DNA from: Segatella maculosa DSM 19339 = JCM 15638
Lineage (GTDB): Bacteria > Bacteroidota > Bacteroidia > Bacteroidales > Bacteroidaceae
Reading direction: 5' to 3'
NCBI RefSeq assembly: GCF_000382385.1
Contig: NZ_KB908328.1
Location: forward strand, 1-64,000
Length of the DNA stretch: 64,000 nt
Part shown: piece after piece, positions 1 to 64,000 of the stretch
How the letters are laid out: each line of letters starts with the position of its first letter
How positions within the stretch are numbered: the first letter of the stretch is position 1
The notes under the pieces: model-generated
The model's input: the letters and a program-made list of their open reading frames with translations, nothing else
Database searches by the model: none
Told to the model about the DNA's origin: nothing
Made by a program: the position numbers and the translations under genes

Positions 1-360
1 TCTTCAAATAGAAGATGACTGAAAATGTACTTCTCATTGCTTTTGTTCCTTTCGTTTGCAAAATTATTTACTGTGGAGCAGTTGTCCACTAAGCAAATCA
101 AGGGGAACGCGGAATAAGAAACCGACGGATGGAAATTTTCAGCCTAACAGCCTATTTCAGAGCGAATTTCCTTGATTTTCCACCTGTCTATCATCCCCCT
201 TGCAGGGGTTACGAATAGGAGACGGAACGCTGTCACTGTTTGGCATAAAGACCGTACACGGTTGGCTTTACGCTGCTTTCAAAAGTCCTTTTAAGTCTTT
301 GATTGATAACTTTATCGCTTCATTTTTCCAAATTTCAGATTTTATATGTACTTTCATGAG
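1..360. other. intergenic, no gene seen
   Basis: I see no convincing coding sequence here. A minus-strand open frame that runs from the repeat at 361-602 into this stretch (ending at 268) takes most of its residues from the repeat, so I do not call it. The A/T-rich stretch is otherwise featureless to the eye; whatever lies upstream of base 1 may end here. Confidence 0.5.
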
Positions 361-602
361 GTGAAATGAGCCATATTGCGCGGTAAAATGGGTGAGATTA
401 TCGTGCAAAATGGCTATGATTGGAACGTAAGGTATAAGTCGTTGATTATCAATGTGGCTGACTTGACGGGTTACCCGAACGCATGTAGGGACCTTAACTT
501 TGACCTTTGAACATTGAACTTTGACCTTTATGAATAGTCCTATTATGAAGATGATTTGCAGACAAGAGGCATGTAGGGACGCACGGCTCGTGCGTCCGCT
601 CC
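361..602 (+). repeat. composite dispersed repeat, copy 1 (modules C-linker-A-B)
   Basis: The order is module C (CATATTGCGCGGTAAAATGG and a partner arm, about 361-425), the linker TAAGTCGTTGATTATCAATG (436-455), module A (runs of TTTGAAC/TTTGACC words, about 488-530), and one module-B palindrome at 577-597 whose loop is GCT. The same modules recur at 4.3, 14.5, 33.7, 45.4 and, in part, 55.0 kb. It lies upstream of ilvA. No transposase is associated. Function unknown. Confidence 0.85.
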
Positions 603-746
603 GTAACCCGCGTGCGTTCGCCCAAGTCATCGCCATGGATTTCATGGAAAGGGCAGCCTTTTTAGCCTTCTTGCCTTTTTACTTTTATCCGCTTTCCTTT
701 TCACTTTTTTTCCTTTTTCCTTTCATACTTTTCCAAATTATAGTGT

Positions 747-754
747 TAACTTTG
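747..754 (+). promoter_or_regulatory. TAnnTTTG promoter element of ilvA-ridA
   Basis: TAACTTTG matches the Bacteroidetes sigma-ABfr -7 element TAnnTTTG and lies 29 bp before the preferred ilvA start. I see no clear -33 TTTG. Confidence 0.65.
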
Positions 755-783
755 CAGGAGAATGTTGGTTCATGCACTATGAT

Positions 784-1995
784 ATGTTGCAATTAGACGA
801 TTTTTATAAGGCGCGTTACGTCTTGAGCACTGTGTTGCGCAAGACGGAACTGGTTCATGCCAAGACCATCAACCCCGAAGTAGACGTCTATCTCAAGCCC
901 GAATGCCTGCAAAAGACAGGATCGTTCAAGCTACGTGGGGCATATTTCAAGATTTCCCGGCTCTCCGACGAGGAGAAAGCCAAGGGCGTTGTGGCCTGTT
1001 CTGCAGGCAATCACGCGCAAGGTGTGGCTTTGGGCGCCACAGCCATGGGCGTGAAGAGCCTGATTTGCCTGCCCGAGGGTGCCCCCATCAGTAAGGTTGA
1101 GGCCACACGGAAGCTCGGTGCCGAGGTTATGTTGGTGCCCGGCGTGTATGACGACGCCTATCAGACGGCCCTACAGCTGCGCGATGAGCGGGGATATACC
1201 TTCGTTCACCCATTCGATGACGAGAATGTCATCGCCGGTCAAGGCACCATCGGGCTCGAACTCCTTGAGCAGCTGCCCGATCTTGATGCCGTTGTCGTGC
1301 CAGTGGGCGGCGGTGGACTGATTTCGGGCATCGCTTTTGCCATCAAAAGCCTCAATCCTCGCGTGAAAGTCTACGGTGTTCAGGCCGAAGGTGCACCGAG
1401 TATGGTCAACAGTTTGCATGATCATGCGATTGAATGTCTGCCGAGTGTGTCGACCATTGCTGACGGTATCGCCGTGAAGGAGCCGGGAAAGCTGACGTTC
1501 GAGGCCTGCGCTGAATATGTAGATGGGCTTGTCACCGTCAGTGAAGACGAGATATGCGCGGCCATTCTGAAGCTCATTGAGTCGGAAAAGATGGTGGCCG
1601 AGGGTGCAGGTGCAGCGAGTGTGGCCGCCGTAATGTTCAACAAAGTGCCCGTGAAAGGCAGGAAAACCGTGTGCATCGTCAGCGGTGGCAACATCGACGT
1701 AACGATATTGAACCGCGTTATCAACCGCGGACTGGCCAAGAGCGGCCGTTTCTGCACGCTCGACCTTGAACTTGATGACCAACCGGGCAAGCTTGTCGAA
1801 GTATGCACAGTGATTGCGCGCGCTGGAGCCAATGTCACGGGCGTTCATCACGACCGTTCGGCCAACCGAAAGAAGGTGAATGCCTGCATGTTGCGCGTGA
1901 CAATGGAGACCAAAAACCAAGCACACATCAACGAAATCCTAAAGGCTCTCGACGCGAAAGGCATCACCATATTGAATAATCCTAACTTAAAATAA
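784..1995 (+). CDS. ilvA: threonine ammonia-lyase (threonine dehydratase) with ACT domain
   Basis: A PLP enzyme that converts L-threonine to 2-oxobutanoate and ammonia, the first step toward isoleucine. The predicted protein is 403 aa. The PLP lysine sits in KTGSFKLRGA (Lys49 of this start), followed by CSAGNHAQG and the glycine loop VPVGGGGLISG near residue 175. Residues from about 325 to the end form one ACT-type regulatory domain with LDDQPGKL, so this is the shorter single-ACT form. I prefer the ATG at 784 (MLQLDDFYKA, as in relatives) over the in-frame ATG at 772, which would leave a leader of about 13 nt after the promoter. The gene sits 5 bp upstream of ridA, a functional pair because RidA removes the reactive enamine/imine intermediates this enzyme releases. 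Catabolic versus biosynthetic use cannot be decided from sequence alone. Confidence 0.93.
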   Translation: MLQLDDFYKARYVLSTVLRKTELVHAKTINPEVDVYLKPECLQKTGSFKLRGAYFKISRLSDEEKAKGVVACSAGNHAQGVALGATAMGVKSLICLPEGAPISKVEATRKLGAEVMLVPGVYDDAYQTALQLRDERGYTFVHPFDDENVIAGQGTIGLELLEQLPDLDAVVVPVGGGGLISGIAFAIKSLNPRVKVYGVQAEGAPSMVNSLHDHAIECLPSVSTIADGIAVKEPGKLTFEACAEYVDGLVTVSEDEICAAILKLIESEKMVAEGAGAASVAAVMFNKVPVKGRKTVCIVSGGNIDVTILNRVINRGLAKSGRFCTLDLELDDQPGKLVEVCTVIARAGANVTGVHHDRSANRKKVNACMLRVTMETKNQAHINEILKALDAKGITILNNPNLK

Positions 1996-2000
1996 AACGT

Positions 2001-2375
2001 ATGAAAGCTATCCACACAAACAATGCGCCTGCCGCTATCGGTCCGTATAGTCAGGCTATCGAAGTAAATGGTTTTGTCTTCGCGTCAGGACAGATACCTA
2101 TCGACCCCAAAACGGGCAACTTTGTCGAAGGAGGTATCAAAGAACAGACCACACAAGCCCTCACAAACGCCGGAAATATACTGAAAGAAGCCGGTACCGA
2201 CCTTGCACACGTCGTCAAAACCACGGTATATCTGGCCGATATGGCCGACTTTGCCGCCATGAACGAGGTCTATGCCACTTTCTTCTCGCAGCCCTTCCCT
2301 GCCCGTTCGGCTGTGGCCGTGAAGGATTTGCCTAAAGGTGCGCGCGTTGAAGTAGAGGTGTTGGCCGCGAAATAA
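2001..2375 (+). CDS. ridA: RidA family reactive intermediate/imine deaminase
   Basis: A 124-aa protein of the YjgF/YER057c/UK114 family. It hydrolyses 2-aminoacrylate and 2-iminobutanoate, the unstable products of PLP dehydratases, to 2-oxoacids. Diagnostic stretches are AIGPYSQAI near the N-terminus, FASGQIPIDP, and the C-terminal FPARSAVAVKDLPKGARVEVE, which holds the conserved catalytic arginine and the basic/acidic strand. The family usually forms trimers with active sites between subunits. It starts 5 bp after ilvA and very probably shares its mRNA. Length and motifs are normal. Confidence 0.95.
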   Translation: MKAIHTNNAPAAIGPYSQAIEVNGFVFASGQIPIDPKTGNFVEGGIKEQTTQALTNAGNILKEAGTDLAHVVKTTVYLADMADFAAMNEVYATFFSQPFPARSAVAVKDLPKGARVEVEVLAAK

Positions 2376-2387
2376 GGGACAGAAGGT

Positions 2388-2414
2388 CGGAAGTCTATTT
2401 TCTTTGTGACTTCC
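2388..2414. terminator. bidirectional hairpin between ridA and a convergent small gene
   Basis: CGGAAGTC (2388-2395) pairs with GACTTCCG (2407-2414) around an 11-nt T-rich loop. It follows the ridA stop and overlaps the stop codon of the convergent minus-strand ORF, as expected of a shared terminator. There is no clean U-tract. Confidence 0.5.
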
Positions 2415-2592
2415 GGTTGGCCCGTTGTTCACGGTATTTGGCCTTTTGACGGGAACTTCCTGAGCCATGTGCGCCCGTAACATACTTCTTTTTCTTGGCT
2501 TTGGTCTTCACTTTGTCGTCGTCTTTCTTTAGTCCCGACGCTCCTTTGAAGCTGATGCCGTGCTCTAATATGCTCTGAAAATCGTCCAACAT
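2395..2592 (-). CDS. small, highly basic protein of unknown function
   Basis: A predicted 65-aa protein that I do not recognise. The N-terminal third is mixed (MLDDFQSILEHGISFKGASG), then comes a lysine-rich stretch (KKDDDKVKTKAKKKKYV) and an Arg/Lys-rich tail ending RANRKSQRK. This charge pattern would suit a nucleic-acid- or ribosome-associated protein, but that is inference. The open frame continues upstream to 2685, but those residues come from a TTTGAAC-type repeat, so I start at the internal ATG at 2592. It is downstream of and co-oriented with the AICAR transformylase gene, separated by about 190 bp of repeat. It could be a spurious ORF; the terminator-like hairpin exactly at its stop favours a real gene. 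Confidence 0.5.
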   Translation of the reverse strand: MLDDFQSILEHGISFKGASGLKKDDDKVKTKAKKKKYVTGAHGSGSSRQKAKYREQRANRKSQRK

Positions 2593-2599
2593 GAGTCTG

Positions 2600-2765
2600 T
2601 TCTTTGAAGTTTGAACATTGAGTTTTGACTTTGAATATTGATGTTTGAACTTTGAACTTTGACCTTTGAACTTTATGATTTGCATTGAATATATGAACTA
2701 ATCATAAAGTTCAAACTTCAAACTTCAAAATTCAAAGAACAAGATGATAAAGTTCAATGTCCAAA
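2600..2765. repeat. module-A type TTTGAAC repeat with inverted arms
   Basis: The plus strand carries consecutive TTTGAAGTTTGAACATTG-like words (about 2603-2682), then the inverse words ATAAAGTTCAAACTTCAAAC (from 2704). The two halves can pair into a long imperfect hairpin between the AICAR transformylase gene and the small basic ORF. The words match module A of the composite repeats at 0.5, 4.3, 14.5, 34.1 and 45.4 kb. Confidence 0.7.
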
Positions 2766-2779
2766 GAGGGTAAATAGAG

Positions 2780-3958
2780 TTAATGATGAAACAGGCGAAT
2801 GCCCGTGAAAGCCATGGTAATGCCGTACTTATCGCAGGTGTCGATGACGTTATCATCGCGAATTGAACCGCCAGCCTGCGCAATATAGCGGACCCCACTC
2901 TTGTGGGCACGCTCGATATTGTCGCCAAATGGGAAGAAAGCATCGCTGCCGAGGGCCACGTTTGTGTTGCGGGCTATCCACGCTTTCTTCTCTTCTTGCG
3001 TCAGCACGGTAGGCTTTTCGGTGAAGAACTGCTGCCATACACCGTCGCGCAACACGTCATCATGCTCCTCACTGATGTAGACATCGATCGTATTATCGCG
3101 GTCGGCACGTCGTATTCCGGGCTTGAAAGGCAGGTTCATCACCTTAGGACACTGCCTGAGCCACCACGTATCGGCCTTGTTTCCGGCCAGACGTGTGCAG
3201 TGAATACGGCTTTGTTGGCCGGCACCAATACCGATAGCCTGTCCCTCTTTCACGTAGCAAACGGAGTTACTTTGCGTATATTTCAACGTAATAAGGGCGA
3301 TAATCAAATCACGTTTGGCCTCATCAGTGAACGCTTTATTCTTGGTTGGGACATGCTCAAACAGTGAAGGTACGTCGAGTTTTATCTCATTTCGGCCCTG
3401 TTCAAAGGTGATACCGAACACCTGTTTTCGCTCTATAGGCGCAGGAACATAGTCAGGATCAATCCGAATAACATTGTAAGTGCCCTTGCGTTTGTCTTTC
3501 AATAACTCGATGGCTTCGTCAGTATAGCCCGGAGCTATCACGCCATCGCTGACCTCACGCCTGATCAATGTGGCCGTAGCTGCGTCACATACGTCGCTCA
3601 AAGCAACGAAATCGCCATACGAACACATGCGGTCTGCACCGCGGGCACGGGCATAAGCGCAGGCAAGTGGCGAAAGAGGAAGCGCATCGTCCACAAAATA
3701 AATCCTTTTCAGCGTGTCGCTGAGTGGCAATCCAATGGCGGCTCCCGCAGGAGAAACATGCTTGAAGCTCGCTGCGGCTGGCATACCGGTAGCCGCTTTG
3801 AGCTCTTTCACAAGCTGCCAGCTGTTGAGTGCGTCGAGAAAATTGATGTAACCGGGTCTGCCGTTAATGACTTCGAGTGGGAGTTCTCCGTCTTCCATAT
3901 AGATTCTGGAAGGCTTTTGGTTGGGATTACAACCATATTTCAAAGCGAATTCTTTCAT
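2780..3958 (-). CDS. stand-alone AICAR transformylase (phosphoribosylaminoimidazolecarboxamide formyltransferase, PurH-like)
   Basis: Transfers a formyl group from 10-formyl-THF to AICAR to give FAICAR in late purine synthesis. The protein is 392 aa and starts directly with the transformylase part (KEFALKYGCNPNQKPSRIY); the N-terminal IMP cyclohydrolase (MGS-like) domain of full-length bifunctional PurH is absent. The catalytic Lys-His pair is present in ASFKHVSPAG (Lys66, His67). Further family stretches are YTQSNSVCYVKEGQAIGIGAGQQSR (residues about 230-254) and ALGSDAFFPFGDNI near the C-terminus. Such single-domain paralogues are known beside a full purH in several anaerobes, so a second, full-length purH probably lies elsewhere. 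Transcription probably starts at the TACCTTTG of the palindromic promoter at 3981-4013. Confidence 0.9.
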   Translation of the reverse strand: MKEFALKYGCNPNQKPSRIYMEDGELPLEVINGRPGYINFLDALNSWQLVKELKAATGMPAAASFKHVSPAGAAIGLPLSDTLKRIYFVDDALPLSPLACAYARARGADRMCSYGDFVALSDVCDAATATLIRREVSDGVIAPGYTDEAIELLKDKRKGTYNVIRIDPDYVPAPIERKQVFGITFEQGRNEIKLDVPSLFEHVPTKNKAFTDEAKRDLIIALITLKYTQSNSVCYVKEGQAIGIGAGQQSRIHCTRLAGNKADTWWLRQCPKVMNLPFKPGIRRADRDNTIDVYISEEHDDVLRDGVWQQFFTEKPTVLTQEEKKAWIARNTNVALGSDAFFPFGDNIERAHKSGVRYIAQAGGSIRDDNVIDTCDKYGITMAFTGIRLFHH

Positions 3959-3980
3959 TTTGGAGTTAATTGAACTTTTT

Positions 3981-4013
3981 GCAAAGGTAATAAAAAATAA
4001 TGATTACCTTTGC
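3981..4013. promoter_or_regulatory. perfectly palindromic divergent promoter
   Basis: GCAAAGGTAAT (3981-3991) and ATTACCTTTGC (4003-4013) are exact inverse complements separated by 11 bp. Each arm contains TACCTTTG, so the two Bacteroidetes -7 elements fire outward, one to the AICAR transformylase gene (minus) and one to the small HTH-like gene (plus). The close spacing means the two polymerases probably compete, or that a dimeric regulator covers both. Confidence 0.7.
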
Positions 4014-4042
4014 AGCACAAGAACTTTATTTCCAAGTATGTT

Positions 4043-4306
4043 ATGAAGCGGAGAATGGAAGAACTGTTGAAAGAGGTCAGAATGAAAGTCGGTGAGCGGC
4101 AAGGGACAGGGAATGACTATGAAAGGTTATCCGGATTATTCTCCCGTCACCATGTCAATCTTGCACCATCTTCATTAAAACGATTGTGGAGATACCTCAC
4201 CGGGGCCGAAAAACCATCGACGGAGATGCTTGACCGACTGGCGCTCTTCGCCGGATTTCAGGATTGGAAGAGCCTGAAAGAAACGTTTATGGACGAGAAG
4301 GAATGA
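4043..4306 (+). CDS. small HTH-like protein
   Basis: An 87-aa protein. The middle and C-terminal part (LAPSSLKRLWRYLTGAEKPSTEMLDRLALFAGFQDWKSLKETF) resembles the N-terminal DNA-binding-like domain seen in many Bacteroidetes proteins with the pattern NTLKRLWGY...STLDxLAxxxGYxDWxxF. It therefore looks like a helix-turn-helix module standing alone, though no effector domain is attached and its target is unknown. The open frame begins with a TTG inside the promoter at 4010. I chose the ATG at 4043 (MKRRMEELL), 30 nt after the TACCTTTG. It is divergent from the AICAR transformylase gene and followed by a composite repeat rather than another gene. Autoregulation through the palindromic promoter is possible but unproven. 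Confidence 0.7.
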   Translation: MKRRMEELLKEVRMKVGERQGTGNDYERLSGLFSRHHVNLAPSSLKRLWRYLTGAEKPSTEMLDRLALFAGFQDWKSLKETFMDEKE

Positions 4307-4985
4307 GCATTAAGCTTTGAACTTTGATGTTTGAACATTGCAATACGCCCATGATAGGCATGTAGGGACCTTGACTTTGACCTTTGAACATTGAACTTTG
4401 ACCTTTAGGATTAGTCCTATTATGAAGATGGTTTGTAAGCAAGAGGCATGTAGGGACGCACGGCTCGTGCGTCCGCTCCGTTGAGAATGTAAGTCAATAT
4501 ACATAGGTTTGTGCGTCCGCGCAAGGGATTTGAAAGCAAATAGCGTGGTTGTTGGAGCGAATGCACGCAGCATTTTGAGCGGACGCACGGACCGTGCGTC
4601 CCTACATGCACTCGCGCAACTTGCCATCTCAACCATTTTGCGCATCAATATAGCCATGACAAGCATGTAGGGACGCACGGCTCGTGCGTCCGCTCCGTTG
4701 GAAATGTAAGTCAATATATATTGGCTCGTGCGCACGCGCAAGGTGAATGGCAAGCAAGTAGAACGGTTATTGAAGCGAATGCACCCAGCGTTTTGCGCGG
4801 ACGCACGAGCCGTGCGTCCCTACATGCACTCGTGCAATTCGTCATATCAGGCGTATTGATTACCAACGACTTACACCTTGCGTTGCAATATCAGCCATTT
4901 TGCACGGTAATCTCACCCATTTCACCGCGTAATATGGCCCATATTACCGTGCAATGTGGCTGATATTGCAACACCATTCCAATGC
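4307..4985. repeat. composite dispersed repeat, copy 2 (A-B-B'-B-B'-linker'-C)
   Basis: Module A covers about 4312-4415. Four intact module-B palindromes follow at 4454-4474 (+, loop GCT), 4581-4601 (-, GAC), 4671-4691 (+, GCT) and 4799-4819 (-, AGC), alternating in orientation. The linker is inverted at about 4856-4880. Module C ends the element as an imperfect inverted repeat with 30-bp arms at 4882-4911 and 4943-4972 that differ at only 2 positions. No gene is credible here: the open frames on both strands are translations of the repeat. Confidence 0.88.
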
Positions 4986-5082
4986 GATGATTTTACGATT
5001 AATGACAGTAAGGGAAATTAACCGATAGTTCTTGCAACGCCATTCTTGCTACTATGCTTTCCAATATCCCCCACGCTATTCG

Positions 5083-5181
5083 CCCTCCCCTCCTTTGGAG
5101 GGGTCGGGGGAGGCTCTACTCCGCCCTAAAGAAGCCCTCGCTGTTGGCCCTCCCCTCCTTTGGAGGGGTTAGGGGGAGGCT
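5083..5181. repeat. two copies of a GC-rich palindromic repeat
   Basis: CCCTCCCCTCCTTTGGAGGG followed by a G-rich tail and AGGCT occurs at 5083-5115 and again at 5148-5181. Each copy contains the self-complementary core CCCTCCAAAGGAGGG in permuted form and can fold back on its own G-rich tail. Related sequences occur at 22062-22197 and 60408-60434 in this window, always between genes. Confidence 0.75.
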
Positions 5182-5205
5182 CTTAAACACTGAGGTAGGC
5201 CCCCC

Positions 5206-5961
5206 TCACAGCTCATACACCACACCTACCGTTGCAAAAATGGGGTAGAGGGTTTGCTCAATGGTCTTGAAACCGCTGTGATGAATGCCGGTCAGGCCCC
5301 AATTCAGGTCGAGATAGCCGCCTAATCTGTCTGCAAACAGCCAGTCACAGCCAAGAGTCAAGCCCACTTGAAAGCGGCGCATGTCGTCACTAAAATCGTA
5401 ATCTCCGCGCTGACCCGGCCCTTCTCCGATGCTGATTTTAGCTCCCGTGGGACCCCCGACGCGCAGATAACCGCCGTGAGCACAGCCTTCAAACTGTTTT
5501 GAAACAACGTAAGAGAGATACGGACCGGCCTTCAGTCGCACCTTATCGCCCACATGCAGGGTCGCCATCACGGGCACCGTGAACATCCATTCGTTTACTT
5601 TCGTCTTGGCATCGCCCGTGTATTGGCCCTCAAGATATTGGCTTCCCTGACTGAAGGCCATGTGATAATTCTTCACACGAGCGTCTTCCTGCATGCCTTT
5701 GTTCTCGAAACGGAGGCCCGACATGATGCCTATGCCGCTGCAGAACCGCCTTTCTACGTCGATACCCAACTGGAAATTAGGCATCAGGGTGTAGCTGTTC
5801 AGCCGGCGAATGCTGCGAGGAAGCCCCACGGGAGCCGTTCCTCCGACGGAATAACCCAGCCGTGTCGTGAACGAAATGTCGTTTTTAGAACAGCATTGTG
5901 CCTGTGCTGTGCCGGCTGTCAAGACGATGATGCCGGCCAAGATGAACTTTCTCATGGTCAT
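5206..5961 (-). CDS. outer-membrane beta-barrel protein (PorT/porin-like family)
   Basis: A predicted 251-aa exported protein. The signal peptide is at MRKFILAGIIVLTAGTAQAQ, followed by alternating polar/aromatic strands (SFTTRLGYSVGG, FQLGIDVERRF, VGLTLGCDWLFADRLGGYLDLNWGL) and a C-terminal strand ending VGVVYEL, typical of small eight-strand-like barrels. I chose the ATG at 5961 because GGAGG lies just upstream and because ATGA overlaps the stop of the upstream PCMD gene, implying translational coupling. Residues upstream of this start are not in a sensible frame for a signal peptide. It is the second gene of a two-gene operon with the PCMD lipoprotein; the barrel may anchor or serve that lipoprotein, which is inference. 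Confidence 0.8.
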   Translation of the reverse strand: MTMRKFILAGIIVLTAGTAQAQCCSKNDISFTTRLGYSVGGTAPVGLPRSIRRLNSYTLMPNFQLGIDVERRFCSGIGIMSGLRFENKGMQEDARVKNYHMAFSQGSQYLEGQYTGDAKTKVNEWMFTVPVMATLHVGDKVRLKAGPYLSYVVSKQFEGCAHGGYLRVGGPTGAKISIGEGPGQRGDYDFSDDMRRFQVGLTLGCDWLFADRLGGYLDLNWGLTGIHHSGFKTIEQTLYPIFATVGVVYEL

Positions 5962-7109
5962 TTCTCCTCCTTTTTGCAAATGATTCTCACTTTGTCGACG
6001 CACAAGGTTGAGCCGATGGCACCGATGAATTGGTCGCCGCGCTTACTCGAAGAGAACACGATGGCCAAGCTATAGCCGTTATGTTCGAGCACGTCGAGGT
6101 CGATATTGCTGACGTATTTGAATGAAACTTCGAACGCTGTCCACGCTTTCTGCGGCTTCACATAGCCCATGTCGGCCGTTGCGATGATAAGCGGTGAGGT
6201 CTTGATGTTGGTGCCGTCGAGCACAACGGCATTGCCTTTGGCGTCGTGGTTGCGGTAGAACACGGCGTAAACGGCGGCACTATCCTTGATATCCACCGTA
6301 TGGAGCTCCTGATCGGTCACATGTTCGGCCGGATTATACGTATAATAGCCCGTGAAACGAATGGGTTTGCGATTGAAGGGATGCCCAAATCGCGTGGCTT
6401 TCAAGGCGTCTGCAAGTGCATTTTGCAGGTCGAAGGCACCGTAAAAGAGGTTACCTGCGGCGATAGGTTTCTTGACCATCTTGCCCAATGCGCCCGTACT
6501 TCGGGTGGTCATCTGCACACCTTTGCCCTCCATCCCATTGATTGGAATCGTCGGGTCGGCGTCAATCGGTTGGTCCCATGCCGACAATGAGAAGCCGGCA
6601 TTGCCCGTTCCCCACACGTCTTCCATGCCGTTGGGTCCTTTTTCCTGCCATTTATAGAAGTCGACAAGGCCGGTCAGGTTGTCTTTGGCCACGTTTTCGA
6701 AGTCGAACTTCACCACGTCGCCCACCATCTTTGCGCTGCCTTGGAAGCTGACACGATAGACACGGCTGCTGTTTCCGTCCTCTGAAGTGACGGTATATAC
6801 CACAGGTCCGCGACCGAAATCATGTGCCGAGCCATTTGCCGGCGTGATGGTTGCGCCCTCGGTCAGCCTGAACTTCGGTGCAAAGACAGTCTGTTTGGGC
6901 TTTCGTTTGGTGCGGAAAACAATGTCAACCGTGGTAGACGGAATGTTGACCAGCGTGTCGTTGGCATTGTAAAAAACGTCTCCCGGCTTCTCAATGCTCA
7001 CGAATGCCTGTTCGATATCACACTCTGCGTTCGGTGCTTCTTCCTTGATACACGACGTGAATGCGGCACAAAGCAAGGCCACGGACGCCATTCTGAAAAT
7101 CATCTTCAT
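5958..7109 (-). CDS. PCMD-domain lipoprotein
   Basis: A predicted 383-aa lipoprotein. The N-terminus ends in the lipobox-like CAAFTSCIKEE, so Cys is probably lipidated and the protein sits at the outer membrane. An immunoglobulin-like region with the DUF-type text FAPKFRLTEGATITPANG...YTVTSEDGNSSRVYRVSF (residues about 80-125) precedes a jelly-roll-like C-terminal half with FGHPFNRKPIRFTGYYTYNP (around residue 250), which matches the putative carbohydrate metabolism domain (PCMD) family of Bacteroidetes. The biochemical role of PCMD is not established. The start at 7109 is 24 nt after TATCTTTG (7133-7140); an upstream TTG overlaps the promoter and is rejected. Confidence 0.8.
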   Translation of the reverse strand: MKMIFRMASVALLCAAFTSCIKEEAPNAECDIEQAFVSIEKPGDVFYNANDTLVNIPSTTVDIVFRTKRKPKQTVFAPKFRLTEGATITPANGSAHDFGRGPVVYTVTSEDGNSSRVYRVSFQGSAKMVGDVVKFDFENVAKDNLTGLVDFYKWQEKGPNGMEDVWGTGNAGFSLSAWDQPIDADPTIPINGMEGKGVQMTTRSTGALGKMVKKPIAAGNLFYGAFDLQNALADALKATRFGHPFNRKPIRFTGYYTYNPAEHVTDQELHTVDIKDSAAVYAVFYRNHDAKGNAVVLDGTNIKTSPLIIATADMGYVKPQKAWTAFEVSFKYVSNIDLDVLEHNGYSLAIVFSSSKRGDQFIGAIGSTLCVDKVRIICKKEEK

Positions 7110-7132
7110 CGTTATGCGTGTTAAAAACAATG

Positions 7133-7140
7133 CAAAGATA
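7133..7140 (-). promoter_or_regulatory. TAnnTTTG promoter of the PCMD lipoprotein operon
   Basis: On the minus strand this reads TATCTTTG, followed by a short leader to the ATG at 7109. Confidence 0.6.
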
Positions 7141-7181
7141 CGAAAAAATTGCCTTTTTTCCGTTTTTATCTTTTTACTTTC

Positions 7182-8423
7182 TTACTTTTCAACCATTATC
7201 TCGCAGAGCTTTCTTTGCAGCACTCGCGCGTCAAGTACCGACATCTTGTGGTCCATAATGGCAAAGGTAAGCAGATGACCGTTGCTGTCTTGACAGTAAC
7301 CGGCAAGCGAACTGATACCGTAAGGGTGGGAGAGTGTGCCCGTTTTTCCGTGCACTTTGCCTTGCAATTTGGGGCTTGCCAGCTCACGACGCAGCGTACC
7401 GTCGATGCCGGAAACGGCCAGATGGTTGTCCAACATGCGGTAAATGGCCTTGTTGTGATAGCCATATCGCAGAACAGTGGTCAGCGTTCGGGGTGAAACT
7501 TGGTTGTGAATGCAGAGTCCGCAGGCGTCATGTATCACGTGAGAGGTGTCTCTTATGCCCAGTTCATTGCGCATGAAGCCACGCAGATAGGCCAGTCCGG
7601 TGGCGATAGGTTCGCCGTTCGGGTTGACATGATGGCCGATGGTGTAGAGCAAAGCCGTGGCCTGTGTGTTGGAACTGTTCTTCCACATGCGGTCGATGAC
7701 GCGGTCGATGGAACGGTAGAAACGGAAGATGCAATGCGAACCGCGTGGCGTTCGGCCCCGAACCACCTGCTCATCGTCAATAGAAATGCCCGCTGTTCGG
7801 AGCGTATGCTTGAGGGCTTTCTCAACACGTTCGGCTCCCCTGTAGAACAAACCATATCGGGAAAACGCCAAATCCCACGGATACCAGTGGACTTCGCTCT
7901 GCACCGGGGCTGTCAAAACAAGGTCGATGACGAGCCGACCGTCAAGTTTTCGGATGCCTTTACGGCGCAAGGCACGGGCAAACATGTCGAGGTCGGGCTC
8001 GTTCACCTGCGGATCCAAGCCGGCCTTGAAGCTGATGTCACCCTTGAAAGTGCCGTCTTTCGTGACGCCTTTTGTGTAAAGCGATGTGGTATAAAGATAT
8101 TTTGTGCCAAGCAAATGCAGTCCCGCTATGCCGCTCAGGAGCTTCAAACACGAGGCTGAAGGCTGCACCGTGTCTTCGTTACAGCCGTAAACGGGCTTCT
8201 CTGCCGTGAGGTCATAGACATGAAAACCAAAGGCCCCGGCCGGTCGGGGCAGTGCAGCAAAGTCGGAAAGTCGGTGCCGGAGTGCCGTGTCTACAGGGAT
8301 ATTGCCTGCCTCGGAGTCCGTTCCTGCCTGTCCGTTTCCTTTGTTCTTGCTGCCGCAACCGCCCATCATCGCGGCTGCGAGGGCTAGCATGAGCCCTATC
8401 CTGAAGCTTCTTTTGATGTCCAT
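7182..8423 (-). CDS. dacB: D-alanyl-D-alanine carboxypeptidase/endopeptidase, PBP4 (S13) family lipoprotein
   Basis: A low-molecular-mass penicillin-binding protein that trims or cleaves peptidoglycan cross-bridges in the periplasm. It is 413 aa from the ATG at 8423. The lipobox-like AAAMMGGCGSK near residue 28 suggests a lipoprotein, an uncommon choice for this family. All three serine-hydrolase motifs are visible: SxxK as SCLK in VQPSASCLKLL, SxN as SSN in WKNSSNTQAT, and KTG in VHGKTGTLSH. An open frame extends 81 codons upstream but crosses the promoter and the divergent thrE promoter, so I reject that start. TACTTTTG at 8445-8452 lies 21 nt upstream. Symbol assigned by family. Confidence 0.85.
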   Translation of the reverse strand: MDIKRSFRIGLMLALAAAMMGGCGSKNKGNGQAGTDSEAGNIPVDTALRHRLSDFAALPRPAGAFGFHVYDLTAEKPVYGCNEDTVQPSASCLKLLSGIAGLHLLGTKYLYTTSLYTKGVTKDGTFKGDISFKAGLDPQVNEPDLDMFARALRRKGIRKLDGRLVIDLVLTAPVQSEVHWYPWDLAFSRYGLFYRGAERVEKALKHTLRTAGISIDDEQVVRGRTPRGSHCIFRFYRSIDRVIDRMWKNSSNTQATALLYTIGHHVNPNGEPIATGLAYLRGFMRNELGIRDTSHVIHDACGLCIHNQVSPRTLTTVLRYGYHNKAIYRMLDNHLAVSGIDGTLRRELASPKLQGKVHGKTGTLSHPYGISSLAGYCQDSNGHLLTFAIMDHKMSVLDARVLQRKLCEIMVEK

Positions 8424-8444
8424 TGCTTTGTTTTTGTCGTCATG

Positions 8445-8452
8445 CAAAAGTA
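8445..8452 (-). promoter_or_regulatory. TAnnTTTG promoter of the PBP4-like gene
   Basis: The minus strand reads TACTTTTG, 21 nt before the ATG at 8423. Confidence 0.6.
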
Positions 8453-8527
8453 ATAAAAAAACTTGAAACGGGCTGTTTCGGCGTGCGAATAATCGAGATA
8501 GGGCCGACCATATTCGGAAAAAAGCAT

Positions 8528-8535
8528 TAACTTTG
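8528..8535 (+). promoter_or_regulatory. TAnnTTTG promoter of the ThrE-like gene
   Basis: TAACTTTGC stands 22 nt before the ATG at 8558, divergent from the promoter at 8445-8452. Confidence 0.6.
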
Positions 8536-8557
8536 CACCGCAATTCAGACAAAGACA

Positions 8558-9958
8558 ATGAAAGATAGCATCGTATTGAAAGAACATGAGGAGGTTGTGA
8601 ACCGCAAATTGGGCCTCCTTTTACAGACAGGTTGTCTGCTGATGGAGTGCTCTGCCGACACGACACGCATCATGCGGACCCTCAAAAGAACCATCGCTTT
8701 CCTCGGACTTCGCAACGAAAACCTTCATCTCTACGTCAACTACGACATCTTGATGGTGAATTATCACGACGACACCCACTCGTTTACGAAGTTCCAACAC
8801 TGTAAACGACACATCATCGACATGGCCGTTATCTCCGAAATGAGCCGACTTTCATGGAGTTGTATCAAGGAAAACCTCTCTTTGGACGCCTATGCGGAGA
8901 GGCTGCATCAGCTGGGTAAGAAGAAAAACCGGTACACGCCGTGGGAAGTATCCATTGGAAGTGGCTTCGCATGTGGCGGCTTTTGCGTTCAATTCGGTTG
9001 TGACTGGACATCGTTTTTCTATGCATCTATCGCCGCAATATTGGGCTTTCGGCTCAAGATGTTCCTTGCGAAGAAGGGCACGAATGCCTATGCCGGCATC
9101 GGAATCTCAGCCTTTGTGGCAACGATGTTGGCCTGGCTTTTCACGTTTCTCTCAGTGGGTCCGGTGGCTCATGCAGTGCCTGCGTTTCTCCATTCGGCCA
9201 CTCCTTGGCACCCGTTGCTGGCCTGTGCGCTCTTCATTGTGCCCGGAGTGCCGCTGATCAACTTTGTGAGCGACATGCTCGACGGCCACATTCAGACTGG
9301 CATCACGCGGGCTTTGAACACGCTAATCATGGTGGGAGCGATGTCATTCGGCATCGCCTGCGCCATTAAAATATGCGGAATAGACAACTTCGTGACCGAC
9401 CTTCCGATCACACCTCACCACAATTATTTTGAATATGCCATTGCCGCAGCCATCTCGGCCATGGGTTTCTCGATGATATACAACACACCTCGCCGTCTGC
9501 TTCCAGTCATTGCGGTGGGCGGAATCATTGCCGTTTGCTGTCGGAATTTCGTGAACTTAGGAGCCAGCAACGGTAACATTGGCCTCGACCAAGGCGTGAT
9601 TATCGGTTCGTTGACAGGCTCCATGCTCGTCAGTCTCATTATTACTCGCGCCCAACATTGGTTCCATACGCCCCATCAATGCATCTCCATACCGAGCGTT
9701 ATCCCCATGGTTCCGGGCGTATTGATGTATCGTGCGCTCTTTGCCTTCATCGAAATGACGGGCGTTATCGGTCAAGTGACGGTGGCCATGAACAATCTTA
9801 TCAAGGCTTCGCTCGTCATCTTGTGCATTGCTTTGGGCGTGGCTTTGCCTCATATCTTCGTGCATCGGTTGCTTGAAAGCAAGCGTAAGCAACGTCTCTA
9901 CGACTTGCTTTGCGAGCGACATCGCATCAATAAAGAGCAAAAGTTGCAGGAGAAGTGA
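8558..9958 (+). CDS. threonine/serine exporter family protein (fused ThrE/YjjP-YjjB type)
   Basis: A 466-aa inner-membrane protein. The N-terminal soluble part (residues about 1-120) carries the DUF1212 pattern LLLQTGCLLMECSADTTRIMRT. It is followed by a first set of hydrophobic helices (about 130-270), then a second, DUF3815-like set with GAASP-like turns (FVNLGASNGNIGLDQGVIIGSLTG, IPSVIPMVPGVLMYRALF). Many bacteria split these halves into YjjP and YjjB; here they are fused as in actinobacterial ThrE. The likely activity is proton-coupled efflux of threonine/serine or, by analogy with YjjPB, succinate, so the substrate is unproven. A charged tail (ESKRKQRLYDLLCERHRINKEQK) follows the last helix. 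It has its own promoter and stands alone. Confidence 0.85.
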   Translation: MKDSIVLKEHEEVVNRKLGLLLQTGCLLMECSADTTRIMRTLKRTIAFLGLRNENLHLYVNYDILMVNYHDDTHSFTKFQHCKRHIIDMAVISEMSRLSWSCIKENLSLDAYAERLHQLGKKKNRYTPWEVSIGSGFACGGFCVQFGCDWTSFFYASIAAILGFRLKMFLAKKGTNAYAGIGISAFVATMLAWLFTFLSVGPVAHAVPAFLHSATPWHPLLACALFIVPGVPLINFVSDMLDGHIQTGITRALNTLIMVGAMSFGIACAIKICGIDNFVTDLPITPHHNYFEYAIAAAISAMGFSMIYNTPRRLLPVIAVGGIIAVCCRNFVNLGASNGNIGLDQGVIIGSLTGSMLVSLIITRAQHWFHTPHQCISIPSVIPMVPGVLMYRALFAFIEMTGVIGQVTVAMNNLIKASLVILCIALGVALPHIFVHRLLESKRKQRLYDLLCERHRINKEQKLQEK

Positions 9959-10002
9959 CCCGCTTCGGGTGCTTCTGTCTGCAAAACAGCCGAAACACGT
10001 AG

Positions 10003-11409
<1,407 letters not shown>

Positions 11410-11452
11410 GAGCGAAGTTCCTGTTTCGAACAACGCATTATTAATAACATGG

Positions 11453-11487
11453 AAAAAGTGTCCGACCACATTCGGGCACTTTTTTTA
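11453..11487 (+). terminator. Rho-independent terminator of eno
   Basis: AAAAAGTGTCCGA pairs with TTCGGGCACTTTTTTT (one G-U wobble) around a short loop, ending in a run of T. It lies 44 bp after the enolase stop. Confidence 0.85.
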
Positions 11488-11793
11488 TGATTTATGCCTT
11501 CCGAAACTACCCCTACCGGTTTATAGCGGAGTGCAAATTACGCATCAATACGGCTGGTTCTGTTGTTCTTTTTAAGCCATAGAAAGGGAAACAAGTCCTC
11601 CATACGCTCCCCACGCCCATAACCATTACCCTGTATAACAACAAAATCCGGGGAGAAAAGCCACGTACTAATTGCCATGGAAAAGGTAAGAATGAACCCA
11701 AATAAAGCAACAAATATTCTCCATTCATATTCAACTGTGCCGAGAAAACGGATATTTTAGCGACGAAAGCGGCTGCAAATGAAAAAAAATATG
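11488..11793. other. intergenic, no gene seen
   Basis: About 300 bp between the eno terminator and the licD promoter. The only open frame (minus, 11513-11833) has no recognisable features and crosses the licD promoter and start, so I do not call it. I see no repeat module or RNA gene. Confidence 0.5.
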
Positions 11794-11801
11794 TAAGTTT
11801 G
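11794..11801 (+). promoter_or_regulatory. TAnnTTTG promoter giving a leaderless licD-like mRNA
   Basis: TAAGTTTG ends only 5 nt before the ATG at 11807. In Bacteroidetes the start of transcription falls a few bases after this element, so the mRNA would begin at or next to the start codon. Confidence 0.6.
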
Positions 11802-11806
11802 CAGCT

Positions 11807-12694
11807 ATGCAAGAGGTGACAAAAGAACTCCAACCACGGTGGAACGCCGTTATCATTGACGTGCTTTCGGTCTTTATCCGCATCTGCGAAGCGCAGGGAC
11901 TACGCTATTTCTGCGCGGGAGGAACGGCCATTGGGGCCGTGCGCCATCAGGGAATGATTCCTTGGGACGACGATATCGACGTGTTCATGCCGCGTCCCGA
12001 CTACGACCGCTTCCTTGCTTTGGCGGCCCATTCGATGCCCGAAGGCTACGAAGTACTGTCACCTTACGCGACGAAAGACTATCCGATGTACTTCGCCAAG
12101 ATGTGTAATGCACGCACAACGCTGCTCGAAAACGAGCGAATACCCTGCGTCTTCGGACTCTATATCGACATCTTTCCCTTGGACGGTGCCTGCGACGACG
12201 TGGAAACATGCTATCGGGAGAAACGCCGTTTCAAGCGGTTGATGAACAAACTGGAGGCCGTTTCCACGCACAACAGCTTCGGTGAGTACGTTGGTCTGCT
12301 GGCGAAGCGGCGCGAATGGGGTCGTTTTGCCGTGAAGACCGTGGCTTTTTGCTGTCGTTCGTGGCTCAGACGGTGGCTCTTGAAACAGATGGACAGCATC
12401 GCATACGGCCATGATTACGCCATGTCTTCAAGGGTTGTCACCTACAGCGGGGCCTATCAACGGCAGGAAATCTACCCGAAAGCATGGCTCGAAACGCCGC
12501 AGATGTTTGCCTTCGAGGGCCTCATGGTGAACCTGCCCCACGACTACGACGCCTATCTCCGCCATTTCTTCGGCGATTACATGACGCTTCCGCCCGTGGA
12601 ACAGCGGGCCTCGCATCACCAAAAGGTATTTTTCGACCTTGACAAACGCCTCGATTTGAAAGCTATCAAACGCATATTGAACCTCAAAAAATGA
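11807..12694 (+). CDS. LicD family phosphotransferase
   Basis: LicD-type enzymes transfer phosphorylcholine or other phospho-linked groups from CDP-activated donors to cell-surface glycans. The 295-aa protein has the family core CAGGTAIGAVRHQGMIPWDDDIDVFMPRPDY at residues about 35-65, including the acidic metal-binding DDDID of the nucleotidyltransferase-like fold, and YIDIFPLDG near residue 125. It begins a three-gene operon: its stop overlaps the next ATG (ATGA), and that next gene makes a CDP-activated alcohol or sugar. The donor is therefore probably CDP-linked; choline use is not shown. No Shine-Dalgarno is present because the mRNA appears to be leaderless. Confidence 0.88.
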   Translation: MQEVTKELQPRWNAVIIDVLSVFIRICEAQGLRYFCAGGTAIGAVRHQGMIPWDDDIDVFMPRPDYDRFLALAAHSMPEGYEVLSPYATKDYPMYFAKMCNARTTLLENERIPCVFGLYIDIFPLDGACDDVETCYREKRRFKRLMNKLEAVSTHNSFGEYVGLLAKRREWGRFAVKTVAFCCRSWLRRWLLKQMDSIAYGHDYAMSSRVVTYSGAYQRQEIYPKAWLETPQMFAFEGLMVNLPHDYDAYLRHFFGDYMTLPPVEQRASHHQKVFFDLDKRLDLKAIKRILNLKK

Positions 12695-13410
12695 ACATTG
12701 CCGTTATATTTGCCGGTGGATCGGGACTTCGGATGCATACGAAATCGAAGCCAAAACAGTTTCTCGATCTCAATGGAAAGCCCATTATCATCTATACTTT
12801 GGAGCTTTTCGACAACCATCCCTTGATAGATGCCATCGTTGTTGCCTGCATCGAAGGGTGGATTCCCTATCTGGAAAAGCAGCTAAAGAAGTTTGAAATC
12901 AACAAAGTGGTAAGCATTGTGCCCGGCGGAACGACCGGACAAGACTCCATTTACAACGGACTTTGCGCCGCAGAAGCCTATGCAAAGGGCGACAATGCCA
13001 CGGTGTTGATACACGATGGTGTACGACCTTTGATCACTGAAACAACGATAACCGACAATATAAATAAGGTGGAAGCGTGCGGATCGTGCATCACCTGCGT
13101 TCCTGCAACAGAGAGTTTCGTTGTCAAACAAGCTGATGGAAGCCTCGAAATTCCGCCGAGATCGGCCTCTCTGATAGCCCGTGCACCGCAGTCATTCAAG
13201 CTGAATGACATTCTTACAGCCCACAGAAAGGCCATCAAGGAAGGCCGCCATGACTACATAGACTCGTGCACCATGATGAATAGTCAGGGCATGACGCTGG
13301 GCACAATCATTGGTCCGATGGAGAACATCAAGATAACCACGCCGACAGACTTCTTTGTTTTGCGGGCCATGGTGAAGGTGCATGAAGACCAACAGATATT
13401 CGGTTTATAG
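12691..13410 (+). CDS. IspD/TarI family CTP-dependent cytidylyltransferase
   Basis: Couples CTP to a phosphorylated polyol. The 239-aa protein has the N-terminal GxG loop (FAGGSGLRM, then KSKPKQFLDLNGKPI) and the family stretches IVPGGTTGQDSIYNG and VLIHDGVRPLI (Asp/Arg of the active site). It resembles TarI (D-ribitol-5-phosphate cytidylyltransferase) more than chain-length-typical IspD in its KSKPKQF loop, and its neighbours (LicD and an SDR enzyme) fit TarI-like surface-polymer work rather than isoprenoid synthesis. It overlaps the licD stop by 4 bp. I cannot exclude IspD activity. No gene symbol is given because the substrate is inferred. Confidence 0.85.
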   Translation: MNIAVIFAGGSGLRMHTKSKPKQFLDLNGKPIIIYTLELFDNHPLIDAIVVACIEGWIPYLEKQLKKFEINKVVSIVPGGTTGQDSIYNGLCAAEAYAKGDNATVLIHDGVRPLITETTITDNINKVEACGSCITCVPATESFVVKQADGSLEIPPRSASLIARAPQSFKLNDILTAHRKAIKEGRHDYIDSCTMMNSQGMTLGTIIGPMENIKITTPTDFFVLRAMVKVHEDQQIFGL

Positions 13411-13420
13411 GTTGTTTGGC

Positions 13421-14455
13421 ATGAATAAGGTTTTAGAAAACGATATCAAGGCCTTCAAAACGCATTTCGAACTTGGCTCATCTTTGGTCGGAACGACGGT
13501 TTGCGTAACGGGAGCGACGGGCCTTTTGGGCAGTTTGGCAGTGAAATGCCTGCTGAGTATCGGTGCAAAAGTGGTGGCCGTCGTTCGCGATGTGGCCAAG
13601 GCCGGACGCGTGTTGGGTGCCGAAAGCGACCAGCTTCGCTATTATGTCTACGATTTTTCGTCGGACAACGGAACCTTCATGCCTCCCGTTGCAGTGGATT
13701 ATGTCCTTCATTTCGCCGCTCCAACGGCTTCCAAGTATTTTATAGACAAGCCGGTAGAGACTATCGACACGGTGTATCGCGGCACAAAAGCCGTGTTGTC
13801 GTATGCCATGGAACAGCCTTTGAAGTCGTTGGTCTTTGCCTCTACGCTCGAAATCTACGGCACGATAACCGACGATTCTACCCCCATTACGGAAGAAGTG
13901 CAGGGCTATATCGACCCCATGTCGGTGCGCAGCAGTTACCCGATGGCTAAAAGACTCGCCGAAACCCTGTGCCATAGCTATGCCAAGGAGCACGGATGCC
14001 CGGTCAAGATAGCCCGTTTGGCGCAGGTATTTGGCGCAGGTGTGGCCCCTGACGACACGCGTGTGTTTGCCCAATTCGCCCGTTGTGTCATTCAAAATCA
14101 AGACATCACGCTTCACACAACGGGCGACCTTTGCCGCTGTTATTGCTACACCATGGATGCCATTTCGGGCATTCTGTATGTCATGTTGAAAGGAACGGCC
14201 GGCGAAGCGTATAACGTTTCCAACCGCGAAACCTATATTTCGATTCGCGAAATGGCCGAGATGGTGTGCCGAGAGTTCGGTTCTTCCATTCGCACGGTGG
14301 TCAGGTTGCAAGGCGACATGGGCTATTCTCCGACGACAAAGCTGCTGCTTTCGGCCGCAAAATTAGAGGCCTTGGGCTGGAAACCGCGGTACGATTTGCA
14401 CGAAATGTACGACAGATTGATAAGCTCCATGAGGGAAACGACGGCGGCACTTTGA
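13421..14455 (+). CDS. NAD(P)-dependent epimerase/dehydratase (extended SDR)
   Basis: A 344-aa extended short-chain dehydrogenase. The Rossmann glycine motif is VTGATGLLGS near residue 30, the downstream motif is LHFAAPT, and the catalytic tyrosine and lysine are in SSYPMAKRLAE (YxxxK). The C-terminal sugar-binding half includes AYNVSNRETYISIREMAEM. It is the last gene of the licD-like operon and probably modifies a nucleotide-activated sugar used by it. I prefer the ATG at 13421 (MNKVLENDI), 10 bp after the previous stop; an in-frame ATG at 13382 would overlap the cytidylyltransferase by 29 bp. The exact substrate (for example UDP-glucuronate or a CDP-sugar) cannot be read from sequence. A composite repeat begins right after its stop. 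Confidence 0.82.
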   Translation: MNKVLENDIKAFKTHFELGSSLVGTTVCVTGATGLLGSLAVKCLLSIGAKVVAVVRDVAKAGRVLGAESDQLRYYVYDFSSDNGTFMPPVAVDYVLHFAAPTASKYFIDKPVETIDTVYRGTKAVLSYAMEQPLKSLVFASTLEIYGTITDDSTPITEEVQGYIDPMSVRSSYPMAKRLAETLCHSYAKEHGCPVKIARLAQVFGAGVAPDDTRVFAQFARCVIQNQDITLHTTGDLCRCYCYTMDAISGILYVMLKGTAGEAYNVSNRETYISIREMAEMVCREFGSSIRTVVRLQGDMGYSPTTKLLLSAAKLEALGWKPRYDLHEMYDRLISSMRETTAAL

Positions 14456-14970
14456 ATATTGAACATTGAAGTTTGAGTATTGAACTTTGAAGTTTGGGGG
14501 CTTTGAACATTGAAGTGTGAACTTTGAACTTTAGGATCAGCCCTATTAAAAAATGATTTGTAGGCAAGAGGCGTGTAGGGACGCACGGCTCGTGCGTCCG
14601 CGCAAGGTTAATAACAAACAAACAGCACGGTTGTTGGAGCGAATGCACGCAGCATTTTGAGCGGACGCACGGACCGTGCGTCCCTACATACGCCTAATCG
14701 GTTTTTCATATCAGCCATTTTACGCGATGAAATGGCTGAGATTGCACAGTGAAATGGGTCATATTGCGCGGTAATATGGCTGACATTGGAACGCAGAATG
14801 CAAGTCGTTGATTATCAATGTTGCCGACACTCCGTTCCGTTTGAATACATGTAGGGACGCACGGCCCGTGCGTCCGCTCGCGTTTCAGTTGACAATTGAC
14901 GCGTAAACGGGCGAACAAGTTGATTGTTGCGCAGCATGTAGGGACGCACGGCCCGTGCGTCCGCTCCGAT
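14456..14970. repeat. composite dispersed repeat, copy 3 (A-B-B'-C-linker-B-B)
   Basis: Module A covers about 14456-14535. Intact module-B palindromes stand at 14579-14599 (+, loop GCT), 14663-14683 (-, GAC), 14855-14875 (+, GCC) and 14942-14962 (+, GCC). Module C (about 14708-14795) carries CAGCCATTTTACGCGATGAA and GCGCGGTAATATGGCTGACA, followed by the linker AAGTCGTTGATTATCAATG. It fills the whole gap between the SDR gene and the convergent GH106 gene, and I see no gene in it. Confidence 0.88.
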
Positions 14971-15017
14971 GTCCATGCGTATTTGTCTCCCATCATTTAT
15001 CGATTGGGACCGTCACT

Positions 15018-18000
15018 TCACTTCAAACGATAGGCACGGAGCACGACGGGGCCCAGCAATCCCGATGGCCGAAGGGGTGAATCGGCCTTGTAAAAAGGAT
15101 AACTCGTGTAGGAGTGTGGCGTTTTCACGTTCGGTTGACTGTCGCCAATCAACCGATTCGGCCAGAGATTGGTGACCTTTACCTCCAAACAGTTAATGCC
15201 TTTGCGCAGTGCCGGCCTGATGTTTGCCACGTAAGGAGACTTCCAAAGCACGCCCATAGACCGGCCGTTGACGACGAGTTCGGCCATATCGCCCACCTTT
15301 CCCAAATCCAATGTCACCCTTGAAGCCCGTTTCAGCGTTTTGTCGAGCCGGAAGTGCGTGGTATAAACGGCTGTTCCCGAGAAGTATTTGACGGCGGTGT
15401 CGGCCAATTCAGTGTAAGAGCGCAATTTATCGAGGTGCATTGGGCCGGGACCGTCGGGCGTTTTGCCGAAAGAAACGTTCCAAGTTGTAGTCACGGGCCA
15501 CGTGCTGACGAGTTCTTCCCGTGGCGTTTCGAAATGTGTTAGCGTAGTCGGTTCGTCAAACACGACAAACAGCGCGTCGTTCTCCGTCAGATGGAGCCGG
15601 ACGGTCGTTTGTTCGTTCTCCATTCGATAGGCAACGGCCTCTGTTCTGCCCGTTTCGGGATGCCACAACCGCGGTCTGCGCCCCGTCACACGAAAGGCAA
15701 TGTCGGCCATTCGCTGTCGGGGGCGCATGTTGCCTATCCAATAGATTTCGGCTTCGGGTAAAGTGCGGTGGACAAAGCGTAGGTCTGACATATCATTACA
15801 GGTAACGTCGGGCCTCACGGCCATTGCCTTCAAAGCGTCTTCTACCCGCGATGCAACGAGAACATTGGGACGGTTGGTGTGCCATATGTCGTTTATCAAG
15901 CGGCGAAACTCTTCCTTGTCGCCCGTCAGCGATGGCTCCTCGACGGGTTCTTGGCCGCTGACGAACGCTCCCTGCCTGACCAATGCGGCAATCTTCCGCA
16001 GTACGGGAAGCGACATGCGGGCAGCATTCTTATCCAAGAAGAGCAAATGATAACGCGCTCCACTGGGTGTTTGCAGTCGATTGTCGTGACAAGAGACGAG
16101 ATGCATCAGTGCGTCGGCGTTGATATAATCGAAAGCGTAGCCTGACGGTATGTCGGGAAGCTGCCACGAGAAGATTCCGGTGATGCAATTGTCCTCACCG
16201 TAATAGTAAAGAACATCGGCCACGTTGTGCCCCTGCTGCAACAAATAAGAGCTACGTGCAAGGTAATTGATCCAAGGTTTGGCCTGATTGGCCCACGTTT
16301 CGTGCCGATTGAACCAATGACCATACTGCGCCAAGCCCAGACCCGGCCGCTTGTCGTCGACGGGTTGATGGGCCGAGTCGTGCAAGAAGAACTTGTTCAC
16401 GCCACAAGCCAATGCCAAATCGGCCACGGGTTTCAGGTTGCCGGGAAAGAAAGCATAGGCGCGGTTGTTCAATCCATCGACCGTGAAACTCTCGCAGGCG
16501 ACGATTGGCTTTCCATAAAGATGGGCCGTGGAAGCCGTTTCGCGGATATCGCATTCAGACATGACATGGTTTGCGCCGCCAGCACTGTCACGTGCCCAGA
16601 TGGCGGCCATCGGAACGTCGGCCCATTTCTTCACTTCCATTCCGTCAGCCAAATAAATACGGCCGTTCTCGTGCGACTCAAAGTAGGTCTTCATGCCCCA
16701 TTGCCTCAACACCCTTGCGGTTTGTCGGTACAGATTGTCGGCAATCAGTTCGCCGATGGTCTTGCGCCAATCCCACAGGAACTGTTCGCTCTGCCGCACA
16801 CTGCCAATGGGTTGCCCGGTCAATACTGGCAACCACTTGAGTAAACCGTAGCCGCGGCGTCTCTCAAACTCCTCGGCCATGCGCTCGGTCCACGTTTCCC
16901 ATCCCGCTTCATAGCTGTCGATGAGGAACGAACGAATACCTTTCGCCCCCATGTTTCCCTTAGTTGCCTGACGATACATCTGCAGATAGGTCGTAAGGTA
17001 ATCGGAAACGGCTGCCGAATCCAGCTTGTCGACTTCCAATCCCGTGGCTTCGGGCGGTGCCGGATGGTTTTTCTTCCCTGTAAGCGAGCAGCCGAAGCGA
17101 TAAATCCGCCATACACCTGCCGGGGCATTCCACGTCAAACGTCCGTCGGGAGCGACTTTGTCTGTCAGCAAGACAACATCGGCAGCCGAAGGTACATCGG
17201 CATCTTCGGGCGTTGCATAGCGCATCATGTCGTGCGGCGAGGCATAACCGGCCTTCTCCTCCGCGTGGTTTATCTTCGTCACGGGGTAGAATACCAACTC
17301 TGAGACCTTGATATCGCGGGCCGGTTTGGCTCCCCGCATCGCGGCTTCGAAGGTCTCTACGACAGGATTGTCAAACACAATGCGAAAGACCTTGGCCGTT
17401 GTGGGAGGGATTGTGACGGTCTGACAGACGATGCCACCGTGCGGAATGTCGCAAATACGGCGGAAATGCACGCCATCATCGCTCACCTCGACATGTTTCA
17501 ACACCGGCGCAGGCGCACAATACCAGTTGTGCCGCGCCCTGCCGTCGGCTATACGGACAGCTTTCATGGTCTGGGGTGTGGCAAAGCGATATTGTATCCA
17601 CGCATAACCGCGGCCGTCGTCGCGTGGCAAAGAAGACGCATTCGTCAGGTCACCGTCTGTCAACTGACCGACCGTAAAGCGGCCCCCGCTTGATTCCACG
17701 ACTGCGCCGAGCTGCGACAAGCTCCTGTCCGACGAGCTCAAGCGTACGCCCACCACGGCGATGTCATGGTAATAGCGGTCGGCTTCGGTCACACCTCCGG
17801 TCTTCAGGTTCTGATAGCGGCCGGGCATCTGATAAGGTTGAGGCAGCGATACCGTGATTTTCCGCCCGCCGTCAACGACAAATTCGCGCCACACCAACTT
17901 TTTCATCGCGCGTGCGGGGCTGACCCACGGACCACCGGTATTGCTCCAGCCCGGCGCACTCGTAATACCGCCCTCCATCTGCAGCGAGTCGAGAAGATGC

Positions 18001-18299
18001 AAAGCATATCGGAACGCATCTTGCCAGCCCTCGTCCATATAGATCAGACGCTTGCCCACAACCTGCGGCGTCTTCATTCCCGCATCGAAATGGTGAAGTC
18101 CCGCAATTCCCACGCGATCCATCCACAGGATATCCTTGCGGATACCGTCTTTCGTTACGTTCCCATTCATCCAATGCCACCAGACACAAGGGCGCGCCGA
18201 GGCTGGCGGAGCGACGAACAGCCGCTGCAACTGGGCCGTCTGCGCATACAGTATAGACCCCGAAAGCAGCAGAAAACTGAAGAAAAAATAGCGTTTCAT
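15018..18299 (-). CDS. GH106-like alpha-L-rhamnosidase
   Basis: A 1093-aa secreted enzyme, expected to cleave terminal alpha-L-rhamnose from complex glycans such as pectin rhamnogalacturonan. The signal peptide is MKRYFFFSFLLLSGSILYAQ. Diagnostic stretches include RPCVWWHWMNGNVTKDGIRKD (residues about 36-56), HHFDAGMKTP, TSAPGWSNTGGPWVSP and SYEAGWETWTERMAEEFERRRGY in the catalytic barrel. A C-terminal GH2-like sugar-binding sandwich follows (TLDLGKVGDMAELVVNGRSMGVLWKSPY, residues about 1010-1040). It is last of three co-oriented genes, 26 bp after the histidine phosphatase, and belongs to the minus-strand locus that runs up to the sigma factor at 30.9 kb. Length matches the family. Substrate choice is inferred. 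Confidence 0.85.
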   Translation of the reverse strand: MKRYFFFSFLLLSGSILYAQTAQLQRLFVAPPASARPCVWWHWMNGNVTKDGIRKDILWMDRVGIAGLHHFDAGMKTPQVVGKRLIYMDEGWQDAFRYALHLLDSLQMEGGITSAPGWSNTGGPWVSPARAMKKLVWREFVVDGGRKITVSLPQPYQMPGRYQNLKTGGVTEADRYYHDIAVVGVRLSSSDRSLSQLGAVVESSGGRFTVGQLTDGDLTNASSLPRDDGRGYAWIQYRFATPQTMKAVRIADGRARHNWYCAPAPVLKHVEVSDDGVHFRRICDIPHGGIVCQTVTIPPTTAKVFRIVFDNPVVETFEAAMRGAKPARDIKVSELVFYPVTKINHAEEKAGYASPHDMMRYATPEDADVPSAADVVLLTDKVAPDGRLTWNAPAGVWRIYRFGCSLTGKKNHPAPPEATGLEVDKLDSAAVSDYLTTYLQMYRQATKGNMGAKGIRSFLIDSYEAGWETWTERMAEEFERRRGYGLLKWLPVLTGQPIGSVRQSEQFLWDWRKTIGELIADNLYRQTARVLRQWGMKTYFESHENGRIYLADGMEVKKWADVPMAAIWARDSAGGANHVMSECDIRETASTAHLYGKPIVACESFTVDGLNNRAYAFFPGNLKPVADLALACGVNKFFLHDSAHQPVDDKRPGLGLAQYGHWFNRHETWANQAKPWINYLARSSYLLQQGHNVADVLYYYGEDNCITGIFSWQLPDIPSGYAFDYINADALMHLVSCHDNRLQTPSGARYHLLFLDKNAARMSLPVLRKIAALVRQGAFVSGQEPVEEPSLTGDKEEFRRLINDIWHTNRPNVLVASRVEDALKAMAVRPDVTCNDMSDLRFVHRTLPEAEIYWIGNMRPRQRMADIAFRVTGRRPRLWHPETGRTEAVAYRMENEQTTVRLHLTENDALFVVFDEPTTLTHFETPREELVSTWPVTTTWNVSFGKTPDGPGPMHLDKLRSYTELADTAVKYFSGTAVYTTHFRLDKTLKRASRVTLDLGKVGDMAELVVNGRSMGVLWKSPYVANIRPALRKGINCLEVKVTNLWPNRLIGDSQPNVKTPHSYTSYPFYKADSPLRPSGLLGPVVLRAYRLK

Positions 18300-18325
18300 C
18301 GTCCAAATTATTTGTGGTTACATTT

Positions 18326-19627
18326 CTAATTGCCCTGCAGATGCCCCGCATAGCGTTTCAGTTTCTCAAACACATACGCCTTGAAGTCTGTCCAATGATA
18401 ATAAGCTTTGGCCACGACCGGAAGGGGCAACATCGCTTCGTTCTCATTCAAAAGCACTTTGAAAAGCACATCTTTCTCTCCGCGCATGCGACGATAGAAA
18501 ACGAACTGCAGGTTACAAGCCATCGGGTAAATCCGATAGTTGCGCCAACCGCCCTCGGCCAATTTCTCCAAATCGGTTATCTGTTTTCCGAAGCCATTGA
18601 CGTCGAGCAAACAAACCAACGGCATCATCATCGTATCGTGCCCATAGCGCAGCGTTACACCCGGACGTTCAAGCGCAATACAGCTGTCGGCCTCTTCTAT
18701 AATCCTGCGAATAAGGAAACGCTGCGAATATACCTGCAGTCCCCCGTTCAGCGGACTCGGGCCATAGTTGATATACCACCACGCGTTCTTGCGCAACCAG
18801 CAATCATACAGCTCCTCGTCGGTGAACAAGTCGTAAAGAGTCTCGCTATGGCGCAGCTCTGTGCTTTGCACATTGCAGGCCAGATGATAAAGCTGGTCGT
18901 TCAATTGCAGGGCATTGATGGAGTCCCGCCAATAACGTTCGTCGTTAAACAGCTTCCGCATCAGGGAATCACACCGCGCATGACGTGCAGAGAAAGCCGC
19001 GAAGGCCTCCTTGGCAGTGGGCGTCATTTTCAGGCTGTCGAGATGCGCGTCACGGTAATTCATGTAATACATGTCGTGCCGAGAAGCGTCATGCTTGATT
19101 TGTAGACGAGAATTCAGCACCAACAACTGCTGCAGCGCGTTTTCCATCGATAAAATACAGCGAATCACCACCGTACTCTTAGCGTCTACCACGGCCCGTC
19201 CTGCGAAGATGCCCGGGAAACGCTCATACATACGTCGCGCAATGTCCTTATGCTGCCGTGCACCCAGTTCCGTCAATTCGCCCTCACGTCCTCGCGCCTC
19301 TTCACGAAAAAGCGCCACTCGGCGGAGAACATCCTTTCCAAAACGTGTGAGCTTGCCTTGCTGCTCGGCCCGACGAAGGGCCACGAACGGTCTGTTATAA
19401 TCGTTCACATTGATTAGATAGCGCGAACCGTGCCGCCCGTAATGACTGATGTAGAACGGCACATAGCCCTTCGGCGCCGGCGTGAGCTTCTGGTTTGCGG
19501 GCCCAGGATAGGCCACGTAGTTATTTCCCGAAAGGTTTTTATTCAGAAGTATCTCTCTGCGCGAAGTTTGCGCCGCGATGCTGATGGGAAAACAAAATAA
19601 AACTGCAACGAAAATGATGTTTTTCAT
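18326..19627 (-). CDS. histidine acid phosphatase family protein (MINPP/phytase-like)
   Basis: A 433-aa periplasmic phosphomonoesterase of histidine phosphatase clade 2. The signal peptide is MKNIIFVAVLFCFPISIAAQ. The phospho-histidine motif RHGxR is visible as YGRHGSRY near residue 63, and the proton-donor HD as RYGHDTMMMPL near residue 330. Bacterial and animal relatives are multiple inositol-polyphosphate phosphatases that dephosphorylate phytate, but glucose-1-phosphatase-like specificity is also possible. It lies between GH97 and GH106 in one operon-like run (70 bp and 26 bp gaps) and shares the locus with a glycerophosphodiesterase, which hints at phosphate or phospho-sugar scavenging. 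That link is inference. Confidence 0.85.
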   Translation of the reverse strand: MKNIIFVAVLFCFPISIAAQTSRREILLNKNLSGNNYVAYPGPANQKLTPAPKGYVPFYISHYGRHGSRYLINVNDYNRPFVALRRAEQQGKLTRFGKDVLRRVALFREEARGREGELTELGARQHKDIARRMYERFPGIFAGRAVVDAKSTVVIRCILSMENALQQLLVLNSRLQIKHDASRHDMYYMNYRDAHLDSLKMTPTAKEAFAAFSARHARCDSLMRKLFNDERYWRDSINALQLNDQLYHLACNVQSTELRHSETLYDLFTDEELYDCWLRKNAWWYINYGPSPLNGGLQVYSQRFLIRRIIEEADSCIALERPGVTLRYGHDTMMMPLVCLLDVNGFGKQITDLEKLAEGGWRNYRIYPMACNLQFVFYRRMRGEKDVLFKVLLNENEAMLPLPVVAKAYYHWTDFKAYVFEKLKRYAGHLQGN

Positions 19628-19697
19628 ACCTTATTATATTAGTAACGGCTACCGTCTGAGATGCTCGGCGGCAGCCACCTATTTCTATATATCCTCA

Positions 19698-21656
19698 TTA
19701 ACGGCGCGCTATGACCGCTGCCCAACCGCCATTTCTGACCATATCTATAGTCAGCTCCGTACCGTGGTCTACATTTTGCTCGCTCGTGCGATAGTCCATC
19801 GCCTGATAGCCGGCGTTCGGTCCGTCACAGAAAGCAGAAATCCGATAATCCACCCCGGCCGACAGAAAATCGAGCCGCACACGGAAATGGCGCACATTTT
19901 CTTTGCCGTTGCAGAAGCCACCCACAAACCAGCTGTCTCCCTTGCGGCGCGCCACGATGAAATACTCCCCTGCGCTGGCTTCCAACACACGCGTTTCGTC
20001 CCACGTAACCGGCACAGAGGCAATAAATCGCGTGCACTCCTCGTTTTTATAGTAATTTGTGGGATTATCCGCCAACATTTGCACGCCACTCTCAAAAATC
20101 ACATATAAAGCCATGTTGTAACACCGTGTGCCGATAGCGGCCGAGTTGGGACGCACAGAGCGATACACCTCCGGTTGCATGTTGATCATCGCGCCCGGTG
20201 TATAATCCATCGCACCCGCTGTGTTGCGGATAAATGGATAATAAACCGTGTTTTCGGGCGTGCATCTGCTCATCATCTCCATGCCCACAACACCCTCGTA
20301 CGACAGCACATTAGGAAACTTGAATTCCAATCCCGCCGGACTGTAGGCTCCATGGAAATCGACCACCAACTTGTGTTTGGCAGCCGCTTCTGCCACGCGT
20401 TCGTAAAAATTAACCATCCACTGATGACTGTGGTCCATAAAATCCACTTTCACACCGGCCACGCCCCATTCCTCATATTTTTTGAACAAATCGAAGTGCC
20501 GCTCAACGGTGAGCCACGATAACCACAGAACGACGCCCACGCCTTTCGATTTTCCGTAGCGAATCACCTCCTGAAGGTCAAGCGCATCATTTGGCACGAA
20601 AGGATCGCGCGTAGATTTGGCCCAGCCCTCGTCGAGCAGAATATATTCCAAGCCGAAACGGGCAGCAAAGTCGATGAAGTATTTATAAGTTGCCGTATTA
20701 CAGCCCGCTTTGAAATTTACATCTTTCCCATAGGGTGTGGCGCCACACCACCATTCCCACGACACTTTCCCCGGCCTTATCCAATCAGTCTCCTGCAATG
20801 CGCACGGTTCCGAGAGCACCACGGGAAGCGTTTGCATGGCTATCTCCTTCGAAGTCCCCAAAACCATATAGCGCCAAGGAAATGCGCGCGTTCCATTCGT
20901 GCGCGCAATATACGTCTCTTCACTCGTTACATTCATCGCACGGTCACTCTCTTCGGCCCACGCCAGTGGGCACTTGGGAAATGTAGCCGAGAAGCCGCCG
21001 CTTCCGTTGCGCTTTAAAAACATTTTCGGATAATCGAGCACACCTGTCTCCGACACCAATACGTTCATATCGTCTTTTCCCGTTAGCAGTGCAGGCAGTG
21101 TCGCCATTTTGCCGTCTGCAGGAGCAAAGAGTTGCTGGTGCACGTAGCGCGTCTCATACGAGGTGCGGAACTTGTCGGTTGGTTGTAAATGTGCCGTCAT
21201 GGGTACAATCGTTTGCAGATTGAAACTTTCGTCATCAACATCGAGCATCTTTCCCAATCGAGTCGCAAATCGATAAGCAACGGCATGGTCTGTCACCCTG
21301 AATTCTATGTAGAAATTTCCTTTGAACTTCAAAACGGCTTTTCGATACTTCGTCTCTATGCGCGAAAACTTCAACGGAACAACCGGTTCTTTCGTCTCAT
21401 TTACAATGCTTGAGTTGGCCGATAGTAGTTTGGCATTCCTCCCAAGCGTCCCTTTATTCGTTGTCAACGTTAAGTTGTTCTGCCGTAAAAGTTCTTTTCC
21501 GCCGAACGACACGCTGTAAGAAATCTCCTTGTCGGTCTGAACCGCAACTTTAATTTTTCCGCCCGGCGACAAAAGTTCTAATGTAGCAGCCTCAGCCCTT
21601 AGCCCGAGCAATGCGCTGAGCACAATTATTGTTCTTATGAATAATCTGAATATCAT
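19698..21656 (-). CDS. glycoside hydrolase family 97 (SusB-like)
   Basis: A 652-aa exported enzyme with a signal peptide MIFRLFIRTIIVLSALLGLRAEA. The N-terminal beta-sandwich (LLSPGGKIKVAVQTDKEISYSVSF) and the (beta/alpha)8 barrel motifs FAARFGLEYILLDEGW, GVGVVLWLSW, VKVDFMDHSHQWMVNFY and VVDFHGAYSPAGLE are typical of GH97. The family holds inverting alpha-glucosidases (SusB, Glu base) and retaining alpha-galactosidases (Asp nucleophile); the Asp in VKVDFMD suggests the retaining type, so an alpha-galactosidase is my preferred guess. It is preceded by about 550 bp of repeats (21.7-22.2 kb) that separate it from the GDPD gene. Confidence 0.88.
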   Translation of the reverse strand: MIFRLFIRTIIVLSALLGLRAEAATLELLSPGGKIKVAVQTDKEISYSVSFGGKELLRQNNLTLTTNKGTLGRNAKLLSANSSIVNETKEPVVPLKFSRIETKYRKAVLKFKGNFYIEFRVTDHAVAYRFATRLGKMLDVDDESFNLQTIVPMTAHLQPTDKFRTSYETRYVHQQLFAPADGKMATLPALLTGKDDMNVLVSETGVLDYPKMFLKRNGSGGFSATFPKCPLAWAEESDRAMNVTSEETYIARTNGTRAFPWRYMVLGTSKEIAMQTLPVVLSEPCALQETDWIRPGKVSWEWWCGATPYGKDVNFKAGCNTATYKYFIDFAARFGLEYILLDEGWAKSTRDPFVPNDALDLQEVIRYGKSKGVGVVLWLSWLTVERHFDLFKKYEEWGVAGVKVDFMDHSHQWMVNFYERVAEAAAKHKLVVDFHGAYSPAGLEFKFPNVLSYEGVVGMEMMSRCTPENTVYYPFIRNTAGAMDYTPGAMINMQPEVYRSVRPNSAAIGTRCYNMALYVIFESGVQMLADNPTNYYKNEECTRFIASVPVTWDETRVLEASAGEYFIVARRKGDSWFVGGFCNGKENVRHFRVRLDFLSAGVDYRISAFCDGPNAGYQAMDYRTSEQNVDHGTELTIDMVRNGGWAAVIARR

Positions 21657-21728
21657 GTTTATAATATAAAAAGTTATTTCTATCCGTTTCTATCTAAATT
21701 ATTTAAAATCCATTTGGCGATGATGCGG

Positions 21729-21948
21729 CCGAGGCCTCGGAAAGTAAAAATCATCTGACGATGGCATTTCCGAGGCCTCGGAAAGCAAAAAATCATCTGA
21801 CGATGACATTTCCGAGGCCTCGGAAAGCAAAAAATCATCTGACGATGGCATTTCCGAGGCCTCGGAAAGCAAAAATCATCTGACGATGGCATTTCCGAGG
21901 CCTCGGAAAGCAAAAAATCATCTGACGATAACATTTCCGAGGCCTCAG
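21729..21948. repeat. six tandem 41-42 bp units with a 12-bp palindrome
   Basis: Copies of CCGAGGCCTCGG begin at 21729, 21770, 21812, 21854, 21895 and 21937 (the last is CCGAGGCCTCAG). They are separated by a nearly constant AAAGCAAAAAATCATCTGAC-type spacer with GATGGCATTT. Period 41/42/42/41/42 bp. Translated on the minus strand it gives a repetitive peptide (EASEMPSSDDF) that changes frame with the 41-bp steps, so I do not think it is coding. It lies between the GDPD and GH97 genes, and degraded copies continue to about 22000. Confidence 0.9.
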
Positions 21949-22061
21949 AAAACAAAAAACCATTTGCAAATAGTAAAAAATCATTTGTTTCTAAGTAAAA
22001 TCATTCATGAAACACCTTTACACTTCCCTATCGTATAAAAAGTTGTATGTCAGTGCTGTAC

Positions 22062-22197
22062 ACTCCCCTCCCTTGAGAGAGATTGAAGTTGGGCATCTCA
22101 ATTCGTACTCCCCTCCCTTGAGAGAGATTGGAGTTGGGCTTCTCAATTCGTACTCCCCTCCCTTGGGAGGGGTTGGGGGTGGGCTCCCCCCCCCAAG
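22062..22197. repeat. three tandem 45-bp GC-rich units
   Basis: Units begin at 22062, 22107 and 22152. The first two carry ACTCCCCTCCCTTGAGAGAG, ATTGGAGTTGGGC and CTCAATTCGT; the third carries CTCCCTTGGGAGGGGTTGGG and a C-run. Each unit can fold on itself. The array ends 8 bp before the stop of the GDPD gene (minus) and could act as its terminator. It belongs with the GC-rich palindromes at 5083-5181 and 60408-60434. Confidence 0.8.
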
Positions 22198-22204
22198 GAT
22201 AAAC

Positions 22205-22969
22205 TTAATGCGCTTTGCATACCTCAATGGCTTCAAGAGGTTTGTTAGTTGTAAGGAAATCCACTCCTGCCGCTTTCAATCGTCGCATATCTTCTACTTT
22301 ATCGACTATCCACACGTTCACGTCCATGTGTAAACCGTGCGCTTCGTCTATCCAGTGTGGATTTTTATCAATAGCCTTTAGGCTGTAATCGATACCCGTG
22401 AGCCGTTCAACAAAAAGCTGTGCCGGCGTACGGTTCCCCGATAAATACGCCACTCTCGCCTTGGGATTGCATTTAACCAATTCAAGACACGCATCAAGAC
22501 TAAATGAAATATACTCCACCTTGTCCGCCACGCCATATTCGTCAACTGCTTTCAAAGTGGCACGTGCGGCCTCTTCATTCTGTGGCTTGGTTTTGTGTCG
22601 TTTAATCTCAATGATGAGTTTAGTCTTGCTCTCGGTTTCCTTCATCATTTGAAGCAAATCTTGCAATTGCGGCATTTTTTCACCATTCGAGAGCGTCAGC
22701 TCTTTGCACTCCTCATACGTGGCCTGTTGCAATACCACTCCCTTATAATCTTCGTCATGATTCACCATCAAATGTCCGTCGGTCGTAAGCCAGATGTCGA
22801 TTTCCGAACCGTAAATGTTCAGTCGGAGCGCATTCTGCAGCGATGCCCTTGAGTTCTCGGCTGCGCCCGGCGTATCCCAATAGCCCCTGTGGGCAATCAC
22901 TCTGCACTGTCCCCACGCAATTGTTGTTCCGATAAGGACGAACAGCAAATTTATAAATACTCTTTTCAT
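22205..22969 (-). CDS. glycerophosphodiester phosphodiesterase family protein
   Basis: Cleaves glycerophosphodiesters (deacylated phospholipids such as glycerophosphocholine or glycerophosphoinositol) to glycerol-3-phosphate and an alcohol. The 254-aa protein has a signal peptide (MKRVFINLLFVLIGTTIAWG) and therefore acts outside the cytoplasm. The catalytic core is RVIAHRGYWDTPGAAENS (His-Arg and Glu), SEIDIWLTTDGHLMVNHD (Glu/Asp metal ligands and the second catalytic His). Further family elements are IIEIKRH near residue 120 and VNVWIVDK...GVDFLTTNKP at the C-terminus. It is 48 bp downstream of the DUF6528-like lipoprotein gene in the sigma-regulated locus, so it is probably exported to work with that SusCD system. 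Confidence 0.92.
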   Translation of the reverse strand: MKRVFINLLFVLIGTTIAWGQCRVIAHRGYWDTPGAAENSRASLQNALRLNIYGSEIDIWLTTDGHLMVNHDEDYKGVVLQQATYEECKELTLSNGEKMPQLQDLLQMMKETESKTKLIIEIKRHKTKPQNEEAARATLKAVDEYGVADKVEYISFSLDACLELVKCNPKARVAYLSGNRTPAQLFVERLTGIDYSLKAIDKNPHWIDEAHGLHMDVNVWIVDKVEDMRRLKAAGVDFLTTNKPLEAIEVCKAH

Positions 22970-23017
22970 TTTTATAAGTATGTAAATTCAAAATAAATGT
23001 TCCAAGTTGCGCGCGTA

Positions 23018-24031
23018 TTAACGGCTCTGCGTAAAAGTATGCTCGTCGGGATAGCTGAACGCGTTCTGCAACATCCAGCGCGCCTTGTATATTTTGGCAT
23101 TAGGCTTCATGTAGATTGTTCGGCCGCCACTGTCGATGACCCTGTCAGACCAGTAGTTTTTATTGGGCGCAAGTAGAACGATGGGATATTCCTTTGGACC
23201 AGATGAAATACTCTTGATGTTGCTCGTAACCGCGCCCGAGAATTTTGTAAAAGTCTTTGTAGTTACATCAAACTTGTAAACCGCCGAGACCGTTGTAACC
23301 CAAAGCCCCTTCTCGCCGTACACGGGAAAGAGGTCGTGAGCTTCGGCCGCTCTGTCGGGCAAGGCGAACGTCTCGCGAGGAACGAGGGCCATCTTCCCCC
23401 CACTCTTCTCATAAGCCCAGCTCAGCAGCTTATCGTCGGCCGTAGTCCACAGTCGGAAATGCTCTCGGTCCCAAACGGCGTTATGCGCAAAAAAGTTGTC
23501 GAACTCGCCAATCGGTTCTTCCGAATAAACTGCCGTGCTGTCCACTTCGTACAGCTTCAATTTGTTCCCCAACTTGTCGGGCGCATCCGAGCAGGCCACC
23601 ACGACGTTCCCGTCGGGCAACACCTCCGCTGAATGCGGGTATCCCATAGGCAACGCATAGAACATCAGCTTGCTGTCGCTCATTCTCACGATGGCAACAC
23701 CGCCGCGCGTAGCCGTAATCAGCAGATATTTGCAATTGTAAATGGGCTTTACTTCATCAAGCAACGTAAACTTCGGCTTTTCACTGTCGGGGATGTTCGA
23801 TTTCTGCGGGTTCCACTCCCACACACGTTCGCCGGTCGATACGTTGACAACCACCGCTTTGTCTTCTTGTTGGTCTGCCATTGCCAGCAGCCGGGCACCG
23901 CCTTCTACCGTGTTACTCAAGGGTGGGAGCGGTATCATCGGACCGTAAGTCTCTTCACACGAGGGGAGCGTCCCCACGCCTATCAGCAGCAAGCAATAGG
24001 CTAACAGTTTGTTTTTATTTAGTTTCATCAT
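23018..24031 (-). CDS. beta-propeller-like lipoprotein (DUF6528-like)
   Basis: A 337-aa predicted lipoprotein: the lipobox-like LIGVGTLPSCEE lies near residue 25 from the ATG at 24031. The remainder is repetitive, with motifs such as KAVVVNVSTGERVWEWNP, GGVAIVRMSDSKLMFYALP, HSAEVLPDGNVVVACSDA and FFAHNAVWDREHFRLWTTADDKLLSWAYE, consistent with a PQQ/WD-like beta-propeller. I associate it with DUF6528, known from Bacteroidetes loci, but that is recollection, not a database match. It is 14 bp after the SusD stop, so it is in the same operon, and is probably a surface glycan/ligand-binding accessory protein. No catalytic residues can be inferred. The frame extends to 24052, but that start overlaps susD, so 24031 is preferred. 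Confidence 0.7.
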   Translation of the reverse strand: MMKLNKNKLLAYCLLLIGVGTLPSCEETYGPMIPLPPLSNTVEGGARLLAMADQQEDKAVVVNVSTGERVWEWNPQKSNIPDSEKPKFTLLDEVKPIYNCKYLLITATRGGVAIVRMSDSKLMFYALPMGYPHSAEVLPDGNVVVACSDAPDKLGNKLKLYEVDSTAVYSEEPIGEFDNFFAHNAVWDREHFRLWTTADDKLLSWAYEKSGGKMALVPRETFALPDRAAEAHDLFPVYGEKGLWVTTVSAVYKFDVTTKTFTKFSGAVTSNIKSISSGPKEYPIVLLAPNKNYWSDRVIDSGGRTIYMKPNAKIYKARWMLQNAFSYPDEHTFTQSR

Positions 24032-24045
24032 AAGATTGTTTGTAA

Positions 24046-25626
24046 TTACCAATTGGGATTGTTGGGGGCTAATTTCGGGTTATTTTCCATCTGCTTGGTC
24101 GGTACGGGCCACCAATAATCGCGAGCGGCATTGAAGGTACGCCTCTCGATAACCGTTCCGTCAAACTTCTGTACGTCGATATTATTCATTTGGGTCTCGG
24201 ACAAGCGCAAACGACGCAGGTCGTTATACCATGTCCCTTCTCCCGCAAATTCTATTCTGCGTTCGTAAAGCAGGGCTTCTGTCACCGCTTCGGGCGTGGA
24301 GGGATAGTTCAATGCGCCTGCAACGGTAAAGCCGGCACGCTTGCGAATGGCCTTCACGGTCTGTTCCCACACCGTGGCATCCATCTCACCCAAAGCATTC
24401 TTTGCCTCGGCATACATCAACAGCACATCTGCATAGCGCAGCAACATGATATTGATGGGCGAACAATTCTGCCCCAAGTTCTTGTCGGCCTTGCTTGGTG
24501 CCTTATCTGTGTAGACCGTGTATTTTCGATAGATAAACCCGGTTTGCTTGTTGGTAAAGTTCTTGTTCGTATTATTCGCCGTGACCTTCTCACCCATCCA
24601 TGTAGCTCCCGGATAAACAATGGTAGCATAGAAGCGTGGATCCATGTCCTTATAGCCCTTCGATTTCTTATAGGCAGACGCGGCACGCTTCTTTCCATCT
24701 TTCATCAAATACGCGTCTACGAGATCTTTCAGCGGTGCCGCTCCATTATACTGGCGCATTACAAGATCGAAACTATGTCCGTTCCCTTTCGGTGAGGAGA
24801 TACATTCGAGGTCAAAAATGGATTCATCACAGCCCTCCGCTTTTAGCGTGAACAGTTCGCCGTATTTAGGATATAGGCTATAAGTGCCCAGGTCTATAAC
24901 AGCTTTGGCGGCATCAGCAGCTTCTTTCCAACGCTCCATATTGTTATTTGGATTACAGAGCGGACTTGCCTCAAACAATAACAATTTTGCTTTCAATGTC
25001 AATGCAGCTCCTTTCGTAGGTCTTCCGGTCCCCTCTTTACCATAGCTTGTAGGCAGTATAGGAGCAATGGCGTCAAGTTCAGACACGATAAAGTCTACTA
25101 TCTTGCGGTGCTCGGTACGAGGCAAATACGTTTGTGATAAGTTGGGGCTTGAAGTTATTAAAGGAGCCGAATTGTAATAAACCGCCAAAAGATAGTAATA
25201 GAAAGCACGCAGAAATCTTGCCTGCGCTTTCATCTTGTCAATATCATCAGCCGAGAACTCTTGGTTCTTATCGATATTTTCCAACAACGTGTTGCATCGA
25301 CCGATACCGACGTAGCAATTGTGCCACCGCCCTGAGATAACGGAGCCGTCGGCGGTATGGCTTCCTTTTGCAATATCACTCCAATTTAGGCTGTTACTGT
25401 AGCAATAAGCATTCGGAGTGGCACATTCTTCCAATGTTACCGAGGCATCACCAAACATCGTATTGCTTAAAAGTGGTAGGTAGCACGCCGTGAGTCCACC
25501 TTCTGCGTTCTTGGCACCATACCAAAATGTGTTATCTGTATAAGAGGTCGTCGGTTCAAAATCCATATTGCAGGAGCAAAGACCGATGAGCGCAGCTCCC
25601 AAAAGGATATTTTTTATTGTTTTCAT
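24046..25626 (-). CDS. SusD/RagB family outer-membrane lipoprotein
   Basis: A 526-aa surface lipoprotein that captures the ligand and caps the SusC channel. The lipobox is ALIGLCSCNMDFEP. Typical SusD stretches follow: the N-terminal TPR-like region, KMKAQARFLRAFYYYLLAVYYNSAPLI, GAALTLKAKLLLFEASPLCNP, and the C-terminal LLRYADVLLMYAEAKNALGEMD and YERRIEFAGEGTWYNDLRRLRL, ending WWPVPTKQMENNPKLAPNNPNW. It is 10 bp after the SusC stop. The ligand is unknown; neighbours include GDPD, phosphatase, GH97 and GH106. Confidence 0.95.
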   Translation of the reverse strand: MKTIKNILLGAALIGLCSCNMDFEPTTSYTDNTFWYGAKNAEGGLTACYLPLLSNTMFGDASVTLEECATPNAYCYSNSLNWSDIAKGSHTADGSVISGRWHNCYVGIGRCNTLLENIDKNQEFSADDIDKMKAQARFLRAFYYYLLAVYYNSAPLITSSPNLSQTYLPRTEHRKIVDFIVSELDAIAPILPTSYGKEGTGRPTKGAALTLKAKLLLFEASPLCNPNNNMERWKEAADAAKAVIDLGTYSLYPKYGELFTLKAEGCDESIFDLECISSPKGNGHSFDLVMRQYNGAAPLKDLVDAYLMKDGKKRAASAYKKSKGYKDMDPRFYATIVYPGATWMGEKVTANNTNKNFTNKQTGFIYRKYTVYTDKAPSKADKNLGQNCSPINIMLLRYADVLLMYAEAKNALGEMDATVWEQTVKAIRKRAGFTVAGALNYPSTPEAVTEALLYERRIEFAGEGTWYNDLRRLRLSETQMNNIDVQKFDGTVIERRTFNAARDYWWPVPTKQMENNPKLAPNNPNW

Positions 25627-25636
25627 AATGCGATGA

Positions 25637-28600
25637 TTAGAAAGTGAGGTTTAGACCGAAAGAAAAGGTTTTTAAGTTAGGATACTCATAGAGATTGGTT
25701 CGTGTACTGGTGATTTCCGGATCCCACAGCTTGAAATCTGACAATGTCCACAAATTCTGGGCACTCACATACACTTGAAGGGCGGTCGCATGCAACGGAG
25801 CGATTATTTTTCGTGGCAGACTATACGCCAATTGTATGTTCTTCAAGCGTAAATAAGCACAATTATACAACCACTGCGTAGAGGGTATAAAGTTTTGTGT
25901 TGCATTCGTCGCTGTTGTCAGCAAAGGAAGTTTAGCTTTGGGATTCTGCGGCGTCCACGAATTGGTTGCCCAATCCATTGTCACACCGGCTCCGTTGTTA
26001 AACGGATAGGCCAGATTATCTTTCAAATAAGCATAAACGGAACCAACTCCTTGGAATTGGGCTTCAAGAGTAAGCCCCTTCCAACCACAAGACATACCGA
26101 AAGAATACGTCAGTTCGGGGATAGAGTTCTTCGTAATGATTTTGTCTTTATCATCAATGATTCCATCGGCATGGTTATTGGCATAACGAATATAGCCGGG
26201 ACGCAGACTGGCCTTGTTTCCATAAACGGCAGTTGCATTGTCTATCTCTGCCTGATTCTGGTAGAAACCGTCTGCTTGATACACATAGTAGGAGCGAATG
26301 GGATACCCTTCTTTGGTTATTTTAACATTATCGCCCGATATAATCTGACTGCCGTTCAACGATACGACCTTATTCTTCACATAACATACGGACCCTTGAA
26401 TGCCATAATAAAAATCTCCCAAATGCTGACGCCATGAAACTGACGCCTCGAAACCCCGGTTTCGCACTGTTCCCACGTTGGTTTTGGGCCCTGAAAGGCC
26501 TCCTAATTGCGCCGGGACTGTACGCGACATAATAATATCGTAGGTACGTTTGTTGAAATAATCGAGTTCTACGTTCAGTTTCCCGTTAAATGCCAGCAAA
26601 TCTATGCCGATATTAGTGGCAGCTGTCTTCTCCCAACCCAGATTCGGGTCAACAAGACCAGTGATGGCATACCCTCCGGCAATCTTATTCCCGAAAGAAT
26701 AATTCTGACTTAAACTCCTATAAGTCATATAATAGCTGTAGGGGTCGACGGATTCGCTTCCCATTATACCATACGAAGCCCGTAACTTCAACAAATCAAT
26801 CTGTTTGATTTTGAAGAATTTCTCACGACTGATGTTCCAACCGGCCATGATTGAAGGGAACCATTCCCATCGGCGTTCGCGAGAAAGATTGCTCGAACCG
26901 TCATAGCGCAAGGTTCCTTCCAACAAATAGCATTCATTAAAGGTGTAAGCCAAACGTCCATAGAAAGAATTGATACGCTTCTTACTCGACGAACCCGTAG
27001 CCTTTGCGAGCGTTTGATTGGTCAATGCATCGAACTCCTCCAATGTGTTGTCGTTAAAGCCTTCGTTATAAGCCTGAAAGTTCGTACTGCCGTTATGTTG
27101 CCAATCCTGTCCTATCATCACATGGATGTCATGCTTTCGATAAGTGTTTTCCCATACGAGCCGATGCGAAATCGTATATTGATTGGTCACTGCGTCAAAT
27201 TCTTTCAAACGGGGCGCACTGTTGTTGAATTGCTTCACGTCTCCTGTCTTAGGATTAATGGTGTGCATCAAAGGAATAAAATTCTTACTGAAATGGTCGA
27301 TACGCCGAAATCCTAACGTTGCATAATATTTAAGGTGCGATGCCAACTGTACATCCGTACCCACCGTGGCTAACAGCTCTTGGAAATTACGATAGGTCAC
27401 GCCCTGTTCTACTTCCATACGTGGGTTCTCCACATTATTACGACCGGGCGTAAACACCCATGTGGAACCGTATTTCCCGTCTTTATGATAATCCGAGAAG
27501 ATAGGAAGACCCCGCATCACGGTCGACAATATCGTGCTGGTTCCATATCCCATCTCGTTGAAGTTGCGGATATTGCCCTGAACGGTCCCACTCAGATTGA
27601 TTCCCTTTGCGACACGGGCATTTAGTTTCATGTCGAACGAATAACGTGCTGCATCATCATTCTTGATGAATACGCCGGTCTGCCCCGTATAACCCAGCCC
27701 TATTGTATAAGTGACATCATCAGTTCCACCGGATACACGGGCGTTATGCTGCTGCATGAAACCGTTTTTCATGCAGATTTTGAACCAATCGCTTGCCGGA
27801 TATACGTCAGGATTGGTTTTCATCCCATCCATATATTCGTAAATCTGGCCGTCTGTATAAGACACGGCACCGGGTGCCACGCCCGAATTTATTTCGGCAA
27901 GATTGCGAAGCCGCATGTAAGCAATCGGGTCAGTAACGACATCAGGTAGATAGGTAGGGGCCTGTATGCCAAACTTTGCGTGGTATTCAATCTTCGGACG
28001 CCCTTTCTTGCCTTTCTTTGAAGTGATGAGGATAACGCCATTGGCAGCTTTCAAGCCATAGATAGCCGCCGACACGTCTTTCAACACGCTGATGGATTCT
28101 ATCGTGGCCGGGTCGATTTCGTTGATACTGTACTCCACTCCGTCAAGCAATACCAACGGTGCTCCACCGGTAGCATTCAGCGAATTCACGCCACGAATGG
28201 TGATATTGGCATTGTCAACACCCGGTTTCGCTCCGCTTTGATTGACCCAAAGCCCCGGTGTATTATAGAGCATCTGCGTGGAATTGGTGATGGGCTGGTT
28301 GGCCTTCCGTTCTGCGTCAATTGTTGCGACAGAACCGGTCAACGATACTTTCTTTACAGTTCGATAACCCACCACGACCACTTCGTCAAGCGCCTTGTTG
28401 TCTTCAGACAGCACGATATTGATTGCTGAACGATTACCAACATGCACCGTTTGAGGCAGATAACCTATATACGAAATCTCCAGCGAGGAATGTTCCGGAG
28501 CGTCTAATGTAAAGTTACCGTTAACGTCGCTTACCACGCCTTGCCCGGTAGCCTTGACTCTGATACTGGCCCCGATAATCGACTCGCCATTCCGGTCTTT

Positions 28601-28957
28601 GATAGTTCCCGAAACTTTATGGGATTTCTGTTTCTCCGACTTTGTAGAAGGAACCGAGCGAGATGCCGGCTTTGACACGATAACATTCTTACCTTTTATT
28701 TCGTAAGCAACGTCCTGACCGGCTAAAATCTGTTGGACGGCTTGCCGCAGGTTGGCCGCAGAAACCGTTATGTTCTTCTCGGTGTTCAGGTCGGTTCCCT
28801 CATATACAAAAGAATAGCCGCTCTTTTGCTGCAGTTCTTCCATCGCCTGTTTCACGGTAACGTTTTTCAGATTCAAGGAAAGGTTTTGTGCAAATAATGA
28901 TAAACTGCCACAGACAAAAGCCAATGTTATGATCCAATGTCTTTTTTTGTCATTCAT
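25637..28957 (-). CDS. SusC/RagA TonB-linked outer-membrane protein with STN (signalling) domain
   Basis: A TonB-dependent transporter of 1106 aa that imports oligomers bound by SusD. After the signal peptide (start ATG at 28957, MNDKKRHWIITLAFVCGSLSLFAQ) comes an STN secretin/TonB N-terminal domain (NLSLNLKNVTVKQAMEELQQKSGYSFVYEG, residues about 25-100). Next are a carboxypeptidase-like CPD (SGTIKDRNGESIIGASIRVK), the TonB box/plug region (DEVVVVGYRTVKKVSLTGSV), and the barrel with the terminal FGLNLTF. The STN domain is the hallmark of transporters that signal to a FecR-type anti-sigma factor, and that pair is encoded just upstream. The ORF extends to 29020, but those residues precede the signal peptide and lack a good start. 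Confidence 0.95.
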   Translation of the reverse strand: MNDKKRHWIITLAFVCGSLSLFAQNLSLNLKNVTVKQAMEELQQKSGYSFVYEGTDLNTEKNITVSAANLRQAVQQILAGQDVAYEIKGKNVIVSKPASRSVPSTKSEKQKSHKVSGTIKDRNGESIIGASIRVKATGQGVVSDVNGNFTLDAPEHSSLEISYIGYLPQTVHVGNRSAINIVLSEDNKALDEVVVVGYRTVKKVSLTGSVATIDAERKANQPITNSTQMLYNTPGLWVNQSGAKPGVDNANITIRGVNSLNATGGAPLVLLDGVEYSINEIDPATIESISVLKDVSAAIYGLKAANGVILITSKKGKKGRPKIEYHAKFGIQAPTYLPDVVTDPIAYMRLRNLAEINSGVAPGAVSYTDGQIYEYMDGMKTNPDVYPASDWFKICMKNGFMQQHNARVSGGTDDVTYTIGLGYTGQTGVFIKNDDAARYSFDMKLNARVAKGINLSGTVQGNIRNFNEMGYGTSTILSTVMRGLPIFSDYHKDGKYGSTWVFTPGRNNVENPRMEVEQGVTYRNFQELLATVGTDVQLASHLKYYATLGFRRIDHFSKNFIPLMHTINPKTGDVKQFNNSAPRLKEFDAVTNQYTISHRLVWENTYRKHDIHVMIGQDWQHNGSTNFQAYNEGFNDNTLEEFDALTNQTLAKATGSSSKKRINSFYGRLAYTFNECYLLEGTLRYDGSSNLSRERRWEWFPSIMAGWNISREKFFKIKQIDLLKLRASYGIMGSESVDPYSYYMTYRSLSQNYSFGNKIAGGYAITGLVDPNLGWEKTAATNIGIDLLAFNGKLNVELDYFNKRTYDIIMSRTVPAQLGGLSGPKTNVGTVRNRGFEASVSWRQHLGDFYYGIQGSVCYVKNKVVSLNGSQIISGDNVKITKEGYPIRSYYVYQADGFYQNQAEIDNATAVYGNKASLRPGYIRYANNHADGIIDDKDKIITKNSIPELTYSFGMSCGWKGLTLEAQFQGVGSVYAYLKDNLAYPFNNGAGVTMDWATNSWTPQNPKAKLPLLTTATNATQNFIPSTQWLYNCAYLRLKNIQLAYSLPRKIIAPLHATALQVYVSAQNLWTLSDFKLWDPEITSTRTNLYEYPNLKTFSFGLNLTF

Positions 28958-29099
28958 GATAATGTTGTTTGAAGGTGTTAAAAATAGGAATAAATGATAC
29001 GCAAAGCTTTCGGAAAGCATTCCGAGAGTTGCTTTCGTGCTTAGGGCGAGAAGGAGGTTATTCGTTTCATCATAATGGTTTTAAATGGTTTATTGTCGA

Positions 29100-30101
29100 T
29101 TAATAGATAATCACTTTGCGTCCGTGGCTCTTGTAACGCAGCTTACCTGTCGCGGCAAAAGCATCGAGTATGTCTTGCAAGGACTGTTCCTGCGGATTGA
29201 ATGTGCCGAAGAAACGCCGCCGGGCCACACGGTCGCCTTCGAAAGAGATGACTACGCCGTAATAACGTTCAAGGTCTTTCACGACTTCTCCGAGCTTTTC
29301 GCCATTAAAGGTGATGATGCCGGCAACCCATTGCGTTGACGCTTCCACGGGAGCATTCGCAACTGAGACCTTTCCCGACGGCTTTTCCAAGACTGCTTGT
29401 TGGCCCGGCACGAGTATCATGTCGCCGTCCTGACGCACCAAACTGCTCAGTGCAATCTCTCCTTCCGTCAGTGAAACGATGCTCCGTTCATCGCCGGGAT
29501 AATCCTTAAAATTGAACTTCGTGCCCAAATCGCGCACTTTCAGATGCTTTGATTCCACGATGAAAGGTAGCGCTTTGTTCTCTTTCACCTCGAAATATCC
29601 CTCGCCCGAAAGGCGGACGTGCCGATCTTCGATGCCGAAGCGCTGTGAATAGGTTATTTTCGACTGGGCATTGAGCCAAACCGTCGTACCGTCTGGCAGC
29701 GTCAGCTTCATGCGTGAGCCTACGGGCGTCTCGATGACGACGTCTGCCACCGTCCGAAGGGCACGATTCGTCCAACCCACGTACACAAGACTGCTCACAA
29801 CCAGCAACGCCGCAAAGGAAGCTGCCGCGTACCACAGCCTGCGTCGATGCCTTTTCCGGATCAACGTGCTTGCTTCGTCAGCCATACGCTGCTTGAACAA
29901 GGCAAAGGCTTTCTGCGAATCATACCGACCCAGCGACGCTGCATCGGCCGAAACCCAAACCTCCCGCCATGCGTTGAAATAGGTTTCGTTCTCCGGCGCG
30001 GCCGAAATCCATGTGCGAAGCTCCTGTTCCTGCGGGGCGGTCAGTTCGTTGGCCAGATAACCCACGATAAGGTCTTGAATGTGATGGTCTGTTGTTTTCA
30101 T
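29100..30101 (-). CDS. FecR family anti-sigma factor
   Basis: A single-pass inner-membrane protein of 333 aa (ATG at 30101). The N-terminal cytoplasmic part (DHHIQDLIVGYLANELTAPQEQELRTW, residues about 5-30) is the anti-sigma zinc-finger-like domain; an arginine-rich stop (RKRHRRRLWYAA) leads into the membrane segment AAASFAALLVVSSLVYVGW near residue 110. The periplasmic half is the FecR domain (VVIETPVGSRMKLTLPDGTTVWLNAQSKITYSQRFG... through RFFGTFNPQEQSLQDILDAFA). It receives the signal from the STN domain of the downstream SusC and releases the sigma factor at 30.3-30.9 kb. 142 bp separate it from susC. The ORF extends to 30158, but the preferred start is a better fit for this family. Confidence 0.93.
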   Translation of the reverse strand: MKTTDHHIQDLIVGYLANELTAPQEQELRTWISAAPENETYFNAWREVWVSADAASLGRYDSQKAFALFKQRMADEASTLIRKRHRRRLWYAAASFAALLVVSSLVYVGWTNRALRTVADVVIETPVGSRMKLTLPDGTTVWLNAQSKITYSQRFGIEDRHVRLSGEGYFEVKENKALPFIVESKHLKVRDLGTKFNFKDYPGDERSIVSLTEGEIALSSLVRQDGDMILVPGQQAVLEKPSGKVSVANAPVEASTQWVAGIITFNGEKLGEVVKDLERYYGVVISFEGDRVARRRFFGTFNPQEQSLQDILDAFAATGKLRYKSHGRKVIIY

Positions 30102-30182
30102 AAATGGTTTGTTATGTTGATGACGAAATAAAATAATCAAAGGGTAGTCGGAAAGCAATTTTTTTGCAAAAAGTTTGATGCC

Positions 30183-30259
30183 TTTCCCAAAAAGCTATTG
30201 AACTTCTTCCAAAAAGCTCATAAGCTTTTCCGAGATTGCTCATAAGCTTTCTTGGGAAA
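30183..30259. promoter_or_regulatory. nested inverted repeats between the sigma and FecR genes
   Basis: An inner palindrome AAAAGCT / AGCTTTT (30212-30218 and 30223-30229, 4-nt loop) sits inside an outer imperfect pair TTTCCCAA...AAGCT / AGCTTT...TTGGGAAA (30183-30196 and 30245-30259). It lies in the 193-bp gap between the sigma-factor stop and the FecR start. It could be an attenuator that lowers anti-sigma expression relative to sigma, or a terminator. No T-tract follows. Confidence 0.5.
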
Positions 30260-30294
30260 ACAGTTTATAAGAAGTATTTTCAGCCAAAGGGACA

Positions 30295-30894
30295 TCAGCA
30301 TCCGGGCAGCAACATCAGCACGAGCGAAATGAGATAGCGGTGCAAATCTTTCGCCAAAAGCTCCAGTGCGTGCTTGATATGATACTTCACAGTGTTGATG
30401 GAGATGCCTGATTGGAGGGCAATCTCATCATATTTCAGCCCCGAAAAACGGCTCATCCGAAACACCTTTCGGCATTCTTCGGGCAACCGACTGATGGCTT
30501 TCGCGATTTCCTCCTCAAGTTCGTTCTCCAATAAGCGCCCCAGCGGATAACTGCTGTTTTGCAGGCTGTCGATGCCGGGCATTTCCCGAGGGCTTATCCC
30601 CGACATCTGTACTTCGCGCCGGCGATATTGGGATTTCAATTCGTCTAAACAGCGGTTGTGAACACAGCGAACTAAATAATTACGAACAGATGTATTGATC
30701 GATAAACGCTCGCGAGCCTCCCACAAATGAAAGATAACGTCGCCCACTATCGTTTCTGCCAAGAAGTCATCGTGCACATATTGCACAGCGATGTGGCACA
30801 AAACAGCATAATGCCTATCGAATAAGTATCGATAAGCACGCTCATCTCCTTGTTTCAGGGCCTCGACGATCAGCTCTTCGTTATAGGTTGTCAT
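30295..30894 (-). CDS. ECF-type RNA polymerase sigma factor (FecI-like, Bacteroidetes family)
   Basis: A 199-aa extracytoplasmic-function sigma factor. Region 2 (ALKQGDERAYRYLFDRHYAVLCHIAVQYVHDDFLAETIVGDVIFHLWE, residues about 11-60) and region 4 (ISRLPEECRKVFRMSRFSGLKYDEIALQSGISINTVKYHIKHALELLAKDL, residues about 135-185) are clear and separated by a short linker. It is the first gene of a sigma/FecR/STN-SusC cascade and is expected to drive susC-susD when FecR lets it go. It is divergent from the GH29 fucosidase. TACCTTTG at 30920-30927 provides a promoter. Confidence 0.93.
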   Translation of the reverse strand: MTTYNEELIVEALKQGDERAYRYLFDRHYAVLCHIAVQYVHDDFLAETIVGDVIFHLWEARERLSINTSVRNYLVRCVHNRCLDELKSQYRRREVQMSGISPREMPGIDSLQNSSYPLGRLLENELEEEIAKAISRLPEECRKVFRMSRFSGLKYDEIALQSGISINTVKYHIKHALELLAKDLHRYLISLVLMLLPGC

Positions 30895-30919
30895 ATTTTT
30901 CTGTCACCGATTTTGGGTG

Positions 30920-30927
30920 CAAAGGTA
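30920..30927 (-). promoter_or_regulatory. TAnnTTTG promoter of the ECF sigma gene
   Basis: The minus strand reads TACCTTTG, 25 nt before the ATG at 30894. Confidence 0.6.
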
Positions 30928-31036
30928 ATGCTTTTTGACTGTCCGCGCCTGATGTCTGCCGAAAAAAAAGCCGTTTCTGCAGGCGAAGAAAAGCCAAATG
31001 ACGGGCCAAGTTCTTGCAGGTTCGGGAAGAAATGGA

Positions 31037-31044
31037 TAACTTTG
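31037..31044 (+). promoter_or_regulatory. TAnnTTTG promoter of the GH29 gene
   Basis: TAACTTTGC lies 36 nt before the ATG at 31081, which argues against the much longer open frame that begins at 30850. Confidence 0.6.
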
Positions 31045-31080
31045 CAAGCAGAAACCTATGTCTCAATCAACCAACCTGAC

Positions 31081-32709
31081 ATGACAAGAACAACCATGCT
31101 CACCTTCTTACTGGCATTGCCACTCGCATTGCCGGCACAAAACAGCTACGACAGTCCGCAAGAAGCCGAAAAGGCCATCACCGTAAGGGTTGACACATCG
31201 CGCGAACCCATTCAAAAAGGAAAGTACAAGCCCACATGGGAGTCACTTTCCGACTATGAATGCCCGGCTTGGTTCCGCGATGCAAAGTTCGGCATCTGGG
31301 CACATTGGGGCCCGCAATGCCAGCCCGAATACGGCGATTGGTTTGCCCGCAGAATGTATGAGCAGGGCTCTGATGCCTATACCTTCAGCAAAGAGGCCCG
31401 CAATCCGCAGAAGGATTTCGGCTTTAAAGACTGGATACGCGAGTGGAAAGCCGAGAGATGGGATCCCGAAAGACTCGTGAAACTGTATCAAGACTGCGGG
31501 GCCCGCTACTTCTTCGCACTGGCCAACCACCACGATAACTTTGACCTTTGGGACAGTAAGTACCAACCTTGGAACGCAGTTTCACTCGGACCGCAGAAGA
31601 ACATCATAGCAGGTTGGGCCGCAGCCTGCCGCAAATTGGGAATGCCTTTGGGCCTCAGTGTGCACGCAGCCCATGCATGGACGTGGTATGAAACAGCCAG
31701 AGGAGCCGACACTTCGGGTACTTTCAAGGGGCAACCTTACGACGGCTGCCTGACAAAAGCCGACGGAAAGGGAACATGGTGGGGCGGTCTCGACCCACAA
31801 GACCTCTACGAACAACGGCATACACGCAGTAAAAACAACGGCGAATGGGACTGGAATCCGACGCAAGTGACGCTGCCCGACCAAGCTTACTGCGACAGAT
31901 TCTACAACCGAACCATGGACCTGATTAACAAATACGACCCGTCCGTGGTCTATTTCGACGACACTGTGCTGCCCCTCTATCCCTTTTCCGACGTGGGATT
32001 ACAGCTCACTGCCCACCTCTATAACAAGAGTATGGCTCGCAACGGGGGCCGAAATGAGGTCGTGGTGACGGGGAAAGTGCTCAAAGAATGGCATAAAAAG
32101 GCGCTCATGTGGGACGTGGAACGCGGCACACCCGATCGCATTCAGCCCCAAGCATGGCAGACTTGCACGTGCATTGGCTCGTGGCATTACGACAAACGTC
32201 GCTTCTTTGACGGCACTTACAAGACTGCACAAGCTGTCATTCAAACCCTTGTCGACGTTGTAAGTAAGAATGGTAACCTCCTGTTAAGCGTGCCTGTGAA
32301 AGGCGATGGCACGATAGATTCGCTCGAATATAAGGTGGTTTGCGAGGTAGGAACATGGCTGAAGGCCAACGGAGAGAGCATCTATGGCACGCGACCTTGG
32401 GTCATTTTTGGTGAAGGACCGGCCGTAGATAGCCCCCAACCGCTAAAGGATCAGGGCTTCAATGAGGGAAAAGTAACGTTCACTTCGGCTGATATTCGCT
32501 ACGTTAGGAAGGGCAAAACGCTCTATGCAACCACCCTCTGTGCGCCGCAACCCGGCTCGATGGTCACGCTGAAAGCCATCAAGAAGGCCCGCCGTGTCAG
32601 CCTTTTGGGCCACGGAAAAGTGGCGTTTCGCCAAACCAAACACGGACTTTCCGTCACGCTTCCTGCCACGCTTCCCAATCAAATCGCGCTCGTGATGAAG
32701 ATAGAATAG
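31081..32709 (+). CDS. GH29 alpha-L-fucosidase
   Basis: A secreted retaining fucosidase of 542 aa. The signal peptide is MTRTTMLTFLLALPLALPAQ. The GH29 barrel shows WFRDAKFGIWAHWGPQC near residue 65, RYFFALANHHDNFDLWDSKY near residue 145, and VVYFDDTVLPLY near residue 290, where the Asp after YF is the family nucleophile. A C-terminal beta-sandwich ends in ALVMKIE. It is divergent from the ECF sigma operon and has its own promoter, so it may not be under the same control. The open frame continues upstream to 30850, but that segment overlaps both promoters and lacks a signal peptide. It probably removes fucose from host glycans or plant/algal polysaccharides; the linkage preference is not visible. 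Confidence 0.9.
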   Translation: MTRTTMLTFLLALPLALPAQNSYDSPQEAEKAITVRVDTSREPIQKGKYKPTWESLSDYECPAWFRDAKFGIWAHWGPQCQPEYGDWFARRMYEQGSDAYTFSKEARNPQKDFGFKDWIREWKAERWDPERLVKLYQDCGARYFFALANHHDNFDLWDSKYQPWNAVSLGPQKNIIAGWAAACRKLGMPLGLSVHAAHAWTWYETARGADTSGTFKGQPYDGCLTKADGKGTWWGGLDPQDLYEQRHTRSKNNGEWDWNPTQVTLPDQAYCDRFYNRTMDLINKYDPSVVYFDDTVLPLYPFSDVGLQLTAHLYNKSMARNGGRNEVVVTGKVLKEWHKKALMWDVERGTPDRIQPQAWQTCTCIGSWHYDKRRFFDGTYKTAQAVIQTLVDVVSKNGNLLLSVPVKGDGTIDSLEYKVVCEVGTWLKANGESIYGTRPWVIFGEGPAVDSPQPLKDQGFNEGKVTFTSADIRYVRKGKTLYATTLCAPQPGSMVTLKAIKKARRVSLLGHGKVAFRQTKHGLSVTLPATLPNQIALVMKIE

Positions 32710-32717
32710 GGGACTGC

Positions 32718-32747
32718 GGAGGCTTTTTGGACCGAAATCAAGCCTCC
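32718..32747. terminator. bidirectional terminator between GH29 and ybeY
   Basis: GGAGGCTT (32718-32725) pairs with AAGCCTCC (32740-32747), with a T-run inside the loop side and an A/T-rich exit. It overlaps the end of the convergent ybeY gene. Confidence 0.65.
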
Positions 32748-33166
32748 AAAGCCTTTAACAACGCCAATGCTTTATTCTCATTGGCCTCCATAATCTCGCG
32801 TTCTCCCGGTCCCTTGTCATTGATTCCGCAGAGATGGAGCACGCCGTGAATGATGACTCTGTGGAGTTCTTCGTCATAATCCTTGCCGAATTGCGCGGCA
32901 TTCGTGCGCACAGTGTCGAGGCTTATCACGAGATCTCCGTTGATGGTGTCGCCCTCATCGTAGTCAAAAGTGATGATATCGGTATAGTAATCGTGTCCCA
33001 GATAGTTGTTGTTGACCGCTAATATCTTCGCGTCATCAACGAACATGTAACCAATTTCGCCCACCTTCCGACCGTAACTTTCTGCAACGGTTTTGATCCA
33101 CCGGTTGAGGAGGCGTCGCTTGAGCTTCGGCATTGCGATGCCGTCTGCGTTGTATGTGATCATCAT
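32738..33166 (-). CDS. ybeY: rRNA maturation endoribonuclease YbeY
   Basis: A 142-aa metal-dependent endoribonuclease that acts in 16S rRNA 3' maturation and ribosome quality control. The metal-binding signature HGVLHLCGINDKG (HxxxHxxxxxD type, family form HGxLHLxGxDH) lies near residue 105, and YTDIITFDYDEG is the preceding conserved strand-loop. Length is normal. The ATG overlaps the stop of coaD by 4 bp (ATGA), so the two are co-translated. Near-universal housekeeping gene; no unusual features. Confidence 0.95.
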   Translation of the reverse strand: MMITYNADGIAMPKLKRRLLNRWIKTVAESYGRKVGEIGYMFVDDAKILAVNNNYLGHDYYTDIITFDYDEGDTINGDLVISLDTVRTNAAQFGKDYDEELHRVIIHGVLHLCGINDKGPGEREIMEANENKALALLKALEA

Positions 33167-33678
33167 TCAGTTTGTTTAAGCGTCTCATGCCCTCCGAAGC
33201 GAGCCTGAGAAGGATTGCCAGAGCAAGGTTGGGGCAGCCATTCTGCCACGTCTTTCCCAAAGAATTGCAGCTCTCTGACCATCGAACTACTGATGCTCGA
33301 CAGCCTCGGATCGGCAAAAAGCAGCAGGGTTTCGATGCCGCCGAGCTGCTTATTGATGTCGGCTTGCTCGCGTTCATACTCGAAATCCTTGGCAGATCGC
33401 ACGCCACGAACGATGAACCTCGCCCCTTCTCTGCGTGCCATGTCGATGGTCAAGTCGGCATACGGCCTCACTTCCACGCGCTTTTCGCCCGCGAACACGG
33501 CCTTGATAGCCTGCACACGGGCCTCGATTTCCTCGCTCGTATGCTTCAGTTTGCTCACCGCAACGGCTATCACCAGCTTGTCGAACAGCGGCAACACGCG
33601 GTCTACAATGTTCTGATGACCAATCGTAAAGGGGTCGAAAGTGCCCGTGAAGAGCCCGATTCTTGTTTCTTTTTCCAT
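33163..33678 (-). CDS. coaD: phosphopantetheine adenylyltransferase
   Basis: Transfers AMP from ATP to 4'-phosphopantetheine to make dephospho-CoA, the penultimate step of coenzyme A synthesis. The 171-aa protein begins MEKETRIGLFTGTFDPFTIGHQNI, which carries the nucleotidyltransferase TGTFDPFTIGH motif, and has the RGVRSAKDFEYE basic motif near residue 90 and the C-terminal SSISSSMVRELQFFGKDV (ISSS-type) motif. The ATG at 33678 lies 6 nt after TAACTTTG, implying a leaderless mRNA. It overlaps ybeY by 4 bp. Slightly longer than the usual 160 aa because of an extended C-terminus. Confidence 0.95.
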   Translation of the reverse strand: MEKETRIGLFTGTFDPFTIGHQNIVDRVLPLFDKLVIAVAVSKLKHTSEEIEARVQAIKAVFAGEKRVEVRPYADLTIDMARREGARFIVRGVRSAKDFEYEREQADINKQLGGIETLLLFADPRLSSISSSMVRELQFFGKDVAEWLPQPCSGNPSQARFGGHETLKQTE

Positions 33679-33684
33679 CTGCTG

Positions 33685-33692
33685 CAAAGTTA
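33685..33692 (-). promoter_or_regulatory. TAnnTTTG promoter giving a leaderless coaD mRNA
   Basis: The minus strand reads TAACTTTG, with only six bases to the ATG at 33678. Transcription would start at or beside the start codon. Confidence 0.6.
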
Positions 33693-33723
33693 ATATATTC
33701 CTTGTTGAAATGCAAATCTTTCT

Positions 33724-34340
33724 ACTTTGAAGTTTGAAGTTTGGGCTTTTGAAATTGAAAGTTTAGCCTTTGAAGTTGCTGATTACCTGCCGGAATGCAT
33801 GGATTGCGCGCCTTTCCGCCCCCTTCCCCATGCTTTTGGGTTGCGTGATGAACGGACGCACGAGCCGTGCGTCCCTACATGGAAGACGGTCACGGGCATC
33901 TTGTATTTCAATCGCAGCCATTTTACCGCGTAATCTCAGCTATATTGCGCGGTGAAGTCAGCCATATTGCACGGTGAAATGGCTGAGATTGAAACGCAAG
34001 GTGTAAGTCGTTGGTAATCAATGCGGCCCATGTGGTGAGTTGCTCGAGCGCATGTAGGGATCTTGACTTTGAACTTTGAACATTGAAGTTTGACCTTTAT
34101 GATTGGCAGACCTTGAACCTTGAACATTGAAGTTTGACCTTTATGATTGGCAGACCTTGAACTTTGAACATTGAAGTTTGACCTTTATGATTAGTCCTAT
34201 TATGAAGATGATTTGCAGACAAGAGGCATGTAGGGACGCACGGCCCGTGCGTCCGCTCAAAAGGCTACGTGCATTCGCTCCAACAACCGCGCTGTTTGCT
34301 TGTTATTCTCCTTGCGCGGACGCACGGATTGCGCCTGCTC
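33724..34340. repeat. composite dispersed repeat, copy 4 (A'-B'-C-linker-A-B)
   Basis: It starts with TTTGAAGTTTG words (33725-33780). A reverse module-B palindrome stands at 33854-33874 (loop AGC), then module C (33915-33995: CAGCCATTTTACCGCGTAAT, GCGCGGTGAAGTCAGCCATA, GCACGGTGAAATGGCTGAGA) and the linker GTAAGTCGTTGGTAATCAAT. A tandemly expanded module A follows (34063-34192) with a roughly 52-bp unit carrying GACCTTTATGATTGGCAGAC, present three times, and a module-B palindrome at 34234-34254 (loop GCC). A degenerate module-B copy follows near 34317-34340. No gene seen. Confidence 0.88.
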
Positions 34341-34423
34341 GAGGGACGATTACAACAAAAAACGCGTATGGCTTGCGGGAAGCCGGGCGCGTTGTGATGG
34401 GGTTTGGGGTGCAGAGCGGCCGT

Positions 34424-35983
34424 TTATGGCTCGTCGGGCCACGGGCATGGACGGCCCGAACGCTTATCTGATGGGCGTTGTGCGCCCATCTTGCGCAGGT
34501 AACGGCCCAATTTCTTCGAGAGTTTTGTCACGAGTGAGGGGCGCGAGGCGGCAAGATCGTGTGCTTCGCCGATGTCGTTCGGAATGTCATAGAGCTCTTT
34601 TCGGCGCGTCTTGTAATTGTAGATGAGCTTCCAAGGGCCCTCGCGCAAGGCGCAGTTGAGGCTGATGCCCGGTCCCGTGTTGCCCCAAATGTTGGGATAG
34701 TTCCACACGAGTGGGCGGCGCGATGGCTTTTCTTGTCCTTTCAAAAGGGGGACAAAGCTCTTGCCGTCTACCTTCTGTGGCACCTTATAGTGCTTGATTC
34801 CTGCCATTTCGAGCAGGGTGGGGAAGAAGTCTTCAATCATAATGTATTGTCCGCACACTGATTTCGGGCACACAACCGACGGCCATCTGACGATCATCGG
34901 CTCGCGTATGCCGCCTTCGTACATGGAGCCTTTGCCCGAACGCAGGGGGAAGTTCTGCGTGAAAAGGGGCTCATCGCGCCACTGAGTTCCTGTGGCATAG
35001 CCGCCATTGTCGCTCATGAAGATGACGATGGTGCGGCGGCTCTCGTCGTTTTGGTCGAGCCAGTCGAGAATGTCACCGAGGCTCTTGTCCATTCCCTCGA
35101 CGAGCGAGGCGTAGGCAGCCTCTTTCTCAGAGAGTCCTTTACGCAGGTATTTGGCAAAGTAGCGGGGATCGCGGTCGATGGGAATGTGAACGGCGTAGTG
35201 AGACATGTAGAGATAGAACGGTTGGTTGTAGCGTTTGGCCTTGTCGAGCGCCGAGATGGCCTCGCGAGTCAGGGCTTCGGTGAGGAAGACGCCCGTGTTC
35301 CAATACTTCTCAAGTCCCGGTATAGCCATCTTATGTTGCTTTTTCGGGTCGGTAGTGTTGCCGAAACAGCGTTCGCTGAGATAGGTGGCTGGCCCTCCAC
35401 CTGCGTGTCCTGCGATGTTCACCTCAAAGCCCCAGTGCGTAGGATTCTCGCCCGGTGTGTCTTTGGCGCCCCAATGTGCCTTGCCACAGTGTATGGTATG
35501 GTAGCCAGACGCTTGCAAAAGGTTGACGAACGAGACGGCTTTGTAGGTGTTTCGGCAGCCATCGACGCGGCTGATACCGTTGTAGTTCCAGTCGGGAAGC
35601 GCCAAGCTATCGTCACTAAGGTCAGTAGATTTGTTCTTTTCCAACGTCCAATTGGTCACCCGATGCCTTGCGGCGTTGCTCCCCGTCATCAAACTGCAGC
35701 GGCTCGGCGAGCTGATGGGGCAGGCATAAGCCTGTGTGAACATCATGCCTTGGGCCGCCAAGCGTTCCATGTTGGGCGTTTCGTAGCGGTCGTTATAGAA
35801 GGTGCGCTGGTTCCAAAAGGGGAGTGACGTGTCTTGCCAGCCCATATCGTCGACCATGAAGAGGATAATGTTGGGGCGTTCTGTGTGGTTGTGCCCCGCT
35901 TGTGCGAATGCTGTAGAAGGCAACATCAGGGCCGTGACGGCCATGAAGAGGTTGCCCGGTGGTGTAGGTTGTAGGGGTTTCAT
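34424..35983 (-). CDS. sulfatase (serine-type, formylglycine-dependent)
   Basis: A 519-aa secreted sulfatase that removes sulfate esters from glycans. The signal peptide ends near STAFAQ. The N-terminal metal-binding Asp pair is in RPNIILFMVDDMGWQD, and the modification motif SSPSRCSLMTG near residue 95 has Ser in the position converted to formylglycine, so it depends on an anaerobic radical-SAM maturase (anSME) encoded elsewhere. Other features are the metal ligands in IVIFMSDNGGYATGTQWR (near residue 325) and GSMYEGGIREPMIVRWP. It is divergent from the SusC-SusD-lyase-GH2 operon with a TATCTTTG promoter at 36010-36017. The subfamily (S1_x) cannot be assigned by eye; a glycosaminoglycan or sulfated plant/algal substrate is likely. 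Confidence 0.92.
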   Translation of the reverse strand: MKPLQPTPPGNLFMAVTALMLPSTAFAQAGHNHTERPNIILFMVDDMGWQDTSLPFWNQRTFYNDRYETPNMERLAAQGMMFTQAYACPISSPSRCSLMTGSNAARHRVTNWTLEKNKSTDLSDDSLALPDWNYNGISRVDGCRNTYKAVSFVNLLQASGYHTIHCGKAHWGAKDTPGENPTHWGFEVNIAGHAGGGPATYLSERCFGNTTDPKKQHKMAIPGLEKYWNTGVFLTEALTREAISALDKAKRYNQPFYLYMSHYAVHIPIDRDPRYFAKYLRKGLSEKEAAYASLVEGMDKSLGDILDWLDQNDESRRTIVIFMSDNGGYATGTQWRDEPLFTQNFPLRSGKGSMYEGGIREPMIVRWPSVVCPKSVCGQYIMIEDFFPTLLEMAGIKHYKVPQKVDGKSFVPLLKGQEKPSRRPLVWNYPNIWGNTGPGISLNCALREGPWKLIYNYKTRRKELYDIPNDIGEAHDLAASRPSLVTKLSKKLGRYLRKMGAQRPSDKRSGRPCPWPDEP

Positions 35984-36009
35984 AGCGTTTGTGTTGATGA
36001 TACAGACTA

Positions 36010-36017
36010 CAAAGATA
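36010..36017 (-). promoter_or_regulatory. TAnnTTTG promoter of the sulfatase gene
   Basis: The minus strand reads TATCTTTG, 26 nt before the ATG at 35983. Confidence 0.6.
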
Positions 36018-36054
36018 TACCTAATAAATCAAGGTTGGTCATACTTGGAGACAA

Positions 36055-36166
36055 TTCGGGACGATTTTGGAAGCAATATGTATGATAATCGAACTTAGCG
36101 GGGCGACAGATGCGGGTTGAAGCATGGATATCTGTAAGTTGACAGGGTGAATTTCGGACGATTTTG
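36055..36166 (+). promoter_or_regulatory. paired direct repeats upstream of the susC operon (possible operator)
   Basis: GGACGATTTTG occurs at 36059-36069 and 36156-36166, each preceded by TTCGG-like bases. The second copy is 46 bp upstream of the susC promoter and is followed by TACATTTTTTGTACGATA, an inverted pair TGTAC/GTACG. Operators of glycan-responsive regulators (for example HTCS) are usually direct repeats of this kind. No such regulator gene is in this window. Confidence 0.4.
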
Positions 36167-36211
36167 TACATTTTTTGTACGATATTACCCCTTAAAACGC
36201 GATCAGAACGT

Positions 36212-36219
36212 TATCTTTG
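36212..36219 (+). promoter_or_regulatory. TAnnTTTG promoter of the susC-susD-lyase-GH2 operon
   Basis: TATCTTTGC lies 55 nt before the ATG at 36275. Confidence 0.6.
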
Positions 36220-36274
36220 CAATCAAAACTGTTGAAAAACAATCGTATTATTAACCTAATACTTATTTTACTTT

Positions 36275-39200
36275 ATGAGAAATAATAGCAATTATGTACC
36301 TTGGAGAAAGACTTTTCTCTGTGCACTTGCGCTGACATCTTTGTCGGTTCATGCAGGTATGACGCCGGAAAGGACAGGCGGTACGAGTGTGTTGAAAGCT
36401 GCGCCTACGCAAGAAGGCTTTACGGTTTCGGGCAACATATCGGACGCTATGGGGCCGATGATCGGTGCAACCATCAAAGAAAAGGGGACATCTAACGGTA
36501 CGGTGTCCGACCTTAACGGTCATTTTACGTTGAAAGTGTCGTCGCCCGATGCGGTTCTTATCGTGTCAAGCGTGGGCTATACGACGCAGGAAATCAAACT
36601 TCACGCACGCAAGACCGTGGCTGTCACGCTGCAAGAAGACAACAAACTGCTTGGTGAAGTTGTCGTTGTCGGCTATGGTACGCAGAAGAAAGTAAACATG
36701 ACGGGAGCTGTTTCCGCCATCAATGTGTCGGAATTGGCAGAAAGCCGTCCGTTGACCAATGTTTCTCAGGCCTTGGCGGGCTTGGCATCGGGTGTGTCGG
36801 TCACCTCTAACCATAATCAACCCGGTAACGACAACGCTTCCATTCTGGTGCGTGGTCAGGGAACCCTGAACTCTTCGGCCCCATTGATTATCATTGATGG
36901 GTCGGAAGCAGGCATCAATACGGTGAATCCGCAGGATATAGAAAGTATTTCAGTGTTAAAAGACGCTGCTTCGGCTGCCATTTACGGTTCGCGTGCGGCT
37001 AATGGTGTTATCCTCATCACCACCAAGAGCGGAAAGAGCGGGAAAATCAACGTAGATTATAATGGATATGTGTCGTTTGAGTCTATCCGTAAGACCATGA
37101 CACCTGTCTCTGACTATGCGCGCTACATGGAGTTGGTGAACGAGGGCTACAGGAACAGCGGCAAGCGGCCTGTTTTCAGCCAGAAAATGATTGACGCATG
37201 GCGGAACGACGGCGGGAAAGACCCGTTGAAATATCCTAATACAGACTGGATAGACGAGGCATTTAAGAACTCAGTTTCGACCAATCACGTTGTTTCGATT
37301 TCTGGAGGCTCCGATAAGATAAGGTTCTATGGGTCGTTTGGTTACCTGAATAACCCCGGTGTCATGTATAATGCAGGCTTCACGAAGTACAACGGGCGAC
37401 TCAATCTGAGTGTGGATGTGGCCAAATGGCTTAATGTCGGCTTCCAAATGAGTGGCTATGTGTCAGACATGCAGCCGGGATATAATGAAATGGAAAACGT
37501 CTTCAAATATTCTAAAGGTACAACACCCGGTATGGTGTTCCGTGCTCCCGATGGAAGATTCGGTGCTGTGAACAATGAAGAAGATGCTGCACAATGCGCA
37601 GTTAATAATCCTGTGATACGTTCCTATTTTTGGGCAGGAATGAATCGCAAGAATAATTTCCATCCGCGCTTCCTTGCCACCATTAAACCTATGAAAGGGC
37701 TTTCGTTGGCATTGAGTTATTCGTATGAGATGGTTGACGGAGAAGTGACACGCAAGCCTGTTATACAAGAAGGTTGGAATTTTCTGACCGGGCAGAAGAC
37801 GTTCTCTTCGAAGAATAAGTTTACTTTCTATCATGGGATTAGTAAGATAGAACGTTATTTCAATGATGCCGTGTTGCGTTATGAGAATAAGTTCTTCAAG
37901 AAGAGTCTGGCCATGAACTTCATGTTGGGTGCCAGTCAGGAACTTTATCGGTCGAAGACGCTTGATGTTACCAAGCAGGATATGATAGACCTCAGCATGG
38001 ATGCCCTCGATGGAGCTATGGGACAAGCCAGCGCAAACGGTGGTAAGACGGAGTGGGCGATGCGTTCTTTCTTCAGCCGACTCAATCTTAACTGGAAAGA
38101 TCGATATCTGTTGGAGTTCAATCTCAGGGCCGATGGTTCGTCAAGGTTCCGTTCCAATAAGCGTTGGGGATACTTCCCATCGGTTTCGGCAGGCTGGCGT
38201 ATCGATCAAGAACACTTCATGGAGGGTGCACTCAATGAGCAATTGAGCAACTTAAAACTGCGTGTGTCCTACGGTTCGCTTGGAAATAATTCGGTAGGAA
38301 ACTATGACTCTCAATCGCTTTACACAAGTAATAAAGGTGCTTTGAACTATGTCTTGGGCAATTCAATGGTGACGGGTATGGCACAGGTTGCTTTGGCCAA
38401 CGAACAACTCTCATGGGAAACTACGAAAGTATTTGACTTAGGTGTTGACTTTGGCTTCTTCAAAAATCGACTCACTGGAACTATCGATTACTTCAATAAA
38501 CGTACGACGGACATTCTTATCGATTTACCTGCACCAGCAGTCCATGGTACGGCAAGCCTACCCAAGATGAACAGTGCCACGGTAACCAATCAAGGCTTAG
38601 AATTAACCTTGGGCTGGCAAGATAAAGTAAGTGATTTCACTTATGGAGCAACGGCCAACTTTACATTTATCAAGAACAAGGTAAACAAGTTCAAGGGAAC
38701 GGATAAAGGCGGTATGTCTATTAATGGTGCCAACCTGATTTGGGAAGGGCACAGCATCAATTCTCAGTATCTGTTGCGGGTAGAACGACTGCTTCAGACC
38801 GATGAAGATATGAAGCGTGTGCAGGAAATCATCGATAATGCACCCATAGGGAAAGACGGAAATAGAGTCAATCCATTTGCAGCTTTCGGTACACCTAAGA
38901 AAGGTGACCTGCTCTACAAGGACGTCAACGGCGACGGAATTATTGACAATAACGATAAGGAAATCGTCAGTGATGGACCGAATCCGAAGTTCATGATGGG
39001 CTTGAACCTTAACGCTGGTTGGAAAGGTTTTGATTTTTCAATGCTGATACAAGGTTCATTCGGGGCTAAGGTATATTGGCAAAACGTTGGTTATAACACG
39101 CCGACCGTACGTTATGGCTATCAAATTGTCAAGAAGATTGCCGACGGACGTTGGTATGAAGGCCGTACCGATGCTACATATCCTCGACTTGTGGAATATC

Positions 39201-39454
39201 AAGATAAGCTGAATACCCAGCAGAGTGACTTCTATTTGGAGAATAAGAGCTTTGTAAAAATCCGTAATATCCAGTTGGGATATACATTGCCGAAGGTGCT
39301 GACCACAAAATTCCATATCGAAAGAATTCGTTTTTATGGCAGTTTGGAGAACTTCTTCACGTTCACTAAGTACAACGGATTTGACCCCGAAGTCAGTGGT
39401 ATGGCCTATCCTTCAATGAAACAGGCGGTAATCGGCCTGAATGTATCATTCTAA
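36275..39454 (+). CDS. SusC/RagA TonB-linked outer-membrane protein
   Basis: A 1059-aa TonB-dependent transporter that works with the SusD encoded next. The signal peptide is within MRNNSNYVPWRKTFLCALALTSLSVHA. It has the CPD domain VSGNISDAMGPMIGATIKEKGTSNGTVSDLNGHFTLKVS (residues about 50-95), the TonB-box/plug start LGEVVVVGYGTQKKVNMTGAVSAI near residue 125, PLIIIDGSEAGINTVNPQDIESISVLKDAASAAIYGSRAANG, and the barrel ending VIGLNVSF. No STN domain, so unlike the 25.6-kb transporter it is not tied to a FecR/ECF pair. 12 bp separate it from susD. Confidence 0.96.
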   Translation: MRNNSNYVPWRKTFLCALALTSLSVHAGMTPERTGGTSVLKAAPTQEGFTVSGNISDAMGPMIGATIKEKGTSNGTVSDLNGHFTLKVSSPDAVLIVSSVGYTTQEIKLHARKTVAVTLQEDNKLLGEVVVVGYGTQKKVNMTGAVSAINVSELAESRPLTNVSQALAGLASGVSVTSNHNQPGNDNASILVRGQGTLNSSAPLIIIDGSEAGINTVNPQDIESISVLKDAASAAIYGSRAANGVILITTKSGKSGKINVDYNGYVSFESIRKTMTPVSDYARYMELVNEGYRNSGKRPVFSQKMIDAWRNDGGKDPLKYPNTDWIDEAFKNSVSTNHVVSISGGSDKIRFYGSFGYLNNPGVMYNAGFTKYNGRLNLSVDVAKWLNVGFQMSGYVSDMQPGYNEMENVFKYSKGTTPGMVFRAPDGRFGAVNNEEDAAQCAVNNPVIRSYFWAGMNRKNNFHPRFLATIKPMKGLSLALSYSYEMVDGEVTRKPVIQEGWNFLTGQKTFSSKNKFTFYHGISKIERYFNDAVLRYENKFFKKSLAMNFMLGASQELYRSKTLDVTKQDMIDLSMDALDGAMGQASANGGKTEWAMRSFFSRLNLNWKDRYLLEFNLRADGSSRFRSNKRWGYFPSVSAGWRIDQEHFMEGALNEQLSNLKLRVSYGSLGNNSVGNYDSQSLYTSNKGALNYVLGNSMVTGMAQVALANEQLSWETTKVFDLGVDFGFFKNRLTGTIDYFNKRTTDILIDLPAPAVHGTASLPKMNSATVTNQGLELTLGWQDKVSDFTYGATANFTFIKNKVNKFKGTDKGGMSINGANLIWEGHSINSQYLLRVERLLQTDEDMKRVQEIIDNAPIGKDGNRVNPFAAFGTPKKGDLLYKDVNGDGIIDNNDKEIVSDGPNPKFMMGLNLNAGWKGFDFSMLIQGSFGAKVYWQNVGYNTPTVRYGYQIVKKIADGRWYEGRTDATYPRLVEYQDKLNTQQSDFYLENKSFVKIRNIQLGYTLPKVLTTKFHIERIRFYGSLENFFTFTKYNGFDPEVSGMAYPSMKQAVIGLNVSF

Positions 39455-39466
39455 AAACGCTGTAAT

Positions 39467-41170
39467 ATGAAAAAGAAATATATCATACTCGTAGCATTTG
39501 CCATGACAATATCCTTGTCGGGATGCTATGATTTGGACCGAGTTCCTGCCGATCAGTTAAGTTCTAAGCAATTCTATAAAAACGAAGAGCATGCCAAGGA
39601 GGCCATGATGGCTGTCTATAGTCAGATGCAGAATGATAATGTCTTCGGTCTTCAGTTCTCCATGGACGGTTTGGGAGGTATTGCAATGGGATATGACCCA
39701 CCTTCTTATCAAACGTTCCAACGTGGCACATATGATGTGAAGAACGATTGGGTATTGAACAAATGGGAAAACCTCTACGAGGGGATTGCACGTGCCAATG
39801 GCGTGTTGCAGAATGTAGACCGCTGCCAAATGGCCGACGAACTTAAGGTACAATACAAGGCAGAAGCCAAGTTCATGCGTGCCCTTTATTACTTCACACT
39901 GATGGATTTCTTTGGCGGTGTGCCCATTTATGACGAGAGTGTAGTTGTTAGCAAAAGCTACAGTGATATGAAAAATGCGCGTGAGCCGATTGAAAAAGTA
40001 CGTGAATTCGTGCTGAAAGACCTTGCCGAGGCGATTGATAAACTGCCCGAAGCATGGGATAAGACCAACTACGGACGCGCCACAAAGTATGCTGCGATTG
40101 CATTGACGGGCAAAGTTTATCTCTATGCCAAGGAATATCAGAAGGCTTTGGATAGCTTTAAGCAAGTCGTTGCTTCGGGAAAATACGCGCTTTATAACGA
40201 TTATGCCGGTCTTTTCAAACCCGGTGGGGACGAGAGTTCCGAGATGATTTTCGCCATACAGAACATGGGTGGCGTCGGAACAGACCATGGAATGCCGATG
40301 AATTTCTACATGGGAACACGCGAATCTTATGGCAGTTGTTGGAATAACGTGATGGTTTCGCCTTACTTTGTCGATACTTATGAGTATAAAGACGGTCGTC
40401 CGTTCGATTGGGATGATTGGTTCCCGGGCATCAAAACCGACAATGATATCAAGGTGAGGACGTTCCGTGCGACCCTTGCAGAGGGTAAGGTGACAGCCTA
40501 TCCGGCAGGGAAAGCCAAGTTGTTGCAGATGTATCAGCAACGCGACCCACGTATGAACATGACCGTTATCCTGCCTTATACACGCTACAACGGCTGGTAT
40601 GCCAACGCTCCGGAAGACTGCGAGTTTGTCATTGCACCGTCTATCACAAGTGGAAATGGCTACATTCGTGTCAATGGAAACTACGAAACCTATCTTTGGC
40701 GCAAGTTTGTTGCTGAGGGAAACATGGGCGGTGCCATCAATAACAAGGAACACACGCCGATCAACTTCCCGCTGATCAGATATGCAGACGTGCTGTTGAT
40801 GATGGCCGAATGCCAGAATGAGTTGGGCAATCAGAGTGCAGCTGTGGCACTGATCAACCAAGTCAGGGCACGTAAAGGCGTTGAAATGCCGGGCATTAAC
40901 AGTGGTCCGAGCTATCTGAAAGCCACTACCAAGGCCGAAGTTTTCGAAAGAATCCGACACGAAAGAGCTGTGGAGCTGGCAGGAGAAGGCTGGAGTTTCA
41001 GTGATATGAAGCGCTGGAACCTACTCGAAACACTTGATAAACGCAAGGAAAGTGATATCACTGGGAAGTTCCGTTACACACGTTCAGTAAAGAAACGTGA
41101 CTATCTTTGGCCGATACCGGCAGACGAGATAGAGAAGAACAAAGCCCTCATTCAAAATCCGGATTGGTAG
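39467..41170 (+). CDS. SusD/RagB family outer-membrane lipoprotein
   Basis: A 567-aa surface glycan-binding lipoprotein. The lipobox is SLSGCYDLD near residue 20. Family features are KAEAKFMRALYYFTLMDFFGGVPIY, KYAAIALTGKVYLYAKEYQKAL, NFPLIRYADVLLMMAECQNELG and RHERAVELAGEGWSFSDMKRWNL, ending in YLWPIPADEIEKNKALIQNPDW. It pairs with the SusC just upstream. A large antisense open frame (39557-40960, minus) is a codon-bias shadow. Confidence 0.95.
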   Translation: MKKKYIILVAFAMTISLSGCYDLDRVPADQLSSKQFYKNEEHAKEAMMAVYSQMQNDNVFGLQFSMDGLGGIAMGYDPPSYQTFQRGTYDVKNDWVLNKWENLYEGIARANGVLQNVDRCQMADELKVQYKAEAKFMRALYYFTLMDFFGGVPIYDESVVVSKSYSDMKNAREPIEKVREFVLKDLAEAIDKLPEAWDKTNYGRATKYAAIALTGKVYLYAKEYQKALDSFKQVVASGKYALYNDYAGLFKPGGDESSEMIFAIQNMGGVGTDHGMPMNFYMGTRESYGSCWNNVMVSPYFVDTYEYKDGRPFDWDDWFPGIKTDNDIKVRTFRATLAEGKVTAYPAGKAKLLQMYQQRDPRMNMTVILPYTRYNGWYANAPEDCEFVIAPSITSGNGYIRVNGNYETYLWRKFVAEGNMGGAINNKEHTPINFPLIRYADVLLMMAECQNELGNQSAAVALINQVRARKGVEMPGINSGPSYLKATTKAEVFERIRHERAVELAGEGWSFSDMKRWNLLETLDKRKESDITGKFRYTRSVKKRDYLWPIPADEIEKNKALIQNPDW

Positions 41171-41251
41171 TTTTAGGTTATATATAAACATGGATTATAT
41201 TTCCCGAGAGATGTGAATCTGTGCGGGATTTAGCTTTTTAAAATCAAAACG

Positions 41252-43183
41252 ATGAAGAAAACAGTCTTCACAATATGTCTGCTTTTCATGGTTCTCTTGT
41301 CATCTTGGGGCTATGAACAGCGGAATTTGTTGCAAAATGCTGCTTCTGAAGCCCTGATACGTAACTCACTTGTTATGAAACAAGCATGGGTTCCGTTCCC
41401 GAAATACACTGACCGTGCAGACTGGGATCAGCTTTTCGGAAAGGAAAAAGAAGCTATCATAGAGGCCGGTTCGAAGTTTCTTGACTATCACTGGCAGGTT
41501 ATCCGGGCGACCGATTATTTGGAATATGAACGCTCGGGCAGCCGAAACTCCATGCAAGACACCTATAATCAAAACATCAAAGTCTTTAGTCATTTGCTTG
41601 TAGCCGAGCTTGCCGAGGGCAAGGGACGCTTCATAGACGACCTGATAAACGGTGTCATGTTCTTCTGCGAGATGACTTCGTGGGCAGAGTCGGCCCATCT
41701 TTTCGGCGCTCAAAAGAGCAAACGGGCCATGCCTGATTACAGAGAGGACATTCTTGAGCTGCGCCAAGGAGACGTTTCCCAAATGCTTGCGTGGACCTAC
41801 TACTTCTTGAAGAAACCGTTTGATAAGATTGATCCGATGATTACCTCTCGGTTGCGTTACGAGTTGCAGAAGCGAGAACTTACGCCTTTCCTCAAGCGTA
41901 ACGATTTTTGGTGGATGGCAAGGAACTACAAGCAGGATGGATTGCTCAACAACTGGACACCGTGGTGCAACGCCAATGCCTTGCTTTGCTTCATGTTGCT
42001 GGAAGACAACCCCGACGTACTGGCCAAGGCTGTTTATCTGTCCATGCAATCCGTCGATCAATACCTGAACTACGTGAAAGGCGATGGTGCCTGCGAAGAA
42101 GGACCAACCTATTGGGGCCATGCGGTCGGTAAACTTTATGAGTATCTTACGGCTTTATCACTGATTACCGGCGACAAAGTCAATATCTTCCACAGTCCGT
42201 TGATCAAGAAGATGGGCGAATATATCACGGCTTCGTATATCGGAGACGAATGGGTTGTCAACTTTGCCGATGCTTCGGCAAAGGCCGGAGAACTCAATAC
42301 GATGCTTATTTATAGATATGGTGTGTCGGTAAACAGTCCGACAATGCGTGGCATGGCAGTCATGCGGGCTAAGGCTCACCCACTGACACGGCCTTGGACT
42401 TGGCTGGACCTGTATCAGGAGCTCGGCAATCTCACCTATCGCCCGCTCTTGGATAGCGATGTTGCTTCCTATCAGCCAGAGAACTTCGTGTGGTATCCTG
42501 AAACCCAATTCTGCTATATGCGAAACGGTCACATGTTCCTTGCTGCCAAAGGTGGTCACAACAATGAAAGTCACAACCACAACGACGTGGGAAGCTTTAT
42601 TCTTGCCATCGACAATCTGCCCGTTATGATTGATATTGGTGTGGGAACCTATACGCGGAAGACGTTCAGCCGCGAGCGTTATTCGATTTGGACCATGCAA
42701 AGTAACTATCACAATCTGCCAATAATCAATGGGCAGCCTGAGGTCTTCGGGGCATCTTATAAGGCTGGCAAGGTGAGTGTCGACAAGAAGCAGTGCCTTT
42801 TCACGGCCGACATCGCGCAAGCCTACCCTGCAGGGGCGGCGATAGACTCTTGGCTGCGTTCTTATCAACTGAAAAATAACAGCCTGATTGTCACTGATGA
42901 CTTTACGTTAAAGGAGAAAAAGGCTGCCAATCAGCTCAATTTTATGACGTGGGGTGAGGTGGATACGAGCAAAAAAGGACGCATTCGTATTCGCGTGAAC
43001 GGCGTGAGTGCCGTGCTGAATTATGATGATGCCACGTTCACTCCGGCCATCGAGAAAATCGATTTGACCGACCCTCGCTTGTCAAAGGTGTGGGGCGACG
43101 CCGTCTACCGCATCACCCTCACGGCCAAAGAACAGACACTGAAGGGCACATATCGCTGCACCATCAGTCGGGAAAACCATTAA
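41252..43183 (+). CDS. heparinase II/III-like polysaccharide lyase
   Basis: A 643-aa exported protein with signal peptide MKKTVFTICLLFMVLLSSWG. The N-terminal (alpha/alpha) toroid includes WWMARNYKQDGLLNNWTPWCNANALLCFMLLE and GDGACEEGPTYWGHAVGK (around residue 290), and the C-terminal beta-sandwich domain includes AAKGGHNNESHNHNDVGSFILAIDNLPVMIDIGVGTYTRKTFS, the heparinase II/III Pfam core with the conserved His pair. Enzymes of this fold cleave uronic-acid-containing polymers (heparan sulfate, alginate, chondroitin/dermatan or similar) by beta-elimination. The exact PL family (PL12, 15, 17, 21, 33 or another) cannot be set by eye. It is third in the operon, 81 bp after susD and 4 bp before the GH2 gene. 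Confidence 0.85.
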   Translation: MKKTVFTICLLFMVLLSSWGYEQRNLLQNAASEALIRNSLVMKQAWVPFPKYTDRADWDQLFGKEKEAIIEAGSKFLDYHWQVIRATDYLEYERSGSRNSMQDTYNQNIKVFSHLLVAELAEGKGRFIDDLINGVMFFCEMTSWAESAHLFGAQKSKRAMPDYREDILELRQGDVSQMLAWTYYFLKKPFDKIDPMITSRLRYELQKRELTPFLKRNDFWWMARNYKQDGLLNNWTPWCNANALLCFMLLEDNPDVLAKAVYLSMQSVDQYLNYVKGDGACEEGPTYWGHAVGKLYEYLTALSLITGDKVNIFHSPLIKKMGEYITASYIGDEWVVNFADASAKAGELNTMLIYRYGVSVNSPTMRGMAVMRAKAHPLTRPWTWLDLYQELGNLTYRPLLDSDVASYQPENFVWYPETQFCYMRNGHMFLAAKGGHNNESHNHNDVGSFILAIDNLPVMIDIGVGTYTRKTFSRERYSIWTMQSNYHNLPIINGQPEVFGASYKAGKVSVDKKQCLFTADIAQAYPAGAAIDSWLRSYQLKNNSLIVTDDFTLKEKKAANQLNFMTWGEVDTSKKGRIRIRVNGVSAVLNYDDATFTPAIEKIDLTDPRLSKVWGDAVYRITLTAKEQTLKGTYRCTISRENH

Positions 43184-43187
43184 TACG

Positions 43188-45272
43188 ATGATCATGTCTA
43201 CTTATCACAAATTCAATCATGGCAGAAGTCCATCGCTACAGCGCTGGCTTCTGCTCTTTTCATTATTGTTTTGCGGCCTTATAGCACAGGCCGAACGAAC
43301 CCTTATCCCTATCAATGACAACTGGAAGTTCCGCTTTTCGCACGAAGTTCACAAGGAAAGCGGACAGCAAGTCAGCCTTCCACACACGTGGAATGCCATG
43401 GATGCACTCAGCGGAAAGCCCGACTATAAACGCGGAATAGGCAACTATAGCCGTTCGTTCCGCGTGCCCATGGCGTGGAAAGGCAGGCGTATCTTCATCC
43501 GATTTGAGGGAGCCAATGCCGTTACCGACCTCTTTTTGAATGGCAAACACGTGGGAGAACATCGCGGAGGATACGGCGCTTTCATCTTCGAACTGACCGA
43601 CCTTGTGACCTATGGTGCCGAAAACAAGCTGCTTGTTCGGGTCAACAACGCCGAGCAATTGGACGTGATGCCGCTCGTGGGTGACTTCAATTTCTATGGC
43701 GGAATATACAGAGAGGTGGCCTTGATGCTCACCAATGACGTGTGTATCTCGCCACTCGACTACGCTTCGCCGGGCGTTTACCTGCGTCAGACGAAGGTCG
43801 ATGACCGGCAAGCCGACGTACATACCGACATTATGTTGGCCAACCGCACCGACAAGACGCAGGAGATCAGCGTCACAGTAGAGGCTTTCTCCGGCGAAAA
43901 GGCCGTGGCAAAGCAACAGAAAACCGTGAAGGTTAGTGCGCATGCCACCCTGCAGAAACTCACGATTCCATTCACCATCCTTCAGCCTCACCTTTGGAAC
44001 GGCACGCAAGACCCCTATATATATAAGGTGAAAGTGTGCGTGTGGCAAGGTAAGACGCTGCTCGACGAAGTGGAACAGCCCTTGGGCTTGCGCTCGTTCC
44101 ATGTCGATCCGGCCCGCGGTTTCTTCCTCAATGGCCGTCACCTGCCGTTGCATGGTGTCTGTAGGCATCAGGAACGGGCCCTCGTGGGCAATGCCCTCAC
44201 ACCGCAAGACATCGAGGAAGACGTGCGGTTGATGCGCGAAATGGGCGTCAATGCTGTGCGGTTGGCCCACTATCCGCAGTCGGCTTATACCTACGAACAA
44301 ATGGACCGGGCCGGCATAGTCACTTGGGCTGAGATACCATTTGTGGGCCCCGGAGGCTATGCCGACAAGGGATTTGTCGATAGCGAGGCCTTCCGTGCGA
44401 ACGGAAAGCAGCAACTTCGCGAGCTAATCCGGCAGCATTTCAATCACCCGAGCATCTGTTTCTGGGGACTGTTCAACGAACTTAAGTACGACGGTGACAA
44501 CCCCGTTGACTACATCAAAGAGCTGAATAATATTGCACATGCAGAGGACAACACGCGCCTGACCACCTGTGCAAGCAATCAAGATGGCGACATGAACTTC
44601 ATAACCGACGTGATGGCGTGGAACCGTTACGATGGTTGGTATGGCTCAACGCCCTCGACTTTGGCCACGTTCCTCGACAAAATGCATGCCGAACACCCCC
44701 AATTGCGCATCGCATTGAGCGAATATGGCGCGGGAGCATCGGTCAGACAGCAGCAGGATTCGCTGCGTCAACCCCGGCCGAACAGCTGGTGGCACCCCGA
44801 AAACTGGCAGACGTTCTATCACATTCGCAACTGGGATATCATCTCACATCGCCCATATCTGTGGGGTTCTTTCGTGTGGAACATGTTCGATTTCGGCGCA
44901 GCTCACCGCACAGAAGGCGATCGTCCGGGCATCAACGACAAGGGATTGGTGACGCACGACCGCCATATCAAGAAAGATGCTTATTATTTCTACAAGGCCA
45001 ATTGGACCACCGAACCGATGGTTTTCATTGCCGGAAAGCGTTGCACCCGGCACGAAAAGGCCGAAACGGAGGTGTGGGTGTTCTCGAATTGCAGCGAGGT
45101 TGCCCTCTCACTCAACGGTAAACCGATAGCCTCTCTCGCCCCGAACGACATCTCGCTCTGCACGTTCCGCGTCACGCTTCAGCCCGGATTGAACCGCCTT
45201 GTGGCCACAGCCGTGAAGGAAGGCAAGCGTGTCGAAGATGTATGCGAGGTGGAATTGGCAGACCGTCCTTAA
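43188..45272 (+). CDS. glycoside hydrolase family 2 (beta-galactosidase/beta-glucuronidase-like)
   Basis: A 694-aa exported GH2 enzyme. The signal peptide is near RWLLLFSLLFCGLIAQA. The N-terminal sugar-binding sandwich has LPHTWNAMDALSG, RRIFIRFEGANAVTDLFLNGKHVGEHRGGYGAFIFELT. The barrel has HGVCRHQERALVGNALTPQDIEEDVRLMREMGVNAVRLAHYPQ, the acid/base Glu in CFWGLFNELK (near residue 430) and the nucleophile Glu in IALSEYGAGAS (near residue 510). It is the last gene of the SusCD-lyase operon. Chemistry could be beta-galactosidase, beta-glucuronidase or beta-mannosidase. A role after the lyase, on exposed non-reducing ends, is inference. A composite repeat follows. Confidence 0.9.
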   Translation: MIMSTYHKFNHGRSPSLQRWLLLFSLLFCGLIAQAERTLIPINDNWKFRFSHEVHKESGQQVSLPHTWNAMDALSGKPDYKRGIGNYSRSFRVPMAWKGRRIFIRFEGANAVTDLFLNGKHVGEHRGGYGAFIFELTDLVTYGAENKLLVRVNNAEQLDVMPLVGDFNFYGGIYREVALMLTNDVCISPLDYASPGVYLRQTKVDDRQADVHTDIMLANRTDKTQEISVTVEAFSGEKAVAKQQKTVKVSAHATLQKLTIPFTILQPHLWNGTQDPYIYKVKVCVWQGKTLLDEVEQPLGLRSFHVDPARGFFLNGRHLPLHGVCRHQERALVGNALTPQDIEEDVRLMREMGVNAVRLAHYPQSAYTYEQMDRAGIVTWAEIPFVGPGGYADKGFVDSEAFRANGKQQLRELIRQHFNHPSICFWGLFNELKYDGDNPVDYIKELNNIAHAEDNTRLTTCASNQDGDMNFITDVMAWNRYDGWYGSTPSTLATFLDKMHAEHPQLRIALSEYGAGASVRQQQDSLRQPRPNSWWHPENWQTFYHIRNWDIISHRPYLWGSFVWNMFDFGAAHRTEGDRPGINDKGLVTHDRHIKKDAYYFYKANWTTEPMVFIAGKRCTRHEKAETEVWVFSNCSEVALSLNGKPIASLAPNDISLCTFRVTLQPGLNRLVATAVKEGKRVEDVCEVELADRP

Positions 45273-45419
45273 GCCTTTGTACCAAATTATTGCAACAACT
45301 TGATACATTTGCTTTGTTTATTGGCGGGCAACTCCTGAACCTTCAGGCCCATTCCAGCCCTCCCAAGAGGCTTCTCCGGCCTCTTCAAAAGAGGGCATAG
45401 TTAACCTGTCGATAGAAAA

Positions 45420-45815
45420 CGGGTAAACACGTTGATTGTCGATGCGAATGTAGGGATCTTGGCTTTGAACTTTGACCATTGAACTTTGACCTTTAGGATT
45501 CGTCTTATTATTAAGATGGATTGCTGACAAGAGGCATGTAGGGACGCACGGTTCGTGCGTCCGCTCAACCAACCATGCATATATGTTTTCAATTCTAATG
45601 GAGCGGACGCACGAACCGTGCGTCCCTACATGCCTGTCGTGGGCGGATTGATGCGTAAAATGATGGAAGGGACAAGCTACTCCTATACATGCTGATTATC
45701 AACGGCTTATACCTTTCGTTTCCATCTCAGCCATTTTAGCGTCTAATATGGGCCATTTTGCACGACAATATGGCTGATATTGTGTGGCGAAATGGCTAGA
45801 ATAGCAATACCGTTT
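45420..45815. repeat. composite dispersed repeat, copy 5 (A-B-B'-linker'-C)
   Basis: Module A covers about 45450-45500. Then a perfect inverted repeat with 34-bp arms at 45533-45566 and 45601-45634, spaced by 34 bp; each arm holds one module-B palindrome (45542-45562, loop GTT; 45605-45625, loop AAC). The inverted linker (GATTATCAACGGCTTATACC, 45683-45702) and module C (about 45724-45795) follow, with CAGCCATTTTAGCGTCTAAT and GCACGACAATATGGCTGATA. It separates the GH2 gene from the promoter of the next SusC gene. Confidence 0.9.
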
Positions 45816-45915
45816 CATAGGGATTGCACAGCTTGATGAACTGGACTGTGATGCGTCGGAGGTTTGGTTTCGTTACTTTATTGGGGTGTTTCTTGTGCGT
45901 TTCACTGATTTTTGT

Positions 45916-45923
45916 TACTTTTG
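45916..45923 (+). promoter_or_regulatory. TAnnTTTG promoter of the third susC locus
   Basis: TACTTTTGC lies 95 nt before the ATG at 46019, so the mRNA would have a leader of about 90 nt. A hairpin (CCCTCGT / ACGAGGG, 45957-45972, 2-nt loop) sits in that leader and may regulate translation or mRNA stability. Confidence 0.55.
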
Positions 45924-46018
45924 CATATCAAATCGTAACTCGCGATGGTCGTGTTCCCCTCGTAAACGAGGGAGGCTACGAGGGAGCGGAGGCCGCTGTG
46001 CATCGCAGAAGAGACATA

Positions 46019-46228
46019 ATGAAGATGCAGATGAATAGAATAACGTGTTTATGGCTGTGCTTGTTTGCAGGCATGACGGCCCATGTCGAAGCCGACGCAG
46101 CAGTAAGCAAGCTGCAAGAAACGGTGCAACAGGCTGATAACGAAGTGGCAGGACAGGTGCTCGATGAGGCCGGTCAGCCGCTTCCGGGCGTCACCATACG
46201 TATCGATGGTACCAAGAATGGGGCGTAG
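46019..46228 (+). pseudogene. 5' fragment of a SusC gene, frameshifted
   Basis: From the ATG at 46019 the frame gives a signal peptide (MKMQMNRITCLWLCLFAGMTAHVEA) and the first half of the CPD domain (NEVAGQVLDEAGQPLPGVTIRIDGTKNGA), then a stop at 46226-46228. The other half of the domain continues in another frame from about 46222 (GVASDYDGRFALPVGKNQSL). The shift lies at the GGGG run 46220-46223: family spacing (GTxNGxxxDxDGxF) fits if two of these G's are absent. Either the gene is broken, it is rescued by slippage, or the base call is wrong. An upstream in-frame stretch from 45824 has no signal-peptide logic and precedes the promoter. Confidence 0.8.
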
Positions 46229-46260
46229 CCAGCGACTATGATGGCCGGTTTGCACTGCCC

Positions 46261-49200
46261 GTGGGAAAGAATCAAAGCCTGAAACTGACGTTTTCCTACA
46301 TTGGTTGCAAGCCTCAGACACTGACCGTAAAGGCCGGAAAAGATGTCATTGTAATCATGGAAGACGATAAAGCCACGTTGAAAGAAGTGGTTGTGACGGG
46401 TTATCAGCAGATAGACCGCCGCAATCTGACGAGTTCCGTCTCGAGTGTCAAGATGGATGACATCGCCCGGGCAGGCATTTCGTCCGTCGATAAGATGCTG
46501 CAGGGGCGCATACCCGACCTTGTTCTCTCCACAACGAGCGGCGAAGTGAATGCCACACCGAAGATACGTATTCGCGGAGTGAGCACACTTATCGGTAATA
46601 GGGAGCCGCTTTGGGTGGTCGATGGCATTATTGTTAACGACCCGGTCAACCTGACTTCCGACGTTATCAACGACCCCGACTACGTCAATCGCATAGGGAA
46701 TGCCATCTCAGGTATCAATCCTCAGGACATTGAACGCATCGATGTGCTGAAGGATGCGGCTGCAACAGCACTCTATGGAACGCGTGCAGCGAATGGCGTT
46801 ATCGTTGTAACAACGAAGAAAGGACGGGCAGGTAGGCCCGTCATCTCCTATAATTTCACGGGTACAGTCCGCCATCGTCCGCGCTATAGTGACCGGAAAA
46901 TCGACCTAATGAACGCCAAAGAGCGTACGCAAGTGTCAAGGGATTTGGCTGCAATGCACTACACTTTTCCCTCAAATATGACCTATATTGGCTATGAAGA
47001 TGCCCTGCAGAAGTATTACGGGGGCACCTATAACAGGAGCCAATTCGAGGCAGCTGTGGCCGCAGCCGAGGTGCAAAATACGGATTGGTTCAAGCTTCTG
47101 ACACGTGATTCTTTCTCACAAGACCACTCAATCAACCTCTCTGGAGGTGCTGATAAGTTCCGTTATTACGCCTCATTGGGCTACACCAACGACAATGATG
47201 TCATCAACCGCAACGGCAACGACCGCTATACAGCGGCCGCAAATCTTGACTTCACGCTCAACAACCAATTCCAATTGAGTCTCAATTTGGGTATGCACAC
47301 CGATAAACGCCGCTACGATCAGGGTGATGTTTCGCCCATTGACTATGCCTATAACACCAGTCGGGTAATCCCATCTCATACGGAAAGCAGCTATTTCTAT
47401 TATAAAAAGATGTCAGTTGGCTCTGGTTCGTATGATTTCAATATCCTTAACGAACTCGATAACAGCTATATGCGCCAGCGAACTAACGGCTTCAAGGCTA
47501 CGGCCAACCTGCGTTATGCACCACTGGATTGGCTGGATTTCAATGCTATTCTGGCCTTTAACACCTCGAATACGAACATCGAGGGCTGGCATGGTGAGAA
47601 GAGTTGGTATGCAGCCGCACTGCGTCAGTCGCCTTACGGTATAGAGGCTCCGTCCACAAGTGAGATGCCTTTCGGCGGAGAACTCTCTGAAAACGATATC
47701 GATCAGCGTGATTGGACGGTGCGCCTACAGGGCAATCTGAACAAGAACTTCGGTCCCGAAGGTCACCACAACCTCAATATTGCGGTGGGTTTAGAGGCGA
47801 GTTCGACCCATTATATGGGTAATCTTTTCACGCAACGTGGCTACTATGCCGACCGAGGAAAGAGGTTCACGACAGAGATTCCCGATAAGTATGCAGCCTA
47901 TTTGAGATGGCTTGGGCGGAATATTCCGGTCATTACCGACAATCGAACCAACCTCGTTTCGGCCTATGGTACGGCATCTTACAGCTATAAAGAGCTGTTT
48001 ACACTGAACGCCAACACCCGTTATGACGGCTCAAACCGCTTCGGTGACCGCAGTAATGAGAAGATATTGCCCGTTTGGTCCGTGTCGGGTTTGGCCAATA
48101 TCAAGCGCATATCAGACCTCAAAGCCACTTGGTTAGATGCTTTGGTTTGGAAGATTTCGTATGGAGGACAGGGTAATATGCTCGAAGGACAGACCCCTAA
48201 GCTGACCGTAAAGAAGGGAGCTTACGACACACATTACGGTGAAATGATATCCGAAGTGGACCGTTTTGCCAATCCGGACCTGCGTTGGGAGAAGACAAAG
48301 TCGTTCAACACGGGCATCGAGACCGCCCTTTTTCATAACCGACTGCTACTCTCTTTGGAGTATTACTACAAGAAAACAACCGACGCTTTCATGAATAAAA
48401 CTATCTCCGATGTGAATGGTTATTCGGCTTATTACGTCAATTCGGGTCGCATTATCAATAAAGGTTACAACCTTTCTGTCACGGCAACACCCGTCCAAAC
48501 ACGTGATTGGAACTGGTTACTTTCGGCATCTTTCTCGAAAGTCATCAACAGAATGAACACCATTCCTGGTGAAGATGCCTACGAAATCAGCGACTATTTG
48601 GCAGGAACGGCTATCATTAATGGACAAGCTATCGGCACTTTTTACTCCTATCGTTTCGTGGGATTGAACCCTCAGGACGGTGGTCCTATGTTCGATGATT
48701 GGCAAGATAGGGCCCATGAACTTGTGGGATTGAATAAGTATGAGACTGCCATGAGGGTGCTTGAACGTAGTGGGAAGCGCGATCCTGACGTCACCGGGAG
48801 CTTCAGTTCCACTCTTAGTTACAAGCATTGGCGGCTGGGTTTGCTCATGGATTACGCTTTGGGAAAGAAGATCCGCCTGTTCAAACTGTTCAATCAAGGC
48901 TCAGGTAGCAACACAGGGCCGGGCTATATCTATCCCGAATACAATCTGAACCGCGCGCTACTCGACCGTTGGAAGCGACCCGGAGACGAGCGCTTGACAG
49001 ACATTCCGTCGATTATGAGCATCAGTTCTCCCAACTTTTATCAGTATACCCAGCCTTGGTTCAATGGCGACAACTATAAGGGTGTGAAGTTAGGGACCGA
49101 CCTTTGGACGATGTATGACTACAGTAACGTGCGCGTTGTCAGTGCCGATTATCTGCGATTGGCCTCCCTCAGTCTCACTTATGAGCTACCCCTCGCCCTC

Positions 49201-49368
49201 TTGATGAAGTGGGGTGTGCAGCGAATCGCTCTCTCTTTGACGGGAAACAACCTTTATACGTGGTGCGATAACAGGCTCAAAGGACAGACACCCATGCAGA
49301 GTGGCTTTGCCGAAGTGCAGCTTTCAGACACTCCTTATTATACCCTTGGCGTGAACATTCAGTTTTAA
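46261..49368 (+). CDS. SusC/RagA TonB-linked outer-membrane protein, main part after the frameshift
   Basis: A TonB-dependent transporter body of about 1035 aa that opens at a GTG but lacks its signal peptide and half its CPD domain, which are encoded in another frame just upstream. Present are the rest of the CPD (LKLTFSYIGCKPQTLTVKAGKDVIVIM), the TonB box/plug (LKEVVVTGYQQIDRRNLTSSVSSV), the plug (PLWVVDGIIVNDPVNLTSD, INPQDIERIDVLKDAAATALYGTRAANGV), and the full barrel with the C-terminal strand LGVNIQF. Without correction this product could not reach the outer membrane, so the feature may be a pseudogene or carry a sequencing error. 17 bp separate it from its susD. Confidence refers to the family; function depends on the shift. 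Confidence 0.85.
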   Translation: MGKNQSLKLTFSYIGCKPQTLTVKAGKDVIVIMEDDKATLKEVVVTGYQQIDRRNLTSSVSSVKMDDIARAGISSVDKMLQGRIPDLVLSTTSGEVNATPKIRIRGVSTLIGNREPLWVVDGIIVNDPVNLTSDVINDPDYVNRIGNAISGINPQDIERIDVLKDAAATALYGTRAANGVIVVTTKKGRAGRPVISYNFTGTVRHRPRYSDRKIDLMNAKERTQVSRDLAAMHYTFPSNMTYIGYEDALQKYYGGTYNRSQFEAAVAAAEVQNTDWFKLLTRDSFSQDHSINLSGGADKFRYYASLGYTNDNDVINRNGNDRYTAAANLDFTLNNQFQLSLNLGMHTDKRRYDQGDVSPIDYAYNTSRVIPSHTESSYFYYKKMSVGSGSYDFNILNELDNSYMRQRTNGFKATANLRYAPLDWLDFNAILAFNTSNTNIEGWHGEKSWYAAALRQSPYGIEAPSTSEMPFGGELSENDIDQRDWTVRLQGNLNKNFGPEGHHNLNIAVGLEASSTHYMGNLFTQRGYYADRGKRFTTEIPDKYAAYLRWLGRNIPVITDNRTNLVSAYGTASYSYKELFTLNANTRYDGSNRFGDRSNEKILPVWSVSGLANIKRISDLKATWLDALVWKISYGGQGNMLEGQTPKLTVKKGAYDTHYGEMISEVDRFANPDLRWEKTKSFNTGIETALFHNRLLLSLEYYYKKTTDAFMNKTISDVNGYSAYYVNSGRIINKGYNLSVTATPVQTRDWNWLLSASFSKVINRMNTIPGEDAYEISDYLAGTAIINGQAIGTFYSYRFVGLNPQDGGPMFDDWQDRAHELVGLNKYETAMRVLERSGKRDPDVTGSFSSTLSYKHWRLGLLMDYALGKKIRLFKLFNQGSGSNTGPGYIYPEYNLNRALLDRWKRPGDERLTDIPSIMSISSPNFYQYTQPWFNGDNYKGVKLGTDLWTMYDYSNVRVVSADYLRLASLSLTYELPLALLMKWGVQRIALSLTGNNLYTWCDNRLKGQTPMQSGFAEVQLSDTPYYTLGVNIQF

Positions 49369-49385
49369 CGGAAAAGAAAATAACG

Positions 49386-50978
49386 ATGAAAGGCTTCAAA
49401 TATATCCTCGCAGGCTGTGCAATGCTGGCCTTTGGAAGTTGCGGAGACTTCTTGAAAGAATACTCACAAGACACGGATTATGTGCGATCATGGCGCGATT
49501 TGGACGAGCTTCTCATAGGTTCGGCCTATCAACCCCTGTATGCTGCCGCTACATTATCAACGGTTTCAGACCCTCAATACTTCCTTCATTTCCTCGCAGA
49601 TGAACTGGATGAGACCTCAACAAGCGTCATTTCGGGTTACATGTCCTATGACGGTAAGGAGCGAGTCTTTGGTTATTACACGTGGCAGGCACGTAGTGGG
49701 CAGAACGAAACCTATACGGGTTACAACACAGAAAACCAGAGTTGGCAAGACTATTACAACCGAATCAATGTGGCAAACAATATCATTGCCGAGGCTGCAG
49801 TGCTGAAAGAGGCCGGTGAAGAGGGCCGTCGAGGCCGATTGAAAGTAGACGGTGAGGCCCGTTTCCTGCGTGCTTATTACTATTTCATGCTGGTGAATAT
49901 GTACGGAAAGCCCTACTCGGCAACTGCAACAACCGACCTTGGTGTGCCATTGAAGACAACCGAAGTGGTGGAAGACCGTAGGTTTGGCCGCAATACGGTG
50001 CAGGAATGCTACGACCTCATACTCACTGACCTTCAAACGGCAGAGACCGAGCTGGCCGAATATGGTGCGCAACGATCGAAATATCGTGCGGATGCCACGG
50101 CCGTCAGGCTGTTATTGAGTCGCGTTTACCTGTATATGCAATACTGGGACAAGGCTGCCGAGTATGCCCGAAAGGTCATCGAGGCTCGTCCGAGCCTGGT
50201 CGATCTCAAGCGATTAAGTACAACCGACGGCGTCATCTCGCCCACTTCACCTGAGCTAATCTTCTCGATGGGTAGCAATTCCGTGATGGAATACACCATC
50301 AACTACAGTAAATCGTTTCAAATTCCCGATGCTTTCTATCGGCTGTATGCCAACGACGACCTGCGAAAGACAAGGTATATATGGACCAACGGCGACTTCC
50401 ATGGCTATAAAAAACTACCTGCCAACGCAGCTTCCTTAGCTGCTTCAAGTCGCACAGAGACCGACCCCAAATACTATTTCGATGTTTATTACTACGGTTA
50501 TCAGAACCAAACGAACGACATTTCAGATAAGAATTGCTTTCGAAGTGCCGAGGCTTATCTCAATTTAGCAGAGGCCGAAGCTTGCTTGGGCCATGATGTT
50601 GCAGCACAACAAGCCGTGAATACCCTGCGAAAGTCGCGCTATGCATCGGGTAGCAACTATCGGTTGACCTTCACGGGTGCCCCACTTATCCATGCCATTC
50701 GCGAAGAACGGGCTCGCGAACTGCTGCTCGAAGGCCACCGATGGTTCGACCTTCGTCGCTATGCCGTCTGTAAAACGGCCCCACAAACGGCTACCATCAC
50801 GCATCATTATTACTACTATCAGCAGCGCGACTCCGACGTTAAGACAGCCTTGCACACCTTTACATTGACGCCCGGTGACTGGGGTTGGACGCTTCCGATA
50901 CCCGAATCGGCCAGAGAATTCAACCAGATGCCGCAGAACCCGCGCGGCGAACGCACCCATACAACACAGACTTTATGA
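49386..50978 (+). CDS. SusD/RagB family outer-membrane lipoprotein
   Basis: A 530-aa surface lipoprotein. The lipobox is LAFGSCGDFL near residue 19. It has DLDELLIGSAYQPLYAAA, NRINVANNIIAEAA, GEARFLRAYYYFMLVNMYGKPY, ATAVRLLLSRVYLYMQYWDKAAEYARKVIE, and the terminal REERARELLLEGHRWFDLRRYAV, with the usual WTLPIPESAREFNQMPQNPR ending. It is 17 bp after the susC body and is followed by a chain of lipoprotein and thioredoxin-like genes, a combination that in Bacteroidetes tends to serve peptide or cofactor uptake rather than glycans. That is inference. Confidence 0.95.
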   Translation: MKGFKYILAGCAMLAFGSCGDFLKEYSQDTDYVRSWRDLDELLIGSAYQPLYAAATLSTVSDPQYFLHFLADELDETSTSVISGYMSYDGKERVFGYYTWQARSGQNETYTGYNTENQSWQDYYNRINVANNIIAEAAVLKEAGEEGRRGRLKVDGEARFLRAYYYFMLVNMYGKPYSATATTDLGVPLKTTEVVEDRRFGRNTVQECYDLILTDLQTAETELAEYGAQRSKYRADATAVRLLLSRVYLYMQYWDKAAEYARKVIEARPSLVDLKRLSTTDGVISPTSPELIFSMGSNSVMEYTINYSKSFQIPDAFYRLYANDDLRKTRYIWTNGDFHGYKKLPANAASLAASSRTETDPKYYFDVYYYGYQNQTNDISDKNCFRSAEAYLNLAEAEACLGHDVAAQQAVNTLRKSRYASGSNYRLTFTGAPLIHAIREERARELLLEGHRWFDLRRYAVCKTAPQTATITHHYYYYQQRDSDVKTALHTFTLTPGDWGWTLPIPESAREFNQMPQNPRGERTHTTQTL

Positions 50979-51001
50979 CCCGATTTTCAAGCAACAACGA
51001 T

Positions 51002-51892
51002 ATGAAAAGACGCAAACCATGCCTTACCCTCTTTGCCGTTGCCCTACTATTTACGGCTTGTACCGGCGAAGATGCCCTCACTCCAAGCCATGCCGACACT
51101 GATCCTTTCGTGGTTTCTGCGGCAGACAACAGGCCTGATACACGGCTCCGGCGCGACTTTCACGACAAAAACGGCAGCTATCTGCTCTTCAATGATACGC
51201 TCGCTAACGGCGAATTGTTAGACAACGGTTATGTGATGACGGCCGCAGAGAACAACATCGTCTATACCTACGACTATCTTTCGTCGTTCAACGAGAAGCA
51301 AAATGCCGCGCGATTTATCGAGCATGACCTCCTTCCCCACTTGGGAAAGCGGCTCCGTCCGTTCTCTTTTCTGCTCGTTAGTGGCATTCATCGGTGGACA
51401 AGAAACGGCACATCGTTCTATCAGAACTACGACGAAAGCGACACACCACAGCTGGTTACGGGCGTTAGGAGCACGGCTATCGCCATGAAAAGTGTTCCTT
51501 CCGATCCGGAAGAGCGGAAAACTTATGCTCAAACCTTGCTGAAAAGCATTCTCTCAAACGCCATTGTATTGCAGAGCGGTGGCAAGGTTGATGCCTTTAA
51601 AGCGGTCAGTAAAGATGCCTATGGCGGTCTTTATGACGGTCCGACTCCAGCAAACGAGGCCGAGAACATGTCACTGATGAATGCCAAAGGCTTTATTTCC
51701 GTTCACTATTCCTATGGTTTCCCCTATTTCGGAGCCTATCCTACGGTGTCCGAAGATGTGACAGCCTACGTTGTATTGGCTCTCGAAGCAACTGCCGACG
51801 CTGTGGAAACCACCTATTTAAGCTATCCGAAAATCATTGAAAAGTATCGATTGATGATAGAAGTCCTCAACGAACTGGGTTATATTAGATAA
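51002..51892 (+). CDS. lipoprotein resembling the Bacteroidetes zinc-metallopeptidase-like family, zinc site degenerate
   Basis: A 296-aa lipoprotein (LLFTACTGEDALTP lipobox near residue 19; start at 51002, after the susD stop). The C-terminal half reads LLKSILSNAIVLQSGGKVDAFKAVSKDAYGG...GFISVHYSYGFPYFGAYPTVSEDVTAYVVLALE, which I align by eye to the SusD-linked putative zinc-binding metallopeptidase family (PF15890-like), where an HExxH helix stands in the position of KSILSNAIV and is followed by the GFxSxYA / EDFAE segment. No HExxH is present, so zinc peptidase activity is unlikely. The function may instead be ligand binding. Family assignment is my recollection and is the weakest part. Confidence 0.55.
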   Translation: MKRRKPCLTLFAVALLFTACTGEDALTPSHADTDPFVVSAADNRPDTRLRRDFHDKNGSYLLFNDTLANGELLDNGYVMTAAENNIVYTYDYLSSFNEKQNAARFIEHDLLPHLGKRLRPFSFLLVSGIHRWTRNGTSFYQNYDESDTPQLVTGVRSTAIAMKSVPSDPEERKTYAQTLLKSILSNAIVLQSGGKVDAFKAVSKDAYGGLYDGPTPANEAENMSLMNAKGFISVHYSYGFPYFGAYPTVSEDVTAYVVLALEATADAVETTYLSYPKIIEKYRLMIEVLNELGYIR

Positions 51893-51897
51893 AGTGC

Positions 51898-52584
51898 ATG
51901 ATGAAGAAGACTGTTTTTTACCTGATGATAGGTCTGCTGACACCGCTTCTCGCCGCATGTGGCAGCGATGAAGCCCCCGTTTTGGTGGATTTGAGTGCCA
52001 ATAAACGCGGCTCATTCACTGATGCGCGTGATGCCAACACCTATCATTACGTCTCTGTGGGCGGCCTTGATTGGATGACGGATAACCTGCGTTACGACAC
52101 AGGAGATGATAACACGCGCAGCATTTATGCCACACAAGAGCTGCCGGGCGACAACGGAACGACCACTAACGCATGGACCGTGGCCCGCTATGGCTATCTC
52201 TACAGCTACGAAGGAGCCCTGACTGCCGCACCGGCTGGCTGGCGACTGCCCACTGATGAGGACTGGAAACGACTCGAAACAGCCTTGGGCATGACGCGGG
52301 AACAGGCAGACGGCGACCTTTGGCGGGGCAACGGACAGGCCGAAGTGCTTAACAGTGCGACGGGACTGAACTTGCTTTACGCTGGGTTTCACGACAAAAA
52401 CTCCACCTCCTTTGCCCAACACTTCTTCTTCATGGGTGGCGTGGGCTACTATTGGACGGCCACTTCGCCCGCTGAAGGACTGGCCTTGTTTCGTAAGATA
52501 CGCTATAACAGCAGCCAAGTCTACCGCCACACCACTAAAACCAACAATATGTTAAGCGTACGTTGCGTGCGCGATGCAAACTAA
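51898..52584 (+). CDS. FISUMP-domain lipoprotein
   Basis: A 228-aa predicted lipoprotein with lipobox LLTPLLAACGSDE. The body matches the Fibrobacter-succinogenes major paralogous (FISUMP) domain: RDANTYHYVSVGGLDWMTDNLRYD near residue 45, ARYGYLYSYEGALTAAPAGWRLPTDEDWKRLE near residue 100, and the terminal YYWTATSP...SVRCVRD. These surface proteins are often fast-evolving and of unknown role. It lies 5 bp after the metallopeptidase-like gene and 9 bp before the TlpA-like gene, so they form one operon. Confidence 0.88.
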   Translation: MMKKTVFYLMIGLLTPLLAACGSDEAPVLVDLSANKRGSFTDARDANTYHYVSVGGLDWMTDNLRYDTGDDNTRSIYATQELPGDNGTTTNAWTVARYGYLYSYEGALTAAPAGWRLPTDEDWKRLETALGMTREQADGDLWRGNGQAEVLNSATGLNLLYAGFHDKNSTSFAQHFFFMGGVGYYWTATSPAEGLALFRKIRYNSSQVYRHTTKTNNMLSVRCVRDAN

Positions 52585-52593
52585 TCCTGCCGT

Positions 52594-53619
52594 ATGAGAA
52601 AGATATTCCTTTCGCTTTTCCTGCTATGGACGGTGATGCTGACGGCTCAAGAGCGCGGTTTCACCATCAAAGGTTATATTCCCTCGTTGCCCGACGGCAC
52701 CGAGGTGGGCATCGACGCCGTGGAGGATTCGATTATAGGACTGGCCACTTCGGTGGTTAAAAACGGCCGTTTTGAACTGCACGGGCAGGTAGAACACCCC
52801 GTTTTGGCCTCGTTCACGGCCAACAACCTCAAGCTCGTTGAAGCGCATCATTGGCCTGACGACTCCATCAAATGGCACTATGAAGACTGTTTTGTCAGTA
52901 ACGCAAACCTCACGATTGGGGCGGATTTTAAGCTGACGGGCACGCAGATACAGGCTGATTGCAACGAACTGATGGCCTTGGGCGACTGGCGCGACGCTGC
53001 TGTTGCATGGCGGTTCATTGACAAACACCCACAATCTGTGGTCTCGGCCTTCTTGGTCAATGGTATGTTGAAAGCCGGGTTCGGACTCACCGACAGTGAT
53101 GTCGAACGCTTGGGACGGGCACTCACAGGTGTTCCGGCCGACACTTTGCGCTGGAAAGAATATCAATGGCGCGTGGCAATGGCCCGTAAAGCCACCATAG
53201 GGTCGCCACTAATCGACCTCGAAATCAAAAATACGGCCGGCAAGGTGATGCGCCTTTCAGATCAGATTCCGACCGACCAAGGACTCGTTTTGATTGACTT
53301 TTGGGCCAGTTGGTGCGGACAATGCATCGCAGCCTTCCCCGAATTGCAACGGCTGATGACCGAATATAAAGGTAAGGTGAGCCTGATAGGGCTCTCCATC
53401 GATACTAATGACACTGCTTGGCGCAGGGCAATGGCGAAGCATCCGCATGCTTGGCCGCAGTATTGTACGACACCCGGCGGCTATAAAGACCTGTTCCAGA
53501 AGTACCAAATCGGCAATGGAGTGCCCTATTTCCTGCTGGTCTCTCCGGCCAGAAAGGTGGTGAAGGCCTTGCATACCGTTGACGAAATCGAAGCATTTTT
53601 AAAGAATAATCCGATATGA
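52594..53619 (+). CDS. TlpA-like thioredoxin-fold lipid/exported protein, first of a pair
   Basis: A 341-aa exported protein. After the signal peptide (MRKIFLSLFLLWTVMLTAQ) residues about 20-110 form a DUF4369-like beta-sandwich (FTIKGYIPSLPDGTEVGIDAV...FELHGQVEHPVLASFTANN). The C-terminal part is a thioredoxin/AhpC-TSA-like domain with the redox motif CGQC in FWASWCGQCIAAFPEL (near residue 240) and the cis-Pro region GVPYFLLVSPA. It is a likely periplasmic thiol reductant for this operon. It overlaps the next gene by 4 bp (ATGA). The target proteins are unknown. Confidence 0.88.
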   Translation: MRKIFLSLFLLWTVMLTAQERGFTIKGYIPSLPDGTEVGIDAVEDSIIGLATSVVKNGRFELHGQVEHPVLASFTANNLKLVEAHHWPDDSIKWHYEDCFVSNANLTIGADFKLTGTQIQADCNELMALGDWRDAAVAWRFIDKHPQSVVSAFLVNGMLKAGFGLTDSDVERLGRALTGVPADTLRWKEYQWRVAMARKATIGSPLIDLEIKNTAGKVMRLSDQIPTDQGLVLIDFWASWCGQCIAAFPELQRLMTEYKGKVSLIGLSIDTNDTAWRRAMAKHPHAWPQYCTTPGGYKDLFQKYQIGNGVPYFLLVSPARKVVKALHTVDEIEAFLKNNPI

Positions 53620-54974
53620 AACGTATTTTAATCGGCCTTTTGGCCCTTTTTCCCTGCTTGGTCCACGCACAGTTGGCCGTCATAGAGACCTCGGACACCA
53701 CGTTGTTGAGCGGAAGTATGCTCATGACGGAGGCCCAACCGTTCGATAAACTCACGTTCAATCAGAAGGGAATTGCCGTCTATGACGACCCAACTATCAA
53801 GGAAAAGGCACAGCTACAACTGCTCCTTGCCGACGGAACGTCCTATTTCTTGGTCGTTGAACCGGGCAAAACGCAGCGCATAAAGTTCACACGTGGTAAG
53901 GGCGGAAAGCTGCAGGTGGACTACAAAGGGGCTAACACGGCACTGTCGGTGCTCTTCAATGAATTTGCTAAATTCGTGCCCGAAAAGAACACGGGCTATG
54001 AAATGGCCAATCAATCCACTGACACCATCACCCATGAAGAGGCCCGTCGGCGACTCGATATGCGCTATCTGCGGCTCGTAAAAATGGCAGAAAAGCTCGA
54101 AACACCGGCCGAACGGGCCGACAATCTGCGCGACATCAACCTCGCTTATCTGGCCAGTCGGCTCCAACTCACGGCCGATGAAGACTACAAGTACGGCCGA
54201 AATCCCAACGAAGATGCGCGTTATATGACATTGATCAAGCAGATTAATCCAAACGATTCCGTGTATCTTCAACGCGGATTGATTGACATGTTCGTGCTCA
54301 GTAAGATGCCTCTTGCAACGCAAGAAACCTCAATTGGCGCGTATGGGGCTGCCTATTTGACGGCTGTCGACGCCCATATTGCCAACCCAAAAATACGAAA
54401 CGAGCTCATGGAAAGCATGGTTGGCACTGTCTTGGGGCAGATACCTGCCGACCAAACCGATGCATTTTGGACCGTAGTTAAGGCCAAAGCCGACAGCAAT
54501 ATCATTCGGAAATACGAGTTTGTCGTCAGTTCCCGGAAGGCCACAAAGCGTGGAATGAAGTGCCCGGACGTGACGTTTTCCGACCCCGAAGGGCAGCAAC
54601 ACCGCCTCAGCGACTACTTCGGTAAAACGCTATACATCGACCTTTGGGCCACATGGTGCGTGCCCTGCATGATGGAAATCCCGGCTTTGGCCCGTCAGGT
54701 GGAGCATTATAAGAACGATGCTCGCGTGATGTTCATCAGCATCAGCATGGACAAGAACCGGCAATCATGGCTGGCGGAACTGCAGAAAGACCGTCCTGCG
54801 TGGCCCCAATTCATTGCCAACAGCGAGGAAGATGCCCTCATCTCGCGCGAGTTCGGTGTGATGTCGATTCCCCGTTTCCTGCTCATCAAGGCCGACGGCA
54901 CTATTCTTGATGCCGATGCCTTCCGTCCTTCCGACCCGAAGTTCAGCGAAAAGCTCGATGCCCTGCTGGAGTAA
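53616..54974 (+). CDS. TlpA-like thioredoxin-fold protein, second of a pair
   Basis: A 452-aa exported protein, start coupled by ATGA overlap to the previous gene. The signal peptide is MKRILIGLLALFPCLVHAQ. A long N-terminal region (residues about 25-310) precedes the thioredoxin domain, which has the CVPC redox motif in DLWATWCVPCMMEIPALARQ (near residue 347) and the cis-Pro FGVMSIPRFLLIKADG. The pair of thioredoxin-like proteins next to a SusCD suggests handling of disulfide or metal-bound ligands, for example peptides or hemes, but that is inference. It closes the operon and is followed by module C of the composite repeat. Confidence 0.88.
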   Translation: MKRILIGLLALFPCLVHAQLAVIETSDTTLLSGSMLMTEAQPFDKLTFNQKGIAVYDDPTIKEKAQLQLLLADGTSYFLVVEPGKTQRIKFTRGKGGKLQVDYKGANTALSVLFNEFAKFVPEKNTGYEMANQSTDTITHEEARRRLDMRYLRLVKMAEKLETPAERADNLRDINLAYLASRLQLTADEDYKYGRNPNEDARYMTLIKQINPNDSVYLQRGLIDMFVLSKMPLATQETSIGAYGAAYLTAVDAHIANPKIRNELMESMVGTVLGQIPADQTDAFWTVVKAKADSNIIRKYEFVVSSRKATKRGMKCPDVTFSDPEGQQHRLSDYFGKTLYIDLWATWCVPCMMEIPALARQVEHYKNDARVMFISISMDKNRQSWLAELQKDRPAWPQFIANSEEDALISREFGVMSIPRFLLIKADGTILDADAFRPSDPKFSEKLDALLE

Positions 54975-55023
54975 GTCCGCAATTTCTTCCCCCTTGAAAA
55001 TCAATTACTTAATGTCGCGTTCT

Positions 55024-55140
55024 AATCTCACCCATTTCACCGTATAATCTCAGCCATATTACACGATAATATGGCCCATATTGCGCGGCAAAATGGGTGA
55101 GATTGGAATGCAGGGTGAAAGCTATTGATTTTCAGGGCGA
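55024..55140. repeat. module-C hairpin with partial linker, copy 6
   Basis: An 81-bp structure: outer arms AATCTCACCCATTT (55024-55037) and AAATGGGTGAGATT (55091-55104) are perfect complements, with an inner pair GCCATATT (55053-55060) / AATATGGC (55068-55075). A degenerate linker (AAAGCTATTGATTTTCAGGG) follows. Modules A and B are missing, so this is the minimal copy. Confidence 0.85.
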
Positions 55141-55185
55141 GAACGGTTGGTATTCAACTTACAGCTTCAAGCGATGCGAGGGCGG

Positions 55186-55908
55186 TCAGTCAACGTAGAA
55201 CTTGTCGATGTCTCCGGCCCTGAGCAACATGGGAAAATCGCGCCGGTAGCGGCTGACGGGGAAGCATTCGTAGTCGTTTCCAAAGTAGAAGTCGCGAACC
55301 GACTGGTATTCTGCACCCGGAGAATGTTCGAAAACCGCCAATTCGAGCAGGCAAGGTTCCCCAAAACACACCCCGATCGTGATGGTATAGGAATATTTCC
55401 AGCCGTTTCCGGCTTCGTAATGTAGCGTGATACCATCCTCATCGGCAGCCAATTCTTCCTTGAACATGATGGCGGAAGCCTCCATGTTGCGGATAAAATA
55501 GGGGTAGATCCAACGCTTTCCCTCGCATGAGATAATGAGTAAGCGGTCGGTAAACAGGCTGTCTTGAAGGTCGTCTTGCATAAGGGTCATTGTCACGGGC
55601 GACAGGATTGCGGCGTGCATGCCCTTGAATGAGACTGTATCTTGCGTCACATAAAAGTCTGAAATGGTGAATCCTTGCCACTTATGATAGCCTCGATAGG
55701 GGTTTGGACAGCCGTTTTTCAGTCGCAAAGTGTCGCCCGAAAAGTGGGTCAAATGCTGAATGGGGCGGCCAAGATAGCATGCTGTGGTGTCCGAATGGGC
55801 ATCGTAGCCGTGTTCATCAAGCCCGTCTGATGTCTGACCCACAGCCATGTTGCAGGCTACAAACAGCAGGAATAACAACAGATGAATGCGTTTTCGTTTC
55901 ATTAGCAT
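55186..55908 (-). CDS. exported protein of unknown function
   Basis: A 240-aa protein I do not recognise. The start at 55908 gives a signal peptide (MLMKRKRIHLLLFLLFVACNMAVGQ); the Cys in VACNM could be a lipobox, but the fit is poor. The rest has a beta-rich character (FTISDFYVTQDTVSFKGMHAAILSPVTMTL, GNGWKYSYTITIGVCFGEPCLLELAVFEH). No catalytic motif is seen. It is the last feature before metG, on the same strand (73 bp), but probably not functionally linked. The open frame reaches 55956, but the added residues overlap a degenerate repeat-like sequence near 55950. Confidence 0.65.
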   Translation of the reverse strand: MLMKRKRIHLLLFLLFVACNMAVGQTSDGLDEHGYDAHSDTTACYLGRPIQHLTHFSGDTLRLKNGCPNPYRGYHKWQGFTISDFYVTQDTVSFKGMHAAILSPVTMTLMQDDLQDSLFTDRLLIISCEGKRWIYPYFIRNMEASAIMFKEELAADEDGITLHYEAGNGWKYSYTITIGVCFGEPCLLELAVFEHSPGAEYQSVRDFYFGNDYECFPVSRYRRDFPMLLRAGDIDKFYVD

Positions 55909-55981
55909 GATGGGTTCAATTCTTTTTATCAGCCGCTTTTGTCTGTCGGGACACACGGATTGTGCGTCCGTGCAGACCTTA

Positions 55982-58045
55982 TTAACCCACTTGACTGCCC
56001 GGTTTAACCACTCCGATGGTGGTCGTGACGTTCAAACTGCCGTCAAAATTGACCGCACTAAGTATCATTCCTTGGCTTTCAATGCCCATCATCTTGCGCG
56101 GAGCGAAGTTTGCAACGAAGAGAACGTCCTTTCCTACGAGCTGTTCCGGCTCATAATAGGCCGCAATTCCGCTGAGAATGGTGCGGTCGGTGCCGCTTCC
56201 ATCGTCGATAGTGAACTGAAGAAGCTTCTTACTCTTGGCCACTTTGCAACACGCTTTCACGTGTCCCACGCGGATATCCAGCTTTTCGAAGTCGTCGAAA
56301 GCGACCGTCTTCTTCACCGGTTCGGCCTTGTAAGCGACCGCTTCATTGGCCTTTTTGGTGGCCGAAAGCTTGTCGAGTTGCTTCTGAATGACGTCATCTT
56401 CGATTTTCTCGAACAGCAGTTCGGGTTCCGAAAGCTGGTGTCCGGGCTTCAAAAGGTCGGTGTTTCCGAGTTCACTCCAGTTGAAATCGGCCATGTTGAT
56501 GAGCCTTCTCAGCTTCTTGGATGAGAAAGGCAGGAACGGTTCAAAGGCAATGGCGAGGTTCGCAACGAGCTGAAGTGAGATGTAAAGAACGGTCTCTACG
56601 CGCTTCGGATCGGTCTTCCAGACCTTCCACGGCTCGCATTCCGTGATGTATTTGTTGCCGATTCGCGCCAAGTTCATGGCCTCTTTCTGGGCCTCGCGGA
56701 ACTTGAATGCGTCGAGATAGGCCTCAAGTTTTGCCTTCACGTCTTTGAATTCATCGAGTGCTGCGCGGTCTACGACCTGCAGTTCGCCACAAGCCGGCAC
56801 CACACCCTCCCAGTATTTCTTCGTTAATTGCAGTGCACGATTGACAAAATTGCCGTAGATTGCAACGAGTTCCGAGTTGTTTCGCTCTTGAAAATCTTTC
56901 CAAGTGAAGTTATTATCCTTGGTCTCCGGGGCGTTAGCCGTCAGCACATAGCGCAGCACATCCTGCTTTCCGGGCAGCTCATGCAGGTATTCATGCAACC
57001 AAACGGCCCAGTTTCTGCTCGTCGAAATCTTGTCATCTTCGAGGTTAAGGAACTCATTTGCCGGCACATTGTCGGGCAGAATGTAGCCTCCATGCGCCTT
57101 GAGCATCGTCGGAAAGATGATGCAATGGAACACGATATTGTCTTTTCCGATGAAGTGAACGAGTCGGGTTTCAGGGTCTTTCCACCACTTTTCCCAGCTT
57201 CCGAAGCGCTCCGGGGCACCGTCGCACAGCTCTTTTGTATTGCTGATGTAGCCAATTGGCGCATCGAACCACACATAAAGCACTTTACCTTCAGCTCCTT
57301 TGACAGGTACGGGAATGCCCCAATCGAGGTCACGTGTCATGGCTCGCGGCTGAAGGTCCATGTCTAACCAACTCTTGCACTGCCCATATACGTTGGAACG
57401 CCACTCCTTATGCTCATCAAGGATCCATTTCTTGAGCCAGTCTTGATAGTCGTTGAGGGGCAGATACCAGTTTTTGGTCTTGCGAACGACGGGCTTTGAG
57501 CCCGAAATCGTGGAGTGGGGGTTGATGAGTTCCATGGGACTGAGGTCGCTACCGCACTTCTCACACTGGTCGCCATAGGCGTTTTGGTTGTGGCAATGCG
57601 GGCATTCGCCCATGATATATCGGTCGGCAAGGAACTGATGGGCCTCTTCGTCGTAATACTGTTCGGTCTCTTTTTCGATGAGTTTTCCGTCATCATAGAG
57701 CTTCTTAAAGAAGTCGCTGGCCAGCTTGTTGTGTGTTTTGCTGGTTGTACGGCTGTAGATATCGAAGCTGATACCAAACTCTTTGAACGAGTCTTTGATG
57801 AGTTGATGGTAGCGGTCGCACACGTCTTGCGGCGTGATACCCTCTTTCTTGGCCCGCAAGGTGATGGGAACACCGTGCTCATCGCTGCCGCCGATGAAGA
57901 CAACCTCCTGTTTTTTGAGTCGCAGATAGCGCACGTAGATGTCGGCAGGCACGTAGACTCCCGCCAAATGACCAATGTGAACACCCCCGTTGGCATAGGG
58001 CAATGCCGCCGTAACTGTGGTGCGTTTGAACTTCTTTTCTTCCAT
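55982..58045 (-). CDS. metG: methionyl-tRNA synthetase
   Basis: A class I synthetase of 687 aa that charges tRNA-Met. The HIGH motif is HIGHL in [16 protein letters not shown]; the zinc-binding Cys pairs are [17 protein letters not shown] near residue 145. The KMSKS loop reads KISTS ([10 protein letters not shown], near residue 340), a variant I know from Bacteroidetes and not a defect. The C-terminal tRNA-binding domain is of the EMAP II/Trbp111 type ([20 protein letters not shown]...[23 protein letters not shown], residues about 580-680), which supports dimerization and tRNA capture. TAATTTTG at 58075-58082 lies 29 nt upstream. Confidence 0.97.
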
Positions 58046-58074
58046 TGATTCGTTATTTTCCTTTTCTTTGCATG

Positions 58075-58082
58075 CAAAATTA
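58075..58082 (-). promoter_or_regulatory. TAnnTTTG promoter of metG
   Basis: The minus strand reads TAATTTTG, 29 nt before the ATG at 58045. Confidence 0.55.
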
Positions 58083-58184
58083 CAATAAATCAGTCGGAAT
58101 GCAAAGGAAAAGGGGAAATAATATGACAGTTTCGCGCCTATGTTAAAGGGGAGATGGAGAGGGAACCGGGCCTGCCCCTGCCTG

Positions 58185-59171
58185 TTATCTCGGTAACAAT
58201 ACTTCGCAGACAGGCCGTCTTATCGAATAAGGACGAGGCTTCGCATAGCCCAATCGGATGAGGATGGTGGGCGTTTCGCCATGGAGATGCAGGCTCTCGG
58301 CCATCTTTTCGGCGAGTCCGCCGACCTCGTTGGGCTGATTGAGGAACGCATTCCGAATTCCGAACGCAGTGGCATGAAGCAGCAAGCGTTCGAGGGTTCG
58401 GCCCAAATTCACCCACTCTTGAGGCGTATTGTGACGTGTGGTGAAGAGCAAAAAGTGGCTCGATGAGGCGATACATTGGCTGTCGTTCTTGTTCTGCGAC
58501 TTAGCATTAATCGACTTAGAGATGATGGTTTTTGCGATGAAACGCGGGAGATTGGGCGCCCCGAACACGGCGTAACTGAGTCCGTCGCGGCTTCGCTGAC
58601 TGTCTTTCTTGTTGTAACGCATCCATTGTTTCAGTTCGTTCATAAAGGCAGTGTCATTCATTTGCACGTCATTTCCCTTGTAAACATACTGCGCAATGGT
58701 GTCGAATTCGGCCGTTCCCCGCTGAAAGAAATGCACACCGACAGCCGGATCGCAGTCCGTAGACTGCAAGATGGCGATTGTTTCCGGCGCAATCAGCTGT
58801 CCGTTATAGCGCCCACGTGTGGTTTGTCTGACGGGTATTTGTGCCGCTAAGGGGTCGGAAACGAGGGCTGTTTGCTTCTCCAAGCGAATGGAAATCACAC
58901 CTTCTGCCGTCACAGAGGCATGGGATTGATAGCCTTTCTCTGTTGCTGCGAGGCACAGATTCTCTGCAGCACAGCCCAGACTCACGAACATTTCGCGCTC
59001 ATCGGGGTCGACCACCGGCAGTCGATAGCGGAGATTGGGCCTGATGATGACTTCGTTTTCTTTGATCTCAAACAGCCATGGCTGCGTGTTATGCCCCGAT
59101 GGAGCTTTTGTTGCCTGCGCAATCATGTAGTGATAATCCGCATCTTGGGCTTGTACATTGCTGTAAACCAT
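58185..59171 (-). CDS. nitroreductase family protein (Acg/Rv3131-like)
   Basis: A 328-aa protein of the large FMN-dependent nitroreductase superfamily. The N-terminal motif [10 protein letters not shown] near residue 25 and the internal [21 protein letters not shown] (near residue 80) are the family's FMN-contact and dimer segments; the second half has [47 protein letters not shown], as in the long mycobacterial Acg-like proteins. The preferred start is the ATG at 59171; an in-frame TTG at 59189 is possible. Physiological substrate unknown; an FMN-sequestering role has been proposed for this subgroup. No operon partner. Confidence 0.82.
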
Positions 59172-59301
59172 ATTTTGTAAGATTGACAATAAACGATTTT
59201 CTTATCCATGTCTTCATGTTTCAAGACCGTCTTAGTCTTGTAGGTCGGCCTCGACATGTGTCGTACATATACCTTATGATATAAGAGGATAGGCTATATT
59301 G

Positions 59302-60195
59302 TTATTTGACCAACCTGAATTTTCCCTTTGAAAAAACGTAGTTCTTGCTGTCCACCGGTATATCCTTGTTGGGCATGGCAATCATTTTCTTGAGGAGAAT
59401 CCCCTGATGACCAATGGTATAATGCAGATAACAGTTCGCGGTTCGGCCTTTCCAATAGACGTTCTTGGCAGTGTATACGAGCAACCTATCTGTCAGTTTG
59501 TGCGTTTTGTCTAAGGAACAAAGGAAGAAACGGCCCTCGCCGACCCGGTCTGTGCCGCAAATCAAAAGCAATTCATAGCCATCAAGCGACGGAAGTCGGG
59601 CGATATGGCAGTTCGATAAATCCGTTTCTGTGTCTACGAATGTCTTAAGAAGCGGTACGAGCGCCTTACTTGGCGCGACTGTTCCGGGCAAGTCGATGAT
59701 GAAATCATAGGAATATTCAAATGGAAAATGAATGAGAGGAAGCCGCTCGTCAAGCGTTTCAAGGCCTTCAGGCTTGGCCGTCGGTGCCTTTTCCAAGCAA
59801 ACTGCTACGTAGTCCTTATATTTTTCCTTGTCATAGTTGAGGATAACGGGTGCATCAGGGTCATAGGTTATGTCTTTGAGTAAGCGTTTTTCGGTGTCAA
59901 GAACAATCCAACCTTGCGTGCTTGTGCTGTTTTCTCCATCTGAATATGCAAACAATCGAATGACGTAAACCCCGTTCTCGCGTTCCTCTTCAACCTCTGC
60001 GTGTATGCTTTTCCTATCAAAAGGCGTCTTGAAATTCGTGCACGACAGCACGAGCTGCCTTAGTTTTTCTTCGCAAGACACGCTGGGTCGCCTGCTTTTC
60101 TGGGGCGAAATGACAGCAGACATGGCCGCCTTTCTTGCACTACTTGCGCAAGGTGGCAACATGAAAAGCAGTGAAAAGAGGAATATCCGTACCAT
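59302..60195 (-). CDS. exported protein of unknown function
   Basis: A 297-aa protein I do not recognise. The signal peptide MVRIFLFSLLFMLPPCASSA may include a lipobox around the Cys. The mature part has no clear catalytic motif; it contains EEERENGVYVIRLFAYSDGENSTSTQGWIVLDTEKRLLKDITYD and YELLLICGTDRVGEGRFFLCSLD, suggesting beta-strand repeats. It lies between the nitroreductase-like gene and the clpB terminator and is probably transcribed alone. Low confidence in anything beyond export. Confidence 0.6.
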   Translation of the reverse strand: MVRIFLFSLLFMLPPCASSARKAAMSAVISPQKSRRPSVSCEEKLRQLVLSCTNFKTPFDRKSIHAEVEEERENGVYVIRLFAYSDGENSTSTQGWIVLDTEKRLLKDITYDPDAPVILNYDKEKYKDYVAVCLEKAPTAKPEGLETLDERLPLIHFPFEYSYDFIIDLPGTVAPSKALVPLLKTFVDTETDLSNCHIARLPSLDGYELLLICGTDRVGEGRFFLCSLDKTHKLTDRLLVYTAKNVYWKGRTANCYLHYTIGHQGILLKKMIAMPNKDIPVDSKNYVFSKGKFRLVK

Positions 60196-60347
60196 GATTC
60201 GCTCACTTATACCCCGCCTTCAATTGTCTGACAGGCGGGTGTTGAACGTTACAAATATACGTATCCTATTTCAATTCCGCAAGTTTTTCAACGGTTTTCC
60301 TGCGTTAAAATCAGAATGTCCCCACGTATCACGGCCGCTAAATAGTT

Positions 60348-60381
60348 GCCCCGATATCAGCATTACTGCCGATATCGGGGC
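60348..60381 (-). terminator. strong hairpin downstream of clpB
   Basis: GCCCCGATATC (60348-60358) and GATATCGGGGC (60371-60381) form a perfect 11-bp stem with a 12-nt loop. It lies in the 240-bp gap after the clpB stop and before the next minus-strand gene, so it is well placed to end clpB transcription, though no T-run follows. Confidence 0.6.
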
Positions 60382-60407
60382 CTATTACAAGTCTTGAAGG
60401 TCGCTTT

Positions 60408-60434
60408 CCCTCCCTTTGGGAGGGCCGGGGCGGG
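60408..60434. repeat. GC-rich palindromic repeat
   Basis: CCCTCCCTTTGGGAGGG followed by CCGGGGCGGG, directly after the clpB stop. It belongs with the repeats at 5083-5181 and 22062-22197. Confidence 0.65.
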
Positions 60435-60437
60435 TAT

Positions 60438-62915
60438 TTACTTTTTTATTTTCCCCAGCGTTACCTCCTTGCCTACTTTTCCTTCGAGGATCTTTCGGCT
60501 CAAATCATTGAGCACATAGTCTTGAATTGCGCGCTTCACAGGGCGTGCTCCGAACTCAGGATTATAGCCCAAGTCAGCCAAATCGTCGATGGTTTGCTGC
60601 GTCCAATGGAGCATGAAGCCTTGTTGTTCGAGCATCTTTTGCACGCGTTTCAGCTGCAGTTCGACCACCTTTCCTATCTCTTCCTTCGTCAACGGGTGGA
60701 AGGTTATAATGTCATCGATGCGATTCAGGAACTCAGGACGCATCAAATGGGTGAGCTGTTCGCGTGTGGCATTGCTCGTCATAATGATGATTGTGTTCTT
60801 AAAATTCACCAAACGGCCTTTGTTATCGGTCAATCTTCCATCGTCAAGTACCTGCAATAGCGTGTTAAAAACATCGGGATGGGCCTTCTCAATCTCGTCG
60901 AACAGCACCACACTATAGGGCTTTCTGCGCACCGCTTCGGTCAATTGTCCGCCCTCATCGTAGCCAACATACCCCGGAGGAGCACCAATTAAGCGCGTCA
61001 CACTGAACTTTTCCTGATACTCACTCATGTCGATACGCGTCATCATGTTCTCGTCGTTGAAGAGGTATTCGGCCAATGCTTTCGCCAATTCCGTCTTTCC
61101 CACGCCCGTTGTTCCAAGAAAAATGAACGACGCTATCGGTCGTTTCGGGTCTTGAAGTCCGGCCCGACTGCGGCGAACGGCATTGCAAACGGCATCTATG
61201 GCCTCGTTTTGTCCGATGACACGCTTATGGAGTTCCTCCTCCAAATGGAGCAGTTTGTCGCGCTCGCTCTGCAACATTCGACTCACAGGAATGCCGGTCC
61301 AGCGGCTAACGACCTCGGCGATGTCGTCTGCAGTGACCTCTTCTCGGATCAAGGACTCACCTTCTTGCTTGCTGATTTCATTGCGATGGCGCTCTATTTC
61401 GTCGTCGATTTGCTTCATTTCACCGTAGCGAATCTCGGCCACACGCTGGTAATTGCCCTCGCGTTCGGCCTGTTCGGCCTCGCGTTTCAGGTTTTCCTTT
61501 TGTTCTTTCAGTTGCGAAATCTTGTCCACTTCGCCCTTCTGTGCTTCCCAACGTGCCCGGAACGTCTTCACTTTATCCTTGAGCTCGGCGATTTCCTTCT
61601 CCAAGAAAGCAATCTTCTCCGTGTCGTTTTCGCGCAGAATAGCCTGTCGTTCGATTTCTTTCTGCTTCAACGTTCGCTCCAGTTCATCAAGCTCTTCGGG
61701 TACAGAATCGCGTTCCATGCGCAGCTTTGCAGCCGCTTCATCCATCAAATCAATGGCCTTGTCGGGCAGGAAACGGTCGGAAATGTAACGCTCGGAGAGC
61801 TTTACGGCCGCTATACAAGCATCATCTTGTATCCTTACCTTATGGTGGTTCTCATACCGTTCCTTCAATCCTCGCAGGATACTGATGGCATCTAACTCGT
61901 CAGGTTCATTGACCATGACCATCTGAAAGCGGCGTTCAAGCGCCTTATCTTTCTCGAAGTATTTTTGATATTCCGTCAAGGTTGTGGCCCCGATTGCCCG
62001 AAGTTCGCCACGAGCCAAGGCCGGTTTGAGAATGTTGGCAGCGTCCATTGCACCCTCACCTCCGCCAGCTCCGACGAGCGTATGTATCTCATCGATGAAC
62101 AAAATGACGTTTTGTGCATTGGTAACTTCCTTGATGACGCCTTTCAAACGCTCTTCGAACTCACCTTTATACTTGGCTCCTGCCACGAGTTGTCCCATGT
62201 CAAGCGAGTAAAGTTGCTTGTTTTTGAGGTTCTCCGGCACGTCTCCTTTCATGATTCGCTCGGCTAAACCCTCCACAATTGCAGTCTTTCCGGTTCCCGG
62301 TTCACCTATTAATATAGGGTTGTTCTTGGTTCTTCGGCTCAGAATTTGGAGCACCCGGCGTATCTCTTCGTCCCTTCCAATGACAGGATCCAGCTTACCT
62401 TGGCGCGCACGTTCAACCAAATTGATGGCATATTTGCCCAAGGCTTGATAGTTTTCATCGCCACTTTGCGACTGCACTTTCTGCCCTTGTCGCAACTCTT
62501 CTATGGCTTTTTGCATCGCATCTTCAGTGCAACCGGCATCCTTTAAGATGCGTCCTGCGGTGTTGTTTCCCTTCATCAAGGCCAACAATAGCGGCTCGAT
62601 GGAAACGAATTCATCGCCCCATTGCCCCGAAATCTTCTCGGCCTCACTGAACACTCCGGCTGTTTCATTACTGAAATAAGGCTGACCGCCGTCCACTTTC
62701 GGCAGGTGTTGCAACTCCTGTTGCAGTGCCATGGCAATGCTTTGTGCGTTGACACCGAGCTTTTGGAACACGAAATTAACGATGTCCTTGCCCTTGTCAA
62801 CGATGCCGACCAGCAGATGCACGGGCTCAACACTCTGTTGACGGCCCTGCTGTGCGGCTTGCACTGCGGCCTGAACGGCCTCTTGTGCTTTGATAGTGTA
62901 CTTGTCAAATGTCAT
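60438..62915 (-). CDS. clpB: ATP-dependent disaggregase ClpB
   Basis: A Hsp104/ClpB hexameric AAA+ chaperone that pulls polypeptides out of aggregates together with DnaK. The 825-aa protein has the N-domain ([21 protein letters not shown]), Walker A of D1 as GEPGTGKTA (near residue 205), the coiled-coil middle domain (residues about 400-530), and D2 with [10 protein letters not shown] (near residue 605). The RPEFLNRID arginine-finger segment is present. However, only about ten residues ([10 protein letters not shown]) separate the sensor-1 TSN and RPEFLNRID, whereas ClpBs usually have 30-40 there. The protein is shorter than the typical 855-865 aa by a matching amount. GGAGG precedes the ATG. 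The gene ends just before the repeat at 60408 and the terminator at 60348. Confidence 0.95.
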
Positions 62916-63037
62916 TTATTTTCCTCCGATTATGTTTTTGTTCAGCCTTGCACAAAACGCGTGCCCCATACTTTTGCATGACAACATGGCGCAAGTTAGC
63001 GTCAAAATGACGTTGTTTCTAATTGAAGAAAAGGGCT

Positions 63038-64000
63038 TTACCGGTTCAATTTCCATGTGACACCGTCCTTGGTGTCTTTCACTTCGAAGCCGGCCGCAGC
63101 CAAAGCGTTACGTATTTTGTCGCCGGTGGCCCAGTCCTTCTCGGCTTTTGCCTTGGCACGCAGGTCAAGTACCATGTCAACCACCTTTCCGTAGGCCTCT
63201 TCGCGGGCTGCATTGTTGGCCGCCTTCTCGCTTTTCAGACCGAGAAGGTCGAAAGCAAAGAGCCGCATCACGTCACTTAACTCCTTTAAGCAGGCGGAAC
63301 AGATTTCAGCCTTATGGTCGAGGAGCGCATGAACGAGGTGGCAAGCCTCGAAAAGATAGCTGATGACGAGCGGTGTTTGCAGGTCGTCGTTCATGGCATC
63401 ATAGCAACGGCGACGCAATGACTGCACGAATTTGTCGGTTTCTGCGTCACATTGCTTGCTCACGGGCACGCGGTCGAGGTCGGAAATGGCGTCCATCAGC
63501 CGTTCATATCCTTTTCCGGCCGCCTGTAATGCCTCGTTGGAGAAGTCGACCGTGCCGCGGTAATGCGCCGAAAGAATGAAGAAGCGGATTGTCATCGGCG
63601 AATAGGCCTGTGAAAGACTCTCGTGTGTGCCGTTGAAGAACTGCTCCAAGGTGATGAAGTTGCCGAGGCTCTTCCCCATTTTCTGCCCATTGATGGTGAT
63701 CATGTTGTTATGCATCCAGTAGCGCACCATCTGATCGCCTTGGCTGGCCACGGCTTGTGCAATCTCACATTCATGGTGTGGGAAGACAAGGTCCATGCCG
63801 CCGCCGTGAATGTCGAAGTGGTTGCCGAGGTATTTCCGTCCCATAGCCGTGCATTCGCAGTGCCAACCGGGAAAACCAACGCTCCATGGGCTCGGCCAAC
63901 GCATGATATGCTCGGGCTGGGCCTTCTTCCAAAGGGCGAAATCTGCCTGATTCTTCTTCTCGCCCACGCCGTTCAGCGCGCGACTGTTGTTGACGATGTC
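63038..64000 (-). CDS. cysS: cysteinyl-tRNA synthetase, 3' part (runs off the window)
   Basis: The C-terminal 320 or so residues of a class I synthetase; the 5' end lies beyond base 64000 and the frame is open to the edge. Visible are the zinc-site region [18 protein letters not shown] and [13 protein letters not shown], the KMSKS loop as [10 protein letters not shown], and the anticodon-binding helical bundle (residues after [15 protein letters not shown]) ending [30 protein letters not shown]. The ATG at 63967 is internal to the gene and not the start. Housekeeping; it lies upstream of clpB on the same strand with a 120-bp gap. Confidence 0.96.

Follow-up and report, generated by a model that had tools for sequence, protein, structure and literature searches.

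What does an outer-membrane uptake system import when its genes lie beside a phosphodiesterase, a phosphatase and two glycoside hydrolases? Glycan import is the usual reading of SusCD pairs, and the question is raised by a locus in the window (the whole 64,000-nucleotide stretch of DNA that was analysed), for which an earlier note had proposed uptake of a phosphorylated substrate. The open reading frame listing and Pfam, with each family above its curated cut-off, bore out the nine minus-strand genes and the families named there, and these genes span 15018-30894 exactly. The run divides in two: block A (22205-30894, minus strand), which encodes an ECF sigma factor, FecR, an STN-bearing SusC, SusD, a DUF6528 lipoprotein and an exported glycerophosphodiester phosphodiesterase (GDPD), and block B, on the same strand, which encodes GH97, a histidine acid phosphatase and GH106. 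The features are:

30920..30927, minus strand: candidate -7 element TACCTTTG, fitting TAnnTTTG; the sigma factor ATG lies 25 b downstream
30295..30894, minus strand: ECF sigma factor, 199 aa (Pfam Sigma70_r2/r4_2; TIGR02985 162 bits, cut-off 126)
29100..30158, minus strand: FecR-type anti-sigma factor (FecR and FecR_C above cut-off)
25637..29020, minus strand: SusC-type TonB-dependent transporter with STN (STN, CarboxypepD_reg, Plug, barrel; TIGR04056 879 bits)
24046..25626, minus strand: SusD lipoprotein (SusD_RagB, SusD-like_3)
23018..24052, minus strand: DUF6528 protein (PF20138 193 bits; LPSC signal end)
22205..22969, minus strand: exported GDPD (PF03009 77.7 bits, cut-off 23.6; signal peptide by eye)
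21657..22204, no strand: GDPD-GH97 spacer, 548 b, filled in large part by two tandem arrays
22062-22185, in the spacer: tandem array, 45-bp x2.8
21729-21963, in the spacer: tandem array, 42-bp x5.6
19698..21656, minus strand: GH97, retaining alpha-galactosidase type (PF10566/14508/14509)
18326..19627, minus strand: histidine acid phosphatase, branch 2 (PF00328, His_Phos_2; RHGSR and RYGHD motifs)
15018..18299, minus strand: GH106 alpha-L-rhamnosidase (PF17132 1025 bits; 6q2f E 2e-242)

The note had treated the nine genes as one run, which holds for the shared strand but not for even packing: with ORFs as listed, gaps within both blocks are at most 136 b (70 and 26 b inside block B), against 548 b between GDPD and GH97. 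FecR and SusC probably start downstream of their listed ORF starts, at ATG 30101 and ATG 28957, and with these later starts the preceding gaps would grow to 193 b (FecR) and 142 b (SusC). The unit core of the 42-bp array is a dispersed repeat with 21 sites in the genome, five of them at this locus. Among three stretches tried for RNA folding, the 42-bp array alone stood above background (21725-21845, z -7.2); RNA of 22080-22204 folded ordinarily (z -1.2; 28 of 200 shuffles equally good), and neither promoter-like nor terminator-like sites exceeded their frequency in shuffles.

The gene set for trans-envelope regulation is complete (sigma factor, FecR and the SusC STN domain, by Pfam and TIGR02985), and a SusC/SusD pair is present, as in a polysaccharide utilisation locus (PUL; Pfam, TIGR04056). 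The candidate -7 element fits the Bacteroidota housekeeping -7 motif; as TAnnTTTG matches number 40 in the window against 33.4 expected, with 14 of 100 shuffles reaching 40, a single match is weak. The motif was absent from the listed gaps preceding FecR, SusC and GH97. A GH29 fucosidase gene (30850-32709, plus strand; Pfam) diverges from the nine-gene run.

Evidence on what block A imports came mainly from relatives of its SusD, which shares 40-48% identity with those of L030, L031, L033, L035 and L037 and scores 829 bits on a SusD profile that includes it. Fifteen relatives and the window form a class of 16 loci at 669-951 bits, the next best scoring 530. Because the branch of the window SusD is long (1.17) and placed at an unresolved fork, and because L080-L082, three loci carrying sulfatase-like genes, belong to the same 98/97-supported group, whose base is unresolved, these 16 loci are a score class and not a demonstrated clade; given L080-L082, the ligand class of the SusD group may be broader. 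A GDPD, GlpD, phospholipase C or other phosphoesterase lies within 8 kb of SusD at 10 of the 16 loci including the window (9 of 15 relatives). By family the counts are GDPD 6/16, GlpD 5/16, phospholipase C 4/16 (one of the four genes on the opposite strand) and DUF6528 9/16. These enzyme counts are biased upward, since the queries were drawn from the loci under test, and only the GDPD chance count below is exempt. Some of the loci have flanks shorter than 8 kb (1.4 kb on one side of L137). Six loci had none of these enzymes near SusD (L030, L033, L037, L133, L134, L135); L134 and L135 hold regulators, SusCD and DUF6528, and L037 and L133 a xylose-isomerase-like TIM barrel, from which we make no cobamide claim because the L037 match to NCBIfam CbiR fell under cut-off. 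None of the nine next-best SusD loci (drawn from 15 further places listed at E 1e-100, six being left out) had a GDPD, GlpD, phospholipase C or other phosphoesterase. Absences in the SusD-profile genome searches are soft, since scoring covered only a small number of initial candidates in each genome (e.g. 3 of 58).

Gene order in several relatives resembles a glycerol phosphate pathway joined to an importer. The order is FGGY kinase-aquaporin-DeoR-GlpD-GDPD-SusC-SusD-phosphodiesterase at L130, DeoR-GlpD-SusC-SusD-phospholipase C-GDPD at L132 and L136, and DeoR-GlpD-SusC-SusD-DUF6528 at L137, the last of which ties DUF6528 to a glycerophosphate setting. A GDPD adjoined SusD at 5 of 10 loci against 0.083 expected by chance (nine genomes, one other family; base of 22 GDPD genes in 46.9 Mb across the nine genomes), the genus-level p value depending on a factor for the number of loci in a genus that was set ad hoc. 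These neighbourhoods, with their GDPD, GlpD, FGGY kinase, aquaporin, DeoR and phosphoesterase genes, therefore support glycerophospho uptake for block A.

The window GDPD keeps the motif residues His, Glu, Asp and His (H27, E56, D58, H71), and its nearest solved structure is 3no3 (E 2e-58). An orphan paralogue elsewhere in the genome is 63% identical, and tblastn found no match to the window GDPD in the loci of DUF6528 and SusD relatives, so the GDPD-SusD pairing here seems separate in origin. In this genome the chance of a GDPD lying within 8 kb of a particular SusD is about 2%, hence the chance of the window's own pairing is not tiny. A GlpD homologue (54%) stands alone on contig C1, with no FGGY kinase, aquaporin, DeoR, GDPD or SusCD neighbours, and the locus itself has no DeoR gene. 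Another sigma-FecR-SusCD locus of this genome encodes two GDPDs together with an MFS permease, for which the top NCBIfam models, all under cut-off, were PgtP, UhpC and GlpT.

The DUF6528 protein is a predicted beta-propeller and, from its LPSC signal end, a putative lipoprotein; the AlphaFold model (mean pLDDT 89.6) matched beta-propeller folds, in keeping with the propeller-like lipoprotein of the earlier note, and the comparison informs on the propeller fold alone. We found no literature on DUF6528, with thin coverage of subscription journals. Six DUF6528 loci (L031, L035, L032, L042, L045, L055), four of them with an unrelated SusD, have an L031-type metallophosphoesterase near SusD, which is no more than suggestive of DUF6528 as a general marker of phospho-substrates.

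In block B, GH97, which keeps KVDFMD, is nearest to the retaining alpha-galactosidase chains 3a24/5e1q, and with 3a24 at E 1e-119 against about 2e-40 for SusB chains it was not taken as a SusB-type alpha-glucosidase. By tblastn, GH106 was absent from 32 DUF6528 loci, ten SusD loci and nine further SusD loci; in the same scans GH97 occurred twice, at L058 (about 9 kb from DUF6528) and at L085 (near a more distant SusD). The phosphatase family occurs in 102 of 120 genomes of the genus, and homologues recur in unrelated settings. Neither GH97 nor GH106 adjoined the phosphatase at any of 11 close loci, which were those retrieved among the 13 top-ranking places in other genomes. On the genus-wide frequency and these neighbourhoods, a specific role for the phosphatase in uptake was rejected. 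It was likewise missing within 8 kb of SusD at all 41 other SusD-bearing loci scanned. GH97 and GH106 share the strand of block A and sit beyond the 548-b repeat spacer, and block B most likely forms a unit of its own or an accessory one.

Three other readings of the locus were weighed. All nine genes might serve one phosphodiester-decorated glycan, for instance a rhamnan of bacterial origin bearing alpha-galactose and glycerol phosphate as side groups, from which GDPD would remove glycerol phosphate and the phosphatase free phosphate while GH97 and GH106 cut galactose and rhamnose. In streptococci, rhamnans bear side groups of glycerol phosphate and hexose, the families of GH97, GH106 and GDPD suit such a polymer, and the common strand and tight packing of block B would be expected; we nonetheless judge this reading, enzyme roles included, improbable, with the run split by the repeat spacer, no GH106 near the SusCD relatives scanned, no phosphatase within 8 kb of SusD at the 41 other loci and no GH97 or GH106 beside the 11 close phosphatase homologues. 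A literature search for a rhamnose/glycerol-phosphate PUL in Prevotella gave a single match, on Roseburia genomes. Of the earlier note's proposals, joint action of the four enzymes on one phosphodiester glycan draws support from adjacency and shared strand only; glycerophospho uptake is supported for the sigma-to-GDPD block, by relatives' neighbourhoods and a GDPD frequency far above chance, and not for block B.

SusCD with GH97 and GH106 is also a common composition for a PUL, and the locus could target an ordinary rhamnose/galactose glycan with GDPD and phosphatase as bystanders. The commonness of the phosphatase, the lone GDPD paralogue, the sulfatase-like loci within the SusD group and GH97 at L085 agree with this, but tblastn found neither GH97 nor GH106 at the 15 close SusCD relatives, nine of which have glycerophosphate or phosphoesterase genes, and the roughly 2% chance of a GDPD so near a given SusD also weighs against what we regard as an unlikely account. 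Less probable still is that inositol phosphates such as phytate or glycerophosphoinositol are taken up, with a MINPP-like phosphatase as key enzyme. The phosphatase does match solved chains named MINPP, at E 4e-38 or weaker, and in one other genus divergent DUF6528 genes adjoin phosphatases of its family at three loci (L019, L020, L022). HAE is the proton-donor site of MINPP-type phytases, however, and the protein has RYGHD where a MINPP-named chain has RFAHAE, with no HAE anywhere; 7r5y is closer (E 1e-84), and the gene belongs to block B, with homologues in unrelated settings. Assignment as a MINPP-type phytase was rejected on the motif.

We lean, at somewhat better than even confidence, towards block A as an ECF/FecR-controlled outer-membrane uptake system for glycerophosphodiesters, which probably imports phospholipid head groups or molecules like them and not a plant sugar of the ordinary sort. 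From the gene content, families, GDPD motif residues, relatives' neighbourhoods and GlpD homologue observed, we infer ligand, cellular location, regulation and order of steps as follows. Candidate ligands, for example glycerol-phosphate chains or the head groups of deacylated phospholipids, would be captured by SusD, aided by the DUF6528 surface propeller, and carried inward by SusC; binding would be signalled by the STN domain to FecR, freeing the sigma factor and raising expression. Periplasmic GDPD would cleave the diester to an alcohol and glycerol-3-phosphate, the latter passing to GlpD, encoded outside the locus.

Several known systems share features with the locus. ECF/FecR/STN-SusC PULs of Bacteroidota carry sigma, anti-sigma, STN-SusC and SusD in order, as the window does, whereas here a phosphodiesterase follows directly behind SusD and DUF6528, and glycoside hydrolase genes come past a repeat spacer. 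Glycerol-3-phosphate (glp) systems have a GlpQ-type GDPD, and the SusCD relatives similarly join FGGY kinase, aquaporin, DeoR, GlpD and GDPD to SusCD, although in the window genome GlpD lies apart on C1 and the locus lacks DeoR. In Flavobacterium johnsoniae, PUSI and PUSII are described as a SusCD-like pair beside predicted periplasmic phosphodiesterases or phosphatase (pf00149 and pf16670 proteins in PUSI, PhoA1 with pf13653 in PUSII), with the ECF sigma factor Fjoh_4171 in PUSI and FecR Fjoh_3252 in PUSII, induction by phosphate depletion, a polyphyletic PusD and organic phosphorus, lipid head groups included, as proposed substrate (PMC8115612). Like PusCD as described there, the window SusCD has an ECF sigma factor (as in PUSI) and FecR (as in PUSII) and adjoins a predicted phosphodiesterase (order SusC, SusD, DUF6528, GDPD). 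Unlike in PusCD, the enzyme is a PF03009 GDPD, set apart by description from the pf00149/pf16670 proteins and PhoA1; pf13653 is Pfam GDPD_2, a short domain, and 'GDPD', 'pf03009' and 'glycerol' do not occur in the main text of PMC8115612. In contrast to phosphate depletion, relatives of the window SusCD carry glycerol-type genes and DeoR, which would suggest carbon use as much as phosphorus. BtuB-BtuG, a TonB transporter with a surface lipoprotein (PMC10404256, PMC6143338), recalls, as outlined there, the DUF6528 lipoprotein next to its TonB-dependent transporter; 8bmy (a B. theta surface lipoprotein with cyanocobalamin) ranked 22 among Foldseek matches to the DUF6528 model, sharing only the common propeller fold (TM about 0.5, 12% identity), as do many unrelated propellers.

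More tentatively, at somewhat under even chances, a distinct, sparse Bacteroidota SusCD lineage may be a dedicated glycerophosphodiester importer with DUF6528 capturing at the surface, which entered at least one Prevotella-type genome and was re-paired there with a local GDPD under ECF/FecR; its ligands would be phospholipid head groups or glycerol-phosphate polymers. The kind of system is known in outline from Flavobacterium PusCD, and the SusCD group, the glp link and DUF6528 appear to be new: the matches listed held no report of this group beyond the PusCD work, and a search for SusD, glycerophosphodiester phosphodiesterase and PUL found no literature, with subscription journals thinly covered. 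If true, the range of SusCD would extend to lipid-derived nutrients through a link to glycerol-3-phosphate breakdown, DUF6528 would gain a first testable role, and SusD sequence could mark the use of phospholipid debris in Bacteroidota.

The nine genes that the earlier note had claimed on the minus strand between 15018 and 30894 were all found where it placed them, each assigned to its family by Pfam above the curated cut-off:

30295-30894, minus, ECF sigma factor
29100-30158, minus, FecR
25637-29020, minus, STN-SusC
24046-25626, minus, SusD
23018-24052, minus, DUF6528 lipoprotein
22205-22969, minus, GDPD
19698-21656, minus, GH97
18326-19627, minus, histidine acid phosphatase
15018-18299, minus, GH106

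The accompanying claim of a single run held for the common strand and for the small gaps inside each of two blocks (at most 136 bases between the ORFs as listed), but not across the 548-base gap between GDPD and GH97, which holds two tandem arrays, one of a 42-bp unit (5.6 copies) and one of a 45-bp unit (2.8 copies). This spacer makes it more apt to read the run as two parts: block A, from sigma to GDPD, and block B, with GH97, the phosphatase and GH106. RNA of the 42-bp array folded far better than shuffled sequences (z -7.2; 0 of 200 as good), and that of the 45-bp array no better than shuffles allow (z -1.2; 28 of 200 as good). The core of the 42-bp unit, a perfect palindrome (TTTCCGAGGCCTCGGAAA), has 21 sites genome-wide, grouped into arrays on three contigs, C5, C9 and C10, the last being the window contig. 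These dispersed 41-42-bp tandem arrays lie at 21729-21963 in the window, where the copy is predicted to form strong RNA hairpins, and at C5:5661-6540 and C9:11754-12020 of the same genome (G000).

The gaps within block B are only 70 and 26 bases, so these genes may form one transcript; their products may act on a rhamnose- and galactose-containing substrate. GH97 is far closer to 3a24/5e1q, chains of retaining alpha-galactosidase (E about 1e-119), than to SusB chains (E about 2e-40), and the closest solved chain to GH106 is 6q2f (E 2e-242). The phosphatase best matched 7r5y (E 1e-84), followed by MINPP-named chains (E 4e-38), and inspection of its sequence found no HAE motif. Matches to it at E 1e-30 or better occur in 102 of 120 genus genomes; of the 13 best-matching places in other genomes, 11 were viewed with about 5 kb of flank on each side, and GH97 or GH106 adjoined it in none of these, while one of the 11 (L146) has a phosphodiesterase of the type at locus L079 beside it. 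In 3 of 8 other family loci (L019, L020, L022), all from another genus of the family, a divergent DUF6528 gene forms a head-to-head pair with a histidine acid phosphatase gene.

In block A, the GDPD has the motifs His-Arg, Glu-x-Asp and His (H27, E56, D58, H71), and 3no3 is its closest solved chain (E 2e-58). Among 32 named loci found with a DUF6528 alignment, five (L030, L031, L033, L035, L037) matched the window in tblastn at 42-47% for SusC and 40-46% for SusD, and a SusD profile built from these and the window was run against whole genomes. With the group set at 668 bits or more and few candidates scored per genome, which makes absences soft, it was found, besides the window genome, in 1 of 395 phylum genomes (G594, from another family), 0 of 295 order genomes (best other score 529 bits) and, at E 1e-130, 0 of 379 family genomes, and in 9 of the 195 genomes from G594's own family, at 10 loci. 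Around the window genome this group appears rare, with a patchy distribution, suggesting that it arrived there horizontally. The assembly that holds the window is 3.31 Mb and 99.88% complete, the window contig being 106,786 bases. We term this genome Prevotella-type after its enolase, which shares 96% identity with the enolase in genomes of Segatella baroniae and Prevotella illustrans.

Neighbors up to 8 kb from SusD were counted in 16 loci (the window, the five named and the 10 from G594's family), with names from Pfam for proteins of L079, L130-L133, L137 and L138 and by similarity to these elsewhere. Ten loci carry a gene for GDPD, GlpD, phospholipase C, a PF01663 phosphodiesterase, a metallophosphoesterase or a purple-acid-phosphatase-like protein, and six (L030, L033, L037, L133, L134, L135) have none of these within that distance; by family, GDPD occurs in 6, GlpD in 5, phospholipase C in 4 (one on the opposite strand) and DUF6528 in 9. 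Such enzymes were found in none of the next-best SusD loci L080-L088 (9 of 15 listed), even at E up to 1e-3; by eye, several of these resemble alpha-mannan or sulfatase loci, with a GH97 at L085. Fisher tests gave p = 0.0024 (10/16 vs 0/9) and, at genus level, p = 0.010 (7/12 vs 0/8), both favored by enzyme queries drawn from the same loci. A cleaner test was to search the GDPD family across all nine genomes holding the 10 loci of G594's family, which gave 23 rows, or 22 genes with two pieces at L130 taken as one, in 46.9 Mb. GDPD lay within 8 kb of SusD in 5 of the 10 loci against 0.083 expected (Poisson p 3e-8), and in 3 of 6 at genus level (p about 5e-5); the window's own pairing alone would arise about 2% of the time by chance. 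L130 is an otherwise complete glycerophosphate-type locus in which SusC and GDPD are each broken into pieces.

The AlphaFold model of DUF6528 is confident (mean pLDDT 89.6, 39 sequences) and shows a beta-propeller, with LRP6 propellers matching at Z about 24, bearing out the description "propeller-like". Foldseek placed 8bmy, a B. theta surface lipoprotein with cyanocobalamin, at rank 22, and many unrelated propellers match too. DUF6528 directly follows SusD in 7 of the 9 group loci that have it, with one gene intervening in L031 and L035, and from this position we infer a putative surface capture protein. DUF6528 also occurs with one calcineurin-like metallophosphoesterase family in L031, L035, L032, L042, L045 and L055, four of which have an unrelated SusD.

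In the favored reading, SusD and DUF6528 would capture the ligand, SusC would carry it inward, STN, FecR and sigma would relay the signal, and GDPD cleavage would yield glycerol-3-phosphate. A housekeeping-like TACCTTTG sits 25 bases 5' of the sigma start, with no such match in the listed gaps preceding FecR, SusC or GH97, a pattern that weakly fits sigma-dependent SusC expression. In the SusD tree the window branch is long and placed without resolution, and loci with sulfatase-like genes fall in the same group, so the ligand of block A could possibly be another anionic compound. Import of organic phosphorus by SusCD with adjoining phosphodiesterases has been proposed before, in two papers on Flavobacterium PusCD systems (PMC8115612; PMC8812569); the window likewise has SusCD beside a phosphodiesterase, and its SusCD relatives often lie near glycerophosphate genes. 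Our literature search returned no glycerophosphate-linked SusCD among the matches listed, the PusCD paper excepted, and no paper naming DUF6528. Given the earlier PusCD proposal, we regard the glycerophosphate-linked SusCD as a variant of an already known kind.

Two SusCD loci are among the places where the window genome's four GDPD matches fall, and contig C1 carries a GlpD homologue, apart from such genes. The second ECF/FecR SusCD locus (L128, G000:C11:1-18000, at 813-14763) encodes sigma, FecR, SusC and SusD, together with a 347-aa protein that matched no family, a pair of GDPDs carrying DUF4996, an MFS permease (top NCBIfam models PgtP, UhpC and GlpT, each below cut-off) and a heparinase-like protein; its SusD falls outside the window's group (162 bits on the profile). 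A stand-alone GDPD at L129 (8594-9367, minus), 63% identical to the window GDPD, may be where the copy next to the window SusCD came from. Elsewhere in the window are a GH29 fucosidase divergent from the nine-gene run (30850-32709, plus), a sulfatase followed by a second SusCD locus that includes GH2 and a heparinase II/III-like protein (34424-45272), and a third SusCD-like pair, after which come a 335-aa ORF with no Pfam match and two thioredoxin-like proteins (46261-54974).
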